Source of the DNA: Calothrix sp. HK-06 | GTDB lineage: Bacteria > Cyanobacteriota > Cyanobacteriia > Cyanobacteriales > Nostocaceae | DNA length: 61,622 nucleotides | NCBI RefSeq assembly: GCF_001904745.1 | Contig: NZ_MRCD01000051.1 | Location: forward strand, 1 to 61,622 | Reading direction: 5' to 3' | Shown here: in pieces, positions 1-61,622 of the stretch | Position numbering within the stretch: the first letter of the stretch is position 1 | Layout of the letters: each line of letters opens with the position of its first letter | Position numbers and translations under genes: made by a program | Notes under the pieces: generated by a model | What the model was told of the DNA's origin: nothing | What the model saw: the letters and a program-made list of their open reading frames with translations, nothing else | The model's database searches: none

Positions 1-24
1 CATAAAAAATAAGTATTAATACGA

Positions 25-45
25 GGCGGGCAATAAGCCCACGCC
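25..45. repeat. Dispersed hairpin repeat, GGGC/GCCC type with CCACAAG tail
   Basis: A short inverted repeat (GGCGGGC, 5-nt loop, GCCC-A-CGCC) is followed by ACAAGAA. The same design, a G/C hairpin beside CTTGTGG or CCACAAG, recurs near 8852, 24158, 52691, 52727 and 58945. I treat these as one dispersed repeat family. Function is unknown. Confidence 0.6.
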
Positions 46-187
46 ACAAGAAATAAGTGAAGATTTTTTTATTTGGAAGTCCCTTAAGTGTTGAGTGATA
101 ATCTGATTATTTTCATCCATTTTTATGGTGTTGCATAAACGATTAAAAGCAAACATGTAAGTCAGTAAATGTAAGGGGAGGTTTACC

Positions 188-838
188 TTGAAAACTGAAC
201 AATATGAAAACATCATAAACTTCTGGTTTCCCAACCAAGCAAGCGATGATATTGGGACGATGGTTCGTCAGTGGGAATGGTGGTTTCGTGGCGGTGGAGA
301 TGCCTATATAACCGAGCATTTTTCACTGCTACTGGAACAAGCTACGCAAGGTGAACTCGGCGCCTGGTCAAATGAACCACGGTCACGACTCGCGCTTATT
401 ATTATCCTTGACCAGTTCTCACGAACTATTTATAGGGGAACTGCTAAAGCATTCGCACAGGATGAAAAAGCTTGTGCGCTGACTCTTGAAGGAATCGACG
501 TTGGTCACTACGCTGCTCTTGAGACACCTTGGGAGAAGACCTTCTTTTTACTGCCACTAGGACACTCTGAGGATATCAAAAACCTAGAGTTGGTAATTAA
601 GCTTGCAGATGAACTTGTTTATGAGGCGCCACAGGAGTATCGCGCTTTGCTAGAGTTTTCAGCAACGCAAGCGCGTGGACATCGGGACGTGATTGCACGG
701 TTCGGGCGCCATCCTCATCGCAACGAAATACTAGGGCGCCAATCAACCCCCGAAGAACTTGAGTACCTTGAAAAAGGAGAGTTCGTACATAGGCGCCCTT
801 TTCCGTCTCACCTGTCGCAATTTCTCTCCAACACTTGA
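188..838 (+). CDS. DUF924 family protein
   Basis: A 216-residue protein with the full DUF924 pattern: an N-terminal FWF motif, the W..WF segment, LDQFSRTIYRGTAKAFA in the middle, and a GRHPHRNEILGR..TPEELEYL block near the C-terminus. The family folds as helical TPR-like repeats and has no established activity; its length is normal. Translation probably starts at TTG 188, because a strong ribosome binding site (AGGGGAGG) lies just upstream and no ATG is better placed. No operon partner: the next gene starts 128 bases later. Confidence 0.85.
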   Translation: MKTEQYENIINFWFPNQASDDIGTMVRQWEWWFRGGGDAYITEHFSLLLEQATQGELGAWSNEPRSRLALIIILDQFSRTIYRGTAKAFAQDEKACALTLEGIDVGHYAALETPWEKTFFLLPLGHSEDIKNLELVIKLADELVYEAPQEYRALLEFSATQARGHRDVIARFGRHPHRNEILGRQSTPEELEYLEKGEFVHRRPFPSHLSQFLSNT

Positions 839-966
839 AGCTCTGCTTAACGCAATTATTGACAAGTTTAGTGTTGAGTTGAAAACAGTGCATAAAGATA
901 AAAAGCAAACATATCAAGTAAGTGAAGGTGAAAATAAACTTTCAAACAATCGTTAATACTAACTAA

Positions 967-1464
967 ATGGACAACTCAATTATGAAACTCACAATTCAAT
1001 CTATTGCTCTTACTACCTTACTGGCAGTATCTTCTGGAATCGCATTTTTTGGCGCCGCTGACCAAGTTTTCGCAAAAATTGCCCAAGCAGACCAAGGCAA
1101 AATTAGTAAAGTAATAAGCGCGCGTCCTTCAATTGTCGGTAATTGGAAAGGGTTGATTATACCCCAAGGTGATGATACTTCCACATCGATAGAAATTGAT
1201 GTGCTACCTCAAGCCGGAAGCACTAAGCAAGGAACTTGGAAATTCTGGGGATATGATTCACAGAATAATAAAAATATTGTTTTTCAAAGCGGTACTTTAA
1301 TTGCTACAGTTGATAATAATAATGTGATTCTGGAATTAAAAGATAAAGGTAAAACAATGATGAAATTCCAGAGCAAACTCAAAAATAGCAAACAACTATC
1401 AGGTGAATCTTTCGATGGTAAAAGTCAGATAAAATATTCAATTAACTTGGATAAAGGTCAGTAA
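967..1464 (+). CDS. Secreted hypothetical protein
   Basis: A protein of 165 residues (160 if the second Met at 982 is used, which places the positive residue next to the hydrophobic core). Residues 9-35 form a signal peptide ending near VFAKIA, so the mature protein is exported. The mature part is a small beta-rich domain with many Asn and Lys residues and a GNWKG...GTWKFWGYDS...SGESFDGK pattern, like small lipocalin-like or tissue-inhibitor-like secreted cyanobacterial proteins. No catalytic motif was recognised. It stands alone; a decayed haemagglutinin-type relic follows on the other strand. Confidence 0.6.
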   Translation: MDNSIMKLTIQSIALTTLLAVSSGIAFFGAADQVFAKIAQADQGKISKVISARPSIVGNWKGLIIPQGDDTSTSIEIDVLPQAGSTKQGTWKFWGYDSQNNKNIVFQSGTLIATVDNNNVILELKDKGKTMMKFQSKLKNSKQLSGESFDGKSQIKYSINLDKGQ

Positions 1465-1465
1465 A

Positions 1466-1814
1466 TTAGCGTATACAGCAGCCTGCAAGTAGATGAAATA
1501 CAAACTTATAAGCTGAGATTCTTGTGGCATCGCTACCAGCAAGGATAACGTTCTCTTGGACATTTAGGGTAATGTTACCTGCGTTGCCACTATTGCTGCT
1601 GTTAGTAAGAATTTGTCCACCATTCATCGCAGTAAAGGTGTTCGCGTTGACGGTAATGCTACCCCCAAACCTTGTCCTTTTGAACTAGCAGCCAGTCCAG
1701 CACCATTCGCACCAGTACTATCAAATAAGATTGACTCACGGGCATTTATATTTAAACTACCTGAATTTCCTTGTCCATTGGTACTAGCAATGAGTTTGCG
1801 GCGCCTGCATTGTT
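1466..1814 (-). pseudogene. Relic of a filamentous-haemagglutinin-type repeat protein
   Basis: Reading the minus strand from about 1814 down to the stop near 1464 gives roughly 115 residues of typical two-partner-secretion exoprotein repeats: GNSGSLNINARESILF, then GLGGSITVNANTFTAMNGGQ, then SGNAGNITLNVQENVIL. These Asn/Gly-rich beta-helix repeats belong to proteins of many hundreds of residues. Here there is no start, no secretion domain and no further repeats on either side, so this is an internal fragment of a lost gene. The plus-strand open frame over it is a shadow. Confidence 0.75.
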
Positions 1815-1816
1815 AA

Positions 1817-2098
1817 GGTCGTTACTGGAACTACGATGCAGTTCCCAGCCATAATAAAGACTTGAAAACAATTCAAAAATCGTATCTCAACGGCTTTAAT
1901 TACTCTAAAACATTTGCTACCTGGCTTATTAATTTTGACAATAGTCAGGCAATAGTAAAAGATTTAAATTACGGTATGGAATATGCCAAGTTTCGCCGGA
2001 TATGGAGATTTTATTTAATCTGGTTTTCACGCAATTTCGCTAGTTGTGATGGTGAATATAATGGTAACGGTCAGTATTTAATGACTCACGCTTCTTAA
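1817..2098 (+). pseudogene. Relic of the C-terminus of a CFA-synthase-like methyltransferase
   Basis: The frame open from 1817 to the TAA at 2096 encodes about 93 residues. The part YSKTFATWLINFD...FRRIWRFYLIWFSRNFAS...GQYLMTHA matches the C-terminal end of cyclopropane-fatty-acid-synthase/SAM-methyltransferase proteins (Y.KTL..W..NF, then .R.WR.YL....A.F, then .Q....). The SAM-binding Rossmann part, normally about 250 residues upstream, is absent, and the frame is cut by a stop at 1814. I read it as a truncated relic. Family assignment is from pattern only. Confidence 0.5.
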
Positions 2099-2161
2099 AA
2101 TCCTGTCTGCTCAACTTAAAGAAGAGCGAGTATTCATCACATTCCATATAGGTTTCTGAAC

Positions 2162-2701
2162 TTAATTCTCTGGACAAGTAATAACACATCCTTTTGGCCA
2201 TACTGATAACAAATCCTCTCGTACCCAACCAGCAGCATTATTAGGGAACTGAACACGATACCAGCGGTATGAATCATACTCTTTGAATGATTCGGAGACC
2301 GTTACCAAATCACCCGAAAGTCCGTAGTGCAAAATTTTACTCTGTAAGCTAGGCGCCGAGCGCACGTTAATTTTATCCCCGCGATTGCCCGTTAACGTCG
2401 CATAACTCTTGCTACTCGGCTTAAATGAGACTAAATTGCTTCGTATCCAACCGTCTGGTGTTCCTTCTACTTCTGGTCGCACGTAATACCAATAATTGCC
2501 ATCATTTCCCATCGTTATATTCAAAACCTCGACATTACTGCCCGGTGGTAATACTTGCAACACGCTTGCTGTTAAAGAGGCACCTGTTCGCAGATTGCTA
2601 TCGGTCGTTAAGGTTGCCGGACGTGCCATACTAGGTAATGTCCCAGCTATCAATGTTCCAAAACTCAATAATGCCACTGACAACTTTGTCATTAAACCCA
2701 T
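2162..2701 (-). CDS. Secreted protein with two bacterial SH3 domains
   Basis: A 179-residue exported protein. Residues 1-27 are a signal peptide (MTKLSVALLSFGTLIAG...SMA). Two SH3_3-type domains follow: ATLTTDSNLRTGAS...VLPPGSNVEVLN with GWIRSNLV, and ATLTGNRGDKINVRSAPS...GDLVTVSE with GWVREDLLS. The N.R.GPS-like motif at the start of each is the family hallmark. Such domains bind cell-wall peptides, and the protein presumably works in the periplasm. The start at 2701 is preferred over the ATG at 2755 because GGAGAAGTT precedes it and the signal peptide then begins at once. The mature C-terminus has two Cys (CVITC). Confidence 0.8.
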   Translation of the reverse strand: MGLMTKLSVALLSFGTLIAGTLPSMARPATLTTDSNLRTGASLTASVLQVLPPGSNVEVLNITMGNDGNYWYYVRPEVEGTPDGWIRSNLVSFKPSSKSYATLTGNRGDKINVRSAPSLQSKILHYGLSGDLVTVSESFKEYDSYRWYRVQFPNNAAGWVREDLLSVWPKGCVITCPEN

Positions 2702-3094
2702 AACTTCTCCACTCATACAGTTAATAAATTGAGAATCAAATATAACTTGAACCAATTTGGCTTAAGTGTAAATACAGTGGCTATTGAAGATTTTCCGGAA
2801 TTGCGAATATAGCACCTTAAGAGTTTATTCGTGGCGCCTATCAAATATGCAGGACAGGCTAGAAGCCTATCCTACGGGAAAAATACAATTTTGTAGTGAA
2901 CTATGTTACAGTATTAACACACAAGATAACTGCTTTTATGATTTTTCCACCCTGGTAAGCTCCTAGAAAATTATTCAGCAAGCAATTCGCTTTACTTTTA
3001 AGGCGAAGATTTTGCTCGTGGATTCCCCTCCTTTGAACCAACCTTGTAAGGATTTTGCGTTGGTATCAAATTTTGAGGATGGGAGAATTACAAG
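2702..3094. other. Non-coding gap with one hairpin
   Basis: No gene is seen in these 393 bases. An imperfect hairpin of the form AGGACAGGCT-AGAAGCCTATCCT lies at 2851-2873 and runs into CTACGGGAAAA, a string that recurs in the repeat patch at 60770-60840. The last 60 bases must hold the promoter and ribosome site of the MFS gene (GGATGGGAGAA before ATG 3095). Confidence 0.5.
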
Positions 3095-4267
3095 ATGCGA
3101 TTTAATGGTAAAAACAAAGTTACTAAGAATGTAGTTTTACTAACCTTCACCTTCTTAGTTATTGAATTATTAGATGAACTTGTTGATGGAGTACGTGGCG
3201 CCGCATGGCCTTTGATTCGTAATGACTTGCATCTTTCTTATGTACAAGTCGGGATGTTACTTACAATACCTAATACCATCAGTCGCTTAATAGAACCAGT
3301 TCTGGGCATACTAGGTGATATTGGTTTCAGGCACCAGCTTATCTTGGGTGGAGGTGTAGCTTTTGCTATTTCTTTGTTGCTAGTTTCCTTTAGTGAAAAT
3401 TTTCCGCTATTATTAGCTGCGTTTGTGTTGTTTTATCCAGCTTCAGGCGCCTTTGTAAGTCTTACCCAAGCGACTTTAATGGATATTGAACCTACACGAC
3501 ACGAGCAAAATATGGCACGTTGGACATTAGCTGGTTCTGTTGGAAATGTCATTGGACCGTTGATTTTAGGTTGTGCTGTGGCATTACATCAAAATTGGCG
3601 AAGTGCATTTTTAGTATTAGCAGTACTAACGCTGTTGATATTGGTGATGCTGTGGAATCCAATTAAAAATTTACCTACATCTGAACAACTTAATGAACCA
3701 ACACATAGTTTTAATTCAGGGATAAGCACTGCTTTTGAAGCCTTAAAGCAGTCTGAAGTAATACGTTGGTTAACTTTGCTGCAATTTTCTGACTTAATGC
3801 TTGATGTTTTACGTGGCTTTTTAGCATTGTACTTTGTCGATGTGATTGGTGCAAACAACACACAGGCAAGTTTTGCTGTAACTGTATGGTTAGGAGTAGG
3901 ATTACTGGGAGATTTTTTAATCATTCCTTTACTAGAACGAGTGCGAGGATTAGATTATTTGAGATTTAGCGCCATAATTGTCTTATGTCTTTACTCAGCT
4001 TTTTTGATTGTACCAAATATAAATGTCAAATTTATAATTCTTGGCTTGCTGGGTTTTTTCAACGCTGGTTGGTACTCTATTCTTAAAGGGCAATTATATA
4101 CAGCTATGCCAGGACAAAGTGGTACAGTAATGACGCTAGATAACTTGTTTGGTTTAGTTGGTGGTTTTATGCCACTAATTCTTGGGTTACTAGCTAATCA
4201 ATTTGGTTTACAGAACATTATGTGGCTTTTACTTGTGGCACCACTAGCATTGCTAATGGGAATTTAA
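3095..4267 (+). CDS. MFS transporter
   Basis: A 390-residue inner-membrane permease with about 11-12 hydrophobic segments in two halves split by a hydrophilic loop near residues 190-215. The first-half loop between segments 2 and 3 (EPVLGILGDIGFRHQL) is the MFS signature region (G..D..G.R). The Gly-rich ending of segment 5 (GSVGNVIGPLILG) also fits. The protein ends soon after the last segment (LALLMGI), slightly early. Substrate is unknown. A P450 gene follows 88 bases downstream on the same strand, with a perfect palindrome between them, so co-transcription is uncertain. Confidence 0.8.
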   Translation: MRFNGKNKVTKNVVLLTFTFLVIELLDELVDGVRGAAWPLIRNDLHLSYVQVGMLLTIPNTISRLIEPVLGILGDIGFRHQLILGGGVAFAISLLLVSFSENFPLLLAAFVLFYPASGAFVSLTQATLMDIEPTRHEQNMARWTLAGSVGNVIGPLILGCAVALHQNWRSAFLVLAVLTLLILVMLWNPIKNLPTSEQLNEPTHSFNSGISTAFEALKQSEVIRWLTLLQFSDLMLDVLRGFLALYFVDVIGANNTQASFAVTVWLGVGLLGDFLIIPLLERVRGLDYLRFSAIIVLCLYSAFLIVPNINVKFIILGLLGFFNAGWYSILKGQLYTAMPGQSGTVMTLDNLFGLVGGFMPLILGLLANQFGLQNIMWLLLVAPLALLMGI

Positions 4268-4286
4268 AAATAGGTTCATTCCATAC

Positions 4287-4318
4287 ATGTAGAGACGTTA
4301 CATGTAACGTCTCTACAT
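4287..4318. repeat. GTAGAGACG palindrome, copy 1
   Basis: A perfect 32-base palindrome whose arms begin ATGTAGAGACG and end CGTCTCTACAT, lying between the MFS and P450 genes. Relatives with the same outer GTAGAGACG arms and different centres lie at 25356, 33608, 36495 and 43139. It can form a long hairpin in RNA of either strand. Confidence 0.8.
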
Positions 4319-4355
4319 TGTTAAAATACTTGTGTGTACTCAAAGGGTAAATATT

Positions 4356-5726
4356 ATGTTAAGTCAACTACCGAATAGTATTACTAGCCCTGCTTGGTGG
4401 CAACTTATAAATTGGATTGGCGACCCAATAGGATTTCAGCAAAGATATAGCCAAAAGTATGGAGATATTTTTTCCATGCATCTTAGTGGAATGGGGTCTT
4501 ATGTAATTATTGGCAATCCTCAAGCTATTCAAGAAATTTTCAATCAAGATTCTAAATTTGATATTGGTCGTGGCAATGACCTTGCAATGCCTCTCATCGG
4601 GCAAAATTCCTTAATGTTAATGGATGGTGGGCGCCATCGACGAGAACGAAAATTATTAATGCCTCCTTTTCATGGAGAAAAGCTACAAGCTTATGCTAAA
4701 CAAATTTGCTTAATTACAGAGCAGATTGCAAGCCTTTGGGAAGTAGGTCAAACATTTATAACTCGTTCTGCCATGCAGAAAGTTAGTTTAGAAGTGATTT
4801 TACAAATCGTCTTTGGTTTAAGTAAAGGAGAACGCTATGAACAACTTAAACCTCTACTTACAGCTTGGCTTGATATGACTGATTCCCCTCTACGCTCTAG
4901 TATGTTATTTTTACGCTTTTTACAAAAAGATTGGGGAATGTGGACTCCTTGGGGGCAAATGAAACAAAGACAACGCCAGGTTCACGATTTGCTCCAAGCA
5001 GAAATTACAGAGAAAAGAACAAAACAAGCTAATTACGGCAGTGATGTTTTAAGTTTGATGATGGCAGCAAGGGATGAGAATGGAAAAGCGATGAGCGACG
5101 AGGAATTAAAAGATGAGTTGCTCACAATTTTATTTGCTGGGCACGAAACTACTGCAACAACATTATCGTGGGCTTTCTATCAAATTCACCGACATCCTGA
5201 TGTTCTAGAAAAATTGCAGTATGAACTGGACAGTTTAAGTGATAATAATAACTTAATGGAAATTAATCAACTTCCTTATTTAACAGCAGTTTGTCAAGAA
5301 ACGCTACGGATGTATCCAGTACTTCCAATATTGTTCCCACGCATTACCAAATCATCTATGAAGATTGCCGGATACGAGTTTGATGCAGAAACTACCTTCC
5401 TAATAAGTAACTATCTCGTGCATTATCGGGAAGATTTGTATCCTAATGCTGAACAGTTTAAACCAGAACGTTTTCTTGGGCGCCAGTACTCACCTGTGGA
5501 ATACTTGCCTTTTGGTGGTGGAAGTCGGCGATGTTTGGGATACGCCCTAGCTCAATTGGAAATGAAATTAGTCCTAGCAACAATTTTATCAAAGTATCAG
5601 CTTGTTTTAGCAGAAGATAAACCTGTTATAATGCAACGTCGTGGGTTTACCCTTGCTCCAAAAGGAGGCGTGCGAATGATGATAACTGGAAAACTCAAGC
5701 AAGGCGCCGTTTTCTCCATAATATGA
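4356..5726 (+). CDS. Cytochrome P450, CYP110-like
   Basis: A 456-residue heme monooxygenase. All hallmarks are present: I-helix AGHETT, K-helix ETLR, the PERF region ([19 protein letters not shown]), and the heme loop [14 protein letters not shown] with the axial Cys. The N-terminus ([20 protein letters not shown]) resembles the CYP110 family of filamentous cyanobacteria, which hydroxylates fatty acids or terpenoids; the substrate here is inferred only. Start ATG 4356 follows AAAGGGT; a GTG at 4332 is also in frame but less likely. No ferredoxin partner is adjacent. Confidence 0.85.
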
Positions 5727-5745
5727 AAAGTTAGGTTACAGGTTT

Positions 5746-5850
5746 ATGTATAAAGGAATCCGTTTATTTCTCGACACTGCTGATACACAACAGTGAGCAA
5801 GTAAGCTAATTGCAGAAGGAATTCGAGTAACACTAACCGGGGTTTACGCG
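5746..5850 (+). pseudogene. Relic of a transaldolase-like (fructose-6-phosphate aldolase type) gene
   Basis: ATG 5746 opens a frame reading MYKGIRLFLDTADTQQ, then a TGA, then ASKLIAEGIRVTLTGVYA. LFLDTADT is the N-terminal strand of short transaldolase-like proteins, and LI..GIRVTLTGVYA is their later barrel strand, normally more than 100 residues apart. The middle has been deleted and the rest is gone. The intact transaldolase at 33737 is of the other, long type. Confidence 0.6.
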
Positions 5851-5935
5851 CAAAGCAGATTTTTGGTAAATTTACACCAGTTATAAAAATTGACTCAACG
5901 GCGCCCTTTCACAGTTCGCCGTTTGAGTGAGTTAA

Positions 5936-6976
5936 TTACCCTAGCCATTCTGGATTCTTGGCGGTACTATCAAACTGATTCGTTGTCTTAAATAACTCAT
6001 ATTGACCTTTTGCTGCCGCAGAGCGCGTTCGATTTAGTAGGTCTGTTACTTGTTTCTGGCTCATCGGCGTAAAGGTGCGGACTGCCTCGAATGCTTGCTC
6101 CAAAATATTCATACTCTCAATGCCAGTAATAACTGTTGAAGTGGGCAGGTTCATCGCGTAATGAAGGCACTCAATCGGTTTAACGGTATTGCTTTTAAGA
6201 ATCGTTTGGTCGCCCATTGACTTCATTCCCAGTACCCCTATTTGATTCTTAACCAAAATAGGGAGAACTTGCTGCTCAAAGCTTCTAAAATGAGCATCCA
6301 TAACATTTAACGGCAACTGCACGGCATCGAAACGGAAGTTGTTTTGAGCGGCAACATCTAGCATTCTAAGGTGGACTAACGGGTCTTTGTGTCCAGTAAA
6401 ACCAATGTAGCGAATTTTACCTGCTTTCTGTGCTGCAATTACCGCTTCCATTGACCCACCAGCAGAGAAAATGCGGTCTGGGTCTTCCATGCGTATTACT
6501 TCATGATGTTGCATTAAGTCTATATGGTCAGTTTGCAGGCGCCTGAGTGACTCGTCAATTTGCTTTGCCGCTGCCTCTTTGGTACGACCATCAATTTTTG
6601 TCATCAAAAATACTTTTTTTCGGTATCCACCTTGCAACGCTTTACCCATGCGGATTTCGCTACCCCCGTTATGGTAATCCCATGAGTTATCCATGAAATT
6701 AATACCACGATCTATTGCACTGTGAATAAGCTGAATTGCTTCCTGCTCCGATTTCGGTCGTCCAATATGATGTCCCCCTAAGCCAATAACAGAGATTTGT
6801 TCTCCAGTACGCCCTAGGATTCTGTATAACATTTCTCCCTTTTTTATTTGGGCGCCGTTCTCTGGTCGATTTTGAGCCAATACTGGTTGGAGAAGTTCAG
6901 ACGAACCAATCAGTCCTGCTGCAACTAACCCCGACGTAGAAACAACTCTTAATAAATCTCGCCTGCCGATATCCAT
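5936..6976 (-). CDS. Tat-exported aldo/keto reductase
   Basis: A 346-residue protein. It begins with a twin-arginine signal (MDIGRRDLLRVVSTSG then a hydrophobic run to PVLA), so it is probably exported folded to the periplasm. The body is an aldo/keto reductase barrel: GRTGEQISVIGLGG, NFMDNSWDYHNGGSE (catalytic Asp and Tyr), FLMTKIDGR (Lys), then IDLMQHH (His). The later SMGDQTI segment differs from the usual NADPH-binding R..N region. The start at 6976 has GGAG upstream; ATG 7018 would put 14 extra residues before the RR motif. It stands alone, convergent with the P450. Confidence 0.85.
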   Translation of the reverse strand: MDIGRRDLLRVVSTSGLVAAGLIGSSELLQPVLAQNRPENGAQIKKGEMLYRILGRTGEQISVIGLGGHHIGRPKSEQEAIQLIHSAIDRGINFMDNSWDYHNGGSEIRMGKALQGGYRKKVFLMTKIDGRTKEAAAKQIDESLRRLQTDHIDLMQHHEVIRMEDPDRIFSAGGSMEAVIAAQKAGKIRYIGFTGHKDPLVHLRMLDVAAQNNFRFDAVQLPLNVMDAHFRSFEQQVLPILVKNQIGVLGMKSMGDQTILKSNTVKPIECLHYAMNLPTSTVITGIESMNILEQAFEAVRTFTPMSQKQVTDLLNRTRSAAAKGQYELFKTTNQFDSTAKNPEWLG

Positions 6977-7018
6977 AAAAGCTCCGAACAAACCTCGCTT
7001 GCTTTTATAAGCTTGCAT

Positions 7019-7346
7019 TTACACAGGCTTTATTGCATCTAACTATTGAAATATAAGCGGCATTATCATAAACAGAACATTAGTATTAACCAAATTTATC
7101 TTTCTTTACATGAATTTAGATGAACTCAGTAATCCCGTCACCGAGATTACTTTTACGTTGGAATGGATGGCGCCGTTCTGGATATGACGCTCAAAACAGT
7201 ACACTGCATAAAGGTATAAGTGCGCTCAAGGCTTTTGTATCAATACTTAATACATGGGTACCAATACCAGCTAGAAGTTGTGTTTCAGACAATTCTTTTT
7301 GGCGCCAATAGTAACGATGAATAAATAGCCATGATAAAAATGGCAA
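7019..7346. other. Non-coding gap
   Basis: No convincing gene in 328 bases. Two short plus-strand frames (ATG 7108, 25 codons; ATG 7120, 63 codons) lack a ribosome site and family resemblance. Two GGCGCC palindromes are present. Confidence 0.4.
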
Positions 7347-7742
7347 TTAAGACTTGATATTACACTCATCAAGCTTTGATACAAATTTCCATATTCTATC
7401 TATATCACCATCCCAATATGTATTAAACCAACCAGATTTCCATACAAAACCTAGCAAATCAAGATAAAAAGGTAAATGCCCTTCAGGAGCAATTTTGATA
7501 TCAAACTTAAGCCTAGCGTATTCAATCCATGAGTCACCATTACGCCATCCTACACAATTGCCAAATTTATCTATATTCTTTTCAACCTTTTCCAAGATGC
7601 TCTTTTGAATACTATAGCCAAACTTACCATTACTATAGTTAACCCATAATTGATCAATCATAGTAAGTTCTTCACAAGAGATTTTCTTAATAGATAGAGA
7701 ATCAAGCCAACGTCCTTGTTGAGAACAGGCAATAGAAAGCAT
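7347..7742 (-). CDS. GUN4 domain, split from the upstream kinase by one stop codon
   Basis: A 131-residue GUN4-domain protein. Visible landmarks are CEELTMIDQLWVNYSNGKFGYSIQKSI, then FGNCVGWRNGDSWIEYARLKFDI and APEGHLPF, all in the expected order. GUN4 binds porphyrins; in cyanobacteria the domain often sits at the C-terminus of a Ser/Thr kinase. The frame is the same as that of the kinase upstream (7755-8684): the kinase ends YTKLRDLLAGRNWRQANL, which is the missing start of the GUN4 fold, followed by TAA, then T-G-N-I-M-L, where M is this start. AGGAAAT before ATG 7742 could allow re-initiation. So the fold is either made in two pieces or inactive. Confidence 0.75.
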   Translation of the reverse strand: MLSIACSQQGRWLDSLSIKKISCEELTMIDQLWVNYSNGKFGYSIQKSILEKVEKNIDKFGNCVGWRNGDSWIEYARLKFDIKIAPEGHLPFYLDLLGFVWKSGWFNTYWDGDIDRIWKFVSKLDECNIKS

Positions 7743-7754
7743 AATATTTCCTGT

Positions 7755-8684
7755 TTATAAGTTTGCCTGTCTCCAGTTTCTACCTGCTAATAAATCTCGT
7801 AGCTTAGTGTAATCAACTCCCTGCGATGAAATTAATTTAGCTGAAGCTTCGGGTGTATAAATAATAGAAGCAACTTCGATACCTAATAATTTTAACCACT
7901 CTTCAATTGACTGAGGACGACTTTCTGGTTTTACCTCCATCCCTTTAATAATCGCTTGATTCACAATATCGCTAATGCTGGAATTAATTTCCTTTGGTTC
8001 TACTAACGGTGTACCCATAACTCTAAGTGGCGCTGTCGTTGGTACTTCTCCGGTTAACAAAGAATATAGCGTTGCAGCTAAACCATAAACATCAGTGTAA
8101 ACACCGCGTTTTGCTCTTCTGTCATATTGCTCAATTGGTGCAAACCCGTCAGCTAACATTTGAGTATGAGTCTTTGTTAGATTTGGACTAAATTCACGAG
8201 CAATACCAAAATCAATTAATACGCCTTCAGATATGCCTGAGCGCAACATTATATTCTGTGGCTTAATATCCCGATGCAACAATCCCTGATTATGAACCAC
8301 TACTAGAGCATCACCAATTTGTTGTATGTAGCGTAATGCTTGTACCTCTGATAAAACGCCTTGACTCTCAACCTTAATTCCTAAATCTCCCCCGTCAATA
8401 TATTCCATGACCATGCACCACAGATTTTCTTCTTGGATAACTTCATGAATACGTACAACATGAGGATGGTTACATTTAGCTAACTTTATTGCTTCATTCA
8501 AAAAATCTTGCTGAAATTTTATAAAGTCAGAACGGCGTTGTACGCTGTCGTTTAACGTTTTGATAACAACACGGCGCCCATTATTATCTCTGGCACGATA
8601 AGTAACGCCAAAACCGCCCTCGCCTATTCTCTCTTCGATTGTGTATTTTTCGCTCTGCAATTTTTGCCCTGATGCCCAAATCAT
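7755..8684 (-). CDS. Serine/threonine protein kinase, cut at the GUN4 junction
   Basis: A 309-residue cytoplasmic kinase with a complete catalytic domain at residues 14-265: Gly loop GEGGFGVTYRA, VVIK lysine, HRDIKPQN catalytic loop, DFGIAR, and the activation segment ending APIEQY. Residues 285-309 (VDYTKLRDLLAGRNWRQANL) are not kinase but the first helix of a GUN4 domain. The TAA at 7755-7757 ends translation in mid-domain, and the rest continues in the same frame. A single substitution from GAA or CAA would explain it. Start ATG 8684. Kinase activity itself should be intact. Confidence 0.85.
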   Translation of the reverse strand: MIWASGQKLQSEKYTIEERIGEGGFGVTYRARDNNGRRVVIKTLNDSVQRRSDFIKFQQDFLNEAIKLAKCNHPHVVRIHEVIQEENLWCMVMEYIDGGDLGIKVESQGVLSEVQALRYIQQIGDALVVVHNQGLLHRDIKPQNIMLRSGISEGVLIDFGIAREFSPNLTKTHTQMLADGFAPIEQYDRRAKRGVYTDVYGLAATLYSLLTGEVPTTAPLRVMGTPLVEPKEINSSISDIVNQAIIKGMEVKPESRPQSIEEWLKLLGIEVASIIYTPEASAKLISSQGVDYTKLRDLLAGRNWRQANL

Positions 8685-8851
8685 TAATTCAAATCCTCAT
8701 ATACTGGTATCGATTATGGCATATTTGCTCAAGTAGATAATGAGCGGCATGTCCATTCCAGTCTCGCTAAACTTGGTATTACTCTTTGTGTCCTCTGTGT
8801 GTCTGTGGTAAATATAATTACTTGTGGGTGTTTTTTGTGACGCGCTTGACT

Positions 8852-8873
8852 GCACAGGCTTTCCGGCCTGTGC
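8852..8873. repeat. Hairpin repeat GCACAGGC/GCCTGTGC
   Basis: An 8-bp perfect stem with a 6-base loop in the gap between the kinase and ATPase genes, followed by TACAAGAGG. The same stem occurs inside the fused gene at 13609. Slightly upstream, 8787-8818 holds the string TTTGTGTCCTCTGTG, a dispersed repeat also seen near 59340 and, inverted, near 60144. Confidence 0.65.
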
Positions 8874-8983
8874 TACAAGAGGGGGATGTTATAGCAGGTG
8901 GAATAAAAATCGTGTTAACTTATGTGCTGGTGTAGTGTTTATATTAGAACAGCTAGCACTTTGATTAACCACTGCCTTATTTA

Positions 8984-11434
8984 ATGGATAACTACTTACA
9001 ACCGCAAGGTCTAACGGAGGAAGAAGCGATAAAGCGGCGTGCAGAAGGTCTTGGCAACAATGTGTTTCTGCAAACGAGCCGTTCGTACCGCCAAATTATA
9101 AACGAGAATATATTTAATTTTATTAATATCGTTTTCTTCGCGATTAGCGCTGTAATGATTCTACTACGCCGTTATAGCGATGCTTTTCTAGTTGTAGTTA
9201 TTATCTCTAGCGGTGTTATTATCGCTGTTTGCCAAGAAATATGGGCGAAGCGCAAGCTTGACGAAATTGCTTTGCTTAACCGTCCTCATACTACTGTAAT
9301 TCGCGAAGGTAATAAACGCGACATTGACCCTACAGAAATTGTTCAGGGTGATATTATAGTCCTTGCTGCTGGCGACCAAATTTTAGTTGATGGGGTTGTT
9401 GTTGGTGATGGTCGCATTGATGTTGATGAGTCTTTATTAACGGGTGAATCTGATTTAATATCCAAAGTCGCCCAAGATAGTGTTTACTCTGGTACTTTTT
9501 GTGTGAACGGCGCCGCTTGTTTTGAAGCTGTAAAAGTTGGCGCCGAAACGGTAGCATATAAACTAATGAGCGGAGCGCGCGCATTTCGTCACGTTTATAC
9601 ACCGCTACAGCAAGAAATTAACTTAATAATTAGAATATTACTGCTGCTTGCTTGCTATTTGTGGATTTTAGTTGGCATTAGCTTTACCAGTCGCTCTTAT
9701 TCTTTAGCCGATATTGTTCAACATGCTGCTGTTGTTGCTGGCTTAGTTCCAAGTGGCTTACTAATCGCGATCACTTTGGCTTATGGTACAGCAGCAGTCA
9801 GAATGTTAGGTCAAGATGTATTAATTCAACAAGCTAATGCAGTAGAATCACTTAGCCACGTCAATGTACTTTGTTTAGATAAAACAGGAACATTAACAAG
9901 CAATCAAATAGAGCTACAAAGAGTTTTACCGATTGGTATTAGTGAAATAGAACTGCAACAAACGTTAGGAGACTATGTAACTAATACAACGGCGCCTAAT
10001 CGTACTAGCGAAGCAATTGAGTCATCTTGTAGCGGTAATAAACGATCTTGTAAGGCAGAAATACCTTTTTCTAGCGCGCGTAAGTGGAGTGCAATCGCTT
10101 TCGATGATGAACCACATGGTACTTTTATTTTAGGGGCGCCGGAAATATTAGCTCCATCAATATCATTACCCGAATCAATAAATAATTACATCCAAGAAAA
10201 CTTTGAACGAGGTTTGCGAGTACTTTTGTTCGCATATACAGAAAATTTGGATGTAATTAGTGAAGAACCAGAAAAAATAGCTTTACCCAGTACACTCACA
10301 CCTCTAGGTGTTATCGTCTTTAGCGATAAACTCCGTCCGCAAGCAAGTGAGACACTACATTCATTCAACAAAGCAGGTATCGACCTCAAAATTATTTCGG
10401 GAGATAACCCAGACACAGTAGCAGCACTCGTTAAACAAGCAGGGTTACGTGACGACATTAGCGTTGTATCGGGTTTAGAGTTAGCAATAATGGATGACTC
10501 TCAATTTGCAGCAGCAGCAAAAACTTCTACTGTTTTTGGTCGTATTACCCCCGAACAAAAAGCCAAACTTGTACAAACACTACGTTTACAGGGTAATTAT
10601 GTGGCAATGATTGGAGATGGAGTTAATGACGTTCTATCTCTCAAACAAGCATCTTTAGCTATATCAATGGAGAGTGGGTCGAAAGCAACTCGCAGCGTTG
10701 CCGATATTATTTTACTTAAAGACTCTTTTGCAGCACTACCATTTGCCTTTTTAGAAGGTCAAAGAATTCGTAACGGTATTCGTGACTCGTTGGCATTATT
10801 TATAGTTAGAGTATTTTGTGTCGCATTGCTTATTTTCTCAACAGGTATGGTAGCCAATAGCTTCCCACTACTAAACAAACATAGCGCACTACTAGCAATG
10901 TTTGGAGTTGGATTACCAACAGCAGTATTTCCAATTTGGGCAAAACCAGGAGAAACAACAAAGCATAGCAGTATGGTTCGCTCATTGATGCATTTTACAA
11001 TTCCAGCCACATTGACGATGACATTAGTTGCACTGTTAGTTTTCTTACTCTATCTTGTCAGAGCCGTTTTAGATTTACCACCAGGTCAAAACATTAACGA
11101 CGTTGACTACACACTTCCCCGTACAGCTTTGGTAAGTATTCTCGTTTTGTGCCATCTATTTTTACTTCCCTTCCTCAAACCTCCAGCGAGAATTTGGGTT
11201 GCTGCAGAACCTTTGAGTAATGACTGGCGTTACACTATTGCTGCATCAATGTTATTTGTAATATATATGGTAGTTCTAACGCTGCCACCATTACGGCGAT
11301 TTTTTGAACTAGCAGTATTAAGCTGGCAAGATTGTCTATTTTTAGTCTTAGTAGCATTTGAGTGGTGTTTTATACTGAGAGCAGTATGGCGTTCTAAATT
11401 CTTTAACCGTTTTTTAGGAGTCGATTTAAGTTAG
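8984..11434 (+). CDS. CtpE-like cation-transporting P-type ATPase
   Basis: An 816-residue membrane pump. In order: N-terminal L(T)EEEA..R cation-ATPase region, two membrane helices, actuator loop with DESLLTGESD, helix-4 motif VPSGLL, phosphorylation site DKTGTLT (Asp299), nucleotide domain, hinge MIGDGVNDVLSLKQA, and six C-terminal helices. Overall order and length match mycobacterial CtpE, a calcium-type pump, rather than heavy-metal pumps: there is no CPC motif or N-terminal metal-binding domain. The helix-4 acid of VPEGL is replaced by Ser (VPSGL), so the transported ion is uncertain. Start ATG 8984. A small membrane protein follows after 17 bases. Confidence 0.85.
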   Translation: MDNYLQPQGLTEEEAIKRRAEGLGNNVFLQTSRSYRQIINENIFNFINIVFFAISAVMILLRRYSDAFLVVVIISSGVIIAVCQEIWAKRKLDEIALLNRPHTTVIREGNKRDIDPTEIVQGDIIVLAAGDQILVDGVVVGDGRIDVDESLLTGESDLISKVAQDSVYSGTFCVNGAACFEAVKVGAETVAYKLMSGARAFRHVYTPLQQEINLIIRILLLLACYLWILVGISFTSRSYSLADIVQHAAVVAGLVPSGLLIAITLAYGTAAVRMLGQDVLIQQANAVESLSHVNVLCLDKTGTLTSNQIELQRVLPIGISEIELQQTLGDYVTNTTAPNRTSEAIESSCSGNKRSCKAEIPFSSARKWSAIAFDDEPHGTFILGAPEILAPSISLPESINNYIQENFERGLRVLLFAYTENLDVISEEPEKIALPSTLTPLGVIVFSDKLRPQASETLHSFNKAGIDLKIISGDNPDTVAALVKQAGLRDDISVVSGLELAIMDDSQFAAAAKTSTVFGRITPEQKAKLVQTLRLQGNYVAMIGDGVNDVLSLKQASLAISMESGSKATRSVADIILLKDSFAALPFAFLEGQRIRNGIRDSLALFIVRVFCVALLIFSTGMVANSFPLLNKHSALLAMFGVGLPTAVFPIWAKPGETTKHSSMVRSLMHFTIPATLTMTLVALLVFLLYLVRAVLDLPPGQNINDVDYTLPRTALVSILVLCHLFLLPFLKPPARIWVAAEPLSNDWRYTIAASMLFVIYMVVLTLPPLRRFFELAVLSWQDCLFLVLVAFEWCFILRAVWRSKFFNRFLGVDLS

Positions 11435-11451
11435 GTGTTGCAGGGTTAAAT

Positions 11452-12063
11452 ATGAAAGAAGAATCAACAAATGTCACACCTGATTATCCAGTACGAGTAT
11501 GGGAATTACTTTTAATTCTGCTGGGAACATTGGGATTAGTAGGTACCGCTTTAGTTGGAGTCGCAACAAAAACGCTAACTAATGTACTAACTCCAGCACG
11601 AGCAGAAGCAATTGCTCAGAGCTTATTCGATTATCAGATACCTGGTGGCGCCAAAGGAGTCGCTGGTTTAAACTTCGGCGCCAAAAATATTGCTATCATT
11701 ACAAGTAAAACAAGTCCACCAGATGTGACACTCTTTGTAAGCAAAGTACCAATAGAGCAAACACCAGAGGAAGACACAATTAATTTAGACGATACACTCC
11801 AAGAAATTTTTCAGGGTGACTTTATTCCGACTGACTCAAAAACCGAGAACAAAGAGCTATGTGGTAAAACCATTCCTGTCTCAGTTCAAAACGGGAAACA
11901 AATATTTGACGAACAAGCTACACCCGTCCCCGCAATTCGCTATCTAGTCAAAATCACTGAAAACGGCGTAGAAAGAAACATCAGTATCATTACTAACGGT
12001 GAAAACGCACAAGATAAAATTGAAAAAGTCTTTGACTCTCTACGATGTCGCTTTGAACCCTAA
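11452..12063 (+). CDS. Single-pass membrane protein next to the ATPase
   Basis: A 203-residue protein with one transmembrane helix at about residues 19-40 and a soluble remainder likely facing the periplasm. The segment LTPARAEAIAQSLFDYQIPGGAKGV and a later GKTIPVSVQNGKQ...AIRYLVK are conserved-looking, but I do not recognise a named domain. It starts 17 bases after the P-type ATPase stop, so both are probably one operon and the protein may serve the pump. Two Cys (near residues 142 and 199) could pair. Confidence 0.65.
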   Translation: MKEESTNVTPDYPVRVWELLLILLGTLGLVGTALVGVATKTLTNVLTPARAEAIAQSLFDYQIPGGAKGVAGLNFGAKNIAIITSKTSPPDVTLFVSKVPIEQTPEEDTINLDDTLQEIFQGDFIPTDSKTENKELCGKTIPVSVQNGKQIFDEQATPVPAIRYLVKITENGVERNISIITNGENAQDKIEKVFDSLRCRFEP

Positions 12064-12077
12064 AATTTCAAGTTAGC

Positions 12078-12104
12078 AGTAAGGTGGGCAGTGCCCACCT
12101 TACT
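12078..12104. repeat. Hairpin AGTAAGGTGGGCA, likely operon terminator
   Basis: A perfect 13-bp stem with a single central base, 14 bases after the stop of the membrane protein gene. No T-run follows. The same core (GGTGGGCA-C-TGCCCACC) is found at 51159, also directly after a gene end. Confidence 0.65.
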
Positions 12105-12525
12105 AGCTCATAACTATAAATGGGGGGTGTCTACCCTCTCCCCATACTCTTCGTTTAAAACGTAATATTTTTAATCTAGATAAAAAAATTAATACTGAAA
12201 AGCCTACGTCTACAGCAATTAATTTTCTGGGTAGAAGCGCAAAATGAACCTAAGTCAGTAGCTTTATCGATACATTACTCAGTTATGGTCAGTAACTCTG
12301 TATTGCTACTTAGCCTGCTTTACCAAATCTTAATCTAAATTTACTTAGATTTTAACTTGAAACCTGTTAACTTATTACTAATTCACTTTTTGCTGCAACA
12401 TTTGAACCCCTGTGCGCTCCCGGTATTTACGGGGGTGTGCTGGGGATTATTTTTTGGGGAAGAGGCACTCACGCGCTCGATTGTTTTATATTTTTGTTTT
12501 CCCCAAAATACGGCGCCTTGTAGTT
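12105..12525. other. Non-coding gap
   Basis: No gene is supported in these 421 bases. The part near 12405-12440 is G/C-rich with a possible weak stem (CTCCCGGTATTTACGGGGG) and could be a structured leader, but I see no known RNA family. The open frame starting 12412 is an upstream extension of the following gene and is not needed. Confidence 0.35.
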
Positions 12526-14322
12526 ATGAACAACGACTTAAATCAAATTGATACCATTGAATCGTTTTTAATTACAGAAGTACAAAAGAATGCAAATGCT
12601 ATCGATAGCGACAGTAATGAACTTTTTCTAGCTCTACGAGGGTTGGGAAATTTAGATGTACTCGCGCTGCGTTTACCTCGTGCTTGGGGTGGAAAGGAAG
12701 TAGAAGAAGTTGAGTATGGTATATTTCAAGAGCTTGTTGCTCGTTATAGTGGCGCCTTAGCTTTTTTACAAACTCAACATCAAAGTGCTGTTGGGATGTT
12801 GGTAAACAGCAGTAATAGTGAGTTGCAGTCGAAGTATTTACCGCGTGTGAGTAAGGGTGAGGTTTTATTAGGTGTGGGTTTTTCACAGTTACGACGTGAA
12901 GGTACACCGCTTATTACCGCTTTTAAAGTAGAGGGTGGGTATATTTTGAATGGGGTGGTTCCTTGGGTGACGGGTTGGGGTGTTTTTCACGAGTTCATTG
13001 TGGCTGCTAGTTTACCTGATGGGAGTGCTTTGTTTGGGATGGCGCCTTTTAAGGAAGAGGAATTTATTCGTATTGGTGCGGTTGCTGATTTGGCAGCTAT
13101 GTCATCTACTAATACTGTGGAGGTTGTTTTCAGTAATTGGTTTTTGGCTTCGGAATGTATGGTGTTTATTAAACCTCCTGGTTGGATTCATGAGCAGGAT
13201 AAGAGTAATGTTTTAAAATCTACTTTCTTGGCTACGGGATGTGCGCTTGCTGGTTTAGATATTATTGGGGTGGCAGCACGCAAGAAGAATTTATCGTTTG
13301 TTACCAATGCTTATGTTTCATTACAGGATGAGTTGAATGATTGTCGCGTCGCTATTCGTGATGCGTTAGTTAGTAAAGATATTAGTTTTGCACGAAAGTT
13401 AGATTTACGTGCTTGGGCTATTGAATTAACTACACGCATTGCTCATGCTGCTATTACCGTTTCTAGCGGCGCCGCAAATTATAAGCACCACAATGCACAA
13501 CGTGTTTACAGAGAAGCATTAATATGTACTGTCACTGGACAAACGCGCGATGTCATGGCAGCAACCCTAGAAAAATTAACAAAACCTGTGACACAGGCAA
13601 AACATGTAGCACAGGCATCTTGCCTGTGCAGTGACAACAATATAATTCATCTAAGCCATGTCATTAATAACAACATTCCTCAGTGGCAAGGCGACCCACC
13701 TGTAAAATTTACACCTGCCGCACAAATTGAAACCCACGGTTACTTTTTACGCGAATTAACAATTGGTGAACACAGCGCTACTCACATCAACGCACCAATC
13801 AGTTTCTATAAAGACGGCGCCAGCATCGACCAATACCCAGCAGAATCATTATTAGCATCAGCAGTTGTAATTGATACCAGTACACAAGCGACGATTAACC
13901 CCGACTATATGCTAAATATCTCTGATATCTTAGATTGGGAACAACAACACGGTAAAATACCTCATGAATGCGTTGTGTTATTGAATACAGGGTGGTCTGA
14001 AAAATGGCATGACCCCAGTGCTTTTATGTGTGAAGACGCAAATGGTAACATGCATTTTCCTGGGTTTGGCGCCGAAGCAACAAAGTTTTTACTTAGAGAG
14101 CGGCAAATAGCAGGAGTAGGGATTGATACACATGGTGTTGATGGTGGTCTTGATACGACATTTACTATTAACCGGATGGTTTTAGAAAAACCCCGCATTG
14201 TATTAGAGAATTTGACAAACCTTGATAAATTACCTGTGCGTGGATTTAAAATTGTCGTGGCGCCTTTATTACTGCAAAAAGGTTCAGGTTCACCAGTTGG
14301 AGTTCTAGCAATATTGTCATAA
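12526..14322 (+). CDS. Fusion: acyl-CoA dehydrogenase-like domain plus cyclase family domain
   Basis: A 598-residue two-domain protein. Residues 1-350 are acyl-CoA dehydrogenase-like: LRLPRAWGG, GVGFSQLRREG, YILNGVVPWVTGW, and a C-terminal helical bundle ending VYREALICTVTGQTRDVMAATLEKL. Residues about 380-598 are a PF04199 cyclase (isatin hydrolase/kynurenine formamidase type): HLSHVINNNIPQWQGDPP, the metal region EHSATHINAPISFY, VVLLNTGWSEKW and GVGIDTHGVDGG. The usual GTHxDxPxH is altered to ATHINAPIS. The linker AQASCLCSD is encoded by a hairpin repeat (13609-13629), so the fusion may be recent. Start ATG 12526. Aldehyde dehydrogenase and aminotransferase genes follow on the same strand. 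Confidence 0.75.
   Translation: MNNDLNQIDTIESFLITEVQKNANAIDSDSNELFLALRGLGNLDVLALRLPRAWGGKEVEEVEYGIFQELVARYSGALAFLQTQHQSAVGMLVNSSNSELQSKYLPRVSKGEVLLGVGFSQLRREGTPLITAFKVEGGYILNGVVPWVTGWGVFHEFIVAASLPDGSALFGMAPFKEEEFIRIGAVADLAAMSSTNTVEVVFSNWFLASECMVFIKPPGWIHEQDKSNVLKSTFLATGCALAGLDIIGVAARKKNLSFVTNAYVSLQDELNDCRVAIRDALVSKDISFARKLDLRAWAIELTTRIAHAAITVSSGAANYKHHNAQRVYREALICTVTGQTRDVMAATLEKLTKPVTQAKHVAQASCLCSDNNIIHLSHVINNNIPQWQGDPPVKFTPAAQIETHGYFLRELTIGEHSATHINAPISFYKDGASIDQYPAESLLASAVVIDTSTQATINPDYMLNISDILDWEQQHGKIPHECVVLLNTGWSEKWHDPSAFMCEDANGNMHFPGFGAEATKFLLRERQIAGVGIDTHGVDGGLDTTFTINRMVLEKPRIVLENLTNLDKLPVRGFKIVVAPLLLQKGSGSPVGVLAILS
13609..13629. repeat. Hairpin repeat inside a reading frame
   Basis: GCACAGGCA-TCT-TGCCTGTGC, a perfect 9-bp stem, in frame in the fused gene and exactly at the boundary between its two domains. 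It encodes AQASCLC. The identical stem core is intergenic at 8852. Confidence 0.8.
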
Positions 14323-14357
14323 AAATCGCTCTCTTGGCATGAAACAAGAGAGCAAAA
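14320..14357 (-). terminator. Rho-independent terminator of the small secreted-protein gene
   Basis: On the minus strand GCTCTCTT, a 10-base loop, AAGAGAGC, then GATTTTT. It lies about 50 bases after the stop of the gene at 14407-14679 and just after the convergent fused gene. Confidence 0.7.
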
Positions 14358-14406
14358 AATAGAATATGAGGAATAAAACGTAAATATGTAGAATAAGTAA
14401 TAAACT

Positions 14407-14679
14407 TTAATGATATTCGTAATGCCCAGCTACCCAATATCTACCTGAGTCTGTATAGTCCCAATGTCCTTGAACCCAGACTTTTTGTTGATATGTACCT
14501 GGCTCAACAACTAAAGGCTCCATTACCCTAGTTGGTTCAACAACTACAGGCGCCACAATTACATTTCGATGTCTATGATAGCGAGGCCCGAAAAAAATCT
14601 CTAGTGCCGAAGCTGGTAATGGTAGAGATATAACGGCAAACGGAAGGGCAAGTAGGGCGCCAGCAATAATCCGCTTCAT
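14407..14679 (-). CDS. Small secreted protein with W.GHW/W.AGHY repeats
   Basis: A 90-residue exported protein. Residues 1-25 are a signal peptide (MKRIIAGALLALPFAVISLPLPASA). The mature part has a basic stretch (GPRYHRHRNV), a run of VVEP repeats, and a C-terminal WVQGHWDYTDSGRYWVAGHYEYH end in two copies of W(V)xGH(W/Y), as in YXWGXW-type secreted proteins. Function is unknown. It is a single gene with its own terminator. Confidence 0.65.
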   Translation of the reverse strand: MKRIIAGALLALPFAVISLPLPASALEIFFGPRYHRHRNVIVAPVVVEPTRVMEPLVVEPGTYQQKVWVQGHWDYTDSGRYWVAGHYEYH

Positions 14680-14922
14680 AATGAAATCTCACTACTTATT
14701 GATAGCTTTATAATATAAGTTGCAGTAACTCAACACACGTGACAAAAGTCATTATTCAACTAGTTAGATAGTCATGCTTTAATAAAGCATCTTGTTTAAC
14801 TCCGAGTCTATGAAGCAAAAATAATTATTAATGTTACGTAACAATAATATTGACGATTTCTAAAATTCGAGCGAAACTAAATGCAAACGTATCAGTGTAC
14901 TACCGATTTGGAGTTATAAATT

Positions 14923-16416
14923 ATGGCTGCTACCTTCACTTGTCGTAATTTCATTAACGGTAAATGGTTAGATCACACTGACAATAGGCTGCAAAGTATT
15001 AACCCAGCGTCTAAAAATGAAATTGTCGCTACTTTTCCCCGTTCTACAAACGAAGATGTCAACTCTTCGGTAATGGCAGCACGCAATGCTTACAAGAACT
15101 GGCGCCTAGTTCCTGCACCTGCACGCGCTGAGTATGTATTTAAAGTTGGAGAGTTATTACTTCAGCACAAAGAAGAGTTAGCACAGTTAATTAGTCGCGA
15201 AATGGGTAAGCCACTTACTGAAGCACGCGGTGATGTGCAAGAAGGTATCGATTGTGCTTTTTATAGTGCTGGAGAAGGGCGCCGTCTTTATGGACAAACG
15301 ACTCCATCCGAAATGCCAAACAAGTTCGCGATGACTGTCAGAACACCAATAGGTGTGTGCGCTTTAATTACTCCGTGGAATTTTCCTATTGCTATTCCTT
15401 GTTGGAAAGCGATGCCAGCATTAGTATGTGGTAACACCGTTATTTTAAAACCTGCTGAAGATACACCCGCTTGTGCGACTAAGTTAATTGAGATTTTTGA
15501 GAAAGCTGGTTTTCCACCTGGTGTTGTAAACTTAGTGCATGGCATTGGGGAAGAAGCAGGTAAAAGTTTAGTAGAACACCCCGACGTTAACTTAGTCTCG
15601 TTTACTGGTTCTTCTCAAACAGGTTCGCTAGTTGGAGAAATTTGTGGGCGCCTCCATAAGCGGGTATGTTTGGAGATGGGAGGCAAAAATGCCCAGATAG
15701 TTATGGAAGATGCCGACTTAGAATTGGCACTTGATGGCGCCGTATGGGGAGCATTTGGTACAGCAGGACAACGATGTACTGCCACAAGTCGTCTCATTTT
15801 ACACCGCGATATCAAAACCAAATTTACAGAAATGCTTAAAGCACGTGCAAGTAAATTACGCTTGGGTGCTGGTTATGACACAAATACAGAAATTGGCCCC
15901 ATTATTAATGACAAACAACTTCAACAAGTCAGAATATATATGGATATTGCTCGCTCTGAAGGTGCCTCTATATTAATAGGTGGTGGAATAGCAAGCGAAG
16001 GTACACTCAAAGAAGGCTACTTTTTTCAACCGACTATATTAGATAACGTCACACCAAATATGCGCGTAGCTCGTGAAGAAATATTTGGCCCAGTAGTCGC
16101 TTTAATCGAAGTAAACTCATTTGAACAAGCTATAGATATTCTCAACGATACAAACTACGGTCTTTCATCTTCTATATATACCCGTGATGTCAACCGTGCA
16201 TTTACAGCAATGCGTGATATTGAAGCAGGTATTACTTATATTAATGGGCCAACTATAGGCGCCGAAGTTCATTTACCATTTGGAGGAGTCAAACAAACAG
16301 GTAACGGACATCGTGAAGCAGGAAGTGCTGCGATTGATACTTTCACTGAATGGAAAACTGTGTATGTAGACTTTTCTGGAAGCTTACAACGCGCACAAAT
16401 TGATAACCGCGATTAA
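14923..16416 (+). CDS. NAD(P)-dependent aldehyde dehydrogenase
   Basis: A 497-residue cytoplasmic enzyme oxidising an aldehyde to an acid. Seen: [12 protein letters not shown] nucleotide loop, general base Glu251 in CLEMGGKN, nucleophile Cys285 in [17 protein letters not shown], and the C-terminal [15 protein letters not shown]. Length and motif spacing are normal. The sequence resembles semialdehyde dehydrogenases (glutarate, succinate or aminoadipate semialdehyde), but the substrate cannot be read from sequence. Start ATG 14923 follows TTGGAGTT. With the class III aminotransferase at 17094 it could form an aminotransferase/semialdehyde-dehydrogenase pair. Confidence 0.85.
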
Positions 16417-16428
16417 CATATTACGCCA

Positions 16429-16462
16429 AGAAACTGGGTTTCTACGCGAAACCCGGTTTCTG
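16429..16462. repeat. GAAACCSGGTTTC repeat, copy 1
   Basis: AGAAACTGGGTTTCT followed by CGAAACCCGGTTTCT, two overlapping near-palindromes. The family also occurs at 30748-30814, 47308 and 47372. Here it lies 21 bases before the relic of an Rpn nuclease gene and may mark its 5' truncation. Confidence 0.7.
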
Positions 16463-16482
16463 TCCTCTCTACAGACTTTGAC

Positions 16483-16959
16483 ATGTTTGAAGGCAGTAGT
16501 AAACTTATCTCTCGCTATAAGTTAAAAGAAAAAGATGATTTAACAGATTATAGCGATGATATCGAACTCGTATTTGTCGAGCTAGCTAAATTTAATAAGT
16601 CACTTGATGAGTTAGAAAGTTTATTAGATAAGTGGCTATATTTTATCAAAGCGGCAGGTACGCTTAACTCAGTTCCACCCACTATGGGAGAAGTTCCGGA
16701 AATAAATCATGCGTTTGAAGTTGCACGGCAAAGTAATTTGACTAAAAAGGAGGTAGAAATGCTGGAAAAACGAGAGATTTTTCTTCATGACAGCAAAAAT
16801 GCTATTTTAAAAGCGCAACTTGATGGTGAAGCTAAAGTCGAAGAGAAAAAACAATTGAAATTGCGCGTTCGCTGCTAGGTGTTTTGGATATACAAACTAT
16901 TAGCCAAACAACTGGGTTGAGTGTGGCAGAGGTTGAACAATCACGGAGTCAGAATTAAT
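16483..16959 (+). pseudogene. Relic of an Rpn-family recombination nuclease/putative transposase
   Basis: The frame from ATG 16483 encodes KLKEKDDLTDYSDDIELVFVELAKFNK, LDKWLYFIKAAG and EVARQSNLTKKEVEMLEKREIFLHD, the middle and C-terminal part of Rpn/PD-(D/E)XK nuclease-family proteins. The N-terminal nuclease domain (about 150 residues) is missing. A frameshift in the A-rich stretch near 16850 diverts the frame to a TAG at 16876; in the other frame the true ending continues (ARSLLGVLD..TISQTTGLSVAEVEQ) to a TAA at 16957. The gene is both truncated and frameshifted. Confidence 0.75.
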
Positions 16960-16977
16960 ATTGACACTTAAATAAAC

Positions 16978-17023
16978 GTATGTTGGGTTTGCACCCAACC
17001 TACAGATTCTCGAATCTGTGGTT
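16978..17023. repeat. GTTGGGTTT/ACCCAACCTACA repeat
   Basis: GTTGGGTTTGCACCCAACCTACAG is followed by a second stem AGATTC-TC-GAATCT. The ACCCAACCTAC end recurs at 60882-60893. Confidence 0.55.
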
Positions 17024-17093
17024 TTTGTGACAGAATGAAAATTATACTTGTCGTAAAAATAACTAAATCTATATTTAGTTAAATATACAAGCA

Positions 17094-18398
17094 ATGTTAA
17101 GTATACCAGTGAAAAGACCATTGCCACGTTCGCCTAAGTTGTTGACTTTGTTACCTGGTCCGCGTGCGAAGATGTTGGTTGAACGTGACCATGCTGTAAC
17201 ATCACCTTCTTATACCCGTGATTATCCACTCGTAGTTGCACGAGGTGAAGGATGTATGGTGGAAGATGTTGATGGTAATGTGTTTTTAGATATGACGGCA
17301 GGTATTGCTGTTACTTCAACTGGTCATTGTCATCCTGATGTTGTGCGGGCAATTCAAGACCAGTCAGGAAATTTACTGCATATGTCTGGTACTGATTTTT
17401 ACTATGAGCCAATGATTGATTTGGCTGAAATGCTATCTCAGAGGGTGCCTCTCCACGGTAAATCTAAGGTATTTTTTAGTAATTCTGGTACCGAGTCTAA
17501 TGAAGGCGCCATTAAACTTGCACGTTATTATACTGGTCGTAATTTAATTGTGGCATTTTTAGGCGCCTTTCATGGACGCACTTATGGAGCAATGTCTTTG
17601 ACTGGTTCCAAAACTGTACAACGAGCTAATTTTGGTTCTTTATTACCAGGAGTTACTCATATACCCTACGGAACACACGCTTCTTTAGATTATTTGGAAC
17701 AGCTATTTACAACAATGCTGCCACCCGGTGAAGTTGCAGCAATAATAGTAGAAGCTATACAAGGTGAAGGTGGGTATATAGTTCCTGAAGATGGATTTTT
17801 ACAACGTATCCGTGAAATATGCGATAAACACGGCATTTTGATGATAGTTGATGAAGTTCAGTCTGGGATGGGACGAACTGGAAAATTGTTTGCTATCGAA
17901 CATTGGCACGTGGCACCAGATATTATTACAACAGCAAAAGGTATCGCTAGCGGTTTACCTTTGGGCGCCATTATTGCTCGTAGTGAAATTATGACATGGA
18001 AACCTGGTTCTCATGCTACTACATTTGGTGGAAACCCAGTTGCATGTGCTGCGGGTATTGCAACATTACAGTTACTTGAGAACGGGTTGATGGATAATGC
18101 AACAATAATGGGAGAATTATTACAAGCTGGTTTATTTAAATTGCACCAACGTTACGGTCGAATTTCTAAACCGCGTGGGAAAGGGTTAATGGTAGCAGTA
18201 GATATTTTAGATGAGTCGGGTAATATAAGTACATCTTCGCGCGATGCTATTCTTCAAGCTGCTTTTCATCATGGGTTATTGTTACTAGGTTGTGGTAAAG
18301 CTGCTATTCGTTTTTGCCCCCCATTGGTTATTGATGCTGAACAAATTCAAGTTGCTCTGGAGACTTTCTCAAACACTATTTTACAAATTTTGTTATAA
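17094..18398 (+). CDS. Class III aminotransferase (acetylornithine/4-aminobutyrate/lysine type)
   Basis: A 434-residue PLP enzyme transferring a terminal amino group, normally to 2-oxoglutarate. Seen: the cofactor loop SNSGTESNEGAIKLAR, FHGRTYGAMSLTGSK, VDEVQSGMGRTGK with the pyridine-binding Asp, and the Schiff-base Lys in TTAKGIASGLPLGA. Length and the N-terminal PKLLTLLPGPRA extension fit the 'acetyl ornithine aminotransferase family' group, which includes GABA, 5-aminovalerate and lysine 6-aminotransferases; the substrate is not decidable here. A sensor kinase, a DUF1338 enzyme and cysE follow on the same strand. Confidence 0.85.
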   Translation: MLSIPVKRPLPRSPKLLTLLPGPRAKMLVERDHAVTSPSYTRDYPLVVARGEGCMVEDVDGNVFLDMTAGIAVTSTGHCHPDVVRAIQDQSGNLLHMSGTDFYYEPMIDLAEMLSQRVPLHGKSKVFFSNSGTESNEGAIKLARYYTGRNLIVAFLGAFHGRTYGAMSLTGSKTVQRANFGSLLPGVTHIPYGTHASLDYLEQLFTTMLPPGEVAAIIVEAIQGEGGYIVPEDGFLQRIREICDKHGILMIVDEVQSGMGRTGKLFAIEHWHVAPDIITTAKGIASGLPLGAIIARSEIMTWKPGSHATTFGGNPVACAAGIATLQLLENGLMDNATIMGELLQAGLFKLHQRYGRISKPRGKGLMVAVDILDESGNISTSSRDAILQAAFHHGLLLLGCGKAAIRFCPPLVIDAEQIQVALETFSNTILQILL

Positions 18399-18472
18399 CA
18401 CCACGCATAGTTGGGAACTATAGAGTTAGTTCAATACGGCGCCAATTATTTTGGTGATTAAAATTATTCTCA

Positions 18473-20278
18473 ATGTCTCCAACTAATTTTTCTTCCAACC
18501 ATGTTGTCACTAGATGGCTAAGTCGTCTTAAAGTCAGTCAAAAGATAGGTACTGGTTATGGTATCACACTTTTGATTGCAATTGTCGGAACTTCTCTGGG
18601 ATTTATAATTGTAGATAAGCGCTATCAAGCAGTATTGCAACACCAAAAAGATTCTGTTGAAGAATTAGAGATCATTCATAACCTAATGTTTCAAGTTGCC
18701 GAAGTCCAAAAACATCAACTATTGTTTGCATCACTATTAGATAAACCCCAGGATTTATCTGACAATTACCAAAATTTTTTACAACACAAAAAAGAACTTC
18801 AAAAAGCATGGAAAGATTTTGCATTATTAAGCGATAAATTGCGATACAATAATGATTATGATTCAGTGGAGCATATTAAAGATTTAAAAGATATTATTTA
18901 CCAATATGAACAAGTTCCCAAGCTTTATTTAGAAGAAGTTGATAGATTCGTGAATGAGGTAAATCTAAACAACGAAGCGGATACAACAAATTTACAAAAA
19001 ATTAAGATAATTGATTTTATTAAAACTCCAATTGCAATTGCAATCAATGATTTTTCAGATGATTTACAAATATTAAAATCAAAAGTAAGTGCAGGTCACA
19101 CAAAAAATCAAGCTGCTTATAAGACAGTAGAAAATCTACGTCTTTTGATTACTGCTATAATTATGCTACTGTCAGTTGGTTTGGCAATTATTATATCTAT
19201 ATATATTAGCCGCACAATTGCATATCCCCTACAAGTAGTAACTCAAACAGCAGAAACAATTATTCAAAAGTCAGATTTTAGTATTAAAGTACCAATCATT
19301 ACTGAAGATGAAGTAGGTGTTTTAGGTCAAGTTATCAACCAGCTTATTCAGCAAGTCCAAAATTTGCTCACAACTCAAGAATTATACAGTCAAACCTTAG
19401 AGCAAAAAGTTGACGAACGCACCCAAGCACTGTATTCAAAAAATCAAGACTTGAAAAAAACGCTTCAAGAACTTAAACAAACGCAAGCACAATTAATTCA
19501 AAATGAAAAAATGTCTTCTCTGGGACAGCTAGTAGGAGGTATCGCTCATGAAATTAATAACCCCGTTAACTTTATACACGGTAATATAGCTTGTACAAAA
19601 CAATACGTTAAAGATATTTATAATCTATTACAACTGTATCAAACTCAATTTCCTAATCCACCTCAAAATATACAAGATGAGATTTTAGAAATAGATTTAG
19701 ATTTTCTGATCAAAGACCTAGATAAAATCCTTCAGTCAATGCACACAGGCACAACTCGAATTAGGAATATAATCATTTCATCACGAAACTTTTCGCGTTT
19801 AGACGAATCAGATGTAAAAACTGTAGACATCCATGAAGGAATCGAAAGCTCGTTAATAATTCTACAAAGTCGTTTTAAAGCTACAGGTACACGTCCTAAA
19901 ATTGAGACTGTTAGAAATTATTCTTATTTACCAGAAATTGAATGTTACCCAGGACAGCTGAATCAAGTTATTATGAATTTACTCAATAATGCGATTGATT
20001 CTCTAGAAAATCAACAAACGCCGCAAATTAACATCTCCACTAAATTAATCGACGACTCCATTCATATATATATTACAGACAATGGAGTTGGAATGACCGA
20101 AGAAATCAAATCCAAATCTTTCGACCCGTTTTTTACAACCAAACCAGTCGGTCAAGGTACAGGTTTAGGATTGTCTATCAGTTACAAAATCATCGTTGAA
20201 CAACATAACGGTAAATTATATTGCAATTCCACACCTAACAAAGGCACAGAATTTGTCATCGAACTCCCTATAAAATAA
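18473..20278 (+). CDS. Sensor histidine kinase with HAMP domain
   Basis: A 601-residue membrane sensor. A first helix at about 28-50, a mainly helical periplasmic domain to about residue 215 (resembling four-helix-bundle sensors), a second helix at 220-245, a HAMP domain with YPLQVVTQTAETI, a coiled coil ending in QLIQNEKMSSLGQL, and the phospho-acceptor His359 in GGIAHEINNPVNFIHGN. The ATPase domain is complete: N box NLLNNAIDSLEN, G1 DNGVGMTEE, G2 GTGLGLSISYKI. The output partner is not encoded nearby. The DUF1338 gene begins 4 bases after its stop, so they are one transcript. Confidence 0.9.
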   Translation: MSPTNFSSNHVVTRWLSRLKVSQKIGTGYGITLLIAIVGTSLGFIIVDKRYQAVLQHQKDSVEELEIIHNLMFQVAEVQKHQLLFASLLDKPQDLSDNYQNFLQHKKELQKAWKDFALLSDKLRYNNDYDSVEHIKDLKDIIYQYEQVPKLYLEEVDRFVNEVNLNNEADTTNLQKIKIIDFIKTPIAIAINDFSDDLQILKSKVSAGHTKNQAAYKTVENLRLLITAIIMLLSVGLAIIISIYISRTIAYPLQVVTQTAETIIQKSDFSIKVPIITEDEVGVLGQVINQLIQQVQNLLTTQELYSQTLEQKVDERTQALYSKNQDLKKTLQELKQTQAQLIQNEKMSSLGQLVGGIAHEINNPVNFIHGNIACTKQYVKDIYNLLQLYQTQFPNPPQNIQDEILEIDLDFLIKDLDKILQSMHTGTTRIRNIIISSRNFSRLDESDVKTVDIHEGIESSLIILQSRFKATGTRPKIETVRNYSYLPEIECYPGQLNQVIMNLLNNAIDSLENQQTPQINISTKLIDDSIHIYITDNGVGMTEEIKSKSFDPFFTTKPVGQGTGLGLSISYKIIVEQHNGKLYCNSTPNKGTEFVIELPIK

Positions 20279-20282
20279 ACAT

Positions 20283-21152
20283 ATGATACATCCTATAGAT
20301 ATTACACATTTTTGGAACACTCTCTGGCGCCAATATTTCACCAGAGTCAGCTATGCGCGTGTATATCAAGAAATGATAACAAACGCTCAAGGAACAGTTG
20401 CTAACGACCACATTGCATTCCGTTCACTGCGCTTAAATATAGATAAAGTCAATCTAGGTATAAAATTATTTGAGCCAATCCTACGTGCATTTGGTTACGA
20501 AGCAGCAGACGAGTACTTTTTTCCAAACCATCTTTACGCACGTTACTACCGTCACCCTCAACAACAAGAATATGATTTACCAAAGTTGTTTATTAGCGAA
20601 TTAATTGTAGAACAGCTACCACCTGATATAGCTACATTAATATATGACACAGTAAAAGGCGCCAATCTAGAAAATATCAATTTTGAAACGGATAAGTCTG
20701 TTGACCCAACACAAATATTTACTCGTCCTTGGCAACCTCCATCTCGTTCGGTTGTAGAAAAAGTTAACGAAGTTAGTCAATATGGTGCATGGGTACTTCT
20801 GCACGGGTACGGAGTCAACCACTTCACAGGATATGTGAACCGTCAAAACACTCCCCAATATCCAGATATAGAGTCTACTGCAAACGCTTTAGCTTCTTTA
20901 GGTGTTCCAATGAAAGTGGAAATAGAAGGTTCTGTAAATGTAGGTTTGCGGCAAACAGCAACCCAAGCAGTTACAGAATTAGTTACTGTAGTAGATGAAA
21001 CCAAGCAAGAGATTTTAATTCCTTGGACTTACGCTTACTACGAAATCGCCGAGCGTTATATGGTAAAGGTAGACGGTAAACGAATACTGTTCGATGGGTT
21101 TCTTGGTAACAATGCCAAACAGCTATTTGAAATGACCAAATTTTATAATTAA
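20283..21152 (+). CDS. DUF1338 protein, 2-oxoadipate dioxygenase/decarboxylase-like
   Basis: A 289-residue protein of the DUF1338 (HglS/YdcJ-type) family. Members of known activity convert 2-oxoadipate to 2-hydroxyglutarate with oxygen and a metal in lysine breakdown. Candidate metal ligands are His43 (NDHIAFRSLR), His180 (GVNHFTGYVNR) and Glu254 (YAYYEIAERY); Arg47 or Arg50 may bind the keto acid. These assignments are by position and pattern. It starts 4 bases after the kinase stop. An aminotransferase and aldehyde dehydrogenase nearby would fit conversion of lysine via aminoadipate to 2-oxoadipate. Confidence 0.75.
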   Translation: MIHPIDITHFWNTLWRQYFTRVSYARVYQEMITNAQGTVANDHIAFRSLRLNIDKVNLGIKLFEPILRAFGYEAADEYFFPNHLYARYYRHPQQQEYDLPKLFISELIVEQLPPDIATLIYDTVKGANLENINFETDKSVDPTQIFTRPWQPPSRSVVEKVNEVSQYGAWVLLHGYGVNHFTGYVNRQNTPQYPDIESTANALASLGVPMKVEIEGSVNVGLRQTATQAVTELVTVVDETKQEILIPWTYAYYEIAERYMVKVDGKRILFDGFLGNNAKQLFEMTKFYN

Positions 21153-21243
21153 TACTACTAGCCTATCGACTAAGGGGAGATGGCGCCAAAAAACGTTAAT
21201 ATTAGGATGGAGCTTATTTTGCCAAAACGAGGATGCTATTAAC

Positions 21244-22032
21244 GTGTTATCTACACTCCTAGCCGACTTTCGCATTATATTCGAGCGTGACCCTGCTGCG
21301 CGCAACTGGTTAGAAGTAATGTTTTGTTACCCCGGTTTGCAAGCACTGCTCTTTCATCGACTTGCACATCGATTATACCGCCTAAATATTCCCTTTATCC
21401 CGCGCTTTATGTCGCATATTGCCCGCTTTTTAACGGGTATTGAGATACATCCCGGCGCCACTATTGGGCAAAGTGTATTTATCGACCACGGTATGGGTGT
21501 AGTAATAGGTGAGACAGCAATAATCGGTGATTATGCGCTGATTTATCAAGGTGTTACGCTTGGTGGTACTGGTAAGCAATGCGGTAAACGTCACCCAACT
21601 ATTGGTGAAAACGTTGTTGTTGGTACTGGCGCCAAAGTTTTGGGTAATATCGAAATTGGTAACAACGTTCGTATCGGTGCTGGTTCTGTTGTACTACGTG
21701 ATGTTCCATCAGATTGTACCGTAGTCGGAATTCCAGGACGTATAGTATATCGCTCTGGTGTGCGCGTAAATCCACTAGAACATGCTAGCCTACCCGATGC
21801 TGAAGCCCAGGTAATTCGAGCATTAGTAGACAGATTAGAACAACTCGAACAACAAGTAACAGAGTTGAAAAAAGCACAAAACAAAGACTTGGTGCCAGAC
21901 AATGTGCCCGCATTTGCATACGCAGGTAGAAATAATCATCAAACATTTGATGACTCAGAAACTAGTATGGGTGAATCCTGTCGTCTCAACAATAAAATAA
22001 TCGAACAATTTCTCGACGGTTCAGGTATCTAA
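21244..22032 (+). CDS. cysE: Serine O-acetyltransferase
   Basis: A 262-residue cytoplasmic enzyme acetylating L-serine for cysteine synthesis. Seen: an N-terminal ..DPAARNWLEVMFCYPGLQALLFHRLAHRL helix pair, then hexapeptide repeats forming a left-handed beta-helix (IGQSVFIDHGMGVVIGETA, GGTGKQCGKRHP, NVRIGAGSVVL). The core matches short (EpsC/CysE) proteins. A C-terminal extension after residue 190 contains a short coiled coil (LVDRLEQLEQQVTELKKA) and a low-complexity tail. GTG 21244 is the likely start. It may be read on from the DUF1338 gene 91 bases upstream. Confidence 0.9.
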   Translation: MLSTLLADFRIIFERDPAARNWLEVMFCYPGLQALLFHRLAHRLYRLNIPFIPRFMSHIARFLTGIEIHPGATIGQSVFIDHGMGVVIGETAIIGDYALIYQGVTLGGTGKQCGKRHPTIGENVVVGTGAKVLGNIEIGNNVRIGAGSVVLRDVPSDCTVVGIPGRIVYRSGVRVNPLEHASLPDAEAQVIRALVDRLEQLEQQVTELKKAQNKDLVPDNVPAFAYAGRNNHQTFDDSETSMGESCRLNNKIIEQFLDGSGI

Positions 22033-22036
22033 ATTA

Positions 22037-22111
22037 GCAACGGATGATGAACGGATGTAACGGATAGTCAATTTTAGATAACTTATCCGTTACATCCGTT
22101 GCATCCGTTGC
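22037..22111. repeat. AACGGATGTAACGGAT long hairpin, copy 1
   Basis: GCAACGGATG..GAACGGATGTAACGGATA, an 18-base spacer, then ATCCGTTACATCCGTTGCATCCGTTGC. A stem of about 28 bp with an internal repeat of ACGGAT, 5 bases after cysE. Relatives at 40253 and 54791. Confidence 0.8.
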
Positions 22112-22194
22112 TACTACTTGCATATTTAACGATTTAAGATTAATATCATTTATACAATTCATTAGCATTCCACAAAATTGGTGGAAAGGAGGCG

Positions 22195-24123
22195 ATGAAT
22201 GAATACAAACGCTTCTTCAATCACATTCCCGGTAATCTAGAACAAAGTGCTTACCAAATCTTTGAACCAGACAGCAAAGCAGAAATTCTGCACTGGTTTA
22301 GTAGAGAAGACATTTCTAGCACAGAAAAAGACGAATTTATCAAAGCGCTGATAAACTTTGATGACGGTTGTGGAAACTTCTATCGACACCGTGCGTATTT
22401 TCTAGCTGCCGAAGCTTTAAGTTATTTTCCAGAGTCATACCTTGGTGATGTAATTGTAAATCAATTACTTAACTGGAGCTATCTCTACTTTGGCTGGCAA
22501 ATAATACCCAAACCATTGCAAGCAGCAGCAAGAGAAGCATTACAAGTCACCGATAAACAGCGAGTTATTGCAGCATTTACTAACTTACTGCATACAACAA
22601 TTAGTAGAGTAACACTACGGCAAGCTGCTGTAGAGTTAGGAAAACTTGACGCAGGCAATAAAACCGCTATTGCTGCATTAATTCTGTTGCTTGATGTTAG
22701 TAAAGACGAACATACGCAGCAAAGAATAATTGACAGCTTGGCAAATATCGGTCATAGTAACGAAAATGCAGTCAAAGCTTTAATAAGTTTTCTAACGACA
22801 CCATCGAATGTATATCTTTGTGGAGATGCTATCACAGCTTTAGGCGCCATTAGTAAAGGTAATCAGCAAGCAATTATATATCTAGTTGATCGATTGCATA
22901 ATAATGCTTGTCAAAACGATGATGATTACTTTAAAACGGCAATGAATTTGTGGGAAATAGACGCAGGTAATTTAGTCGCAGAAGATGCTTTTGTGAAAGT
23001 TTTAACAGCTACTAATGATGGATATCTAATTAGTGAAATTACTGATTACCTGTTGAAAATTAACTTTGATTCTCAGACTGTTATAGCGACATTATCTCAG
23101 AAGTTAAAGCATGAATCAGAACACACTCGTCTAAATTGTGCATTTTATCTAGCAACACTAGATGTTAATAATCAAGCAGCAAAACAAACCCTGATTGACA
23201 TTATCAGCAAAACTGAAGATTCATGTCTTGCAAATCGAGCTTTGAGATATCTACTGCAATATTATCCAAGCTACGAAGAAACCATTTCTATTTTTAGTAC
23301 AACACACATTAACGAGAATAGATACTTTTTCCATACTATTGCTCAAAATATCGAAGGTAAGGGTTTCACAAATCTAACAAATATTGATTTTTTGATTTTT
23401 ATTATGCAGGAAAGTCTCAGTAAAAATGACTGCCAGTATGCCATTAACTTACTCATGTGTCTTGATTTAGCAGATGATATATTAGGACGTGATAAAGTAA
23501 TTACTGCTTTAAATACATTCTTACAAAAAAATCGCGGTGATGTGATTTGCCTTTTTGCTGCTAACACTCTTTTAAGTATAGACTCAGGTAATCAAACAGC
23601 AATTAATATTCTGATTGAAATATTAGAAGTAAATCGTTGTGAATGGGTTTGCGAAGAAGCTACAACTATGTTATTAAGAGGTGGTTACTACCATCAAAAA
23701 GTTGTGGAGAATTTAATTAATTCAGTTGCATCACAAAAATCATTTTTCTCAAATGATATGTGGAAAGCTTCAAGATACTTAGAATTAATCAAAGACAATG
23801 AAAATTACAAAAATGTGCTTGATTCAATAATTACACAATACTTGAAGCTATTTCAAAACTTTTTGGCGCCAGAATGTGAAGCAAACAATATAAATCCTTG
23901 TGAGGGTTTCTCATATAGTTATCATCTTGTGGAATCATCAGAAAAATTACTACATACCTTACAACCCCAATACTTACCACAGGTTGTTACTTGCTTGAAA
24001 GGTTATCTAAATAATTCTAGCTATAACAGTAGCTCTTATCGCTATGAAGCTGTTTATAACCTGATTTGGTATTGTGCCCAAAATCTAACTTACGCTGATT
24101 TTTGTAATGCTTTGAAAAATTAA
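22195..24123 (+). CDS. HEAT/Armadillo-like repeat protein
   Basis: A 642-residue all-helical protein. From residue 115 it is built of HEAT-type repeats of about 33 residues, e.g. TLRQAAVELGKLDAGNKTAIAALI, RIIDSLANIGHSNENAVKALI and DAITALGAISKGNQQAIIYLV, with the recurring 'D(A/S)GN..A' turn. Such proteins are adaptors or scaffolds; no catalytic site is seen. AAAGGAGG ends 2 bases before ATG 22195, unusually close, so initiation may be weak; an out-of-frame ATG lies at 22199. No operon partner. Confidence 0.7.
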   Translation: MNEYKRFFNHIPGNLEQSAYQIFEPDSKAEILHWFSREDISSTEKDEFIKALINFDDGCGNFYRHRAYFLAAEALSYFPESYLGDVIVNQLLNWSYLYFGWQIIPKPLQAAAREALQVTDKQRVIAAFTNLLHTTISRVTLRQAAVELGKLDAGNKTAIAALILLLDVSKDEHTQQRIIDSLANIGHSNENAVKALISFLTTPSNVYLCGDAITALGAISKGNQQAIIYLVDRLHNNACQNDDDYFKTAMNLWEIDAGNLVAEDAFVKVLTATNDGYLISEITDYLLKINFDSQTVIATLSQKLKHESEHTRLNCAFYLATLDVNNQAAKQTLIDIISKTEDSCLANRALRYLLQYYPSYEETISIFSTTHINENRYFFHTIAQNIEGKGFTNLTNIDFLIFIMQESLSKNDCQYAINLLMCLDLADDILGRDKVITALNTFLQKNRGDVICLFAANTLLSIDSGNQTAINILIEILEVNRCEWVCEEATTMLLRGGYYHQKVVENLINSVASQKSFFSNDMWKASRYLELIKDNENYKNVLDSIITQYLKLFQNFLAPECEANNINPCEGFSYSYHLVESSEKLLHTLQPQYLPQVVTCLKGYLNNSSYNSSSYRYEAVYNLIWYCAQNLTYADFCNALKN

Positions 24124-24157
24124 ATCAGAATAAAATTATTGTATAAGATTTTTGTGG

Positions 24158-24178
24158 AACGGGCATAGAAAGCCCGTT
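24158..24178. repeat. Hairpin AACGGGC/GCCCGTT after TTGTGG
   Basis: A 7-bp stem with a 7-base loop, preceded by TTTGTGG. It is nearly identical to 58945-58964 (AACGGGCA/TTGCCCGTT) and 52691-52709. Confidence 0.65.
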
Positions 24179-24199
24179 GATATCATTATATTTTTACGT

Positions 24200-24675
24200 A
24201 TTGCTTGCTGTAGTCTCTTTATCTTTCTGCCCAAGTAAAACGCGCGAAGCTAATATAACTTCTGGTAATGCTAGCGCTAACGATGCAAATGAACAGACAC
24301 TAGCAACTTGGCAGTATTAGCAAAAAGCTTTATTTTCTTGCCATTCTTCGCGCGCTAGTTGTAGGTTGGTCGCGCAGTCAAATAAAATCTTTACACCCAT
24401 TGCTATTGGTATTAATGGGTTACGACACACACGTTCTAAACCACCCATAGAAGCTAACCACGCAGTTAAAGCGTAAGTTGCTATCATCAAAAGTCCATCG
24501 GGTGCATTGAATCGTTTATAAGCATAGTTAGAAGCATTCAACTTTATCCGCATTAAAAATTGGAACTGGTGGGTCGGGTAGATGACTAATTATTCCTGTT
24601 TGGTAGAGAGTAACAAGTTGCCCCATTGAACCACCTAGCATCGACAAACCAATAATCGCGCGGCGCCGACTCATG
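24200..24675 (-). pseudogene. Decayed tandem copy of the VKOR-like gene
   Basis: Read from ATG 24675 this copy matches the intact gene at 24765-25295 almost base for base over about 475 bases (MSRRRAIIGLSMLGGSMGQLVT, then NADKV). One extra base near 24541 shifts the frame into a TAA. Farther on, the codon for Glu in the FCEYC motif is TAA, so the active-site CxxC itself is broken (C-stop-Y-C). The reading frame afterwards still encodes QVASVCSFASLALALPEV. The copy is non-functional but recent. The homology ends just upstream of MSRRR. Confidence 0.85.
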
Positions 24676-24705
24676 TTAGGATTTAAAATCAAATCATTAT
24701 CAATG

Positions 24706-24769
24706 GTACGTTACGCTACACAATTTTTTGTGTTGAGTGTAGTTTTTGCATAGCGTAACACACCCTACG
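24706..24769. repeat. Inverted repeat GTTACGCTA/TAGCGTAAC in the duplication gap
   Basis: GGTACGTTACGCTACAC, a spacer containing a second small stem, then CATAGCGTAACACACCCTACG. It lies between the decayed and the intact VKOR-like genes. A shorter relative with ACGCACCCTACA lies at 31483-31519. Confidence 0.65.
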
Positions 24770-25295
24770 TATTACTTGCTGTGGTTTCTTTATCTCTCTT
24801 TCCAAGTAAGACGCGCGTAGCTAATAGAACTTCTGGTAGTGCAAGCGCTAGTGATGCGAATGAACACACTGAGGCAACTTGGCAGTATTCGCAAAAAGCT
24901 TTATTTTCTTGCCATTCTTCGCGCGCTAGTTGTACATTAGTGGCGCAGTCAAATAAAATTTTTACACCCATTGCTATTGGTATTAGCGGGTTACGACGCG
25001 CACGTTCTAAACCACCCATAGAAGCTAACCACGCAGTTAAAGCGTATGTTGCTATCATCAAAGGCCCATCAGGAGCATTGAAACGTTTATAAGCATAGTT
25101 AGAAGCGTCTACTTTATCTGCGTTAAAAATCGGAACTGGTGGGTCAGGTAAATGACTAATTATTCCTGTTTGGTACATGGTAACAAGTTGCCCCATTGAA
25201 CCACCTAGCATTGATAATCCAATAATTGCACGGCGCCTGCTCATGTTGGGGTTTTTACCTTGCCGCAGTTCCTGACTCAGTTGTATGGGTTCCAT
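24765..25295 (-). CDS. Vitamin K epoxide reductase-like membrane protein
   Basis: A 176-residue membrane protein with about three or four hydrophobic segments. The hallmark is FCEYCQVASVCSF, the VKOR CxxC motif at the start of a helix, preceded by a helix containing FDCATNVQLAREEW. An RR-rich N-terminus (MSRRRAIIGLSMLGGSMG) leads into the first segment. VKOR homologues reoxidise disulfide-forming enzymes using quinones. This one is much shorter than VKOR-thioredoxin fusions and has no attached thioredoxin. Start at 25295 or MSRRR at 25244; the homology with the decayed copy favours 25244. A frame-disrupted duplicate lies immediately downstream. Confidence 0.7.
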   Translation of the reverse strand: MEPIQLSQELRQGKNPNMSRRRAIIGLSMLGGSMGQLVTMYQTGIISHLPDPPVPIFNADKVDASNYAYKRFNAPDGPLMIATYALTAWLASMGGLERARRNPLIPIAMGVKILFDCATNVQLAREEWQENKAFCEYCQVASVCSFASLALALPEVLLATRVLLGKRDKETTASNT

Positions 25296-25540
25296 AGATT
25301 AATTATGATTGAATTTATACATTGAATGTTGCCTCATCTATGTATCTAGCACTTAGTAGAGACGCGATAAATCGTGTCTCTACACTCAGCACTTTTAACT
25401 AAATAGATAACAATCAGTTTTAGAAATTAAATATGATGCGTACCACTGACAAAAGAGATAGTTCGTAAGTAATAGAGAAATATTTATTACAGCCTAATCC
25501 AAGCAGATAATATATATATATATATGCACAGAGAGGTAAA
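25296..25540. other. Non-coding gap with GTAGAGACG palindrome, copy 2
   Basis: The palindrome occupies 25356-25383 (GTAGAGACGCGAT-AA-ATCGTGTCTCTAC). A TATATA run of about 14 bases lies at 25510-25524, just before the Uma2 relic. No gene is seen. Confidence 0.5.
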
Positions 25541-25606
25541 ATTGTACAAACCCCTGCCCAATCTTTGACGTTAGAACAGTTTCTAAAACTTCCAGAGACT
25601 GAACCC
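25541..25606 (+). pseudogene. N-terminal relic of an Uma2-family endonuclease gene
   Basis: GAGAGGTAAA precedes ATT GTA CAA, and the frame reads VQTPAQSLTLEQFLKLPETEP, the typical start of cyanobacterial Uma2 (DUF820, restriction-endonuclease-like) proteins (MVQTP..SLTLEEFLKLPETKP). The ATG has become ATT, and the remaining 160 or so residues are absent: the frame runs into unrelated sequence and a stop. A relic of 22 codons only. Confidence 0.65.
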
Positions 25607-25685
25607 ATTTTACGATTTGTAAAGTTAAGATGCCGAGATTTTAAGTTTTAAGTGTTATTTTTGCGTGTTTACAAAAAGGTGCCTT

Positions 25686-26276
25686 CTATGGATTAATCTC
25701 TAAAAAAGTCCAATTTCCGAGTTCGTCACGTGTATATAAGTAACGATTTTGGGGTTCTCCCCGCAACTGCAAATGGTCAACTTTTACTGGGTCAAGCAAC
25801 AATAAACAAAACTCTGGTAAAGGTGTGGATGCATCGGGTTGTGGTGGTGTAAATGCTTCCGGGTTTGCTCGTTCTTTACCAGGATGTGCCCAGGCAAATT
25901 GGATGCGAGCATTATCTGATAATTCTTGCCAAGTTGAAGTGCGTGCATTTAATAGTTCTGTGTCCGAAGTAGAGGCGCCTACCAACGTTAGTTTACCTAA
26001 CAGCCGAAACTGTTCACGTGTTTCTGTAAAGTACCAGCAAGCTTCTGCAAACGGTTGGTGCTGTATTTGCTCTATTTTTTGACTACGGCTATCTGTAATT
26101 ATTTTCAATTGATTTGTATTATTCCAAAAACCGCGAAACACCACCGTGCGATTTGCTGGATAACCGTCCGTTTGGACAGTTGCTAGTTGAAAGTAACGGG
26201 AGTACGGTTGTTTGCGATTACGATGTAGTACACCAGTAAGAATTTGGCGCCAGTCGGGTAGTGTTGTAATGATCAT
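25686..26276 (-). CDS. FMN-dependent pyridoxamine-phosphate-oxidase-type protein (Alr4036 group)
   Basis: A 196-residue flavoprotein-type beta-barrel. PYSRYFQLATVQTDGYPANRTVVFRGF covers the first strand pair and FMN contact, followed by RSQKIEQI, EACWYFTETREQFRLLGKL, and DPVKVDHLQL near the end. Length and the W...SD..RIQFAWAHPGKER region match the cyanobacterial PPOX 'Npun_F5749' type. The reaction is unknown. It diverges from nrdJ, which starts 116 bases away; promoters of both must lie in this gap. Confidence 0.75.
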   Translation of the reverse strand: MIITTLPDWRQILTGVLHRNRKQPYSRYFQLATVQTDGYPANRTVVFRGFWNNTNQLKIITDSRSQKIEQIQHQPFAEACWYFTETREQFRLLGKLTLVGASTSDTELLNARTSTWQELSDNARIQFAWAHPGKERANPEAFTPPQPDASTPLPEFCLLLLDPVKVDHLQLRGEPQNRYLYTRDELGNWTFLEINP

Positions 26277-26391
26277 AAAAAATATTTATCATGCAGCGGA
26301 ACGAGTATACACAAGGTAGAGCGTAATTTCCCATATTTGGCAATCCTTTTTTCGCGCCGCTAGTTAACGTATAGTCTTAATCTGTCAAGAA

Positions 26392-29300
26392 GTGTCTGAA
26401 AACAAAAAGACTTGTTTTATGGTTCGAGAGCTTGAGCGTAAATCCCAGAGTGCAGAATTTCCAGTTACAGCCCCTGCTGCCAACCCCGTATTTTTTAGAA
26501 CCTACAGTCGTCGTAACGACTTAGGAATGCGAGAAAGCTGGAATAAGGTGTGCGAACGTACTATTAATGGTTTAGTCGAGTTAGGTAAGCTAACACCCCA
26601 AGAAGCGGAACTCCTGACCAAAATGGAGCGTAGTATCAAGGCATTACCTAGTGGACGCTGGTTGTGGGTGGGTGGAACGGATTGGATCAAAAAACCTACC
26701 AACTTTTCAGGTGGCTACAATTGTACTTCTACAAATCTCGAAGATTGGAAAGCCTTCGGGTTAATGATGGATTTAGCGATGATGGGCTGTGGTACTGGCG
26801 CCATCTTAGAACCGAAATATATTAGTAAATTACCACCTATTCGCAATAAGCTAAATGTAATATTACAGGGAGAAATTGGTAAAACTAACTTAGAACGGCG
26901 CCGTGAAGAAACAGAAGTAGTTCAAATAGAGGCAAATCAAGTAACTATATATGTAGGTGACAGTCGTCAAGGTTGGGTTAAGTCATATCAAACTTTACTC
27001 GAACTTTCCACCGACGAACGCTTTACTTCGGAAGTGTCCGTTACAGTTGACCTTAGCGATGTTCGTAAAGCAGGTGAAACACTAAAAGGATTTGGTGGTG
27101 TTGCAAACCCTGTTAAATTGCCTGAACTATATACCAAATGTGCTTCTATTCTCAATAAGGCAATTGGTAGACAATTAAATTCTGTTGAATGTTGCTTATT
27201 AATTGACCAAGCTGCTGTATGTATAGTAGCCGGAAATATTAGACGCTGTTTACCAGAAGATGCTCTTGTTCATACATCAAAAGGCTTGGTTCCCATAAAA
27301 GATGTACAAATTGGTGATTTAGTGCAAACGCCCTTGGGATTTAGACATGTAGTCAACAAATTTGACCAAGGGTTACAGGATGTTTATGAAATTGAAACCA
27401 ATGCTACTTTTCCAAGAGCAACTTTAAATCATAGACAAGCTGTGCTTGCTGATGCAAGAGGCACAGTTGATTGGAAATTTGTGGCAAGTCTAACAGAAGG
27501 CGAATGTCTGTTACACAATACACAAGTTTTACCAGGTACCATTACTCACCTTCCACCTGATTTTACCCAGCAACGACCTGCACATAGTCGTACAGCTAAA
27601 GCATTTAAAATCCCGACATTAACACCAGAAGTTGCTTGGCTGATTGGTTTGACTCACGGTGACGGTTACGTTGCCCTAGGTCGTAACAAACATAACAAGC
27701 CTTATGGTAGAGTTGAATGGGCAGCAAATAGCTTGAACGTAGAAGAAACAGCCAGGATTCAAGCCAAAATAGATACAGCGTTAGCATTATTTGGACTTAC
27801 GGCACATCATGGCACTGTCAAAGGTGAAAATACATCTAAATCCGTTTGTTCTTCAATGCGTTTAGCTGAATATTTCCACCGTTATATCAAACAACCAAAT
27901 ACACCACTTGAAGTTCCTAGCTTTATTTTGCAAGGCACTTCTGATATTCGTGCAGCCTACCTAGCTGGTTTAATGGATAGTGATGGTGCCGTTAGTAACC
28001 GTCCACCACACCTTGTTACAAGTGTTTACCGTTCTTTTATTAGACAAGTTGGTGCAGTTTTATCCAGTTTGGGTATTGCTGGCAGAATTTCCATCGTTCG
28101 ACCCCAAAACCAACAATGGCGCCTAAAATACAACTTGACTATTCCTGCTTTTAAACAACGCTATAATGCACTAATTGCTCCCCATTCGACTAAAGGTGTA
28201 GTGCGTCAAGGGCTGAAAATGTACGGTTTTACAGTTCCCGGTGTAGTTATGCGGGAAACTTACACCTATAGCGAGATGCAAAAAATGGGATTTGTGGGTT
28301 CTCGCTCAGTTGATGCTAATTACGAACGTTACATTGCTGAATCTGAAATTAATTTAGATATTCCTGTTACAGTAAAAGGCTTGGGTAGCTTTGACAATGT
28401 ACAAACTTATGACATAGAAGTTGAAGAAGCACATTGTTTTTACTGCGATGGCTATCTTACTCATAACAGTGCGGGTATGCGTCAAGGTGCCAGTGATGAT
28501 ACTTTATTTGCTGATGCCAAAGCAAACCTATGGCAGCAAGACGCGGAAGGAAACTGGCGTATTGACCCAGAACGCGATGCCCTTCGTATGGCAAATCATA
28601 CCCGTGTATTTCACCGTAAGCCAACTCTATCTGAATGTATTGATGCAGTACGTAAGCAATATTACAGTGGGGAAGGCGCCATTCAATGGGCAGGCGAAGC
28701 AGTAGCGCGTACCAATTGCGACTTACTCTCAACTAGACAACTAAAAATAGATTTTCTCAAAGCTTACTCGCAAGGACAAGCCAAACAATGGCTACAAGAG
28801 CGCCATCCAAATATAGATGACAATGAATTAGAGCATCGCTTAGGAAGATTTGGTTTAAACCCTTGCGGAGAAATTATTGGTTCTAATTTCTTTTGTAATT
28901 TAGCAGAGGTACATTTAAATTTACTCGACCCTGATAATTATAAAGAGCAAGAAGAAGCATTTACTGCGGCCGCTTTATCTGTAGCAGCACTATTACACCA
29001 CAAATTTCTCGAACCGCGTTATCAATATAGTCGTGAACTCGACCCTATTGTTGGTGTTTCCTTTACTGGACTATTTGACTTCTTCGTTCATGCTTTTGGT
29101 GTTGACTGGTTACGTTGGTGGGAGCAAGGGCGCCCAGAAACACCCCAAGGTGTAATATTTAAAGCCAAAGAGCAAGAATATCTAAATCACTGGAAAAATA
29201 TAGTTCATAAAGCTGTATGGGAATATTGCGATAAACACGGTTTAAAACGTCCAAACCGCTGTACAACTGTTCAACCTAGTGGTACAAAATCTTTACTTAC

Positions 29301-29940
29301 AGGCGCCTCTCCAGGTTGGCACCCACCAAAGGCACAGCGCTTTATTCGTCGTATCACATGTCGTAAAAATGACCCCGTTGCTCTCGCATGTTTAGATTAC
29401 GGGTATCCAATTGTACCTTCACAATCAGACAAAGACGAAAACGGTAATTTGCTCAACGACCCATTCGACCCACGTTGTACAGAATGGCTTGTAGAAATAC
29501 CTGTTGCTGTATCTTGGGCTGACTTACCAGGCGCCGATAAAATCGATATCAGTAAATTTAATGCCCTGGCGCAAACAGATTTTTACATGCAAGTGCAAAA
29601 ATCTTACGTTACACATAACACCTCAGCCACCATTGAATTACGAGAAAATGAAATCGAAATTCTCGGCACCCGCATTTACGAAGCCATCCGCGACGATGAA
29701 GGATATATCAGCGCTGCATTACTCGCACGCTTCGACGACCTGCAAACCTTCCCCCGCTTACCATTTGAGCCAATATCCAAAGAAAAATACGAACAACTAA
29801 GCCAAGAAGTTGAAAGGCGCCGTAATAACGATGATTTTTATGACGCGCTTAGAAAATATGACTTTGGCGAAATGTCAGAAGCAGGCCCCGCAGGTTGTGA
29901 CTCCGACAAATGCATGATGCCAGAACAAAGTCCAAACTGA
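26392..29940 (+). CDS. nrdJ: Adenosylcobalamin-dependent ribonucleotide reductase with intein
   Basis: The precursor is 1182 residues: 775 of class II ribonucleotide reductase and 407 of intein. It makes deoxyribonucleotides with coenzyme B12. N-terminal ANPVFFRTYSRR; SGRWLWVGGT; the first active-site Cys region with NCTSTNLEDW; the loop NPCGEIIGSNFFCN; CTTVQPSGTKSLLTG; and a redox C-terminus (CDSDKCMMPE). The intein interrupts CIVAGNIRR^SAGMRQGA. Start GTG 26392, though ATG 26419 (MVRELERK) may be the true start. The stop TGA overlaps a repeat element (29938-30017). The cobyrinate diamide synthase gene at 38050 concerns the same cofactor. Confidence 0.9.
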   Translation: MSENKKTCFMVRELERKSQSAEFPVTAPAANPVFFRTYSRRNDLGMRESWNKVCERTINGLVELGKLTPQEAELLTKMERSIKALPSGRWLWVGGTDWIKKPTNFSGGYNCTSTNLEDWKAFGLMMDLAMMGCGTGAILEPKYISKLPPIRNKLNVILQGEIGKTNLERRREETEVVQIEANQVTIYVGDSRQGWVKSYQTLLELSTDERFTSEVSVTVDLSDVRKAGETLKGFGGVANPVKLPELYTKCASILNKAIGRQLNSVECCLLIDQAAVCIVAGNIRRCLPEDALVHTSKGLVPIKDVQIGDLVQTPLGFRHVVNKFDQGLQDVYEIETNATFPRATLNHRQAVLADARGTVDWKFVASLTEGECLLHNTQVLPGTITHLPPDFTQQRPAHSRTAKAFKIPTLTPEVAWLIGLTHGDGYVALGRNKHNKPYGRVEWAANSLNVEETARIQAKIDTALALFGLTAHHGTVKGENTSKSVCSSMRLAEYFHRYIKQPNTPLEVPSFILQGTSDIRAAYLAGLMDSDGAVSNRPPHLVTSVYRSFIRQVGAVLSSLGIAGRISIVRPQNQQWRLKYNLTIPAFKQRYNALIAPHSTKGVVRQGLKMYGFTVPGVVMRETYTYSEMQKMGFVGSRSVDANYERYIAESEINLDIPVTVKGLGSFDNVQTYDIEVEEAHCFYCDGYLTHNSAGMRQGASDDTLFADAKANLWQQDAEGNWRIDPERDALRMANHTRVFHRKPTLSECIDAVRKQYYSGEGAIQWAGEAVARTNCDLLSTRQLKIDFLKAYSQGQAKQWLQERHPNIDDNELEHRLGRFGLNPCGEIIGSNFFCNLAEVHLNLLDPDNYKEQEEAFTAAALSVAALLHHKFLEPRYQYSRELDPIVGVSFTGLFDFFVHAFGVDWLRWWEQGRPETPQGVIFKAKEQEYLNHWKNIVHKAVWEYCDKHGLKRPNRCTTVQPSGTKSLLTGASPGWHPPKAQRFIRRITCRKNDPVALACLDYGYPIVPSQSDKDENGNLLNDPFDPRCTEWLVEIPVAVSWADLPGADKIDISKFNALAQTDFYMQVQKSYVTHNTSATIELRENEIEILGTRIYEAIRDDEGYISAALLARFDDLQTFPRLPFEPISKEKYEQLSQEVERRRNNDDFYDALRKYDFGEMSEAGPAGCDSDKCMMPEQSPN
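27247..28467 (+). mobile_element. Intein in NrdJ with LAGLIDADG homing endonuclease
   Basis: 407 in-frame codons between Arg285 and Ser693 of the precursor. The N-terminal splicing residue is Cys (CLPEDALVHTSKG..PIKDVQIGD, block A), and the C-terminus is YDIEVEEAHCFYCDGYLTHN followed by Ser as the +1 residue. Two LAGLIDADG (DOD) motifs are seen: WLIGLTHGDGYVAL and YLAGLMDSDGAVS, with spacing normal for an active endonuclease. Splicing should join GNIRR to SAGMRQ. The terminal His-Asn and the Cys/Ser nucleophiles are all present, so splicing is expected. Confidence 0.9.
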
Positions 29941-30017
29941 TCCCCTTAACCCCCCTTAATAAGGGGGGAAAAAAGAGGGCTTAAAGCCCCCCTTAATAAG
30001 GGCGGTTGGGGGGATCA
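29938..30017. repeat. MITE-like element with TGATCCCC ends
   Basis: An 80-base sequence with terminal inverted repeats TGATCCCC and GGGGATCA and internal CCCCCCTTAATAAGGGGGG. Its first three bases are the stop codon of nrdJ. A related shorter piece is at 31130-31160 (CCCCCTTATTAAGGGGGGTTGGGGGGAT). No gene is inside. Confidence 0.7.
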
Positions 30018-30062
30018 ATTATGCTAATATTTACCATATATTTTTAATTCAAAGAGCCGTGA

Positions 30063-30740
30063 ATGATTCAACAAGAATGGTTGATTGATGAAACCGTAGC
30101 CCTTGAAGAACAACCCGTCAGTCGAGGCGCCACTAGAGAATCAGCAAGTATAGCAGAACCAGTAAATATAGCAATTCGACTACAAGATATTTTTATTTGG
30201 GACACAAAAAAATGGTTTGGTGTCGCCGAAATGCGCCTAGATGCACTAGTTGTGCATGGTTGCGCCATACCAGGAGAACAAACAAGTATTTACACACCCC
30301 AAACCTTCCGTTTTCCTGGAGTCAAAAACAACGACCGTTTACCCACAGGTGAAAACGGCTTATTAATCTTTTACGGTCAAGCACAACACTTCCTAGATAT
30401 TTTCATCACAGTATCTCGCAACCGCCAAGATTCAGACGACCTAGCAACATTATTAAAAGAACAACTACCATCTACAGAATTTCAAGGCGCCGCCGCAACC
30501 CTACTAGGACTAGCCATCGCAGCACCACAAGTAGCAACCATCACAGGTGCCCTAGGCGCCGCATCTGTCATAGGTAACGTAACATACCAAGCCCTACGCA
30601 AAGTCACAGGCGATACAGTCGGTTTATACCGAACATCGTGGCTACAAAACAGAGACAACTTCGGCATCGGGCGCCATCCCATTAACGGTTCCCACCACGT
30701 CAAAGACCTCTCATTCTGGTACGAAATACTTCAGGAATAA
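30063..30740 (+). CDS. Hypothetical protein with Gly/Ala-rich helix
   Basis: A 225-residue protein with no recognised family. A polar N-terminal part (residues 1-130) has beta-type stretches such as FGVAEMRLDALVVHG and QHFLDIFITVSRN; a hydrophobic Ala/Gly-rich region, residues about 140-175 (GAAATLLGLAIAAPQVATITGALG), may insert in a membrane or form a packed hairpin. The C-terminus is GRHPINGSHHVKDLSFWYEI. SD GAGCCGTGA is poor. It has four GGCGCC palindromes. It lies alone after the nrdJ repeat element. Confidence 0.55.
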   Translation: MIQQEWLIDETVALEEQPVSRGATRESASIAEPVNIAIRLQDIFIWDTKKWFGVAEMRLDALVVHGCAIPGEQTSIYTPQTFRFPGVKNNDRLPTGENGLLIFYGQAQHFLDIFITVSRNRQDSDDLATLLKEQLPSTEFQGAAATLLGLAIAAPQVATITGALGAASVIGNVTYQALRKVTGDTVGLYRTSWLQNRDNFGIGRHPINGSHHVKDLSFWYEILQE

Positions 30741-31253
30741 CGAAACCCAGAAACCTGGTTTCCCCCCACTAAGCACAACAATCTACAATAGAAACCAAAG
30801 GAAACCAGGTTTCTTACTAAGCAAGACATTATTATAAATCCACAATGAAACTAACAGGTTCCCAATATAAACAACTAACCGAAGCATTGCTCTGATGCCA
30901 ATGGTAATTTTGTTGGTGAATTAATTGACCCTATTCTTCTGTCTACTGATTGCGATGGTAATTGGATTTTGCTTTAATATGAATTTTATTTCTAATGGTA
31001 GATGACATTTATAATTTTTTAATATAATAGAATTACTTTAAGGTTCATACGAAAAAAGGCTTATAACTTTACTTTAAATAACCGTGCCAATCTTAAAGAT
31101 GCTTCGTTCCTCAGCATGACAACTCTTAGCTCCCCCTTATTAAGGGGGGTTGGGGGGATGACATATGACTTTCATTTAACCCGCTCCTACCGTTTGCAGA
31201 TTGTTACAATAATTAATGATTACAATGGTTTATAATACGGCGCCTTTGGGGGT
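30741..31253. other. Repeat-rich gap
   Basis: Contains inverted GAAACC repeats (30748-30814, arms CAGAAACCTGGTTTCC and GGAAACCAGGTTTC), an effector-domain relic (30845), a TCATGCTGAGG repeat on the minus strand (31084-31124) and the CCCCCTTATTAAGGGGGG element (31130-31160). 30894-30978 encodes NFVGELIDPILLSTDCDGNWILL and a stop, possibly the tail of another lost gene. No intact gene. Confidence 0.55.
30845..30895 (+). pseudogene. Relic of an effector-associated domain (EAD1) start
   Basis: ATG 30845 reads MKLTGSQYKQLTEALL then TGA. This equals the typical first helix of effector-associated domain 1 proteins (L(S/T)G.QY.QL..ALL..F), which couple conflict or signalling effectors in cyanobacteria. 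Only 16 codons survive. The assignment rests on this short pattern. Confidence 0.4.
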
Positions 31254-31262
31254 ATGAATATT

Positions 31263-31472
31263 ATGTTTCTTGATGAACTGTCACCTATATTTAAGCAATT
31301 GCTTCAGCATCCGGTCTCGTTTTTGGGTGGTTTTGCTTCTGGCGCCTTGCGTCTTCACCTTGCTGATGACCCTGTAAGAAGTTGGCTTAACCAGCAAATG
31401 GGTACTAGCTATACTCCACCTGTTACTCATAATGGCAAGTCTACTGGCCCTCAGTCTATTTCTATTGAGTAA
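31263..31472 (+). CDS. Small conserved cyanobacterial protein
   Basis: A 69-residue protein (72 if ATG 31254 is used). MFLDELSPIFKQLLQHPVSFLGGFASGALRLHLADDPVRSWLNQQ followed by a Ser/Thr/Pro/Gly tail ending GPQSISIE. The FLGGFASG..RL.L.DDPV.SWL pattern resembles short hypothetical proteins of filamentous cyanobacteria; the first half is amphipathic. Function unknown. GGGGG lies 11 bases before ATG 31263. Confidence 0.6.
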   Translation: MFLDELSPIFKQLLQHPVSFLGGFASGALRLHLADDPVRSWLNQQMGTSYTPPVTHNGKSTGPQSISIE

Positions 31473-31978
31473 TGTTTTAATGGTAAGGTGCGTTGGTAGC
31501 GTCACGCACCCTACATATTGAGTATAATTACTCAGGAAAAATTTATGGATGATGCGATAAAAATGCGCTAAATTTAAAGTGAGTTTAAGAGAATGCTTGT
31601 ATTTTCTTATGATTACTATGAATTTATTTAAATCAAGTTTAATGATGGTTTTATTATCTTTATCCAAAGAAAAGATATACGTCTAATTAGCACAAAAGGT
31701 TAAGACATCTGAAATATAAGTTAGACTTACCTAAACTTACTAACCTTTGTAAAATCTCATACTTTGAAATTTGGCACAATCAGTTATTATTATGAGCGTA
31801 TACACAAGTTCAGCCCAAATGATGGTTGCGCTGTTTATGGTATGACATAATATGTTAGCCTCGGACGGCGCCAGTTATTGATCGTAAAGTACGAATCGCT
31901 TAGTTTAAATAGCAGTTAGTAACGAACGGTCTTGCAGTTGAACGAAAATGTTTTCTGTTTATATTTAACGCGATCCAC
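31473..31978. other. Gap and probable long leader of the RNA-binding protein gene
   Basis: A repeat (AGGTGCGTTGGTAGCGTCACGCACCCTACA) lies at 31483-31519. The remainder is AT-rich with no gene. The last 100-200 bases before ATG 31979 may form a long leader, as reported for cold-regulated rbp genes, but no motif was identified. Confidence 0.4.
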
Positions 31979-32287
31979 ATGACTATTTACGTTGGAAATC
32001 TCTCTTACCGCGCTACCGAAGCAGACCTAAGAGCAGTGTTCGCAGACTACGGCGAGGTGACTAGAGTAGTCCTGCCTACCGACCGTGAAACTGGTCGGAT
32101 GCGCGGGTTTGCCTTTGTTGACATGAACGAAGATGCCCAAGAAGATACAGCTATTACCGAACTTGACGGCGCCGAATGGATGGGGCGCCAGCTTCGCGTC
32201 AATAAAGCTAAACCACGCGAAGGCGGTGGTGGCGGTGGCGGTAATCGACGAGGAGATTGGGCAGGTAAACAGGAAGCTTATGAATAA
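31979..32287 (+). CDS. RNA-binding protein with one RRM domain (Rbp type)
   Basis: A 102-residue protein: one RRM from residue 2 with RNP2 IYVGNLSY and RNP1 RGFAFVDM, and a short Gly-rich tail (GGGGGGGNRRGDW). This is the typical cyanobacterial Rbp build; homologues bind U-rich or G-rich RNA, are often cold-induced and affect mRNA localisation near thylakoids. It is followed by a strong terminator at 32389. No rpsU gene was found downstream. Confidence 0.9.
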   Translation: MTIYVGNLSYRATEADLRAVFADYGEVTRVVLPTDRETGRMRGFAFVDMNEDAQEDTAITELDGAEWMGRQLRVNKAKPREGGGGGGGNRRGDWAGKQEAYE

Positions 32288-32388
32288 TGGAACATAATCA
32301 TAGCAAATTGTTTTCTTACTACGCAAGCCATTGGTCGCGTTTTTATTGACAGAAAACAATTCCGGTCAATGTAAGCCATAGACAATGT

Positions 32389-32438
32389 AAACCGACGAGT
32401 CGTGTTATTCCTATAACTATCACGACTGGTCGGTTTTT
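32389..32438 (+). terminator. Rho-independent terminator of the rbp gene
   Basis: AACCGACGAGTCGTG, a loop, CACGACTGGTCGGTTTTT: a stem of about 15 bp with one mismatch and a T-run, 102 bases after the stop. Confidence 0.85.
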
Positions 32439-32553
32439 GGCGCTTGATACGAAGGTGCCTCACTCTTACTTTCTTTAGTTAATCTAAAAACACTTATCAG
32501 TTCTGAAATTAAATTTCTAATATAGAGGCAGCACGAGCAAGAGGATTTAAAAC

Positions 32554-33603
32554 ATGGCTCAAGCATCAGAATATGCCGATTTATCGATGGTTAACGCTGA
32601 TCAAGATGGCTTAGACCGTGATTGTACAACCCTGTCACGTCACGTTCTACAGCAATTACAGAGTTTTTCCCCAGAGGCACAAGATTTAAGCGCGTTAATG
32701 AATCGTATCGGGCTTGCAGGTAAGTTAGTAGCTCGTCGTCTCAGTCGCGCTGGGTTGATGGAAGGTGTATTGGGATTCACTGGAGAGGTTAATGTTCAAG
32801 GTGAATCGGTTAAAAAGATGGATGTATACGCCAATGACGTGTTTATCTCCGTCTTTAAGCAAAGCGGTTTGGTATGTAGACTCGCATCCGAAGAAATGGA
32901 TGAACCTTACTATATTCCAGAAAATTGTCCGATTGGTCGGTATACTTTGCTTTACGACCCAATAGATGGTTCGTCAAATACTGATACTAATCTGAGTCTT
33001 GGCTCTATTTTCTCAATTCGTAAACAAGAAGGCGAAGATTTAGACGGCAAAGCCAGTGATTTGCTCACTGCTGGACGTAATCAAATTGCTGCTGGATATA
33101 TTCTCTACGGGCCCAGCACAATGCTCGTATATACCATCGGTCGTGGGGTTCATTCGTTTACACTCGACCCCAGTTTAGGCGAGTTTATCTTAACTGAAGA
33201 AAATATTAAGATTCCTGATCAAGGCTCTGTTTACAGTGTTAACGAAGGTAACTTCTGGCAGTGGGATGAATCAATACGTGAGTACATTCGCTATGTCCAT
33301 CGGACAGAAGGATATACCGCTCGCTATAGTGGCGCAATGGTCAGTGATATTCATAGAGTATTATTGCAAGGCGGTGTGTTCTTGTATCCCGGTACAGTCA
33401 AAAAACCTGAAGGTAAACTACGTTTGCTCTACGAAACGGCGCCATTAGCATTCATTATCGAACAAGCTGGTGGTCGTGCTACTACTGGTGTTATGGATAT
33501 ATTGGATGTAGTAGCAGAAAAACTGCACCAGCGTACTCCCTTAATTATCGGTAGTAAGCATGACGTGGCAAAAGTAGAGTCATTCATTAAAAATGGTCAT
33601 TAA
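32554..33603 (+). CDS. fbp: Fructose-1,6-bisphosphatase class 1
   Basis: A 349-residue cytoplasmic enzyme converting fructose-1,6-bisphosphate to fructose-6-phosphate. Metal and substrate motifs: [33 protein letters not shown], and the phosphate site [18 protein letters not shown] with [20 protein letters not shown] near the end. Length is normal. It is the first gene of the block with tal, zwf and opcA and starts after AAGAGG. This order is known from Nostoc, where the operon feeds reductant to heterocysts. The gap to tal holds two palindromes that may reduce read-through. Confidence 0.9.
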
Positions 33604-33607
33604 TGAA

Positions 33608-33672
33608 TGTAGAGACGTGACATGTCACGTCTCCAGATGCGGGTATCAGACGCGACATGTCGCGTCTCTACA
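33608..33672. repeat. GTAGAGACG palindromes, copies 3 and 4
   Basis: GAGACGTGACATGTCACGTCTC (33612-33633) and AGACGCGACATGTCGCGTCT (33648-33667) lie side by side between fbp and tal, with GTAGA before the first and CTCTAC after the second. Confidence 0.75.
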
Positions 33673-33736
33673 AACAAACAATAATTCCTTTCATGTGGCT
33701 ATAGCGGAGATTAATTAGCAATCTGCGAGGGAAATT

Positions 33737-34882
33737 ATGGCAACCAATCATCTACTGGAAATTAAAAACCACGGTCAAAGTATCTGGATGGATAATTTGA
33801 CTAGGGATATTATCAAATCAGGAGAACTCAAAAATCTCGTCGAAAACCAAGGCATTTGTGGAATTACCTCAAACCCTGCCATCTTTGAAAAGGCTATATA
33901 CGGTAATGCTATCTATGATGCTGATATCGAAGCAGGTGTTCGCGCCGGATTACCTACGTATAAAATCTACGAATCGCTTGTATTTGAAGATATTCGCAAT
34001 GCCTGTGACATTTTACGTCCTGTATATGATGCTACAGATGGTTTAGATGGTTATGTAAGTATAGAAGTCCCACCGACTATTGCCCACGATACTGAAGCGA
34101 CAATTAAAGAAGCTCGTCGCTACTACGAAGAAATTGGCAAAGACAACGTAATGATTAAGATTCCCGGAACAGAAGCCGGGTTGCCTGCTGTAGAGACTGT
34201 AATATCGGAAGGGATTAACGTTAACGTCACACTGCTATTTAGTGTGCAAAGTTATGTTAATTGTTTCTGGGCTTATATTCGTGGCTTAGAAAAACGTTCA
34301 GCAGAAGGTAATGCTATTAACAAAATTTCTTCTGTCGCTAGTTTCTTTCTTAGCCGAATCGATAGCAATATTGATGCCAAAATCGATGCGACACTTAAAA
34401 AGGGGATTCCCGACATCGCTGTAGATGCTAAACTACGCGCAGTGAAAGGAAAAGTAGCAATTGCTAACGCCAAAATCGCCTACCAAGAGTATAAGAAAAT
34501 TGTACAAGACGAACGCTGGCAAGCTTTAGCAGCAAAGGGTGCAAATGTACAACGGTTATTATGGGCTTCTACAAGTACTAAAGACCCAAGTTACAGTGAC
34601 GTTATGTACGTTGATCAACTAATTGGTCCAGAAACCGTTAATACTTTACCTCCTGCAACAATCGAAGCTTGTAGCGACCATTGTGACGTTGCAAGTCGCG
34701 TGGAAAGCAATGTTGACGAAGCTTACAACCTTATTGATAGTCTTAAAGACCCAGATATCAATATTGACATTAATACCGTTATGGATGAACTTCTCACCGA
34801 CGGTATTGATAAGTTTGTCAAACCTTTTGAGTCATTAATGAACTCTTTAGAAGACAAAATTAAGCTATTGTCTCCTGTGTAG
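33737..34882 (+). CDS. tal: Transaldolase
   Basis: A 381-residue enzyme of the pentose phosphate pathway. NHGQSIWMDNLTRDII and GITSNPAIFEKAI form the start of the barrel; the Schiff-base Lys is in VMIKIPGTEAG; NVNVTLLFSV, SVASFFLSRIDS and RLLWASTSTKDPSYSDVMYVDQLIGPETVNTLPP complete it. The length (381) is typical of cyanobacterial long-form transaldolase. It lies between fbp and zwf. An 8-bp hairpin GGTTAGGG/CCCTAACC follows at 34890-34912. Confidence 0.9.
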   Translation: MATNHLLEIKNHGQSIWMDNLTRDIIKSGELKNLVENQGICGITSNPAIFEKAIYGNAIYDADIEAGVRAGLPTYKIYESLVFEDIRNACDILRPVYDATDGLDGYVSIEVPPTIAHDTEATIKEARRYYEEIGKDNVMIKIPGTEAGLPAVETVISEGINVNVTLLFSVQSYVNCFWAYIRGLEKRSAEGNAINKISSVASFFLSRIDSNIDAKIDATLKKGIPDIAVDAKLRAVKGKVAIANAKIAYQEYKKIVQDERWQALAAKGANVQRLLWASTSTKDPSYSDVMYVDQLIGPETVNTLPPATIEACSDHCDVASRVESNVDEAYNLIDSLKDPDINIDINTVMDELLTDGIDKFVKPFESLMNSLEDKIKLLSPV

Positions 34883-34889
34883 GAAATAT

Positions 34890-34912
34890 GGGTTAGGGAC
34901 TAGCCCCTAACC
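34890..34912. repeat. Hairpin after tal
   Basis: GGTTAGGG-ACTAGC-CCCTAACC; a candidate weak terminator or processing stem between tal and zwf. No T-run. Confidence 0.5.
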
Positions 34913-34947
34913 TAATCTAAAATCCATTCATTCTTCATCAAAATTCT

Positions 34948-36477
34948 ATGGTCAGTCTGCTAGAAAATCCTTTGCGGGTTGGTCTGCAACAACAAGGGAT
35001 GCCCGAACCCCAAATCATTATAATCTTCGGCGCCTCCGGAGACTTGACTTGGCGTAAGCTTGTACCATCGTTGTACAAACTGCGAAAAGAACGACGCATA
35101 CCACCAGAAACAACCATTGTTGGAGTCGCGCGTCGCGAGTGGACTCACGAATATTTCCGTGAACAAATGCGGAAAGGTATGGAAGAAGCTCACGGTGGTG
35201 TACATCCAGAAGAACTCTGGCAAGACTTTGCTCAAGGTTTGTTTTACTGTTCCGGTAACACCGATAAACCCGAAGATTACCAAAAACTTAAGAAATTTTT
35301 AAGCGAACTTGATGAGAAACGAGGAACGCGCGGCAACCGCATGTTCTACCTCTCACTTTCTCCTAACCTATTCGCCGAAGCTATTAAACAGCTTGGTAAT
35401 GCCAAGATGCTTGATGACCCTTATAAGCATCGTTTGGTAATTGAAAAACCATTTGGTCGTGATTTAGCTTCTGCAAAAAGTCTAAACGTTGTAGTACAAA
35501 AACACTGCAAAGAAAACCAAGTTTACCGTATTGACCACTATTTAGGTAAAGACACAGTACAAAACTTGTTGGTATTTCGTTTTGCCAACGCCATTTTTGA
35601 ACCATTGTGGAACCGTCGTTTTGTAGACCACGTACAAATAACAGTTGCTGAAACCGTCGGTGTTGAAGACCGCGCAGGTTACTACGAATCATCCGGCGCC
35701 TTACGAGACATGTTGCAAAATCACCTCATGCAACTTTATTGTATGACCGCGATGGAGGCGCCTAACGCAATGGATGCAGAAAGTATCCGTACAGAAAAAG
35801 TAAAGGTGCTACAAGCTACTCGACTGGCAGACGTTAATAACTTAGATTTATCCGCAATACGCGGTCAATACAGTTCTGGCTGGATGAAGGGCAAACAAGT
35901 ACCTGGGTATCGCGAAGAACCAGGTGTTAACCCCAACTCAACCACACCCACATTTGTAGCGATGAAATTTGTCATCGATAACTGGCGCTGGCAAGGTGTT
36001 CCTTTCTACCTTAGAACTGGAAAGCGAATGCCCAAAAAAGTCAGCGAAATATCCATCCACTTCCGCGAAGTCCCCTCGCGTATTTTCCAATCTGCCGCTC
36101 AACAAGTTAACGCCAACGTTTTGGCAATGCGAATTCAGCCTAACGAAGGAATTTCGCTACGCTTTGAAGTGAAAATGCCTGGAGCAGACTTCCGTACTCG
36201 TTCAGTAGATATGGACTTTAGTTATGGTTCGTTTGGTATCGAAGCAACATCAGATGCATACGACCGTCTATTTTTAGATTGCATGATGGGAGACCAAACC
36301 CTATTTACGCGCGGTGACGAAGTTGAAGCCGCATGGCAAGTAGTAACACCAGCACTAAGTGTTTGGGATGCATCCTCTAACCCAATAGTAGTTCCTCAGT
36401 ATGAAGCTGGTACCTGGGAACCTGTTGAAGCCGAACTACTCATTAACCGCGACGGTCGTCGTTGGAGAAGACTTTAA
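34948..36477 (+). CDS. zwf: Glucose-6-phosphate 1-dehydrogenase
   Basis: A 509-residue enzyme oxidising glucose-6-phosphate with NADP+. Seen: the nucleotide motif [12 protein letters not shown], the substrate motif [13 protein letters not shown] with the catalytic His, and [18 protein letters not shown]. Complete and normal length. In cyanobacteria it is redox-controlled through OpcA, whose gene follows 118 bases downstream across a repeat cluster. Confidence 0.95.
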
Positions 36478-36480
36478 AAA

Positions 36481-36572
36481 AGTGCTGAGTATAGAGACAC
36501 GATTAATCGTGTCTGTACGAGTGCTGAGTATCTCTTAACTCACTACTCAGCACTAGCACTCAGCACTCATCA
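36481..36572. repeat. Repeat cluster between zwf and opcA with GTAGAGACG-type palindrome, copy 5
   Basis: AGACACGATTAATCGTGTCT (36495-36514) is flanked by AGTGCTGAGTA on both sides, then CTACTCAGCACT and AGCACTCAGCACT. Confidence 0.7.
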
Positions 36573-36595
36573 CTGTTATATACTTAGTAAAAATT

Positions 36596-37969
36596 ATGGT
36601 TTCTCAAGCTCCTACAATTTATTCACTTCAGGCGCCTAAAGATATTTCGCTAACTGAAATCGAAGCGGAATTAGGGCAAATTTGGCAAAGTTATGGTATG
36701 GCAGGTGAAGATGGTGCTTTACCTGCTGCAACTCGTGCAACAACTTTTACTTTAGTTGTTTATGAACCAGAAGAAACGCAGCAACTTTTAGCAGCGTTAG
36801 GATTTTACAATGGTCCAATTGATGGGATATTAGGACCTCAAACTGAAGTGGCGCTGCGGGCTGCCCAAAAAGCTTTTAAAATTCCACAAACAGGAACCGC
36901 AACACCCGACACACTTACAATATTGCGAGGAGAAGCAGCGAAAAGTCGAGCTTCGGGAACAATTTCTGAGGCAGCTTCATCTATGGGAGACTCAAAAAGT
37001 CCTCGTATCGCCGATGAAATTGCACTTCGTAATCCCTGCCGTATAGTAACTCTTTCTCCGGTCGCGGGTGCTGATGAAGGTGTAAAAGCTCAAGTTGCTG
37101 CTTATTGTCCTATTCAAAAACAATCATCGGGTGCGCTGGTTTGTTGTGAATACCTGACTTTAACAGGTACAGCAACAGCACTCGAACGTATTGGTGGGAT
37201 GATACCAGCGTTATTAATTGGTGGTTTGCCTAAATTTTTATGGTGGAAAGCAACACCCGACCCAAATAACCCATTATTCAAACGCTTGTCAGCAGTTTGT
37301 AATAACGTAATTGTTGACTCCTGCAATTTTAACGAACCTGAAAAAGATTTACTCAACTTACAAGAGTTAGTCGAAAACGGTGTACCATTAGCAGACCTTA
37401 ACTGGCGCCGAATTTCTGGTTGGCAAGAATTAGCAGCACAAGCATACGACGCACCAAACCGTCGTGCAGCGCTAAGTGAAATTGACCGTGTAAATATTGA
37501 TTACGAAAAAGGTAGTCCAGTACAAGCACTACTATTTGTCGGTTGGTTTGCTAGTCGTTTAGGTTGGAAACCAGTTGGCTATCAACAAGAAAAAGGCGAT
37601 TACGACATCACCAAAATCAAATTCCTTTCCAACGACCAACGACCTATCGAAGCCGAATTAGCAGGTGTACCAATGGGAGAAGGTGGTCAAATACCAGGAG
37701 ACTTAATTGCATTACGCTTAAGCTCCACCAATATAAATGCTAACTGCGGTACACTAATTTGCTCCGAAACAGGTGGCTGTATGCGGATGGAAACTCAAGG
37801 TGGCGCCCAATCTACAGGTTTATTCCAACAAGTAACCTCACTTTCTGAACAAAAAGCAGAAGCCCTATTAAGTCAACAAGTACAACGTTGGGGTCACGAA
37901 GCATTATTAGAAGAAAGCCTAGCAATGACAGCCCAAATTCTAAAATTAGGATTCAGCACCGAAGAATAA
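36596..37969 (+). CDS. opcA: OpcA, glucose-6-phosphate dehydrogenase assembly/redox protein
   Basis: A 457-residue activator of G6PDH. An N-terminal PG_binding_1-like segment at residues 60-112 (LGFYNGPIDGILGPQTEVALRAAQKAF) precedes the OpcA domain. Three Cys lie close together at residues 384, 389 and 395 (NCGTLICSETGGC); the last two have the spacing (6) of the Cys pair that carries thioredoxin control in Anabaena OpcA, so redox regulation is likely to be kept. It ends the fbp-tal-zwf-opcA block. Downstream, a hairpin of GGGCGGGTT/AACCCGCCC (37979-38031) ends the unit. Confidence 0.9.
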   Translation: MVSQAPTIYSLQAPKDISLTEIEAELGQIWQSYGMAGEDGALPAATRATTFTLVVYEPEETQQLLAALGFYNGPIDGILGPQTEVALRAAQKAFKIPQTGTATPDTLTILRGEAAKSRASGTISEAASSMGDSKSPRIADEIALRNPCRIVTLSPVAGADEGVKAQVAAYCPIQKQSSGALVCCEYLTLTGTATALERIGGMIPALLIGGLPKFLWWKATPDPNNPLFKRLSAVCNNVIVDSCNFNEPEKDLLNLQELVENGVPLADLNWRRISGWQELAAQAYDAPNRRAALSEIDRVNIDYEKGSPVQALLFVGWFASRLGWKPVGYQQEKGDYDITKIKFLSNDQRPIEAELAGVPMGEGGQIPGDLIALRLSSTNINANCGTLICSETGGCMRMETQGGAQSTGLFQQVTSLSEQKAEALLSQQVQRWGHEALLEESLAMTAQILKLGFSTEE

Positions 37970-37978
37970 ATACCGTAG

Positions 37979-38031
37979 GGGCGGGTTAACAGATATCCTA
38001 AAACAGTATGCATATCTCGTAAACCCGCCCT
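37979..38031 (+). terminator. Long hairpin after opcA
   Basis: GGGGCGGGTTAAC, about 30 bases, then GTAAACCCGCCCTTTTAAAT. A wide-loop stem with a short T-run; also a dispersed-repeat type in cyanobacteria. Confidence 0.55.
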
Positions 38032-38049
38032 TTTAAATCCCAAATTACC

Positions 38050-39417
38050 ATGTCATTAATTATCGCCGGAGAACGCAGTGGGGTGGGCAAGACAACAGTC
38101 ACGCTCGCCCTATTAGCATATTTATGTAAAAATAATTACAACGTACAATCATATAAAGTTGGGCCAGATTATATAGACCCAATGTTCCACCGTTATATAA
38201 CGGGTAAACCAAGTCGCAACTTAGATCCAGTATTAACATCAGAAACTTACGTCAAAGAATGTTTTCACCATCATCGCCAACAAGTCGATATTGCCCTAAT
38301 AGAAGGAGTAATGGGACTATTCGATGGAATTGGAAATAAAACTATTCCCTTCGCTAGCACAGCGCACATAGCTAAGTTATTAAATATACCTGTAATTTTA
38401 GTAGTTGATTGTAGTCGATTATCAGGTTCAGTAGCCGCAATCGTACATGGCTACAGCACACTCGACCTCAGTATAAATATTGCTGGTGTAGTTCTGAACC
38501 GGGTTGGAAGCGACCGTCACTTAGACTTACTCAAAAATGCACTTTTACCATTACAAGTAAAAATCTTAGGTATACTGCGACGTGAAGATAACATATCAAT
38601 CCCCGACCGTCACTTAGGTTTAATTCCAACTAGCGAGCTACCAGAACTTGATGCTATTATCTCCCGACTCGCTGACTTAGGCGCCAATTGTTTTGACTGG
38701 CAAACGTTATTACCGTTGTTGGGGGAAAGGGGAAAGGGGAAACCGAAAAGGGTAGAAGAGAAATATACAGTTAGAATCGCTGTTGCGTTAGATAGTGCTT
38801 TTAATTTTTATTATCAAGATAATTTAGACTTACTACAAAAATTTGGCGCTGAGTTAGTTTTTTGGAGTCCAATCAAAGATAATTTACCCAAAGATATTCA
38901 AGGAATGTATTTTGGTGGTGGATTTCCAGAAGTTTTTGCTCAAGAGTTATTTAACAATATAGGCGCCATTAATAATGTTAAAGCTGCCATAAACGCAGGA
39001 ATCCCTACCATAGCTGAATGCGGTGGTTTGATGTACTTATGTGAAAAAATTATCGACTTTGAAGACAAAGCTTGGCCAATGGTGGGAGCATTACCAACTC
39101 AAGCTGTAATGGACAAACGTTTAACTTTGGGTTATCGACGTGCTGTAACGTTACAAAAGAATTTTCTTTTTGATACAAATACAGTTATATATGGACATGA
39201 ATTTCATCGTTCACACTTATTGTGTAACTCAAAGGCGCCTACTTTTGAAACTTACCGTGTTGATACAGAAGAACATACAGGTTTGGAAGGATGGAGTACA
39301 CAATTTAATCTTCATGCTTCTTATATTCACCAACATTGGGGAAATTCTCCAGAAATTCCACAAAGATTTTTAAAATACTGCGCTGATTTTAGTCAAACAC
39401 CTAATTCTTTAACATGA
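38050..39417 (+). CDS. cbiA: Cobyrinate a,c-diamide synthase
   Basis: A 455-residue enzyme of B12 synthesis that amidates the a and c side chains of cobyrinate using ATP and glutamine. Seen: P-loop GERSGVGKTT near the start, KVGPDYIDPMFH, EGVMGLFDGIG, and a C-terminal class-I amidotransferase-like domain with the Cys in TIAECGGLMYL and YGHEFHRS. Complete length. It overlaps the convergent S-formylglutathione hydrolase gene by 25 bases. Its product feeds the cofactor for NrdJ (26392). Confidence 0.9.
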   Translation: MSLIIAGERSGVGKTTVTLALLAYLCKNNYNVQSYKVGPDYIDPMFHRYITGKPSRNLDPVLTSETYVKECFHHHRQQVDIALIEGVMGLFDGIGNKTIPFASTAHIAKLLNIPVILVVDCSRLSGSVAAIVHGYSTLDLSINIAGVVLNRVGSDRHLDLLKNALLPLQVKILGILRREDNISIPDRHLGLIPTSELPELDAIISRLADLGANCFDWQTLLPLLGERGKGKPKRVEEKYTVRIAVALDSAFNFYYQDNLDLLQKFGAELVFWSPIKDNLPKDIQGMYFGGGFPEVFAQELFNNIGAINNVKAAINAGIPTIAECGGLMYLCEKIIDFEDKAWPMVGALPTQAVMDKRLTLGYRRAVTLQKNFLFDTNTVIYGHEFHRSHLLCNSKAPTFETYRVDTEEHTGLEGWSTQFNLHASYIHQHWGNSPEIPQRFLKYCADFSQTPNSLT

Positions 39418-40232
39418 TGCTTTATATGGTCTTCTATAAAGCTAGAAATAAAATAATAACTATGGTCATAACCTTGTTGATAACGTAACGCTAAAGATTG
39501 GTTAACTTCTTGACAAGCTTGCTCAAATAATTCTGGTTTTAACTGTTCTTGTATAAACTTATCGCCTGTACCCTGGTCAATCAGAATATTACCGTGATAT
39601 TTATGTTTTTTAACTAACTCACTCGCATCATACAGGCTCCAGCTTTCTCTATCTTCACCCAAATAACCAGTAAACGCTTTTGTTCCCCAAGTACACTGCA
39701 TTGGCGCCACTATTGGTGCAAATGCTGATACTGACTTAAATTTATTTGGATTTCTTATGGCACAAACAAGGGCACCATGTCCTCCCATTGAGTGACCAAA
39801 TATACCTTGTTTATTTGCATCAATAGAAAAATTGGCGGCGATTATATTAGGCAACTCTTCAACTATATAACTATACATGTTGTAAGAAGTTGACCAAGGT
39901 GCTTGTGTTGCGTCAACATAGAATCCGGCACCTATGCCAAAGTCCCAATCATCATCCTCACCTGGAATACCTGTATTTTTAGGGCTTGTATCTGGTGCAA
40001 CTAATATCAACCCATATTCCGCAGCATATTTTTGGGCATTAGCTTTGACCATGAAATTTTCTTCTGTACAAGTCAACCCCGAAAGAAAGTACAAAACGGC
40101 GAGAGGCTTTTGTATTTGTGGAGGTTGATATATAGCAAAGCGCATTTCGCTGTTGCAGCTAGTTGAAGTGTGAGAGTAAAAGCCGAGTTTACCACCAAAA
40201 GATTTGTATTCGCTTTTTAAGTTCAGAGACAT
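39393..40232 (-). CDS. fghA: S-formylglutathione hydrolase
   Basis: A 279-residue serine hydrolase of formaldehyde detoxification, cleaving S-formylglutathione to formate and glutathione. Nucleophile Ser in GHSMGGHGAL; catalytic Asp in IDQGTGDKF; His in GYDHSYYFISSF. The N-terminus PLAVLYFLSGLTCTEENFM and EDDDWDFGIGAGFYVDATQAPW are typical. Complete. No formaldehyde dehydrogenase gene is adjacent. The 3' end overlaps cbiA by 25 bases. Confidence 0.9.
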   Translation of the reverse strand: MSLNLKSEYKSFGGKLGFYSHTSTSCNSEMRFAIYQPPQIQKPLAVLYFLSGLTCTEENFMVKANAQKYAAEYGLILVAPDTSPKNTGIPGEDDDWDFGIGAGFYVDATQAPWSTSYNMYSYIVEELPNIIAANFSIDANKQGIFGHSMGGHGALVCAIRNPNKFKSVSAFAPIVAPMQCTWGTKAFTGYLGEDRESWSLYDASELVKKHKYHGNILIDQGTGDKFIQEQLKPELFEQACQEVNQSLALRYQQGYDHSYYFISSFIEDHIKHHVKELGV

Positions 40233-40252
40233 AGGAAAAAAGAGGGTAAATT

Positions 40253-40339
40253 GGCAACGGATGCCTAACGGATGTAACGGATGGTTGATTCATTTCAGTT
40301 TGTAATAAATTATCCGTTACATCTGTTCCATCCGTTGCA
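40253..40339. repeat. AACGGATGTAACGGAT long hairpin, copy 2
   Basis: GGCAACGGATGCCTAACGGATGTAACGGATG, a 35-base centre, then TTATCCGTTACATCTGTTCCATCCGTTGC. Lies between the SDR gene (7 bases after its stop) and fghA. Confidence 0.8.
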
Positions 40340-40345
40340 AGATTA

Positions 40346-41005
40346 CTAAGCAACACCAGCAAATAACTCACCAAAACCTTTCGGCGCCGCTTCAGGTTTT
40401 GCCACAATTTCGACTATCTTGTTTTTTGCGCTTGGTTCTGATAAAGCTTCGACGCAAACCTGCGCCACTTTTTGTCTAGGTATGCTACCGTCAAACAATG
40501 TGTCAGCGCTTTGCATGATAATTGCATCCTGGTTGTCTTCATTTTTTAACCCACCTGGACGGACAATTGTATAAGTCAAGCCACTTTTTTGAAGGTATTC
40601 TTCAGCTTGCTTTTTCCATACCAAAATCAACCAAAACAAATTCAGTGGGTGAAAAAATTGTGAAGTACACAGCGAAGTTACTAAAACAAAATGCTCAATT
40701 CCTTTACCCTTAGCAGCATCAACTAAGTTTTTTGTGCCTTCCAAGTCCACTTTGTATGGGCCGGTGGGATCGAAACTTGGCTTGGCGCCAGTAGCACAAA
40801 GAACTATGGTACTATCACCTAGTGCTGTCGTAAGGGTACCAGGTTCAAGAACGTCACCCTGCACCAAATCAACACCCGCAGGAAGAATACTTCTTGCTTT
40901 GTTGATATCACGAACTAAGGCACGAACGGGAATATTGCGCGCAACTAGTTCTTGAACTATGCGACGACCTGTCTCACCTGTTGCACCTGCTACAAAAGCT
41001 TTCAT
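40346..41005 (-). CDS. Atypical SDR, NAD(P)H-binding protein (SDR-a5/Tic62-like)
   Basis: A 219-residue Rossmann protein. VAGATGETGRRIVQEL is the nucleotide motif (GATGxTG), RALVRDINKAR binds the ribose or phosphate, and GDVLEPGTL is typical. The active-site Tyr-Lys pair of classical SDRs is replaced (WKKQAEEYLQKSGLTYTIVRPGGL), as in NmrA-like proteins. Plant Tic62 and cyanobacterial homologues are redox-linked; the function here is unknown. The N-terminus is complete from ATG 41005. Confidence 0.75.
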   Translation of the reverse strand: MKAFVAGATGETGRRIVQELVARNIPVRALVRDINKARSILPAGVDLVQGDVLEPGTLTTALGDSTIVLCATGAKPSFDPTGPYKVDLEGTKNLVDAAKGKGIEHFVLVTSLCTSQFFHPLNLFWLILVWKKQAEEYLQKSGLTYTIVRPGGLKNEDNQDAIIMQSADTLFDGSIPRQKVAQVCVEALSEPSAKNKIVEIVAKPEAAPKGFGELFAGVA

Positions 41006-41184
41006 GATAAACGTTACCCTAAGAAACTAGTAAGTGTTTGATTAAGTCTGATTATCAAAAAGATTAAATGAACTTTGTTACATATTTTTAAGGTTTTGGT
41101 AAAAATAGAAGATTAGTACGAAACCTTATCTTAAATGTGGGAATGATTAATAAAGGGCAAGGAAAAAGACACAGGAGTACGGCT

Positions 41185-41850
41185 ATGCTATCGAAAGACC
41201 AAGAATACCAAGCACTTGATACCACGGAGCAAGTAATGTCTGTAACATCAGGTTTAGTCAACACTGAGGACTTAATCTCCAATATTGACGCTGGCAAACC
41301 AATAACGTTTCATTGTCGCTACAGCGATTGTATGGAAATGTACGCGCCATCTCAAACTGTGGCAGAATATTTAAACTGTCATTCTGAGTGGTTTGTACGC
41401 TGTGCAGAACCAATGAAGGTTCAGCCACTTGGTCAAAATGGTTATGCTTTGGTTATTGGTCGCTTTGGCGCCTTCAATTATGAAGTTGAACCAAAAATCG
41501 GTTTAGAACTTTTACCACCCAATGAAGGTGTTTACAGAATTCAGACCATCCCAATTCCCGATTACAATCCGCCTGGATACGATGTAGATTACCGCGCTAG
41601 CTTGCAACTCGTCGAGTGCCGTGGGGAAGATGTTTCAATTGGTTCGGTTCAGACGTGCGTTGAATGGGAATTAAATTTAGCAGTTCATATTCAATTCCCT
41701 AAGTTTATTAAGCGCTTACCTCAGTCGTTGATACAAAGCACGGGTGACCGTTTGCTTAACCAAATTGTTCGTCAAGTCTCACGTCGCTTAACACGTAAGG
41801 TTCAAGACGATTTTCACGGTTCAATAGGTGTATCTTTTTCAAAAAAGTGA
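41185..41850 (+). CDS. DUF1997 family protein
   Basis: A 221-residue protein of the cyanobacterial and chloroplast DUF1997 family. FHCRYSDCMEMYAPSQTVAEYLNCHSEWF, then RFGAFNYEVEPKIGLELLPP and VQTCVEWELNLAVHIQFPKFIKRLP. The fold resembles SRPBCC-type lipid-binding domains; the role is unknown. ATG 41185 is preferred because AGGAG lies 8 bases before it; the GTG at 41137 would add 16 residues. The convergent DUF4079 gene shares the terminator hairpin at 41873. Confidence 0.8.
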   Translation: MLSKDQEYQALDTTEQVMSVTSGLVNTEDLISNIDAGKPITFHCRYSDCMEMYAPSQTVAEYLNCHSEWFVRCAEPMKVQPLGQNGYALVIGRFGAFNYEVEPKIGLELLPPNEGVYRIQTIPIPDYNPPGYDVDYRASLQLVECRGEDVSIGSVQTCVEWELNLAVHIQFPKFIKRLPQSLIQSTGDRLLNQIVRQVSRRLTRKVQDDFHGSIGVSFSKK

Positions 41851-41872
41851 TAATGCTCAATAATCGATGTTT

Positions 41873-41910
41873 AATGGTCGCTGGAGTATATTCCAGCGAC
41901 CATTCGCTTT
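41873..41910. terminator. Bidirectional hairpin between convergent genes
   Basis: AATGGTCGCTGGA-GTATA-TTCCAGCGACCATT: a 13-bp stem with a 5-base loop (one extra central base), followed by a short T-run (CTTTT). Confidence 0.7.
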
Positions 41911-41914
41911 TCAA

Positions 41915-42379
41915 TTAAGCTTTACTTATAATTCTTTGTACAATCTGTACACCACTAATAGCTTGGTAAGTAAACAAACCCAATATAGTGAAATTGATTA
42001 AAATATGTGTCATGCGTGCCCAATTGGCGCCTTTTTGCATAAAAGGGGAAAGTGATGCTGAAAACGCAATTAGAACTGTCATTCCAAGTCCTATAAGCAA
42101 GTGGGGACCAACGAATAACTTGCCGTTATTAATATAAGTCACACCCATCGCCGCTACAGAACCAGCCACCATAAAGCCTAATAGCAAAGAACCAATTTGA
42201 AAGTGACGGACATTATAACGTCCTTTAATTAGCTCTTTCTTTTCTTCACCTTGCGCGCCACGGGTACGTTGTATTTTTAAACCCAGATAAGCAGCGTACA
42301 GTGATACTAATAATAACCCCCACATCAGGACTGGGTGGACGAAATTCAACCCGTACTTAACCGATGGAGATAGTTCCAT
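41915..42379 (-). CDS. DUF4079 four-helix membrane protein
   Basis: A 154-residue membrane protein with four helices (residues about 13-35, 60-82, 89-111, 124-146). His15, His59, His93 and His125 each lie at or near the start of one helix, the arrangement of heme-binding cytochrome-b561 or ferric-reductase-like proteins. That heme is bound is my inference. DUF4079 occurs mainly in cyanobacteria and plastids. Complete protein. Confidence 0.8.
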   Translation of the reverse strand: MELSPSVKYGLNFVHPVLMWGLLLVSLYAAYLGLKIQRTRGAQGEEKKELIKGRYNVRHFQIGSLLLGFMVAGSVAAMGVTYINNGKLFVGPHLLIGLGMTVLIAFSASLSPFMQKGANWARMTHILINFTILGLFTYQAISGVQIVQRIISKA

Positions 42380-42455
42380 TGCCGTGTTCTCCCCAAATTC
42401 TTAAATCTTCATAAAAGTTAGCATAACTTTTTTTTACATTGTGCGAGGTGTTTTT

Positions 42456-43121
42456 TTAATCCTGGCTGCTAGATGTTTCATCTGGTGACGGAATATGATT
42501 GACAAGGGGATTCAAAACAACATCACTGGCGCCTGCGTCTGGCTTACCTGCGCGCAACGTTGGGTTCCTTCTACTCCGCTCCCTTGCTACTCTTCGATAT
42601 CCTGCGCGTTCTGCTTTTTGATGTTCGTATTCTATTAACCTGCCGTAATGCTCGTGCTTACTCAAATTCATCGATAGGAAAATATGCTCTCGCGTGTTAC
42701 CAAAACCTTTACGGTTAAAGAATTTAAGCGCTGGGGCATTGGCAGGGTCTGTATCTACAAGCATAAAACGGGCGCCGTCTTCAATCATGCGAGAAATAGC
42801 TTTATCTACCAGTTTGTCAGCCACACCACGACGCTGAAACTTTGGATTAACTCCTAACCATAGAATATAACCATAAGTCCAGGTAGTTTTAGTGATAATT
42901 GTCCCCAATATAAATCCAGCAAGTTCACCATCGATTTCAGCGACTAAGCAATATTCTGGGTCGGTGTTGTAAAGTCCTATTACTTCCCATTCATCCCACG
43001 TGCGGTATAAATATGGGTATAAATCACTCGTGAATAATTCTTCCCCTAGATGGTAGATAGCGGCAATATCATCAATTCCTAATTCGCGAACAAACACTGT
43101 GTCATTATTATCAAATTGCAT
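42456..43121 (-). CDS. GNAT family N-acetyltransferase
   Basis: A 221-residue acetyltransferase with acetyl-CoA motif VNPKFQRRGVADKLVDKAI (the Q/RxxGxG/A element), preceded by the beta-bulge FILGTIITKT and followed by FMLVDTDPANAPALKFFNRKGF. The substrate is unknown. A basic and Pro-rich tail (about 60 residues after the fold, ERSRRNPTLRAGK...) has no counterpart in the core domain. The start at 43121 (MQFDNND) is preferred: the upstream ATG at 43157 would lie inside the palindrome at 43139-43166. Confidence 0.8.
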   Translation of the reverse strand: MQFDNNDTVFVRELGIDDIAAIYHLGEELFTSDLYPYLYRTWDEWEVIGLYNTDPEYCLVAEIDGELAGFILGTIITKTTWTYGYILWLGVNPKFQRRGVADKLVDKAISRMIEDGARFMLVDTDPANAPALKFFNRKGFGNTREHIFLSMNLSKHEHYGRLIEYEHQKAERAGYRRVARERSRRNPTLRAGKPDAGASDVVLNPLVNHIPSPDETSSSQD

Positions 43122-43138
43122 ACAATAAAAATTAATCA

Positions 43139-43166
43139 GTAGAGACCGAATTAACACGGTCTCTAC
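43139..43166. repeat. GTAGAGACC palindrome, copy 6
   Basis: GTAGAGACCG-AATTAACA-CGGTCTCTAC; a compensating C/G pair replaces the usual G/C at the arm end. It lies just after the PD-(D/E)XK gene's stop on the minus strand. Confidence 0.7.
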
Positions 43167-43168
43167 AT

Positions 43169-43993
43169 TTACGAAAGGGTTACTTCCTCAATCGTAACTA
43201 AGTCAAGTAGTGAAGGGTCTAATACTAAGGAGGGAGTCTGTTGAGAGTTGCTAATGGGCAAGTTATTTCGATTACACCGTGCTGCAAATTGGCAGTTGTC
43301 GCATATTTTACTGCCTTCAGGAACTTGTGGAAAATCTTTGCCTTGGTAATATGCAGTTATATATCGATTTAGTTGAGTAAGTAACTGATTTAATTTATTT
43401 TTTGTTTGCTCGTGTTGAGCAGTGCTGTAATTAAATTTTATGCTTTGTGGTTTATCATGAGGTTGAACAAACCAATAGGTCATAGAAATATTTTCTGACA
43501 CATATTGGCTAGTTTCTGCCAAAACGAATAAATAAAGCTTTGTTTGCCAGTTTTGTTCTAAAAACTTCTGATTTTGTGGTTTTGGATAAGTTTTCCAATC
43601 TAAGATTTGCGCCAGGGAATTATCAGCAATCAATAAATCGTAAACAACCGTGAGTAAATAGTCTTGAAATTGTAGAGTTCGATAATGTTCGCTTTCTTTG
43701 AATGTTTCATCACTCGTTTTCTCTAGAATAAACGGTGCCACAGTATTAAGTCCATCTATCCAACCGCGTAACTGAGCATCAGTTTCCAAAAAACTATCGA
43801 TAGATAAACCCATTGTACGTTGCTGCATGAGCAAGTGAAACCGACTTCCCAGCATTAGCTTTTCATCGTGGTCTGGGTCAACAGGAGAGTAAAGTTGCTC
43901 TAAATAAGTATGCTGAAATTGTCGCGGACACTTTTCTAGTGTATTAAGCTGTCCTTGCGACAGTCGCATGAGATGGGTTTCATCAAATAACAT
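43169..43993 (-). CDS. PD-(D/E)XK nuclease-superfamily protein with Cys cluster
   Basis: A 274-residue protein. LSQGQLNTLEKCPRQFQHTYLE is a RecB-type N-terminal element; LGSRFHLLMQQ carries the helix His; ILDWKTYPKP is the PD-(D/E)XK core (Asp and Lys). Cys in EKCPRQF together with ICDNCQFAARC gives four Cys spaced as in Cas4/AddB-type iron-sulfur nucleases. A 4Fe-4S cluster is inferred. No CRISPR array or cas genes are nearby. Complete protein; the gene is followed by the coiled-coil gene on the same strand upstream. Confidence 0.8.
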   Translation of the reverse strand: MLFDETHLMRLSQGQLNTLEKCPRQFQHTYLEQLYSPVDPDHDEKLMLGSRFHLLMQQRTMGLSIDSFLETDAQLRGWIDGLNTVAPFILEKTSDETFKESEHYRTLQFQDYLLTVVYDLLIADNSLAQILDWKTYPKPQNQKFLEQNWQTKLYLFVLAETSQYVSENISMTYWFVQPHDKPQSIKFNYSTAQHEQTKNKLNQLLTQLNRYITAYYQGKDFPQVPEGSKICDNCQFAARCNRNNLPISNSQQTPSLVLDPSLLDLVTIEEVTLS

Positions 43994-44048
43994 AAGTACA
44001 CATTAACGTTGGTACGTTATGTTCATGATAGTTGATTTGAAACGCTCT

Positions 44049-45572
44049 TTACTGTTGAGGTTTTGGAGGAAATTTAGGTAATTGTACAGACGATAATGAT
44101 TTACGTCCTTTGGGTGGGCGCCTGGGGTAAACTACTGGTGAAGGAGAATTTGCATCATCAATATTATGGGAAGGATGATGTGGTGATTCTGTGGCTGGTA
44201 AATCTAAATGTGTTAGCTGCGACACTTCTGCCCAGTAATCTTCTTCCACAGCATTTGGAATTGAGTTATTCTCAATAACTATTTCCGGAGTAATTGCTGT
44301 ATTATTATTCGTACTATTTTTATCTGCTTGTTGACTTATAAAATTCAAGGATTGAGTTTCAACTTCGTCCGCTACTGTATCCCATATGTTTTCTGCTTCT
44401 TTAAAGGAAGTTGTTTCTGGTGCCAAAATATCTTGTTCTCTATTCACTTCTGATGAAGCTGGCGCCGATTGAGAGACAAAGTACATTTGAATTACGCTGT
44501 CGATTTGCTCATCTAAGTTGTCAGCAGGATGTGCTTCTTGTTGAGGTGGCACCTCTAGTGGTTCTGGTTGTGCAGGTGTATTTTGTGGTACAAACATATT
44601 CTCGTTTAGTGATTCGATATTTGGCTCTACAGAATCAAAATCTTCATTTGATGACCAGGGTTTTATCGGCTCGGCATTTACAAACAAAGACCTAAATTTT
44701 TTCAGAGAAGCAGAATCGCTAACTATAGTTTGACACGTTGGAGATTCGTTATCATTACTTTCTACAACAGACATCGGGTCTAGGCATTTTTCAAGCGCTG
44801 CCTTAAATTGCAATGTTTGACGCTGCTGTCGCATTAACCTTGTTCGCAGTTCTTTACACGCAGTTTCTGACTGAATTAGTTGCTGTGACTGCGAACTATA
44901 GTTAGCTTGCAAGTTAGCGCATTCTCGCTCTAACTGTGCGAGACGCTGTTGGTTAAATTCTAACTGAGCTTTATACGTCTCAACTAAAGTTTCTTGACGT
45001 TGAACGTTTTGTAAAGAATTGTCTAATTGCTGATAAAGTGATTGAACTTGTTCTTGAGTGGCACAAAGTTCTTGCGTTTGTTGTTTCAGCATTGCTTCGG
45101 TGACGCTATAACGCTTTTGCTGAAACTGCACAGCTTTTTCAGACTCTGCCAAACGAGACGTTAATTCTTCTACTTGACTATATAGTGTATCGTTTGCTGC
45201 TCGTAACTCATGGTTTAACGCGAGCATTTGTTGAAATTCTGCATCAATTGCTGCTAATTTGGCACTGTCTGGTTCTGCTACCCAATCTTTTGACGGCGCC
45301 TGGTTGTCATTATTTTCTGACATTTCAGGGGTTGTAATTACCTGACTTTCCCATTGTTCTTCATTTAAGGTGAAAACTTGCTGCTTCAAATCAGCGTTAT
45401 TATTATCCTCTTCGCTTGACACATGAGTTGTGTTCGTCAACATTGGATTTGGTAAATTATGCGGCACAACCGAGTAAAACGGACAATCTATAGCCTCAGA
45501 TTGTGCGGTTGTCTCAGATAATGTTGGTTGTTCGGTAGCCCCATTATCTGGGGTGTTAGCTTCATTCATCAC
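44049..45572 (-). CDS. Coiled-coil protein with disordered, Pro-rich ends
   Basis: A 507-residue hypothetical protein. Residues about 105-260 are a long coiled coil (NHELRAANDTLYSQVEELTSRLAES, QQRLAQLERECANLQANYSSQ). Before it a Glu/Asn/Thr-rich stretch, and after it a low-complexity region of Pro/Glu/Ser ending PRRPPKGRKSLSSVQLPKFPPKPQQ. No catalytic domain is recognised; it may be a structural or scaffold protein. Upstream a 229-base gap holds the repeat GAGTTATGAGTTAAGAG (45744-45786). Confidence 0.6.
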   Translation of the reverse strand: MMNEANTPDNGATEQPTLSETTAQSEAIDCPFYSVVPHNLPNPMLTNTTHVSSEEDNNNADLKQQVFTLNEEQWESQVITTPEMSENNDNQAPSKDWVAEPDSAKLAAIDAEFQQMLALNHELRAANDTLYSQVEELTSRLAESEKAVQFQQKRYSVTEAMLKQQTQELCATQEQVQSLYQQLDNSLQNVQRQETLVETYKAQLEFNQQRLAQLERECANLQANYSSQSQQLIQSETACKELRTRLMRQQRQTLQFKAALEKCLDPMSVVESNDNESPTCQTIVSDSASLKKFRSLFVNAEPIKPWSSNEDFDSVEPNIESLNENMFVPQNTPAQPEPLEVPPQQEAHPADNLDEQIDSVIQMYFVSQSAPASSEVNREQDILAPETTSFKEAENIWDTVADEVETQSLNFISQQADKNSTNNNTAITPEIVIENNSIPNAVEEDYWAEVSQLTHLDLPATESPHHPSHNIDDANSPSPVVYPRRPPKGRKSLSSVQLPKFPPKPQQ

Positions 45573-45743
45573 TTTTCACCCACAAGTTAAAAAATTATTT
45601 CGGCGTACTGAGCGAGGGTTTTTAGCGTATTCGTATTTATTATAAAATTTTACCCAGAACACTTTTGAAGCGACCTAGGGTCTACAAACCTGTTCATAGT
45701 ATTTTATAGCACTAATTGTACTTACATTCTACTTATTTCAAAG

Positions 45744-45786
45744 TTATGAGTTAAGAGTTATGAGTCATGAGTTAACTCCTAACTCC
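45744..45786. repeat. GAGTTATGAGT/ACTCCTAACTCC repeat
   Basis: Three tandem-like copies of GAGTTA(T/A)GAGT followed by AACTCCTAACTCC. It lies between the coiled-coil and Ig-like genes. Confidence 0.45.
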
Positions 45787-45801
45787 GCGCCTCCTAACTA
45801 A

Positions 45802-47304
45802 TTACGGGAGCCAACGTGGGTAAAAGCCAGCTATTGGTAGTTGTTCGGGTTTTATTTCGGCGGCATTTGATGCGTCGGCAACGGGTAGCAAGGGCATTAG
45901 CCAAAGACTACTGCCTGATATTGTTTCACCTGATGAGGTTTTTAAGTTGCTAGTTGTTGAGGCGCCACCTTCTTGGCTTACTACTTGGTCGAACAGCAAC
46001 CCTAAACCATCGGGTGCAAGACTCATTTGTATATTACGTTGCCCTGCTGGAAGAACTAGTAATGCTTTTTGTTGCCCTGTTTTTAGGTTAATGGCTATAA
46101 AATATGGCTGTTCCAAAAATTGGTCGCCAGGTAATAATTGGGTAATTAAACAGTAAAGATTCGGTGATGCTGCGTCAAATTCACAACCAATTATTGTACC
46201 AGTGGTTTTGATCAGTTCTTTGTTTACACCTTGGTTTGTGACTAAAAATAACGAGCGAGTCGGATTTTGAAAGTCGCGGTTAAATTTAACCATTGCAGCT
46301 TGTGTCCCATCTTTGGAAAACGCTTGTACTAAACCAAACTGAGGTAAAAAGTCAAGCGGTCTGCTACCGTCTTTTTGTAATGGCAAAATTGCTGCACCCT
46401 CACCTTGGGCAACAGCTACCCCTTTGCTATCGGGGGTAATTAAAAAGTCTCCACTTGGTTGACTTTCTAGACGAGTAAGTTTAGTTTGTTCCGATGAATC
46501 TTTACGTGCGGACATAAACCATAACCCAAAATCACCAGGACTATCTTTTTTGCCACGTTGAATAACTATAGTTTTGCCATCGGGTGATAAATCGAATTTT
46601 AGATTTTGATACCCTTCACTATCTAGTACCAAATCCACTCGACTTGCGGGTTGTGCTTCTTCTCCTGGTTTACTCGGAAAGCCTGTAGTGACGGTATATA
46701 TTTTGCCGGATAGCAAATCTTGGTTTGTTTTTGCACGTGCAGAGAATAAAACTTTATCTCCTCCTGGATAAGGTTTAAAGTCCATAACCGCTAGGTCTTT
46801 GGGGGTAAGGACTATTTTTTGGTCTTGCGTCAAGTTCTGAAGTACTAACCTTCCTTGTTCTTCTCCTGTCGCACCAATATAAAGAAGGGCACGGTCGCGC
46901 GTGCGGAAGGCGCCTGAAAAAGGTTGAAGCGTTAAGTTTTTACCCTGTTTTTTGGCAAACTTATCGACTGCTCCCTGTAATTGAACCTTATAATTTGTAC
47001 CATAAGGCGCCGGAGTTAACAGCGTGTACACCATCCGTCGTCCTGCCCAGCTATACTTTCCAGCTAATGGAGGGTCTATTTTTAAATTATTTTCAACACT
47101 TTTAGCATCCATTGGACGACTAAATGTCATGCTGAAAGAAGTATCATCGGCGCCGACTTTTTGATTTTCCCAACTAAAGTTTCTGACGCTTGCCCTAACA
47201 ACATCACCTTGGATAAGTAATATACCAATTAGTACAGATATTATTACTATCAGAGCAATAGAAATACGGTCAATAGGTAATAATGTAAACTTTTTTTTAG
47301 CCAT
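45802..47304 (-). CDS. Membrane-anchored Ig-like/beta-propeller protein
   Basis: A 500-residue protein. A basic start and one helix (residues 9-33) anchor it in the membrane with the rest outside. Residues 40-130 form an SbsA-type Ig-like domain (SFSMTFSRPMDAKSVENNLKIDPP, YGTNYKVQLQ). From residue 160 on there are propeller-like repeats (TPKDLAVMDFKPYPGGDKVLFSARAK, LSPDGKTIVIQRGKK, LAPDGLGLLFDQVV). Possible cell-wall or exported sensor role, unknown. The start at 47304 (MAKKKF) is preferred; a GAAACC repeat lies immediately upstream. Confidence 0.65.
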   Translation of the reverse strand: MAKKKFTLLPIDRISIALIVIISVLIGILLIQGDVVRASVRNFSWENQKVGADDTSFSMTFSRPMDAKSVENNLKIDPPLAGKYSWAGRRMVYTLLTPAPYGTNYKVQLQGAVDKFAKKQGKNLTLQPFSGAFRTRDRALLYIGATGEEQGRLVLQNLTQDQKIVLTPKDLAVMDFKPYPGGDKVLFSARAKTNQDLLSGKIYTVTTGFPSKPGEEAQPASRVDLVLDSEGYQNLKFDLSPDGKTIVIQRGKKDSPGDFGLWFMSARKDSSEQTKLTRLESQPSGDFLITPDSKGVAVAQGEGAAILPLQKDGSRPLDFLPQFGLVQAFSKDGTQAAMVKFNRDFQNPTRSLFLVTNQGVNKELIKTTGTIIGCEFDAASPNLYCLITQLLPGDQFLEQPYFIAINLKTGQQKALLVLPAGQRNIQMSLAPDGLGLLFDQVVSQEGGASTTSNLKTSSGETISGSSLWLMPLLPVADASNAAEIKPEQLPIAGFYPRWLP

Positions 47305-47307
47305 TTG

Positions 47308-47323
47308 TAGAAACCGGGTTTCT
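47308..47323. repeat. GAAACCSGGTTTC repeat, copies 3-4 (first)
   Basis: AGAAACCGGGTTTCT, nearly palindromic, directly before the start codon of the Ig-like gene. A second piece, GTAGAAACCCGGTTT with GGAACCAGGTTTCTT, lies at 47372-47404, just after the TIGR03943 gene stop. Confidence 0.65.
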
Positions 47324-47409
47324 GTTAATATCTTGTAATGAAAATAAAAATTTGTCTGCGACAATGAATGCGTAGAAACCCGGTTTATTGGAACCAGGTT
47401 TCTTGGGTT

Positions 47410-48183
47410 CTATGAACTGTAAGGATTTTTTGGTTGTGGAATTTCTTTAATAGATGTAGCGTTAATGGCGAGGTGACGTTTTCCATTAAAGGTTTCTGTA
47501 ATGATTTTGCCTTCAACCTCAAACCATTTATCAGCGGGATATTTATCTCGACCTTCAGATAGTTTGACGGGTATTCCAACTGGGTAAGCGTCAGCAGCAC
47601 AACAAGTAATTACAAACCGTGACAGCATCATAAAGTCTTGACCTATATCTTTGGGATACATGGCAAAACCTTGAACTTTTGCTCTTTGCCCTGTATAAGC
47701 ATCAGGTTCTGGGTAAATGTTGAGGGTTCTTACCCACTCTACTAATGACCTTTCTTCTGGACGAACTGAAGCACGGAAAGCTTGCGGTTGGGAACGTGTT
47801 GGTCCCAGTAACTCGGTGACGCTTCTATCCATTGCGCTTTGACTGGCAAAAACTTGGGGTGTAATAAAAAAGCCTAGAAGCGCTGTAATTATTAATAACG
47901 AACTACTCCAACCTGGAGGAAAAACTGTTAGATGTTGGGCCAGGGCAACTTCGTTATAGCGGCGCCTTTGTAATAACTCTTTAGCTTTTAGAGAAGCAAC
48001 TAATAATAACGCTATGCTCGCAACAATTATTAACCAGAAATAATCAGGGTGAATTAAAATGTTTAATTTACCAGTTTGCCAGTATTTCAACATCAAAACT
48101 CCCCAAGAACCAATCGCTACAACATCAAGCCAAGCTAGAAGTTTCGGAGAAATTTTGGGTTTAGTATTCGTTTGACTAGTCAT
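47410..48183 (-). CDS. TIGR03943 family putative permease subunit
   Basis: A 257-residue membrane protein. Two helix pairs near the N-terminus (residues 18-38, 48-68, 92-110), then a soluble domain with MMLSRFVITCCAADAYPVGIPV, whose Cys-Cys pair is conserved in this family, and YPADKWFEVEGKI. It starts 6 bases after the DUF318 permease stop, so they are an operon and probably one transport complex. This pair often accompanies metal-responsive genes; no metal regulator is seen here. Confidence 0.8.
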   Translation of the reverse strand: MTSQTNTKPKISPKLLAWLDVVAIGSWGVLMLKYWQTGKLNILIHPDYFWLIIVASIALLLVASLKAKELLQRRRYNEVALAQHLTVFPPGWSSSLLIITALLGFFITPQVFASQSAMDRSVTELLGPTRSQPQAFRASVRPEERSLVEWVRTLNIYPEPDAYTGQRAKVQGFAMYPKDIGQDFMMLSRFVITCCAADAYPVGIPVKLSEGRDKYPADKWFEVEGKIITETFNGKRHLAINATSIKEIPQPKNPYSS

Positions 48184-48189
48184 TTGATA

Positions 48190-49245
48190 TTAAAAGACGT
48201 GTAAATTCAAAAATAGCGTCATCAAAAACGTTAGTAGTCCAGCCAATGTAAATAAATAAAACAATGCTCGTGGTTTAAAAATTGACAGCATCAGCCCAAT
48301 ACCTTTAATATCAACCATTGGTCCAAATACCAGAAATGCTAGCAATGAACCACTTGTGAAAGCAGAAGCAAATGACAAGGCAAAAAATGAATCTACTGTA
48401 GAACAAATCGATACTACTACCGCTAGTACAAGCATTGCGACGATTGAACTTATCGTTCCGGCGCCCAAACTCAATATTATATCGCGTGGTGCAAGTACTT
48501 GAATTGCTGCTGCAACTGCACTACCTATCACCATCACTGCCCCTAACTCGCGCAGTTCCTGAATAATATTATCCAACACCAAGCGCAATTTATCAGACAT
48601 TGGTTTTGTTTGATTTGCGATTGCCACTTCTTCTGGACTTGTGTCGATACGAGTAATTTGACCAGAAGACGAACCACCCAAAATATAAGTGCCCGACTGT
48701 AATAATGTTGAATTACCCGTTTGAACTCTAGTATTTTGCCCTCTGCCACTACGACGTTTTGATGATTGCTGCGGGGGTGGGTTGAATTTGAGATAGCGCG
48801 CGATAGCTGGTTGCACTAGTGGCGTTAAATCTTTTTGAAAGCTAAATGCCCAACCAACCATTGTTGCTATTACCAAGGAAAATACTACCCGTAGCACTAC
48901 AATTTCTGGCTGGTCGCGAAACGCCGTCCATGTAGACCAAATTACAATCGGGTTTATTGTAGGCGCCGCTAACAAAAAACCAATTGCAACGGATGTAGGA
49001 ACCCCTTGCATCAACAAACGACGAGCGACTGGAACGTTGCCACATTCACAGACAGGAAACAAAAAGCCTACTAAACTACCAACAAAGGCCCCCAATAAAG
49101 GGTTCCTTGGCATTCTTTCAACTAGCTTGCGCTCATCAACCATGAACAGCAGCACACTAGAGAACAAAACCCCAAGCAGCAAAAATGGTATCGCCTCGAC
49201 TAATAAACTTAGAAATATCGTAAAACCGTTACTCAGTTGATTCAT
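48190..49245 (-). CDS. DUF318/ArsP-like permease
   Basis: A 351-residue inner-membrane permease with about eight helices. LFPVCECGNVPVARRLL carries the two Cys of this family, and LAAPTINPIVIWSTW and FGPMVDIKGIGLMLS are conserved loops. A long basic and Ser/Gly-rich loop at residues 155-205 (KRRSGRGQN) separates the halves. It heads the operon with the TIGR03943 gene. The substrate, possibly an organometallic or metal-related compound, is unknown. Confidence 0.8.
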   Translation of the reverse strand: MNQLSNGFTIFLSLLVEAIPFLLLGVLFSSVLLFMVDERKLVERMPRNPLLGAFVGSLVGFLFPVCECGNVPVARRLLMQGVPTSVAIGFLLAAPTINPIVIWSTWTAFRDQPEIVVLRVVFSLVIATMVGWAFSFQKDLTPLVQPAIARYLKFNPPPQQSSKRRSGRGQNTRVQTGNSTLLQSGTYILGGSSSGQITRIDTSPEEVAIANQTKPMSDKLRLVLDNIIQELRELGAVMVIGSAVAAAIQVLAPRDIILSLGAGTISSIVAMLVLAVVVSICSTVDSFFALSFASAFTSGSLLAFLVFGPMVDIKGIGLMLSIFKPRALFYLFTLAGLLTFLMTLFLNLHVF

Positions 49246-49778
49246 AAGTGTGCTGGAGCAAAGCGGAGATTAGCATTTATAGTTATGTTCCCGCATTGTA
49301 TCGAAATGGGGATCAAAAACAAGTACAGGTAATTAAATATAACTTAAACAGAGTTTGACGTTGAGATTAAAGTAGCACTTGTTACATTGTCTACTTACTA
49401 CTAATTATTGTTCCATACTTCATCTTTCAATAAAAAGGTAATAATTTATACATATATGTTCGGAAATTATATATACATTTGATTAGAAATAACAGCATAG
49501 TATTTGTTTATAGTGATGATACTTACATGCAATATTTATCTAGCCAGAATATACTTACAGTAAAATTGCTCATAAAAAAGAAAACTTTACGTAATTTTAT
49601 TGAGATTTTACAAAGCTTTTAAAATCAAAATGGCTCGGAGGTTTACCAATTGGCACAAAATTGCTATTCCCTATTTTCCACATACCGCAAAACGCAAAAC
49701 TGAAATAGCCTAGAAGAGCTAGCGATTCTCGTTAGCAATATTTTAAGAACGTAAATTAATGAATAATCAGGGTCTAGA
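49246..49778. other. Long divergent intergenic region
   Basis: 533 bases separate the permease and sensor genes. AT-rich with no recognised gene. A short frame MARRFTNWHKI.. (49630-49713) has an upstream GGAGG-like string only after its start and is not supported. Promoters for both flanking genes must lie here. Confidence 0.4.
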
Positions 49779-51140
49779 GTGCAACAAGAATTTGTTTCCG
49801 AAATCAATACGCCAATTCTTATCGAAGGCAATAGAGGTGACCTAAGTCTAGACTCTACGTTGCAAGAATTGTCATTATATACATTCGAGGTTAAAACATC
49901 TTGTACAGGCGCCTGTATTGCTCAAGTGTTTGAGAAATACCCGCTTGTACCTGGGGTGATACTGCTCGAAGACGGCAATTACATAGGAATGCTTTCGCGG
50001 CGCCAGTTATTAGAATTTTTAATTCGCCCGTTTGGCAAGGAAATGTTTTTCGAGCAACCCCTGAGTATTCTTTACAGTTATGCCCGGACTGGTGTGTTAC
50101 TTTTGTCTGAGACAACTTCTATTTTGACGGCAATGCAACTAGCATTAAGGCGTTCTCCTGAACTACTGAGCGAACCAGTTGTTGTCAAATCATCTGAAGG
50201 CGCCTATTACTTACTCGATATATCAGAATTAAATATTGCATCATGGCAAATTCGGGGTATAGAAACACAAGTCAGGTACGAACGTAGCCAAGCGCAAATC
50301 ATCCAAAACGACAAAATGGCTTCTCTAGGGCGATTAGTCGATGGAGTAGCACACGAAATTCTTGACCCAGTAAATTTTATATGGGGTAACTTAACCCACG
50401 TTTCTAACTATACCCAAGACTTATTAAAACTGATTGCTGCTTATAACCGAGAATTGCCCAACCCTTCAGAACATATCGTCTATTTGATGCAAGATATAGA
50501 ATTTGATTTTTTAGAACAGGATTTAAATAAATCGCTTACAAGTATCCGAACAGGAGCAGAACGGCTTAAAAAACTTGTAATCAGTTTACAAAACTTTTGC
50601 CATATTGATGCAGTTTACCCCAAACCGGCAGATATACACACCTGTATTGAAAACGTAATCTTATTGATTAATAGCCGAGTCAAAGGCGAAATAGAGATAA
50701 TCAGAAATTATGGGTCATTACCTCCTGTATATTGTTTCCTAGGGCAACTCAATCAAGTATTCATGAATATTTTGAGTCGGTCAGTCGATAGTCTGCTCGA
50801 TGAAGCAATCCGACAGCAATATAATAAGCTTGATACCACTTGTAATGAAGAAAAACCTCGAATAGAAATTATAACCGAGGTAATTTCTTTACCACCAACA
50901 ACAAGTAGCGCAGTTGACTCACGCTGGGTTTCAGTACGCATCGTCGATAACAGCAAGGAACTATCCGAAGAAACCCAGCAACAAATAATTGAATCATTTT
51001 CGGTCGAAAAGCGCGCAGACAAAGAAACAACCCTAGCCGCCAGCTATCGTATTATTACAGCAAGACACGGAGGCAAATTTAAAATTCACTCTCAACCAGG
51101 CGCTGGTACAGAATTTGAAATTTTACTACCCCTAGTTTAA
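49779..51140 (+). CDS. Histidine-kinase-like sensor with degenerate ATPase domain
   Basis: A 453-residue soluble protein. Residues 30-160 resemble a CBS-like pair (EKYPLVPGVILLEDGNYIGMLSRRQLLEFL). A HisKA helix follows with intact His192 in VDGVAHEILDPVNFIWGN. In the ATPase-like domain the N box reads NQVFMNILSRSVDSL, missing the Asn (compare NLLNNAIDSL in 18473), G1 reads DNSKELSEE instead of DNGxGM, and the G2 loop GLGLS is gone (LAASYRIITARHGGK). It probably cannot hydrolyse ATP but may still dimerise or bind a partner. GTG 49779 is the likely start. Confidence 0.75.
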   Translation: MQQEFVSEINTPILIEGNRGDLSLDSTLQELSLYTFEVKTSCTGACIAQVFEKYPLVPGVILLEDGNYIGMLSRRQLLEFLIRPFGKEMFFEQPLSILYSYARTGVLLLSETTSILTAMQLALRRSPELLSEPVVVKSSEGAYYLLDISELNIASWQIRGIETQVRYERSQAQIIQNDKMASLGRLVDGVAHEILDPVNFIWGNLTHVSNYTQDLLKLIAAYNRELPNPSEHIVYLMQDIEFDFLEQDLNKSLTSIRTGAERLKKLVISLQNFCHIDAVYPKPADIHTCIENVILLINSRVKGEIEIIRNYGSLPPVYCFLGQLNQVFMNILSRSVDSLLDEAIRQQYNKLDTTCNEEKPRIEIITEVISLPPTTSSAVDSRWVSVRIVDNSKELSEETQQQIIESFSVEKRADKETTLAASYRIITARHGGKFKIHSQPGAGTEFEILLPLV

Positions 51141-51158
51141 TAGTAGGTATATTTGTAT

Positions 51159-51175
51159 GGTGGGCACTGCCCACC
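51159..51175. repeat. GGTGGGCA hairpin between sensor and DUF3084 genes
   Basis: GGTGGGCA-C-TGCCCACC with CTTACTACTAA after it. On the minus strand the TAG stop of the truncated DUF3084 gene falls at this repeat's edge. Confidence 0.65.
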
Positions 51176-51181
51176 TTACTA

Positions 51182-51499
51182 CTAACTTTTTTCTATTATC
51201 TGTATCTGTCTTATTAACACATCTAACTCTTTTTTTTTAGTACTTATGTCTTGCTGCAAAGCATCAATTTGAAACACCGTGTTTCGCAACCCCGCATCAG
51301 CAGCAAACACAATAAAAAGCGCTGAAGCTGAAATAAGTACACCTGTAAAAAAAGCTATCAGTAATATTGTATGTTTTGGACGTAGGAAAAATAGTGATAA
51401 GCGGTGTTTACGAACTCTTTTCTCGAATTTGTCACCAACACTCCCTATTATCCCGCCCGTAGCTAAAACCACCGCGATAAGGATATACACCGAATTCAT
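51182..51499 (-). CDS. Truncated DUF3084-like membrane protein
   Basis: A 105-residue protein equal to the N-terminal part of DUF3084: YILIAVVLATGGIIGSVGDKFEKRVRKHRLSLFFLRPKHT, a second helix FFTGVLISASALFIVFAADAGLR, and the first turn of the coiled coil (QDISTKKKELDVLIRQIQII). Complete DUF3084 proteins are several hundred residues. Here the coiled coil is cut by three successive stops (TAG TAG TAA) just where the GGTGGGCA hairpin begins. It may be a functional short form or a relic. Confidence 0.65.
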   Translation of the reverse strand: MNSVYILIAVVLATGGIIGSVGDKFEKRVRKHRLSLFFLRPKHTILLIAFFTGVLISASALFIVFAADAGLRNTVFQIDALQQDISTKKKELDVLIRQIQIIEKS

Positions 51500-51679
51500 T
51501 GCTTATATAAAAAAACCCACTACTCTAGCCTACAACTTTTAACAACTAGCCGCAGGCATAATTCCAAATTTTTTTAAGGTAAAAGCCGTATATTAAAAAT
51601 TATAACTTTTGCATTGATAAAAAAAGGCAACCATTAGGCGCCCAAATTGCATAAATTGTTTTAAAGCTTAATAAAATCT

Positions 51680-52576
51680 TTATTTTCCATTACCATTCTC
51701 CTGACGGTTTCCAATGGAAGTACGTGCAAACCATTCTTGGTATTTTTGTTGAAGTTGTTCATTATCGACAGCGATAGTGACTTGTATTCGTTGACAACCA
51801 TGATTACGTTCCAGGGCAATAGCATTAAGTAACAAACTTGCGACTTTTGGCGAACTGAACTCTCCAGTAATAGTCAAGCTACCTTCAAAACTATTCGTCA
51901 ATGGCATTGCTGGAGTTGAGCTAACAGGTGTTGACTCTTCGTGCGTTAATTGTTCTTCCCCTAAGTCAATATTCGCGAGTTGCTTATGTTCGGGACTTAA
52001 CTGTTCTACAATTAATCTTTCACGGCGAACAGGAATTGTCACCATTCGGGTTTCAATTTCTTTACGAACAATTATTTCACCGATTTTTCGCTTAGTGCGG
52101 TCAACAACTAACCGTTCTTCAAGTAACTTAATTACGTCTTCGCTTTGCAAGGTAGTTTGCTGCGTATGTATTTCTGATGTAGCATCAGCTATATGAGAAT
52201 CTGCAACGTAGCTATCTGAAGATAAACCTTGTGCGTCTGTATTTATTTCCATGTTTCGTTCTTGATATTCTGGTAGGTTGTTAACTTGTGTACTATCTAT
52301 ATTTAGAAAAATTTTTCTTAGCTGTGGGTCTATTTTTTGAACGTGTTGACCCTTTAGTATAAATAATCTTGGTGTTGTTTGATGGTCAGCTATAATAAAG
52401 CTAATTTGGCGATTAGAGTCAATTATCACATCTTTAACAGCGCCTACCTGCTCTAACTCTGTGTCAACTACAGCAAAATTTCTAATCTTTTTATTGAGAT
52501 TGGTTAGTAAAGATATAATTTGTGTTTGTTTTTCTGTACTATTTAAATTACTAACGTTTTCTGAAGCGACTGTCAT
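51680..52576 (-). CDS. DUF2382 domain protein with PRC-like region
   Basis: A 298-residue protein. Residues 35-95 are PRC-barrel-like (VDTELEQVGAVKDVIIDSNRQISFIIADH). DUF2382 occupies residues 145-205: LLEERLVVDRTKRKIGEIIVRKEIETRMVTIPVRRERLIVEQL, the signature of the YsnF/AvaK stress group. The last 80 residues (SLTITGEFSSPKVASLLLNAIALER) are not part of it. It is the second of two DUF2382 genes on this strand, 213 bases apart, separated by two repeat hairpins. Confidence 0.75.
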   Translation of the reverse strand: MTVASENVSNLNSTEKQTQIISLLTNLNKKIRNFAVVDTELEQVGAVKDVIIDSNRQISFIIADHQTTPRLFILKGQHVQKIDPQLRKIFLNIDSTQVNNLPEYQERNMEINTDAQGLSSDSYVADSHIADATSEIHTQQTTLQSEDVIKLLEERLVVDRTKRKIGEIIVRKEIETRMVTIPVRRERLIVEQLSPEHKQLANIDLGEEQLTHEESTPVSSTPAMPLTNSFEGSLTITGEFSSPKVASLLLNAIALERNHGCQRIQVTIAVDNEQLQQKYQEWFARTSIGNRQENGNGK

Positions 52577-52677
52577 AACTCAATCCTTGGTAAATTTATA
52601 GATATTTAAATTTATTTTTTATTTAGAAAAAAGGTTTTAATATATAAATCTTCTGTAACTCTTGTGAAACTCTTGTG

Positions 52678-52756
52678 GAACTCTTGTGGAACAGGCATAG
52701 AAAGCCTGTTTTTTTTCTGACTTTAAGGCGGGCAAGGATGCCCACCCCACAAGAGT
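52678..52756. repeat. Two face-to-face hairpin repeats between the DUF2382 genes
   Basis: ACTCTTGTGG-AACAGGC-ATAGAAA-GCCTGTTTTTTTTC (hairpin 52691-52709), then GGCGGGCA-AGG-ATGCCCACCCCACAAGAG (52727-52752). The outer CTCTTGTGG and CCACAAGAG form an inverted pair, so the whole is a 79-base palindromic element. The T8 run gives a possible plus-strand terminator. Confidence 0.7.
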
Positions 52757-52789
52757 TTACAAGGTTTGCAAGATAATTTTTGAAAGTTC

Positions 52790-53776
52790 TTAGCGTTGGT
52801 CAATATCGAGACCAGGAGCATTTACGTCTAATTCTTCACGACGAATTGTTTCTTTTGCTTCCACTGTATCGTGGTCTACAACTTTACTAACGCGAACTTC
52901 TTCACGAACAACAGTTTCTTTGTGGATATCAGGAGTTTCTTCGTAAATATTTACGTGAGCTACTTCACCTTCACGGAATGCTGTTGCGTCGGGAGTTACT
53001 GCTCTACCTGCATTGGTAGGAGTTACACGCTCAACAACGACTCTTTCTTTTTCGACTGGAACAGCAACTCGCGCGGTTTCTGTTTCAACGCGCTTACCAA
53101 TGGCAACTTCACCTGTTTTACGACGTTCTTTGTTAGCAACCAAACGTTCTTCGTATAAGCGTAATGTTTGGTGGTCTTGCTCATTCAAGTCATACAACGA
53201 TGGTTCATCTTTGTATGTGTATGAATCACGGTTGTATACAGGGGTGTCAGCAATTTTGCGTGACTCAGATGTGCTTGCTGGTGCTGCGGCGGCGCCTGTT
53301 GTATATGCTGTACCCATTGCTGCTGCAGAAGCATCAAGAGGCATTGATGCATCTAATGGTGTTACTGCATCTAATGATGTAGTATTTGCTACGTCAGAAG
53401 TACGAATATTGTTGCTTCCCGAACCGCGATAAACTCCGCGAACATTCTCTTCGTAATCGTAATCAATAGCAAGATCGTTATTAAATTCTGGTAGTGCATC
53501 TGCTTGCTCACGTGTCATACCAATAGCATAAACGCGGTCAGCAGTATGGTCGATGCGTGAGCGACCGACTGGTAATAATACTTTCTTACCAAAAATCCAG
53601 AAACCTAAATCTACAATAAAATAACGGAAACGACCTTCTTCGTCTACTAATACATCGCTGATAGTACCGATTTTTTCATCGCTTGCTTCAGCATATACAC
53701 TCAAACCTTTGATATCATTTCCTTCAAAAGTATCGCGGTAATCTGGGTCAAAATCTCCAAGTTTATGAAGTACCAT
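52790..53776 (-). CDS. PRC-barrel/DUF2382 stress-type protein (AvaK-like)
   Basis: A 328-residue protein. The N-terminal PRC-barrel (residues 20-100: GTISDVLVDEEGRFRYFIVDLGFWIFGKKVLLPVG) is followed by a variable Ala/Thr linker, then DUF2382 at about residues 205-320 (LYEERLVANKERRKTGEVAIGKRVETETARVAVPVEKERVVVERV, and later EEVRVSKVVDHDTVEAKETIRREELDV). Homologues are akinete- or desiccation-associated in Nostocales. Its codon-rich acidic and basic heptads indicate a helical rod. The antisense strand carries an open frame that is a shadow. Confidence 0.8.
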   Translation of the reverse strand: MVLHKLGDFDPDYRDTFEGNDIKGLSVYAEASDEKIGTISDVLVDEEGRFRYFIVDLGFWIFGKKVLLPVGRSRIDHTADRVYAIGMTREQADALPEFNNDLAIDYDYEENVRGVYRGSGSNNIRTSDVANTTSLDAVTPLDASMPLDASAAAMGTAYTTGAAAAPASTSESRKIADTPVYNRDSYTYKDEPSLYDLNEQDHQTLRLYEERLVANKERRKTGEVAIGKRVETETARVAVPVEKERVVVERVTPTNAGRAVTPDATAFREGEVAHVNIYEETPDIHKETVVREEVRVSKVVDHDTVEAKETIRREELDVNAPGLDIDQR

Positions 53777-53982
53777 AATTATTTGCCCTCAATGTGGTTT
53801 TATATTCCTTAATAGAAAGAGTAAGAAATAAATGACTTATTCTCCATCTTTCTGAGGGCTGAATTGAGCTAAATATAAGCTTCCGCAGGTTATATTTCCT
53901 GTTATGGTAGTCCTGTATTAAATTAATTCCAGAGCAAAATAGATAACTAGAGTTAACTTTTTAAGCATTATAAACAGGTTAA

Positions 53983-54705
53983 CTATCGTTTAAAGCGTTT
54001 GAGATATTTTGAAGATTTGTAACCAAGTAACCTCCCTAATTGTCGATGACAACTTTTTGTGAACTTAGAAAAAGCACGATAACCCTTGCGGATGATATCA
54101 AGGACAAAGTAAGGTACCCGTAGCCCAAGTGGACGCAGTATAGGACGGTAGAGCCAATAGTATGCTTTTTTAAAGTTGTCCCATTTCGAGCAACTCTCTT
54201 GATGAAGGAAGTCTGATATATCTACCACATAACCTCTACCTTCATGCATCATCACATTACGCGCGTGAATATCGTGAGGATAAAGTCCTTTTTTTTGTGC
54301 GTATTCTAATGCTTCATCAATATCATCTATAACTTGCTTCGGTATCCGCATACCTCGTTGGATACAGTCGTATAGAGTAGTACCAAGTAAACGCTTTAAA
54401 ACCAAAAAGTTCGGTTTCGCGTAATAGCACTGAGAAAAAGCTGGATGCTCTCCAAGACGACTGTACACTTGTATCTCTTCCTCAAAACCCTGCCGTCCCG
54501 GTGCATAAATTTTTACAACTTCATCTGCGTAATTAGGATGACAAAATACCGCAGCATAATTACCTCTGCCTAATAGGCGCCAGGGTTGAGGCAAGTTATT
54601 AACTTCTACCGGGTCGTGAGGGTGAACGCTTTCTACCTTCACTTGGGGTAATAGCTGTTGATAAATTTCTTCAAGTAGCCCATTCAAGTGTAACTTATCG
54701 TTCAT
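53983..54705 (-). CDS. Protein-kinase-fold protein
   Basis: A 240-residue protein of the kinase fold. LGRGNYAAVFCHPNYADEVVKIYAPG gives the Gly-rich loop and the Lys; YPHDIHARNVMMH the catalytic loop (HD..N); VVDISDFLH replaces the DFG motif (Asp kept). The C-terminal basic tail (YLKRFKR) resembles RIO/InaA-type or lipid-binding kinases rather than Pkn2 types. Activity is plausible. The gene is followed on the same strand by an intergenic gap. Confidence 0.7.
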   Translation of the reverse strand: MNDKLHLNGLLEEIYQQLLPQVKVESVHPHDPVEVNNLPQPWRLLGRGNYAAVFCHPNYADEVVKIYAPGRQGFEEEIQVYSRLGEHPAFSQCYYAKPNFLVLKRLLGTTLYDCIQRGMRIPKQVIDDIDEALEYAQKKGLYPHDIHARNVMMHEGRGYVVDISDFLHQESCSKWDNFKKAYYWLYRPILRPLGLRVPYFVLDIIRKGYRAFSKFTKSCHRQLGRLLGYKSSKYLKRFKR

Positions 54706-54790
54706 TTAGGACTTCTCAATACTACTGCCAATAGTTTTACTACAGTTATAATTCCCAAATTTCCGATAATTGTTTGAAAATGTGAACTTC

Positions 54791-54849
54791 GCAACGGATA
54801 TAACGGATAAGGGCAAAATCATCCGCTACATCCGTTTATCATCCGTTGC
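54791..54849. repeat. AACGGATGTAACGGAT long hairpin, copy 3, overlapping recN
   Basis: GCAACGGATATAACGGAT, a 12-base centre, then ATCCGCTACATCCGTTTATCATCCGTTGC. Its right arm (54826-54849) lies inside the end of recN and encodes ATDDKRM plus the stop. Confidence 0.8.
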
Positions 54850-56586
54850 CAGTTTATTGCGGTGGTGTTGTGCTTGTACTAATAGTGAGTCAGCGAAAGC
54901 TATAGCATCTTGGGCAGATTTTCCTCCTGCTAACTGTGCGAGTTCGTCACGACGCTTTGTTAGGTTGTCTAAGGTTACGACTCTTACTACTGTACGTTCT
55001 TCTGCGTGTCCGTTGTTGTCTTTTTGACGGGCTTGATTTATTACTTGCTTAGAGACACGAAAATGTCTATCTGCCATTGCCGCTACAAGAGGTTGGTGAG
55101 TGACGCATAACACTTGCTGTTGATAGCTAATTTGGTGGAGTTTTTCGGCGATGCTTTGCGCGACTCTTCCCGATACTCCAACGTCAATTTCGTCAAACAC
55201 CATTGTATCCGGCGCCTCAATTTGTGAGAAACAAGCTTTGAGTGCGAGTAAAAATCGACTCATTTCCCCACCACTTGCAGTTTCTGACAAAGGTTGTAAA
55301 GGTTCACCTGGGTTGGGGCTAAACATAAAGGTAATTTTATCGGCGCCCGTTGATGTTGGTGTAGTTGGGGTAATATCAACTTTGAACTGCACTTTTTCCA
55401 TTGCTAACGGTTTGAGTTCGCGAATTAACTCAGCTTCTAATTTCTCACCAGCTTGGCGCCGTAATTGCGTTAACTTGTTACAAGCTTTGATTAATTTGTC
55501 GAAACAAGCTTTTTCTTGCTTTTCCAAACTCTCGATAGATTGTTCCGAGTTGGTCAGTGCTGCTAACTCGGCTTGTGTACGGTTGTAATGGGCGATGGCG
55601 TCCCCTAATGTTGGCCCGTATTTACGAATAATTTGTTTGAGTTCGCGAATTCTTTCCTCGACTTCTTCTAAACGCTGCGGGTCAGCTTCAAGACTTTCAC
55701 CATAAGCATTTATTTGTCGAGCGACTTCACACACTGCTGTTTGAGCATCACATATTAAATCTAATAACGGTTGTAGCTCTTTATCGTACTCAACCATGTC
55801 TGTTAAGGCGCCTTCACTATCACCCAGTAAATCTGTAACAGTAAGAGCATCACCATCATTTTGATATAAAGCTTGGTATATTTTATAACTCATTTGTTGC
55901 AAATCAACGACGTGGGTAAGACGCTCGCGTTCCTGTTGGAGTAGTTCGAGTTCGTCGGGGTCGTCTAAATTTGCGGCACCAAGTTCAGTTACTTGATAAG
56001 TTAATAAATCAAGTTGCTGTAAACGTTCGCGGTCGGATGTGCGACGTTGTTCTAACGCTAAATGTGCTTGTTGGTAGGTAACATAAGCACCTGCAACAAC
56101 ATCACGGTGTTGGGGAAGCGTACTACCACCGTAAACGTCTAACCAGTCACGAACTTGAGAAGATTGTCCGACCAAGACACTTTGTCCTTGGGCAGTAATT
56201 TCTACCAATCTATCGCGTAACTCGTTCATGACTTGACGATTAACAAGTACACCGTTTAAACGTGACCGACTGCGAACATTACTGGCAGTAATAGAAATTT
56301 CGCGGCTAACGATTAGTAAATTATCATCGATTAAATCAATTTCTTGTTCGCTTAACCAATGCGCTAAAGCTGAGTCAGAAACAAAAGTAGCTTCGACTAG
56401 CGAGCGATTAGTACCAGTACGAATTACACGACTTGAGACTTTGCCACCCAAGACCGCATCAATAGCATCGAGTATAATCGACTTTCCCGCACCAGTTTCA
56501 CCAGTTAGAACATTCAATCCAGTTCCAAATTCAAGTTCTAATTGGTCGATGAGGGCAAAATTCTCGATTCGTAGAACTCGCAACAT
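54826..56586 (-). CDS. recN: DNA repair protein RecN
   Basis: A 586-residue SMC-like ATPase for double-strand break repair. Walker A GETGAGKS near residue 30, long central coiled coil, signature SASGGEMSRFLLALK, Walker B TMVFDEIDVGVSG, and the switch CVTHQPLVAAMADRHF. Complete. The last codons (KLATDDKRM) come from the AACGGATG repeat that overlaps the 3' end, so the C-terminus was remodelled by the repeat. No LexA box was recognised upstream. Confidence 0.9.
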   Translation of the reverse strand: MLRVLRIENFALIDQLELEFGTGLNVLTGETGAGKSIILDAIDAVLGGKVSSRVIRTGTNRSLVEATFVSDSALAHWLSEQEIDLIDDNLLIVSREISITASNVRSRSRLNGVLVNRQVMNELRDRLVEITAQGQSVLVGQSSQVRDWLDVYGGSTLPQHRDVVAGAYVTYQQAHLALEQRRTSDRERLQQLDLLTYQVTELGAANLDDPDELELLQQERERLTHVVDLQQMSYKIYQALYQNDGDALTVTDLLGDSEGALTDMVEYDKELQPLLDLICDAQTAVCEVARQINAYGESLEADPQRLEEVEERIRELKQIIRKYGPTLGDAIAHYNRTQAELAALTNSEQSIESLEKQEKACFDKLIKACNKLTQLRRQAGEKLEAELIRELKPLAMEKVQFKVDITPTTPTSTGADKITFMFSPNPGEPLQPLSETASGGEMSRFLLALKACFSQIEAPDTMVFDEIDVGVSGRVAQSIAEKLHQISYQQQVLCVTHQPLVAAMADRHFRVSKQVINQARQKDNNGHAEERTVVRVVTLDNLTKRRDELAQLAGGKSAQDAIAFADSLLVQAQHHRNKLATDDKRM

Positions 56587-56928
56587 CCAGCTAAATCTCC
56601 GTGCCTTTTGAGAAGCGGGATACCATCAAATTATCCCGTCAAGTATGAGTTTATCAAACCTGGTATGGTTTTACTTTTGTCGCAATAATCAGTGACAAAG
56701 CTCGGTTTCAGTACAAATTTTAGTACTCACCCCTATACCCAATGTTGTATCTCTAATGCCTCGTGACTGCTTATTGTCGGCTCGCTAACATAATATTGGC
56801 GGTTTTTTGGGTACATCCCTTTTACTGAAGCACGTTAAGCTGAAATATAGAGGCGCCTTACTGTAATTAATTTAATATTAATTTATTCTTTGTTACAATA
56901 CTTAACAATATAGCTGTGGTGGTAGTTC
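56587..56928. other. Divergent gap
   Basis: 342 bases with no gene. Contains an inverted AGTAC-N8-GTACT (56710-56727) and, before the ABC1 gene, TTTGTTACAATACTTAACAATATAG at 56887-56911, a promoter-like string. No known riboswitch. Confidence 0.4.
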
Positions 56929-58923
56929 ATGAACGTGAATAAAGTTTCCCAACCAAACCTAGTGCTTGAAAAAGATAGTCACCCCGAGACGCTGACTGAG
57001 GTTCAACCTTTGGCTTTAAATAGCGCACCAGGAGAGTTAGCAAACTTACCTCCAAGAGCGATAACTTCGACTTCGGGGAATAGTGATTTGCAGTTAAAGT
57101 ACGATGCTGATGCAATTGCGGTTTACTATCAGTCGCGTCTATTCAGGGTATTGAAAAGAATATTCAAGGTATTGGCGCCAACATTGGCATTTGCCTTTGG
57201 GATATGGTGGGATGGAAAGCGGGGAGTAAAAGTAAAAAACGACATTAAGCGCGCTGTACAGTTTCGTAAACTGCTGACAAAACTTGGGCCAGCGTATATA
57301 AAAATTGGACAAGCTTTATCAACACGTCCAGATTTGGTGCCTGTTGTATATTTAGAAGAACTGACGCAGTTACAAGATAAACTTCCTGCGTTCCCAAACG
57401 AAATAGCATATCAATTTATAGAAGAAGAACTTGGACAAAAGCCACACGAAGTTTACGCAGAAATTTCACCGCAACCAATAGCTGCTGCTTCGTTAGGACA
57501 GGTATACAAAGCAAAGCTTTTCAGTGGTGAAGAAGTTGCAGTAAAAATTCAACGTCCTGACTTACGCGAAGCTATAGCCATAGATTTATACTTGCTTCGT
57601 AAACTTGCTGGATGGGCACAACGGGCTGTAAAGCGGGTACGTAGCGATTTAGTGGGAATACTCGATGAGTTGGGGGAACGTATCTTCGAGGAAATGGACT
57701 ATATCCACGAAGGTGAAAACGCAGAGCGATTTTTCCAGCTTTACGGTCATATTAAAGATATTTATGTTCCCAAAATTTATTGGGAGTATACAAACCGTCG
57801 TGTTTTAACGATGGAATGGATATATGGAACAAAACTAAATCAAACTGAGGAATTGCGCGCGCAAGGAATTGACGCTCGTTATTTAATCGAAGTTGGTGTA
57901 CAGTGTTCGCTACGGCAGTTACTCGAACATGGATTTTTCCACGCAGACCCTCACCCAGGTAACTTACTTGCAACACCTGATGGAAAACTCGCTTATTTAG
58001 ACTTTGGCATGATGAGCGAAGTTCAACCACTACAACGTTATGGTTTAATCGAAGCTATTGTTCACGTCGTCAACCGAGATTTTGAAGGTTTAGCTCAAGA
58101 TTACGTCAATCTAGATTTTCTCACCCCCGATACAGACTTAACGCCAATAGTGCCAGCGTTTGCCAAAGTCTTTGCTAATGCTCAAGGCGCCAGCGTTGCT
58201 GATTTCAACATCAAGAGTATAACTGACGACCTGTCAGAATTGATGTACGAGTATCCCTTCCGTGTACCTCCTTATTATGCGTTAATTATTCGCTCTTTGG
58301 TAACACTCGAAGGTATCGCTATTTACATCGACCCCAACTTTAAAGTATTAAGTGAAGCATATCCATACGTCGCAAAACGATTATTAACCGACCCGGCGCC
58401 GCAATTAAGGAACTCTTTAAGAGACTTATTATTTAAAGATGGGAGCTTCCGTTGGAACCGTTTAGAAAATTTGTTAAAGAACGCGCGTGGCAACCAAGAC
58501 TACGACTTTAACTTAGTACTAAACCAAGCACTCGACTTTCTATCATCCGAACGTGGTCAGTATATTCGTGAAAAACTTGTTGACGAGTTGTTTAAAACTG
58601 TTGATGGGTTACGAAGAAACGCTTTGCACAATTTTACTTCCTTACTGCGTCAACAAGTTGGGCTAACCGCAGTCACAGAGGCGCCTGCTGCCAACACCGA
58701 CCAGCAGCAAACGATGGAGCATATCAAGAATATTGCCAAGATTTTACAGGAAACACGCGGCTTTGATGCAAATCAACTGGCGCCTCAACTTACCCAAATA
58801 CTTTTCAACCCTGGTGTACAAAAGCTAGGTCAGCAAATAACAGGTCAAATAGCCCAAAAAGCTGCGGCAAGAGTTGTTAGAGAATTACTAGCAGCAACAG
58901 AAGTTCGCACAACCTCTGTCTAA
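56929..58923 (+). CDS. ABC1/AarF-family protein kinase-like protein
   Basis: A 664-residue ABC1 (UbiB-type) protein, linked to quinone or isoprenoid lipid biology in cyanobacteria and plastids. Landmarks: KLGPAYIKIGQALSTRPDLVP (KxGQ motif), AAASLGQVYKAKLFSGEEVAVKIQRP (Ala-rich loop and Lys), EEMDYIHEGENAERF, HADPHPGNLLATPDGKLAYLDFGMM (catalytic loop and DFG). The C-terminal helical tail contains a Gln-rich stretch. Residues 1-60 are a non-conserved lead. Start ATG 56929 after GTGGTGGTAG. It stands alone. Confidence 0.9.
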   Translation: MNVNKVSQPNLVLEKDSHPETLTEVQPLALNSAPGELANLPPRAITSTSGNSDLQLKYDADAIAVYYQSRLFRVLKRIFKVLAPTLAFAFGIWWDGKRGVKVKNDIKRAVQFRKLLTKLGPAYIKIGQALSTRPDLVPVVYLEELTQLQDKLPAFPNEIAYQFIEEELGQKPHEVYAEISPQPIAAASLGQVYKAKLFSGEEVAVKIQRPDLREAIAIDLYLLRKLAGWAQRAVKRVRSDLVGILDELGERIFEEMDYIHEGENAERFFQLYGHIKDIYVPKIYWEYTNRRVLTMEWIYGTKLNQTEELRAQGIDARYLIEVGVQCSLRQLLEHGFFHADPHPGNLLATPDGKLAYLDFGMMSEVQPLQRYGLIEAIVHVVNRDFEGLAQDYVNLDFLTPDTDLTPIVPAFAKVFANAQGASVADFNIKSITDDLSELMYEYPFRVPPYYALIIRSLVTLEGIAIYIDPNFKVLSEAYPYVAKRLLTDPAPQLRNSLRDLLFKDGSFRWNRLENLLKNARGNQDYDFNLVLNQALDFLSSERGQYIREKLVDELFKTVDGLRRNALHNFTSLLRQQVGLTAVTEAPAANTDQQQTMEHIKNIAKILQETRGFDANQLAPQLTQILFNPGVQKLGQQITGQIAQKAAARVVRELLAATEVRTTSV

Positions 58924-59388
58924 CTTGTAAAATAACTCTTGTGGAACGGGCATCCTTGCCCGTTTCAAATATAAGAGTAGAATTATACTCAGTAATTGTA
59001 AATTATTCGCTACGTTCTGACCCGCATAGGGTTGAAAACCCATATGCTAATAGCCAAAGTCCTCTTCAAGAGGACTAAAAAAAATTGTTATTTTTATTAC
59101 TCTATATAGTCTTGTTTATAGTTTTTACTTAGAGATTCCAGATATAACACCCATGTTGTATACTGCGAACGGGTAAAATTTAGACTTTTGTCATGCTGAG
59201 GGACGTTAACGCAGTTTTCCCGCAGGGTAGCATCTTAAAGATTTTCGCTTGCTTTAAAAGTATAGTTTTCAGCCGTTATTAGTATAACATAATATAAGTA
59301 GTCTATAGCAGTCCTAAATCATTCGTAAAATTTTAAAACTGTATCTTCTTTTTCTTCCTTTGTATCCTTTGTGGTTGATTACATAAGT
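58924..59388. other. Repeat-rich gap
   Basis: Holds the CTCTTGTGGAACGGGCA/TTGCCCGTT hairpin (58934-58964), a stem AGTCCTCTTCAAGAGGACT followed by A8 (59058-59084), and a TCATGCTGAGGGACG..AGCATCTTAAAGATT repeat (59190-59248), whose relative on the minus strand is at 31084-31124. No gene is seen. Confidence 0.55.
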
Positions 59389-60102
59389 TTAATCTGGCTC
59401 AAATCTTACCCCATGATGGGCATATAATTTAAACCCATCAATAAATTCAATCGCAGCTTCACCTTCAGCATGAAGATTAAATTGATTATCAAAAAGTATT
59501 TTACAAGGACGCTCACAAACAATACAAACCTCCTGATATGAAGCAATCCATCCACAGTTTTTAAGAATTGCTTCATAAATTTCCCAATGATTAGAGTCGT
59601 GCTGATAATTTAATTCAGAAATACAAAAATCAAACCAGCTAGCTTCACAACATGCAGTATCTGGCTGAACGTTACCCGCTTCAAATTCTTCTGGAATATA
59701 AATATTACCTATACCAAATGAAGAATCTAATTCCCACATATGACTTGTAACTAAATCATGAATATGGTGTGTTAAATGCCATAGTTTAGGATCTTCTTTA
59801 TCTTCAGGTGCATGAGTAAGATAAGTAAATAACTTATCCCAAAGCCTATCTAGCATATCATTATACTTTAGCTCTGAAAAACCTGTTTCGTTAAGTAATT
59901 TATCAAGTGCCAAACCCGCAGCATAAGGACTATCAAAAATTAGAACTTCAGGTTGCGGCTCACCAATTAGTGTATACGCACTTTTAACTGCTACTTTTGC
60001 TTTTTCTTTGTCAATGGGTTCCGTTGAAAGTGCTATTTTTCTCCACTTTTCCTGATATTCTAAAAATAAAGCTTCTTGTTGTGATGTTAATTGCTTGCTC
60101 AT
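59389..60102 (-). CDS. DUF6745-like protein
   Basis: A 237-residue protein. The N-terminus LTSQQEALFLEYQEKWRKIALSTEPIDKEKAKVAVKSAYTLIG and the following PEVLIFDSPYAA are as in DUF6745 proteins; near the end VCERPCKILFDNQFNLHAEGEAAIEFIDGFKLYAHHGV shows the family's substrate-like core. Several Cys are present (CCEAS; CIVCERPC). DUF6745 proteins are often linked to leucine-rich-repeat-variant genes; a LRV gene lies 170 bases upstream, divergent. Function unknown. Confidence 0.7.
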   Translation of the reverse strand: MSKQLTSQQEALFLEYQEKWRKIALSTEPIDKEKAKVAVKSAYTLIGEPQPEVLIFDSPYAAGLALDKLLNETGFSELKYNDMLDRLWDKLFTYLTHAPEDKEDPKLWHLTHHIHDLVTSHMWELDSSFGIGNIYIPEEFEAGNVQPDTACCEASWFDFCISELNYQHDSNHWEIYEAILKNCGWIASYQEVCIVCERPCKILFDNQFNLHAEGEAAIEFIDGFKLYAHHGVRFEPD

Positions 60103-60271
60103 TCAAGCTGTCCACTATACCAGTTACAACAGTATATTAATTTGTTTACCACAGAGACACAGAGTTCACAGAAAGAGAGTAAGAAAAATTCCTCAAAGGA
60201 CCCCAAGGTAAGTTTTTTATCTACATAGGGAATAATAAGTACATATAGATAGTACTTGTGATTCCATTACT

Positions 60272-60853
60272 ATGAGTCAAAGTTTGCAAGAAGCTTTAGA
60301 TGAAACTACACCCTCAGAACGTTTGCGAGAATTAGCTACAAGTAGCCAGGTGAAAACACGCTTTGCTGTTGCTCAAAATCCTAATACACCAGTAGATGTA
60401 CTGATAAAATTATTCTCTGAGGCGCCACTCAATGTATTAAATAACCCTGCTCTTTCTCTATTACTATTGGAAAATCCATGTTTTTTTGAAGACCTCTACA
60501 AATCAAATAAGCGTGTATTTCAACAATTAGAGCTACCTAAATTTTTCTTAAAATGGGCGCTTAATAACCCTGAAGCTGAAATTAGGGCTTCTCTAGCAAT
60601 AAGTTCTAAAATTCCTCTGAGCTTTTTGATAAAACTAGCTGAAGACAAAGAGCCAAGAGTACGTATTGCTGTAGCGAGGAATCCTCGTACTCCAATACAA
60701 ATTTTAAATAAACTGTCTCAAGATAATATTTTTAATGTGCGTCGTAGAGTTGGGTTGTGCCTACCCTACCCTACGGGAAAACTACCCTGCGGGAAAACTA
60801 CGTTTACGTTAACGGGATATCCTACCCTACGGGAAAACTTCGTTAACGGATAA
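60272..60853 (+). CDS. LRV (leucine-rich-repeat variant) protein, end overwritten by a repeat
   Basis: A 193-residue protein. LRV-type helical repeats are visible: VKTRFAVAQNPNTPVDVLIKL, EIRASLAISSKIPLSFLIKLAED and VRIAVARNPRTPIQILNKLSQD, each with the N(P)..P...L turn. Residues from about 158 on (LCLPYPTGKLPCGKTTF) come from the CTACGGGAAAA repeat patch, not from LRV repeats, so the native C-terminus is lost or the frame was captured. Divergent from the DUF6745 gene. Confidence 0.6.
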   Translation: MSQSLQEALDETTPSERLRELATSSQVKTRFAVAQNPNTPVDVLIKLFSEAPLNVLNNPALSLLLLENPCFFEDLYKSNKRVFQQLELPKFFLKWALNNPEAEIRASLAISSKIPLSFLIKLAEDKEPRVRIAVARNPRTPIQILNKLSQDNIFNVRRRVGLCLPYPTGKLPCGKTTFTLTGYPTLRENFVNG

Positions 60854-60895
60854 CGGCATACTACGTAAACGCTAACGCTTCACCCAACCTACAAT
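60745..60895. repeat. Composite repeat patch CTACGGGAAAACTAC/ACCCAACCTAC
   Basis: Begins GTTGGGTTGTGCCTACCCTACCCTACGGGAAAACTACCCTGCGGGAAAACTACG, includes several copies of CTACGGGAAAAC and GTTAACG, and ends CACCCAACCTACAA. The GTTGGGTT and ACCCAACC ends are inverted. It spans the end of the LRV gene and the stop of the next convergent gene. Confidence 0.6.
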
Positions 60896-61554
60896 TTATC
60901 AATGCTATCAACAATATCTAGCTTTTCTATTGCGCGTATTTGGGTAGGGGTTAAATTTCCATATACCGCAGGATTAGAGTTATCGCCATTTACATTAAAC
61001 CCTAATTCTTCAATTTTGTTGATTGCTTCATTCACAACTCGCTCGTTTTCTATAGTTTGCTGTTGCGTATCTGTACTTGTTAGAACTGGCGCCTGAATAC
61101 TTTTAACATCTTGACTTTCTACTTTTAATTTAATTACCACAGAGATTTGGTCATTAGGTTTAGAAGAAGTAACTTTTTCAAATAAACCTTGTGATAGTTT
61201 TCCATATTTAGATACATAAGCAGTTTTATCTTGTTGCGCTAATTTCTCTATATTCATTTCTTGTCCATTAGAATCTACTGCTATGTCAAATATCTTGCCA
61301 TTACGTTTATCAACAATGACAAACCCAAATCCAGTTTTACCAAGAGTCCGAAAAGTTGGTTTGAAAGTGTAGACAATTTCTAATTTGTCAATAGGGGTAT
61401 TTACTTTTTTAGATATTTTTTTGAGTGCTGCTTCCTGTATTGATGGTTTAATATTATCTAAATCTGATGATGCTAGTGCGCGTGTATTGAAGTGTGCGCT
61501 GGTTGATAAAATTAGTAATAATAAGCAAGCAGTTGACAGCTTATTTGAGTTCAT
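60889..61554 (-). CDS. Secreted hypothetical protein
   Basis: A 221-residue exported protein: signal peptide at residues 1-28 (MNSNKLSTACLLLLILSTSAHF...ALA). The mature part has two regions: residues 45-110 (FRTLGKTGFGFVIVDKRNGKIFDIAV) and a C-terminal I9/prodomain-like region (PNDQISVVIKLKVES, IEELGFNVNGDNS, VYGNLTPTQIRAIEKLDIVDSIDKL). It looks like a subtilase prodomain or inhibitor without its protease. The stop lies at the edge of the repeat patch. Complete otherwise. Confidence 0.6.
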   Translation of the reverse strand: MNSNKLSTACLLLLILSTSAHFNTRALASSDLDNIKPSIQEAALKKISKKVNTPIDKLEIVYTFKPTFRTLGKTGFGFVIVDKRNGKIFDIAVDSNGQEMNIEKLAQQDKTAYVSKYGKLSQGLFEKVTSSKPNDQISVVIKLKVESQDVKSIQAPVLTSTDTQQQTIENERVVNEAINKIEELGFNVNGDNSNPAVYGNLTPTQIRAIEKLDIVDSIDKL

Positions 61555-61622
61555 TGAAGTAAAGCATTATGTTGGGATTTGCTAAAGACGTTTATAATAC
61601 TGTTCTCTGTTCCCGAAAATGG

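Follow-up and report, generated by a model that had tools for sequence, protein, structure and literature searches.

The GGCGCC palindrome in the window and the genome

The window, that is the whole stretch of 61,622 bases from Calothrix sp. HK-06 analysed here (39.6% G+C), contains 117 copies of the hexamer GGCGCC where independent bases predict 3.7, in agreement with the earlier note, which had put the number at about 115 with about four expected. Dinucleotide shuffles of the window (n=100) gave a mean of 6.2 copies and a maximum of 12. HIP1 (GCGATCGC), which the same note had not found, is indeed missing from the window, and this by itself says little because the shuffles yield merely 0.35 copies. 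The features of the window, including sites aligned across the genus, are collected in the table.

Table. Features of the window, with the state of each aligned site here and in congeners (G340 is Calothrix PCC 7103)
Positions	Strand	Feature	Remarks
1..61622		Sites sampled by the whole window	117 GGCGCC, 105 of them within predicted ORFs of at least 80 aa
24662..24667		GGCGCC here and in G339, G340 and G344; GGCGTC in G343; GACGTC in G341	Genus alignment; possibly a GACGTC-GGCGTC-GGCGCC series
25232..25237		Second site with the GACGTC / GGCGTC / GGCGCC pattern of 24662..24667	
32184..32189		GGCGCC here and in G343, G341 and G342; GACGCC in G339, G340 and G344	Loss
32554..37969	+	Four conserved genes, presumably fbp-tal-zwf-opcA, going by the Nostocales operon	Species-tree markers (genus tree), separate from the palindrome
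36713..36718		GGTGCT here and in G339, G340, G343 and G342; GGTTCT in G341; GGCGCC in G344	Non-site here; recent gain elsewhere in the genus, the flanks being nearly unchanged
38845..38850		GGCGCT here; GGCGCC in G339, G340, G343, G344 and G341	Site lost here
38962..38967		GGCGCC here and in G339, G344 and G341; GACGCC in G340; AGCGCC in G343; GGTGCC in G342	
45961..45966		GGCGCC here and in G339, G344 and G342; GGCACC in G343; GACGCC in G340; AACACT in G341	Central-base transition in G343

Across the whole genome (9,990,453 bases in 243 contigs) there are 15,449 GGCGCC, or 1546 per Mb, against 6 copies of the reversed control CCGCGG, and 88 copies of GCGATCGC against 66 of a control word, 20 of the 50 listed GCGATCGC positions falling on four contigs. 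Over 357 kb the observed/expected ratio (O/E) of GGCGCC is 28 for independent bases and 17.7 under a first-order Markov model, by which it ranks first among all hexamers. With the ratio far above 1 and GCGATCGC low genome-wide, the identification of GGCGCC in the earlier note as a highly iterated palindrome replacing HIP1 holds at the scale of the genome. An alternative HIP in the sense of Elhai 2015 (PMC4390886) is an over-represented G+C-rich palindrome with some 1000-2000 copies per Mb, in a genome with low or near-absent HIP1 and a methyltransferase gene whose product targets the site wholly or in part; the counts place GGCGCC within these bounds, and such a methyltransferase is encoded, by homology. 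These counts support the view that GGCGCC takes the place of HIP1 as the highly iterated palindrome in Calothrix sp. HK-06. GGCGCC is one of the four forms of GRCGYC, and the remaining ones are scarce here (GACGCC/GGCGTC at 0.18 and GACGTC at 0.10 of first-order expectation). A DNA uptake sequence is a longer, non-palindromic word favoured by a competence system, and this reading is unlikely for a bare palindromic hexamer.

It is possible to ask whether codon or amino-acid bias generates the excess, given that the Gly-Ala frame holds 285 of the 508 coding sites, and this reading is refuted. In 384,721 sampled bases, 496 sites lie within ORFs, where synonymous shuffles within genes give 40.6 +- 5.9, and 92 lie outside, so that the statements of the earlier note that the sites occupy both coding and intergenic DNA and do not stem from codon choice were upheld. 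Sites are found in all three reading frames, Gly-Ala pairs are encoded GGC-GCC in 280 of 584 cases (48%) where codon use predicts 14, and the reverse pair Ala-Gly appears as GCC-GGC 3 times against 12.9 expected. The share of Gly-Ala pairs forming a site is 0.37 at less than 100 bp from another GGCGCC, about 0.6 at 200-700 bp, 0.27 at 700-1100 bp and 0/13 beyond 1600 bp; the lack of a steady rise with distance is contrary to the prediction of a distance-limited ratchet.

Genus-wide distribution and the methyltransferase family

Among 217 genomes of the family, GGCGCC is enriched in exactly seven, which are all seven of the genus (the Dulcicalothrix / Calothrix PCC 7103 group), at 1150-1711 per Mb; in six of them the density is 1511-1711 per Mb and the basal genome is lowest. 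The hexamer recurs about every 600 bases here and in all seven examined members, whose species-level genomes are as little as about 80% identical in nucleotide sequence where they can be aligned. GGCGCC is thus shown to be the highly iterated palindrome of the whole genus, and its abundance coincides with the near-loss of HIP1: samples of 80-284 kb from congeners hold 0-9 copies, and against the 88 copies here 28 other genomes sampled in the family hold 1285-6835 each. Three genomes of family f9 with raised raw GGCGCC counts (G170, G060 and G008) were set aside, HIP1 being present and O/E 0.8-1.5 in the stretches read. G059 was likewise rejected as a second GGCGCC lineage, since AGCGCC is more enriched there (O/E 4.2) than GGCGCC (2.6) at 53% G+C; this genome also encodes a related methyltransferase.

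GGCGCC as an alternative HIP was published for Calothrix PCC 7103 from one genome together with 19 kb of D253, and alternative HIPs were argued to be sporadic and non-persisting (Elhai 2015, PMC4390886). The present genome shares with this congener the same hexamer, near-absent HIP1, depressed GATC and CGATCG, scarce other GRCGYC forms and the presence of GRCGYC methyltransferases. What is new is the genus-wide retention, with the palindrome in all seven genomes. The methyltransferase family is matched just once in two of these genomes, so that a second copy seems unneeded.

A family of 5-methylcytosine methyltransferases is, by homology, common to all seven genomes. The C60 copy matches PF00145 (E=6.9e-65), and the PCQ and ENV motifs of C5-cytosine methyltransferases are present in all 15 aligned proteins. 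In the TL region, TI is found in 15/15, a conserved R lies eleven residues upstream of it in 13/15 (K in paralogues L100 and L117), and G or A occupies minus 10 in 15/15, where PMC2413257, which describes the TL-region features of GRCGYC methyltransferases, puts the G/A nine upstream. With the R at eleven and a G/A nearby, the region is of the GRCGYC type, and homology shows the genus enzyme to be of the M.BsaHI/M.HgiDI/HindVP type with GRCGYC as its predicted target. The GGCGCC methyltransferase anticipated by the earlier note therefore exists by homology, although its specificity is probably wider than the hexamer. A second family of m5C methyltransferases (L004-like, 77-97% identical where found) also occurs in all seven genomes and may contribute to GGCGCC. 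The 658-aa methyltransferase L002 was rejected as the cause: among 291 genomes, judged on long high-identity matches with 4 candidates scored per genome, it has matches of at least 58% in 21 other genomes and no link to GGCGCC.

The four genus loci compared share their surroundings, with a RuBisCO-like gene before the methyltransferase and an SLH/GHL10 gene after it (Pfam names of the neighbours were checked in PCC 7103); at one genus locus, L149, a Uma2-family ORF lies two genes away. In Calothrix elsteri an RE_HindVP gene (PF09519, E=1.9e-123) stands immediately upstream of the methyltransferase. A scan covering 55 of the 80 methyltransferase loci (48 outside the genus and 7 within) found RE_HindVP-like ORFs or fragments no more than 3 kb away at 31 of the 48 non-genus loci and at 0/7 genus loci. 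The genus system resembles the BsaHI, HgiDI and HindVP systems in the TL-region features of its predicted GRCGYC methyltransferase and in the RE_HindVP neighbour of its relatives. It differs from them in its target site, which is enriched and not avoided, and in having no RE_HindVP next to those genus copies that were checked. The 17 non-genus loci with a GRCGYC-type methyltransferase and no adjacent restriction endonuclease have 0-1 GGCGCC each, with HIP1 present, and such a methyltransferase lacking a neighbouring nuclease is therefore insufficient. Outside the genus, genomes carrying the family show a median of 1.0 GGCGCC per Mb, against 5.0 in non-carriers (56 vs 154 genomes, p=2e-4, uncorrected for relatedness).

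Turnover and conservation of sites

Central-C transitions at GGCGCC number 28 against 12.5 expected, and the odds ratio for change of this base, matched for codon and context, is 1.88 (p=0.004). The outer C changes about fourfold less than its matched controls (odds ratio 0.22, p=0.005). The base that M.BsaHI methylates is the central C of GRCGYC (PMC2413257); the methylated base was listed as unknown for this specificity by Elhai 2015 (PMC4390886). Derived changes peak on this same C, and the mutation signature therefore agrees with M.BsaHI. A stricter polarisation, with both outgroups agreeing, left 43 ancestral and 8 one-off sites, which is too few; its 13 central-C losses at 43 sites, near the GCG background, are superseded by the larger polarisations. 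Total one-base losses are 37, close to the 39.6 expected. In a further count a majority filter removes control hexamers that vary, which makes its totals conservative. A comparison of single changes at GGCGCC with the whole class of G+C-rich hexamers was discarded as unequal. The idea that two bases change in concert to give GGCGCC was rejected: there are striking single cases, but isolated double changes number 35 against 52 expected.

GGCGCC is conserved above all-G+C hexamers in all six comparisons within the genus, including the deeper splits (0.72-0.78 against 0.40 for matched hexamers with G341, and 0.50-0.76 against 0.28 with G342). Conservation of GGTGCC is 0.15-0.47 (six comparisons of 8-19 sites each), that of GGTGCA 0.56-0.88. 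GGTGCC is itself enriched (O/E 1.4-1.5, against 0.47 in HIP1 relatives), and the other one-off neighbours of GGCGCC are scarcer than in HIP1-bearing relatives, a non-random set consisting mostly of loci picked for carrying the methyltransferase family.

Proposed maintenance of the palindrome and its meaning

Given the genus-wide palindrome, the near-loss of HIP1 and the predicted specificity of the shared enzyme, it is suggested, with a probability of roughly 0.7, that a solitary GRCGYC methyltransferase redefined the methylated word of the genome after HIP1 was lost, with GGCGCC as the abundant mark. The genus ancestor would have carried a GRCGYC restriction-modification system, of which the nuclease was lost and the methyltransferase remained; HIP1 and its GATC sites would already have been scarce, and methylated GGCGCC would have been adopted as the mark. 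Sites would be lost chiefly when the methylated central C mutates to T, and a process favouring GGCGCC over its neighbour words would uphold their number, either methylation-dependent biased mismatch repair, as proposed by Elhai and somewhat favoured, or selection for the mark. Weighing against this reading are the second m5C methyltransferase family, the 17 non-genus loci with a similar enzyme and no adjacent nuclease, the near-expected number of one-base losses, the near-random spacing of sites and the Gly-Ala shares at increasing distance. The full proposal, that HIP1 was replaced in its role throughout the genus by a new palindrome, actively kept up and made by a defence methyltransferase minus its nuclease, is tentative, its chances lying a little short of even.

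It is also possible that the hexamer is selected as a protein-binding or other functional site (nucleoid, segregation, Chi-like or a repair signal) and that methylation is incidental. The conservation against G341 and G342 and the constrained outer C would follow from such selection. However, this is rather unlikely: a site-specific protein would need the central C as well, and this base changes more than its matched controls; GGTGCC is enriched; spacing is near random (CV 0.96) and the sites fill coding opportunity, as in nearly half of Gly-Ala pairs. The central-C pattern could nonetheless arise if the methylated base under selection is hypermutable.

The low conservation of GGTGCC, as if it were rapidly interconverting with GGCGCC, raises the further possibility of a methyltransferase-linked T:G mismatch enzyme that turns GGTGCC into GGCGCC, much as Vsr repair inflates CCWGG in E. 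coli. Such very-short-patch repair is improbable here, given that GGTGCC is enriched and not depleted, by which a simple one-way conversion is rejected, that gains arise also from words differing at other positions, and that no Pfam match to Vsr was found among 14 neighbouring ORFs from six loci. Sites present in four of five genomes exceed those in one of five by 41 to 8, and the 23 one-off majority sites yielded no one-step gain, a pattern that fits ongoing decay equally well as fast reversion. A palindrome built up in the ancestor and now neutrally decaying would therefore account for this skew, and yet it too is improbable: density stays high in six genomes out of seven and is lowest in the basal one, conservation across the deeper splits exceeds that of matched hexamers, and recent gains with little-changed flanks are seen at position 4969 of L016 (in G339 and G344) and, in G344, at the site aligned to position 36713 of the window.

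The purpose of HIP1 in cyanobacteria is a long-open question. GGCGCC resembles the HIP1 of most cyanobacteria in being palindromic, G+C-rich and present about once per kilobase, and differs from it in sequence; HIP1 has been coupled to solitary methyltransferases (Elhai 2015, PMC4390886). Elhai argued for a function specific to HIP1 partly on the ground that alternative HIPs are sporadic and do not persist, an argument weakened by a genus of seven diverged genomes that keeps GGCGCC. The genus offers a natural replicate in which gains and losses can be polarised, as well as a candidate methyltransferase gene. If the full proposal is true, what counts for the job of HIP1 would be an abundant G-methylC mark, not the sequence of HIP1 itself.

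Abundance of GGCGCC and scarcity of HIP1

The window holds 117 copies of GGCGCC, where 3.7 are expected from independent bases and 6.2 from dinucleotide shuffles (maximum 12), and none of GCGATCGC, the usual cyanobacterial highly iterated palindrome (HIP1). The earlier note, which had claimed both the abundance and the absence, is correct, and counts over the whole HK-06 genome (9,990,453 bases, 243 contigs) agree: 15,449 copies of GGCGCC against 6 of its reversed control, and 88 of GCGATCGC against 66 of its control. Among the hexamers of a 357-kb native set (the window and fetched stretches, minus four HIP1-bearing contigs) GGCGCC is the most over-represented, with an observed/expected ratio (O/E) of 28 on base composition and 17.7 under a first-order Markov model; the other GRCGYC forms are scarce (GACGCC and GGCGTC 0.18, GACGTC 0.10), and GATC (0.19) and GGCC (0.15) are likewise low. 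Codon choice, already discounted in the note, is ruled out as the cause: synonymous-codon shuffling within genes predicts 40 copies in open reading frames, against 496 observed, and all three reading frames contain the word, as does DNA outside genes. Gly-Ala pairs are encoded GGC-GCC in 280 of 584 cases (14.4 expected) and Ala-Gly pairs GCC-GGC in 3 of 522 (12.9 expected).

Other words also depart from expectation. Another palindrome, CGCGCG, is over-represented in the genus less strongly, with 155 copies in 385 kb of HK-06 (135 of them genic, where synonymous shuffling gives 28.3) and 340-800 per Mb in genus samples against 25 per Mb in genome G220; the main text of Elhai 2015 (PMC4390886) does not mention it. 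TGCGCA occurs once (O/E 0.01) in the window and the 357 kb, and CCATGG, GAGCTC, GCATGC, GTCGAC, TTCGAA and some further words are missing altogether, a strong restriction-like avoidance. The four excluded contigs (C17, C21, C75, C168; L021-L024) show HIP1 58-fold over-represented, GATC at O/E 0.89 and GGCGCC at only 7.2, and were probably acquired recently from HIP1-bearing cyanobacteria.

Counted across 217 genomes of the family, GGCGCC reaches 1150-1711 per Mb in the seven of the genus, namely HK-06, Calothrix PCC 7103, Dulcicalothrix desertica PCC 7102, Calothrix PCC 7716, Calothrix NIES-4105 and the MAGs C42_A2020_038 and FI2-JRJ7; none of the other 210 exceeds 111 per Mb, and where that value occurs the control is even higher. 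The 88 copies of HIP1 in HK-06 compare with 1285-6835 in the 28 other family members among 291 sampled genomes of the order. Samples contain 3 copies in 385 kb of HK-06, 9 in 284 kb of C42_A2020_038 and none in the other five (80-200 kb each). In a four-protein tree C42_A2020_038 is basal, followed by NIES-4105 and then the remaining five, and in the samples it has the lowest GGCGCC and the highest GATC of the genus, a pattern that fits gradual replacement, to which MAG contamination could add a little. Elsewhere in the order, G136 (family f21; L303-L306) has only 81 copies of HIP1 and an rCCGGy-type alternative palindrome (ACCGGC/GCCGGT O/E 4.4, GCCGGC 2.7), and G159 (family f14; L311) has only 59, with GGGCGC/GCGCCC at 8.6 and AGCGCC at 7.2 over 20 kb, which may point to an iterated word that is not a palindrome.

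A shared candidate methyltransferase

METHYLTRANSFERASE (PF00145) has 10 matches in HK-06 and 79 in the six congeners. Clustering of 30 congener proteins with returned loci and six from HK-06 identified one family common to all seven genomes (305-335 aa, HK-06 fragments excepted), predicted by homology to be of GRCGYC type, a candidate for the enzyme that the note had expected. The TL region of this family agrees with the BsaHI paper (PMC2413257): all 15 proteins have TI and G/A, and 13 of them have R eleven positions upstream. A RIMS-seq passage names GRCGYC among the motifs of Haemophilus influenzae Rd. A second 5-methylcytosine family, termed L004-like, is likewise common to all seven genomes. 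In HK-06 the chromosomal copy of the GRCGYC-type family is in two pieces (95-96% identical), one at an end of contig C29 and one at an end of C207, and contig C60 carries two more copies. Elhai's main text credits PCC 7103 with two GRCGYC methyltransferases; given that D. desertica and C42_A2020_038 have one match each at E<=1e-40 (10 of 21 and 10 of 16 first-look candidates scored), the second copy seems dispensable.

The four genus loci displayed share the order RuBisCO-like gene, methyltransferase, SLH/GHL10 gene (Pfam in PCC 7103). In Calothrix elsteri the upstream ORF is RE_HindVP (PF09519, E=1.9e-123), and in a scan of 55 of the 80 named methyltransferase loci a similar ORF, or a fragment of one, was present no more than 3 kb away at 31 of 48 non-genus loci and at none of the seven genus loci; tblastn at 1e-3 found no RE_HindVP-like sequence in 1.8 Mb of genus DNA, overlaps included. 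Near the genus enzyme, PCC 7103 and HK-06 have a 658-aa methyltransferase and a 435-aa ORF, and PCC 7716 keeps what by eye is an apparent remnant of the 435-aa ORF; a DpdA relative is also near the enzyme on a NIES-4105 plasmid. The NIES-4105 toxin-antitoxin pair is absent from the other three loci displayed.

Features with their positions
Feature	Location	Positions
GACGTC, GGCGTC or GGCGCC in different genomes	window	24662
GACGTC, GGCGTC or GGCGCC in different genomes	window	25232
Two methyltransferase paralogues and DpdA-family protein (PF23859); plasmid- or phage-like by eye	L015 (HK-06 contig C60)	3372-14169
Region of 658-aa methyltransferase and 435-aa ORF or remnant	L145	5204-8495
Region of 658-aa methyltransferase and 435-aa ORF or remnant	L147	7829-8365
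BrnA/BrnT-type pair adjoining methyltransferase	L148 (NIES-4105)	11137-11705

The methyltransferase, also where it has no nuclease neighbour, is not sufficient for enrichment. Its family occurs in 56 of the 210 other genomes of the bacterial family, where carriers have less GGCGCC than non-carriers (median 1.0 against 5.0 per Mb, p=2e-4, kinship ignored); of the 80 named loci only the seven of the genus have 29-60 copies per 21 kb, the other 73 having 0-2. Given that 17 non-genus loci without an adjacent restriction enzyme have 0-1 GGCGCC and retain HIP1, loss of HIP1 seems to be required as well, in line with Elhai's proposal.

Mutation of the site and its proposed maintenance

Alignments of orthologous DNA, covering 60-102 kb for each congener at 80-93% identity, show GGCGCC to be better conserved than all-G+C hexamers: 0.79-0.91 against 0.63-0.71 in the four near congeners, 0.72-0.78 against 0.40 in NIES-4105 and 0.50-0.76 against 0.28 in C42_A2020_038. 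Across the 53 kb shared by five genomes there are 104 majority sites, which have undergone 37 derived one-base losses against 39.6 expected; 28 of the losses are central C/G transitions (12.5 expected) and 6 are other transitions (18.5 expected). Matched for codon position and context, the odds ratio for transitions is 1.88 at the central C (p=0.004, or p=0.08 when only wobble positions are taken), 0.22 for the outer C (p=0.005) and 0.41 for the middle C (p=0.13). Such an excess would follow if a methylated central C were deaminated, and the enrichment of GGTGCC (O/E 1.4-1.5, against 0.47 in HIP1 relatives), together with other one-off words scarcer than in those relatives, is expected if neighbours tend towards GGCGCC and the central C decays.

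It is suggested that the shared enzyme would recognise GRCGYC and methylate the site in vivo, that its nuclease may have been lost in the ancestor, and that GGCGCC would be kept by methylation-dependent repair bias (probability about 0.4) or, with somewhat lower probability, by selection; a relic or some other process takes the rest. The window sites at 24662 and 25232 show the series that Elhai's model predicts, albeit as an anecdote. Several observations fit less neatly: 41 sites are present in four of the five genomes against 8 in one; none of the 23 one-off majority sites yielded a one-step gain; the sites are spaced almost at random (CV 0.96); and the fraction of Gly-Ala pairs that serve as sites shows no steady increase as the nearest other site becomes more distant.

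The phenomenon is of a known kind and even the hexamer, whose novelty the note had left open, is published for a congener: Elhai's main text (PMC4390886) describes it for PCC 7103 and, from 19 kb of sequence, for Calothrix D253. Judged by title and abstract, none of the other papers listed for GGCGCC in cyanobacteria is relevant, subscription papers being outside the scope. That text argues that alternative palindromes are sporadic, outside clades and without persistence, whereas here GGCGCC is genus-wide; what is added is its persistence through the genus, together with the mutation signature and a connection to a HindVP/BsaHI-type system.
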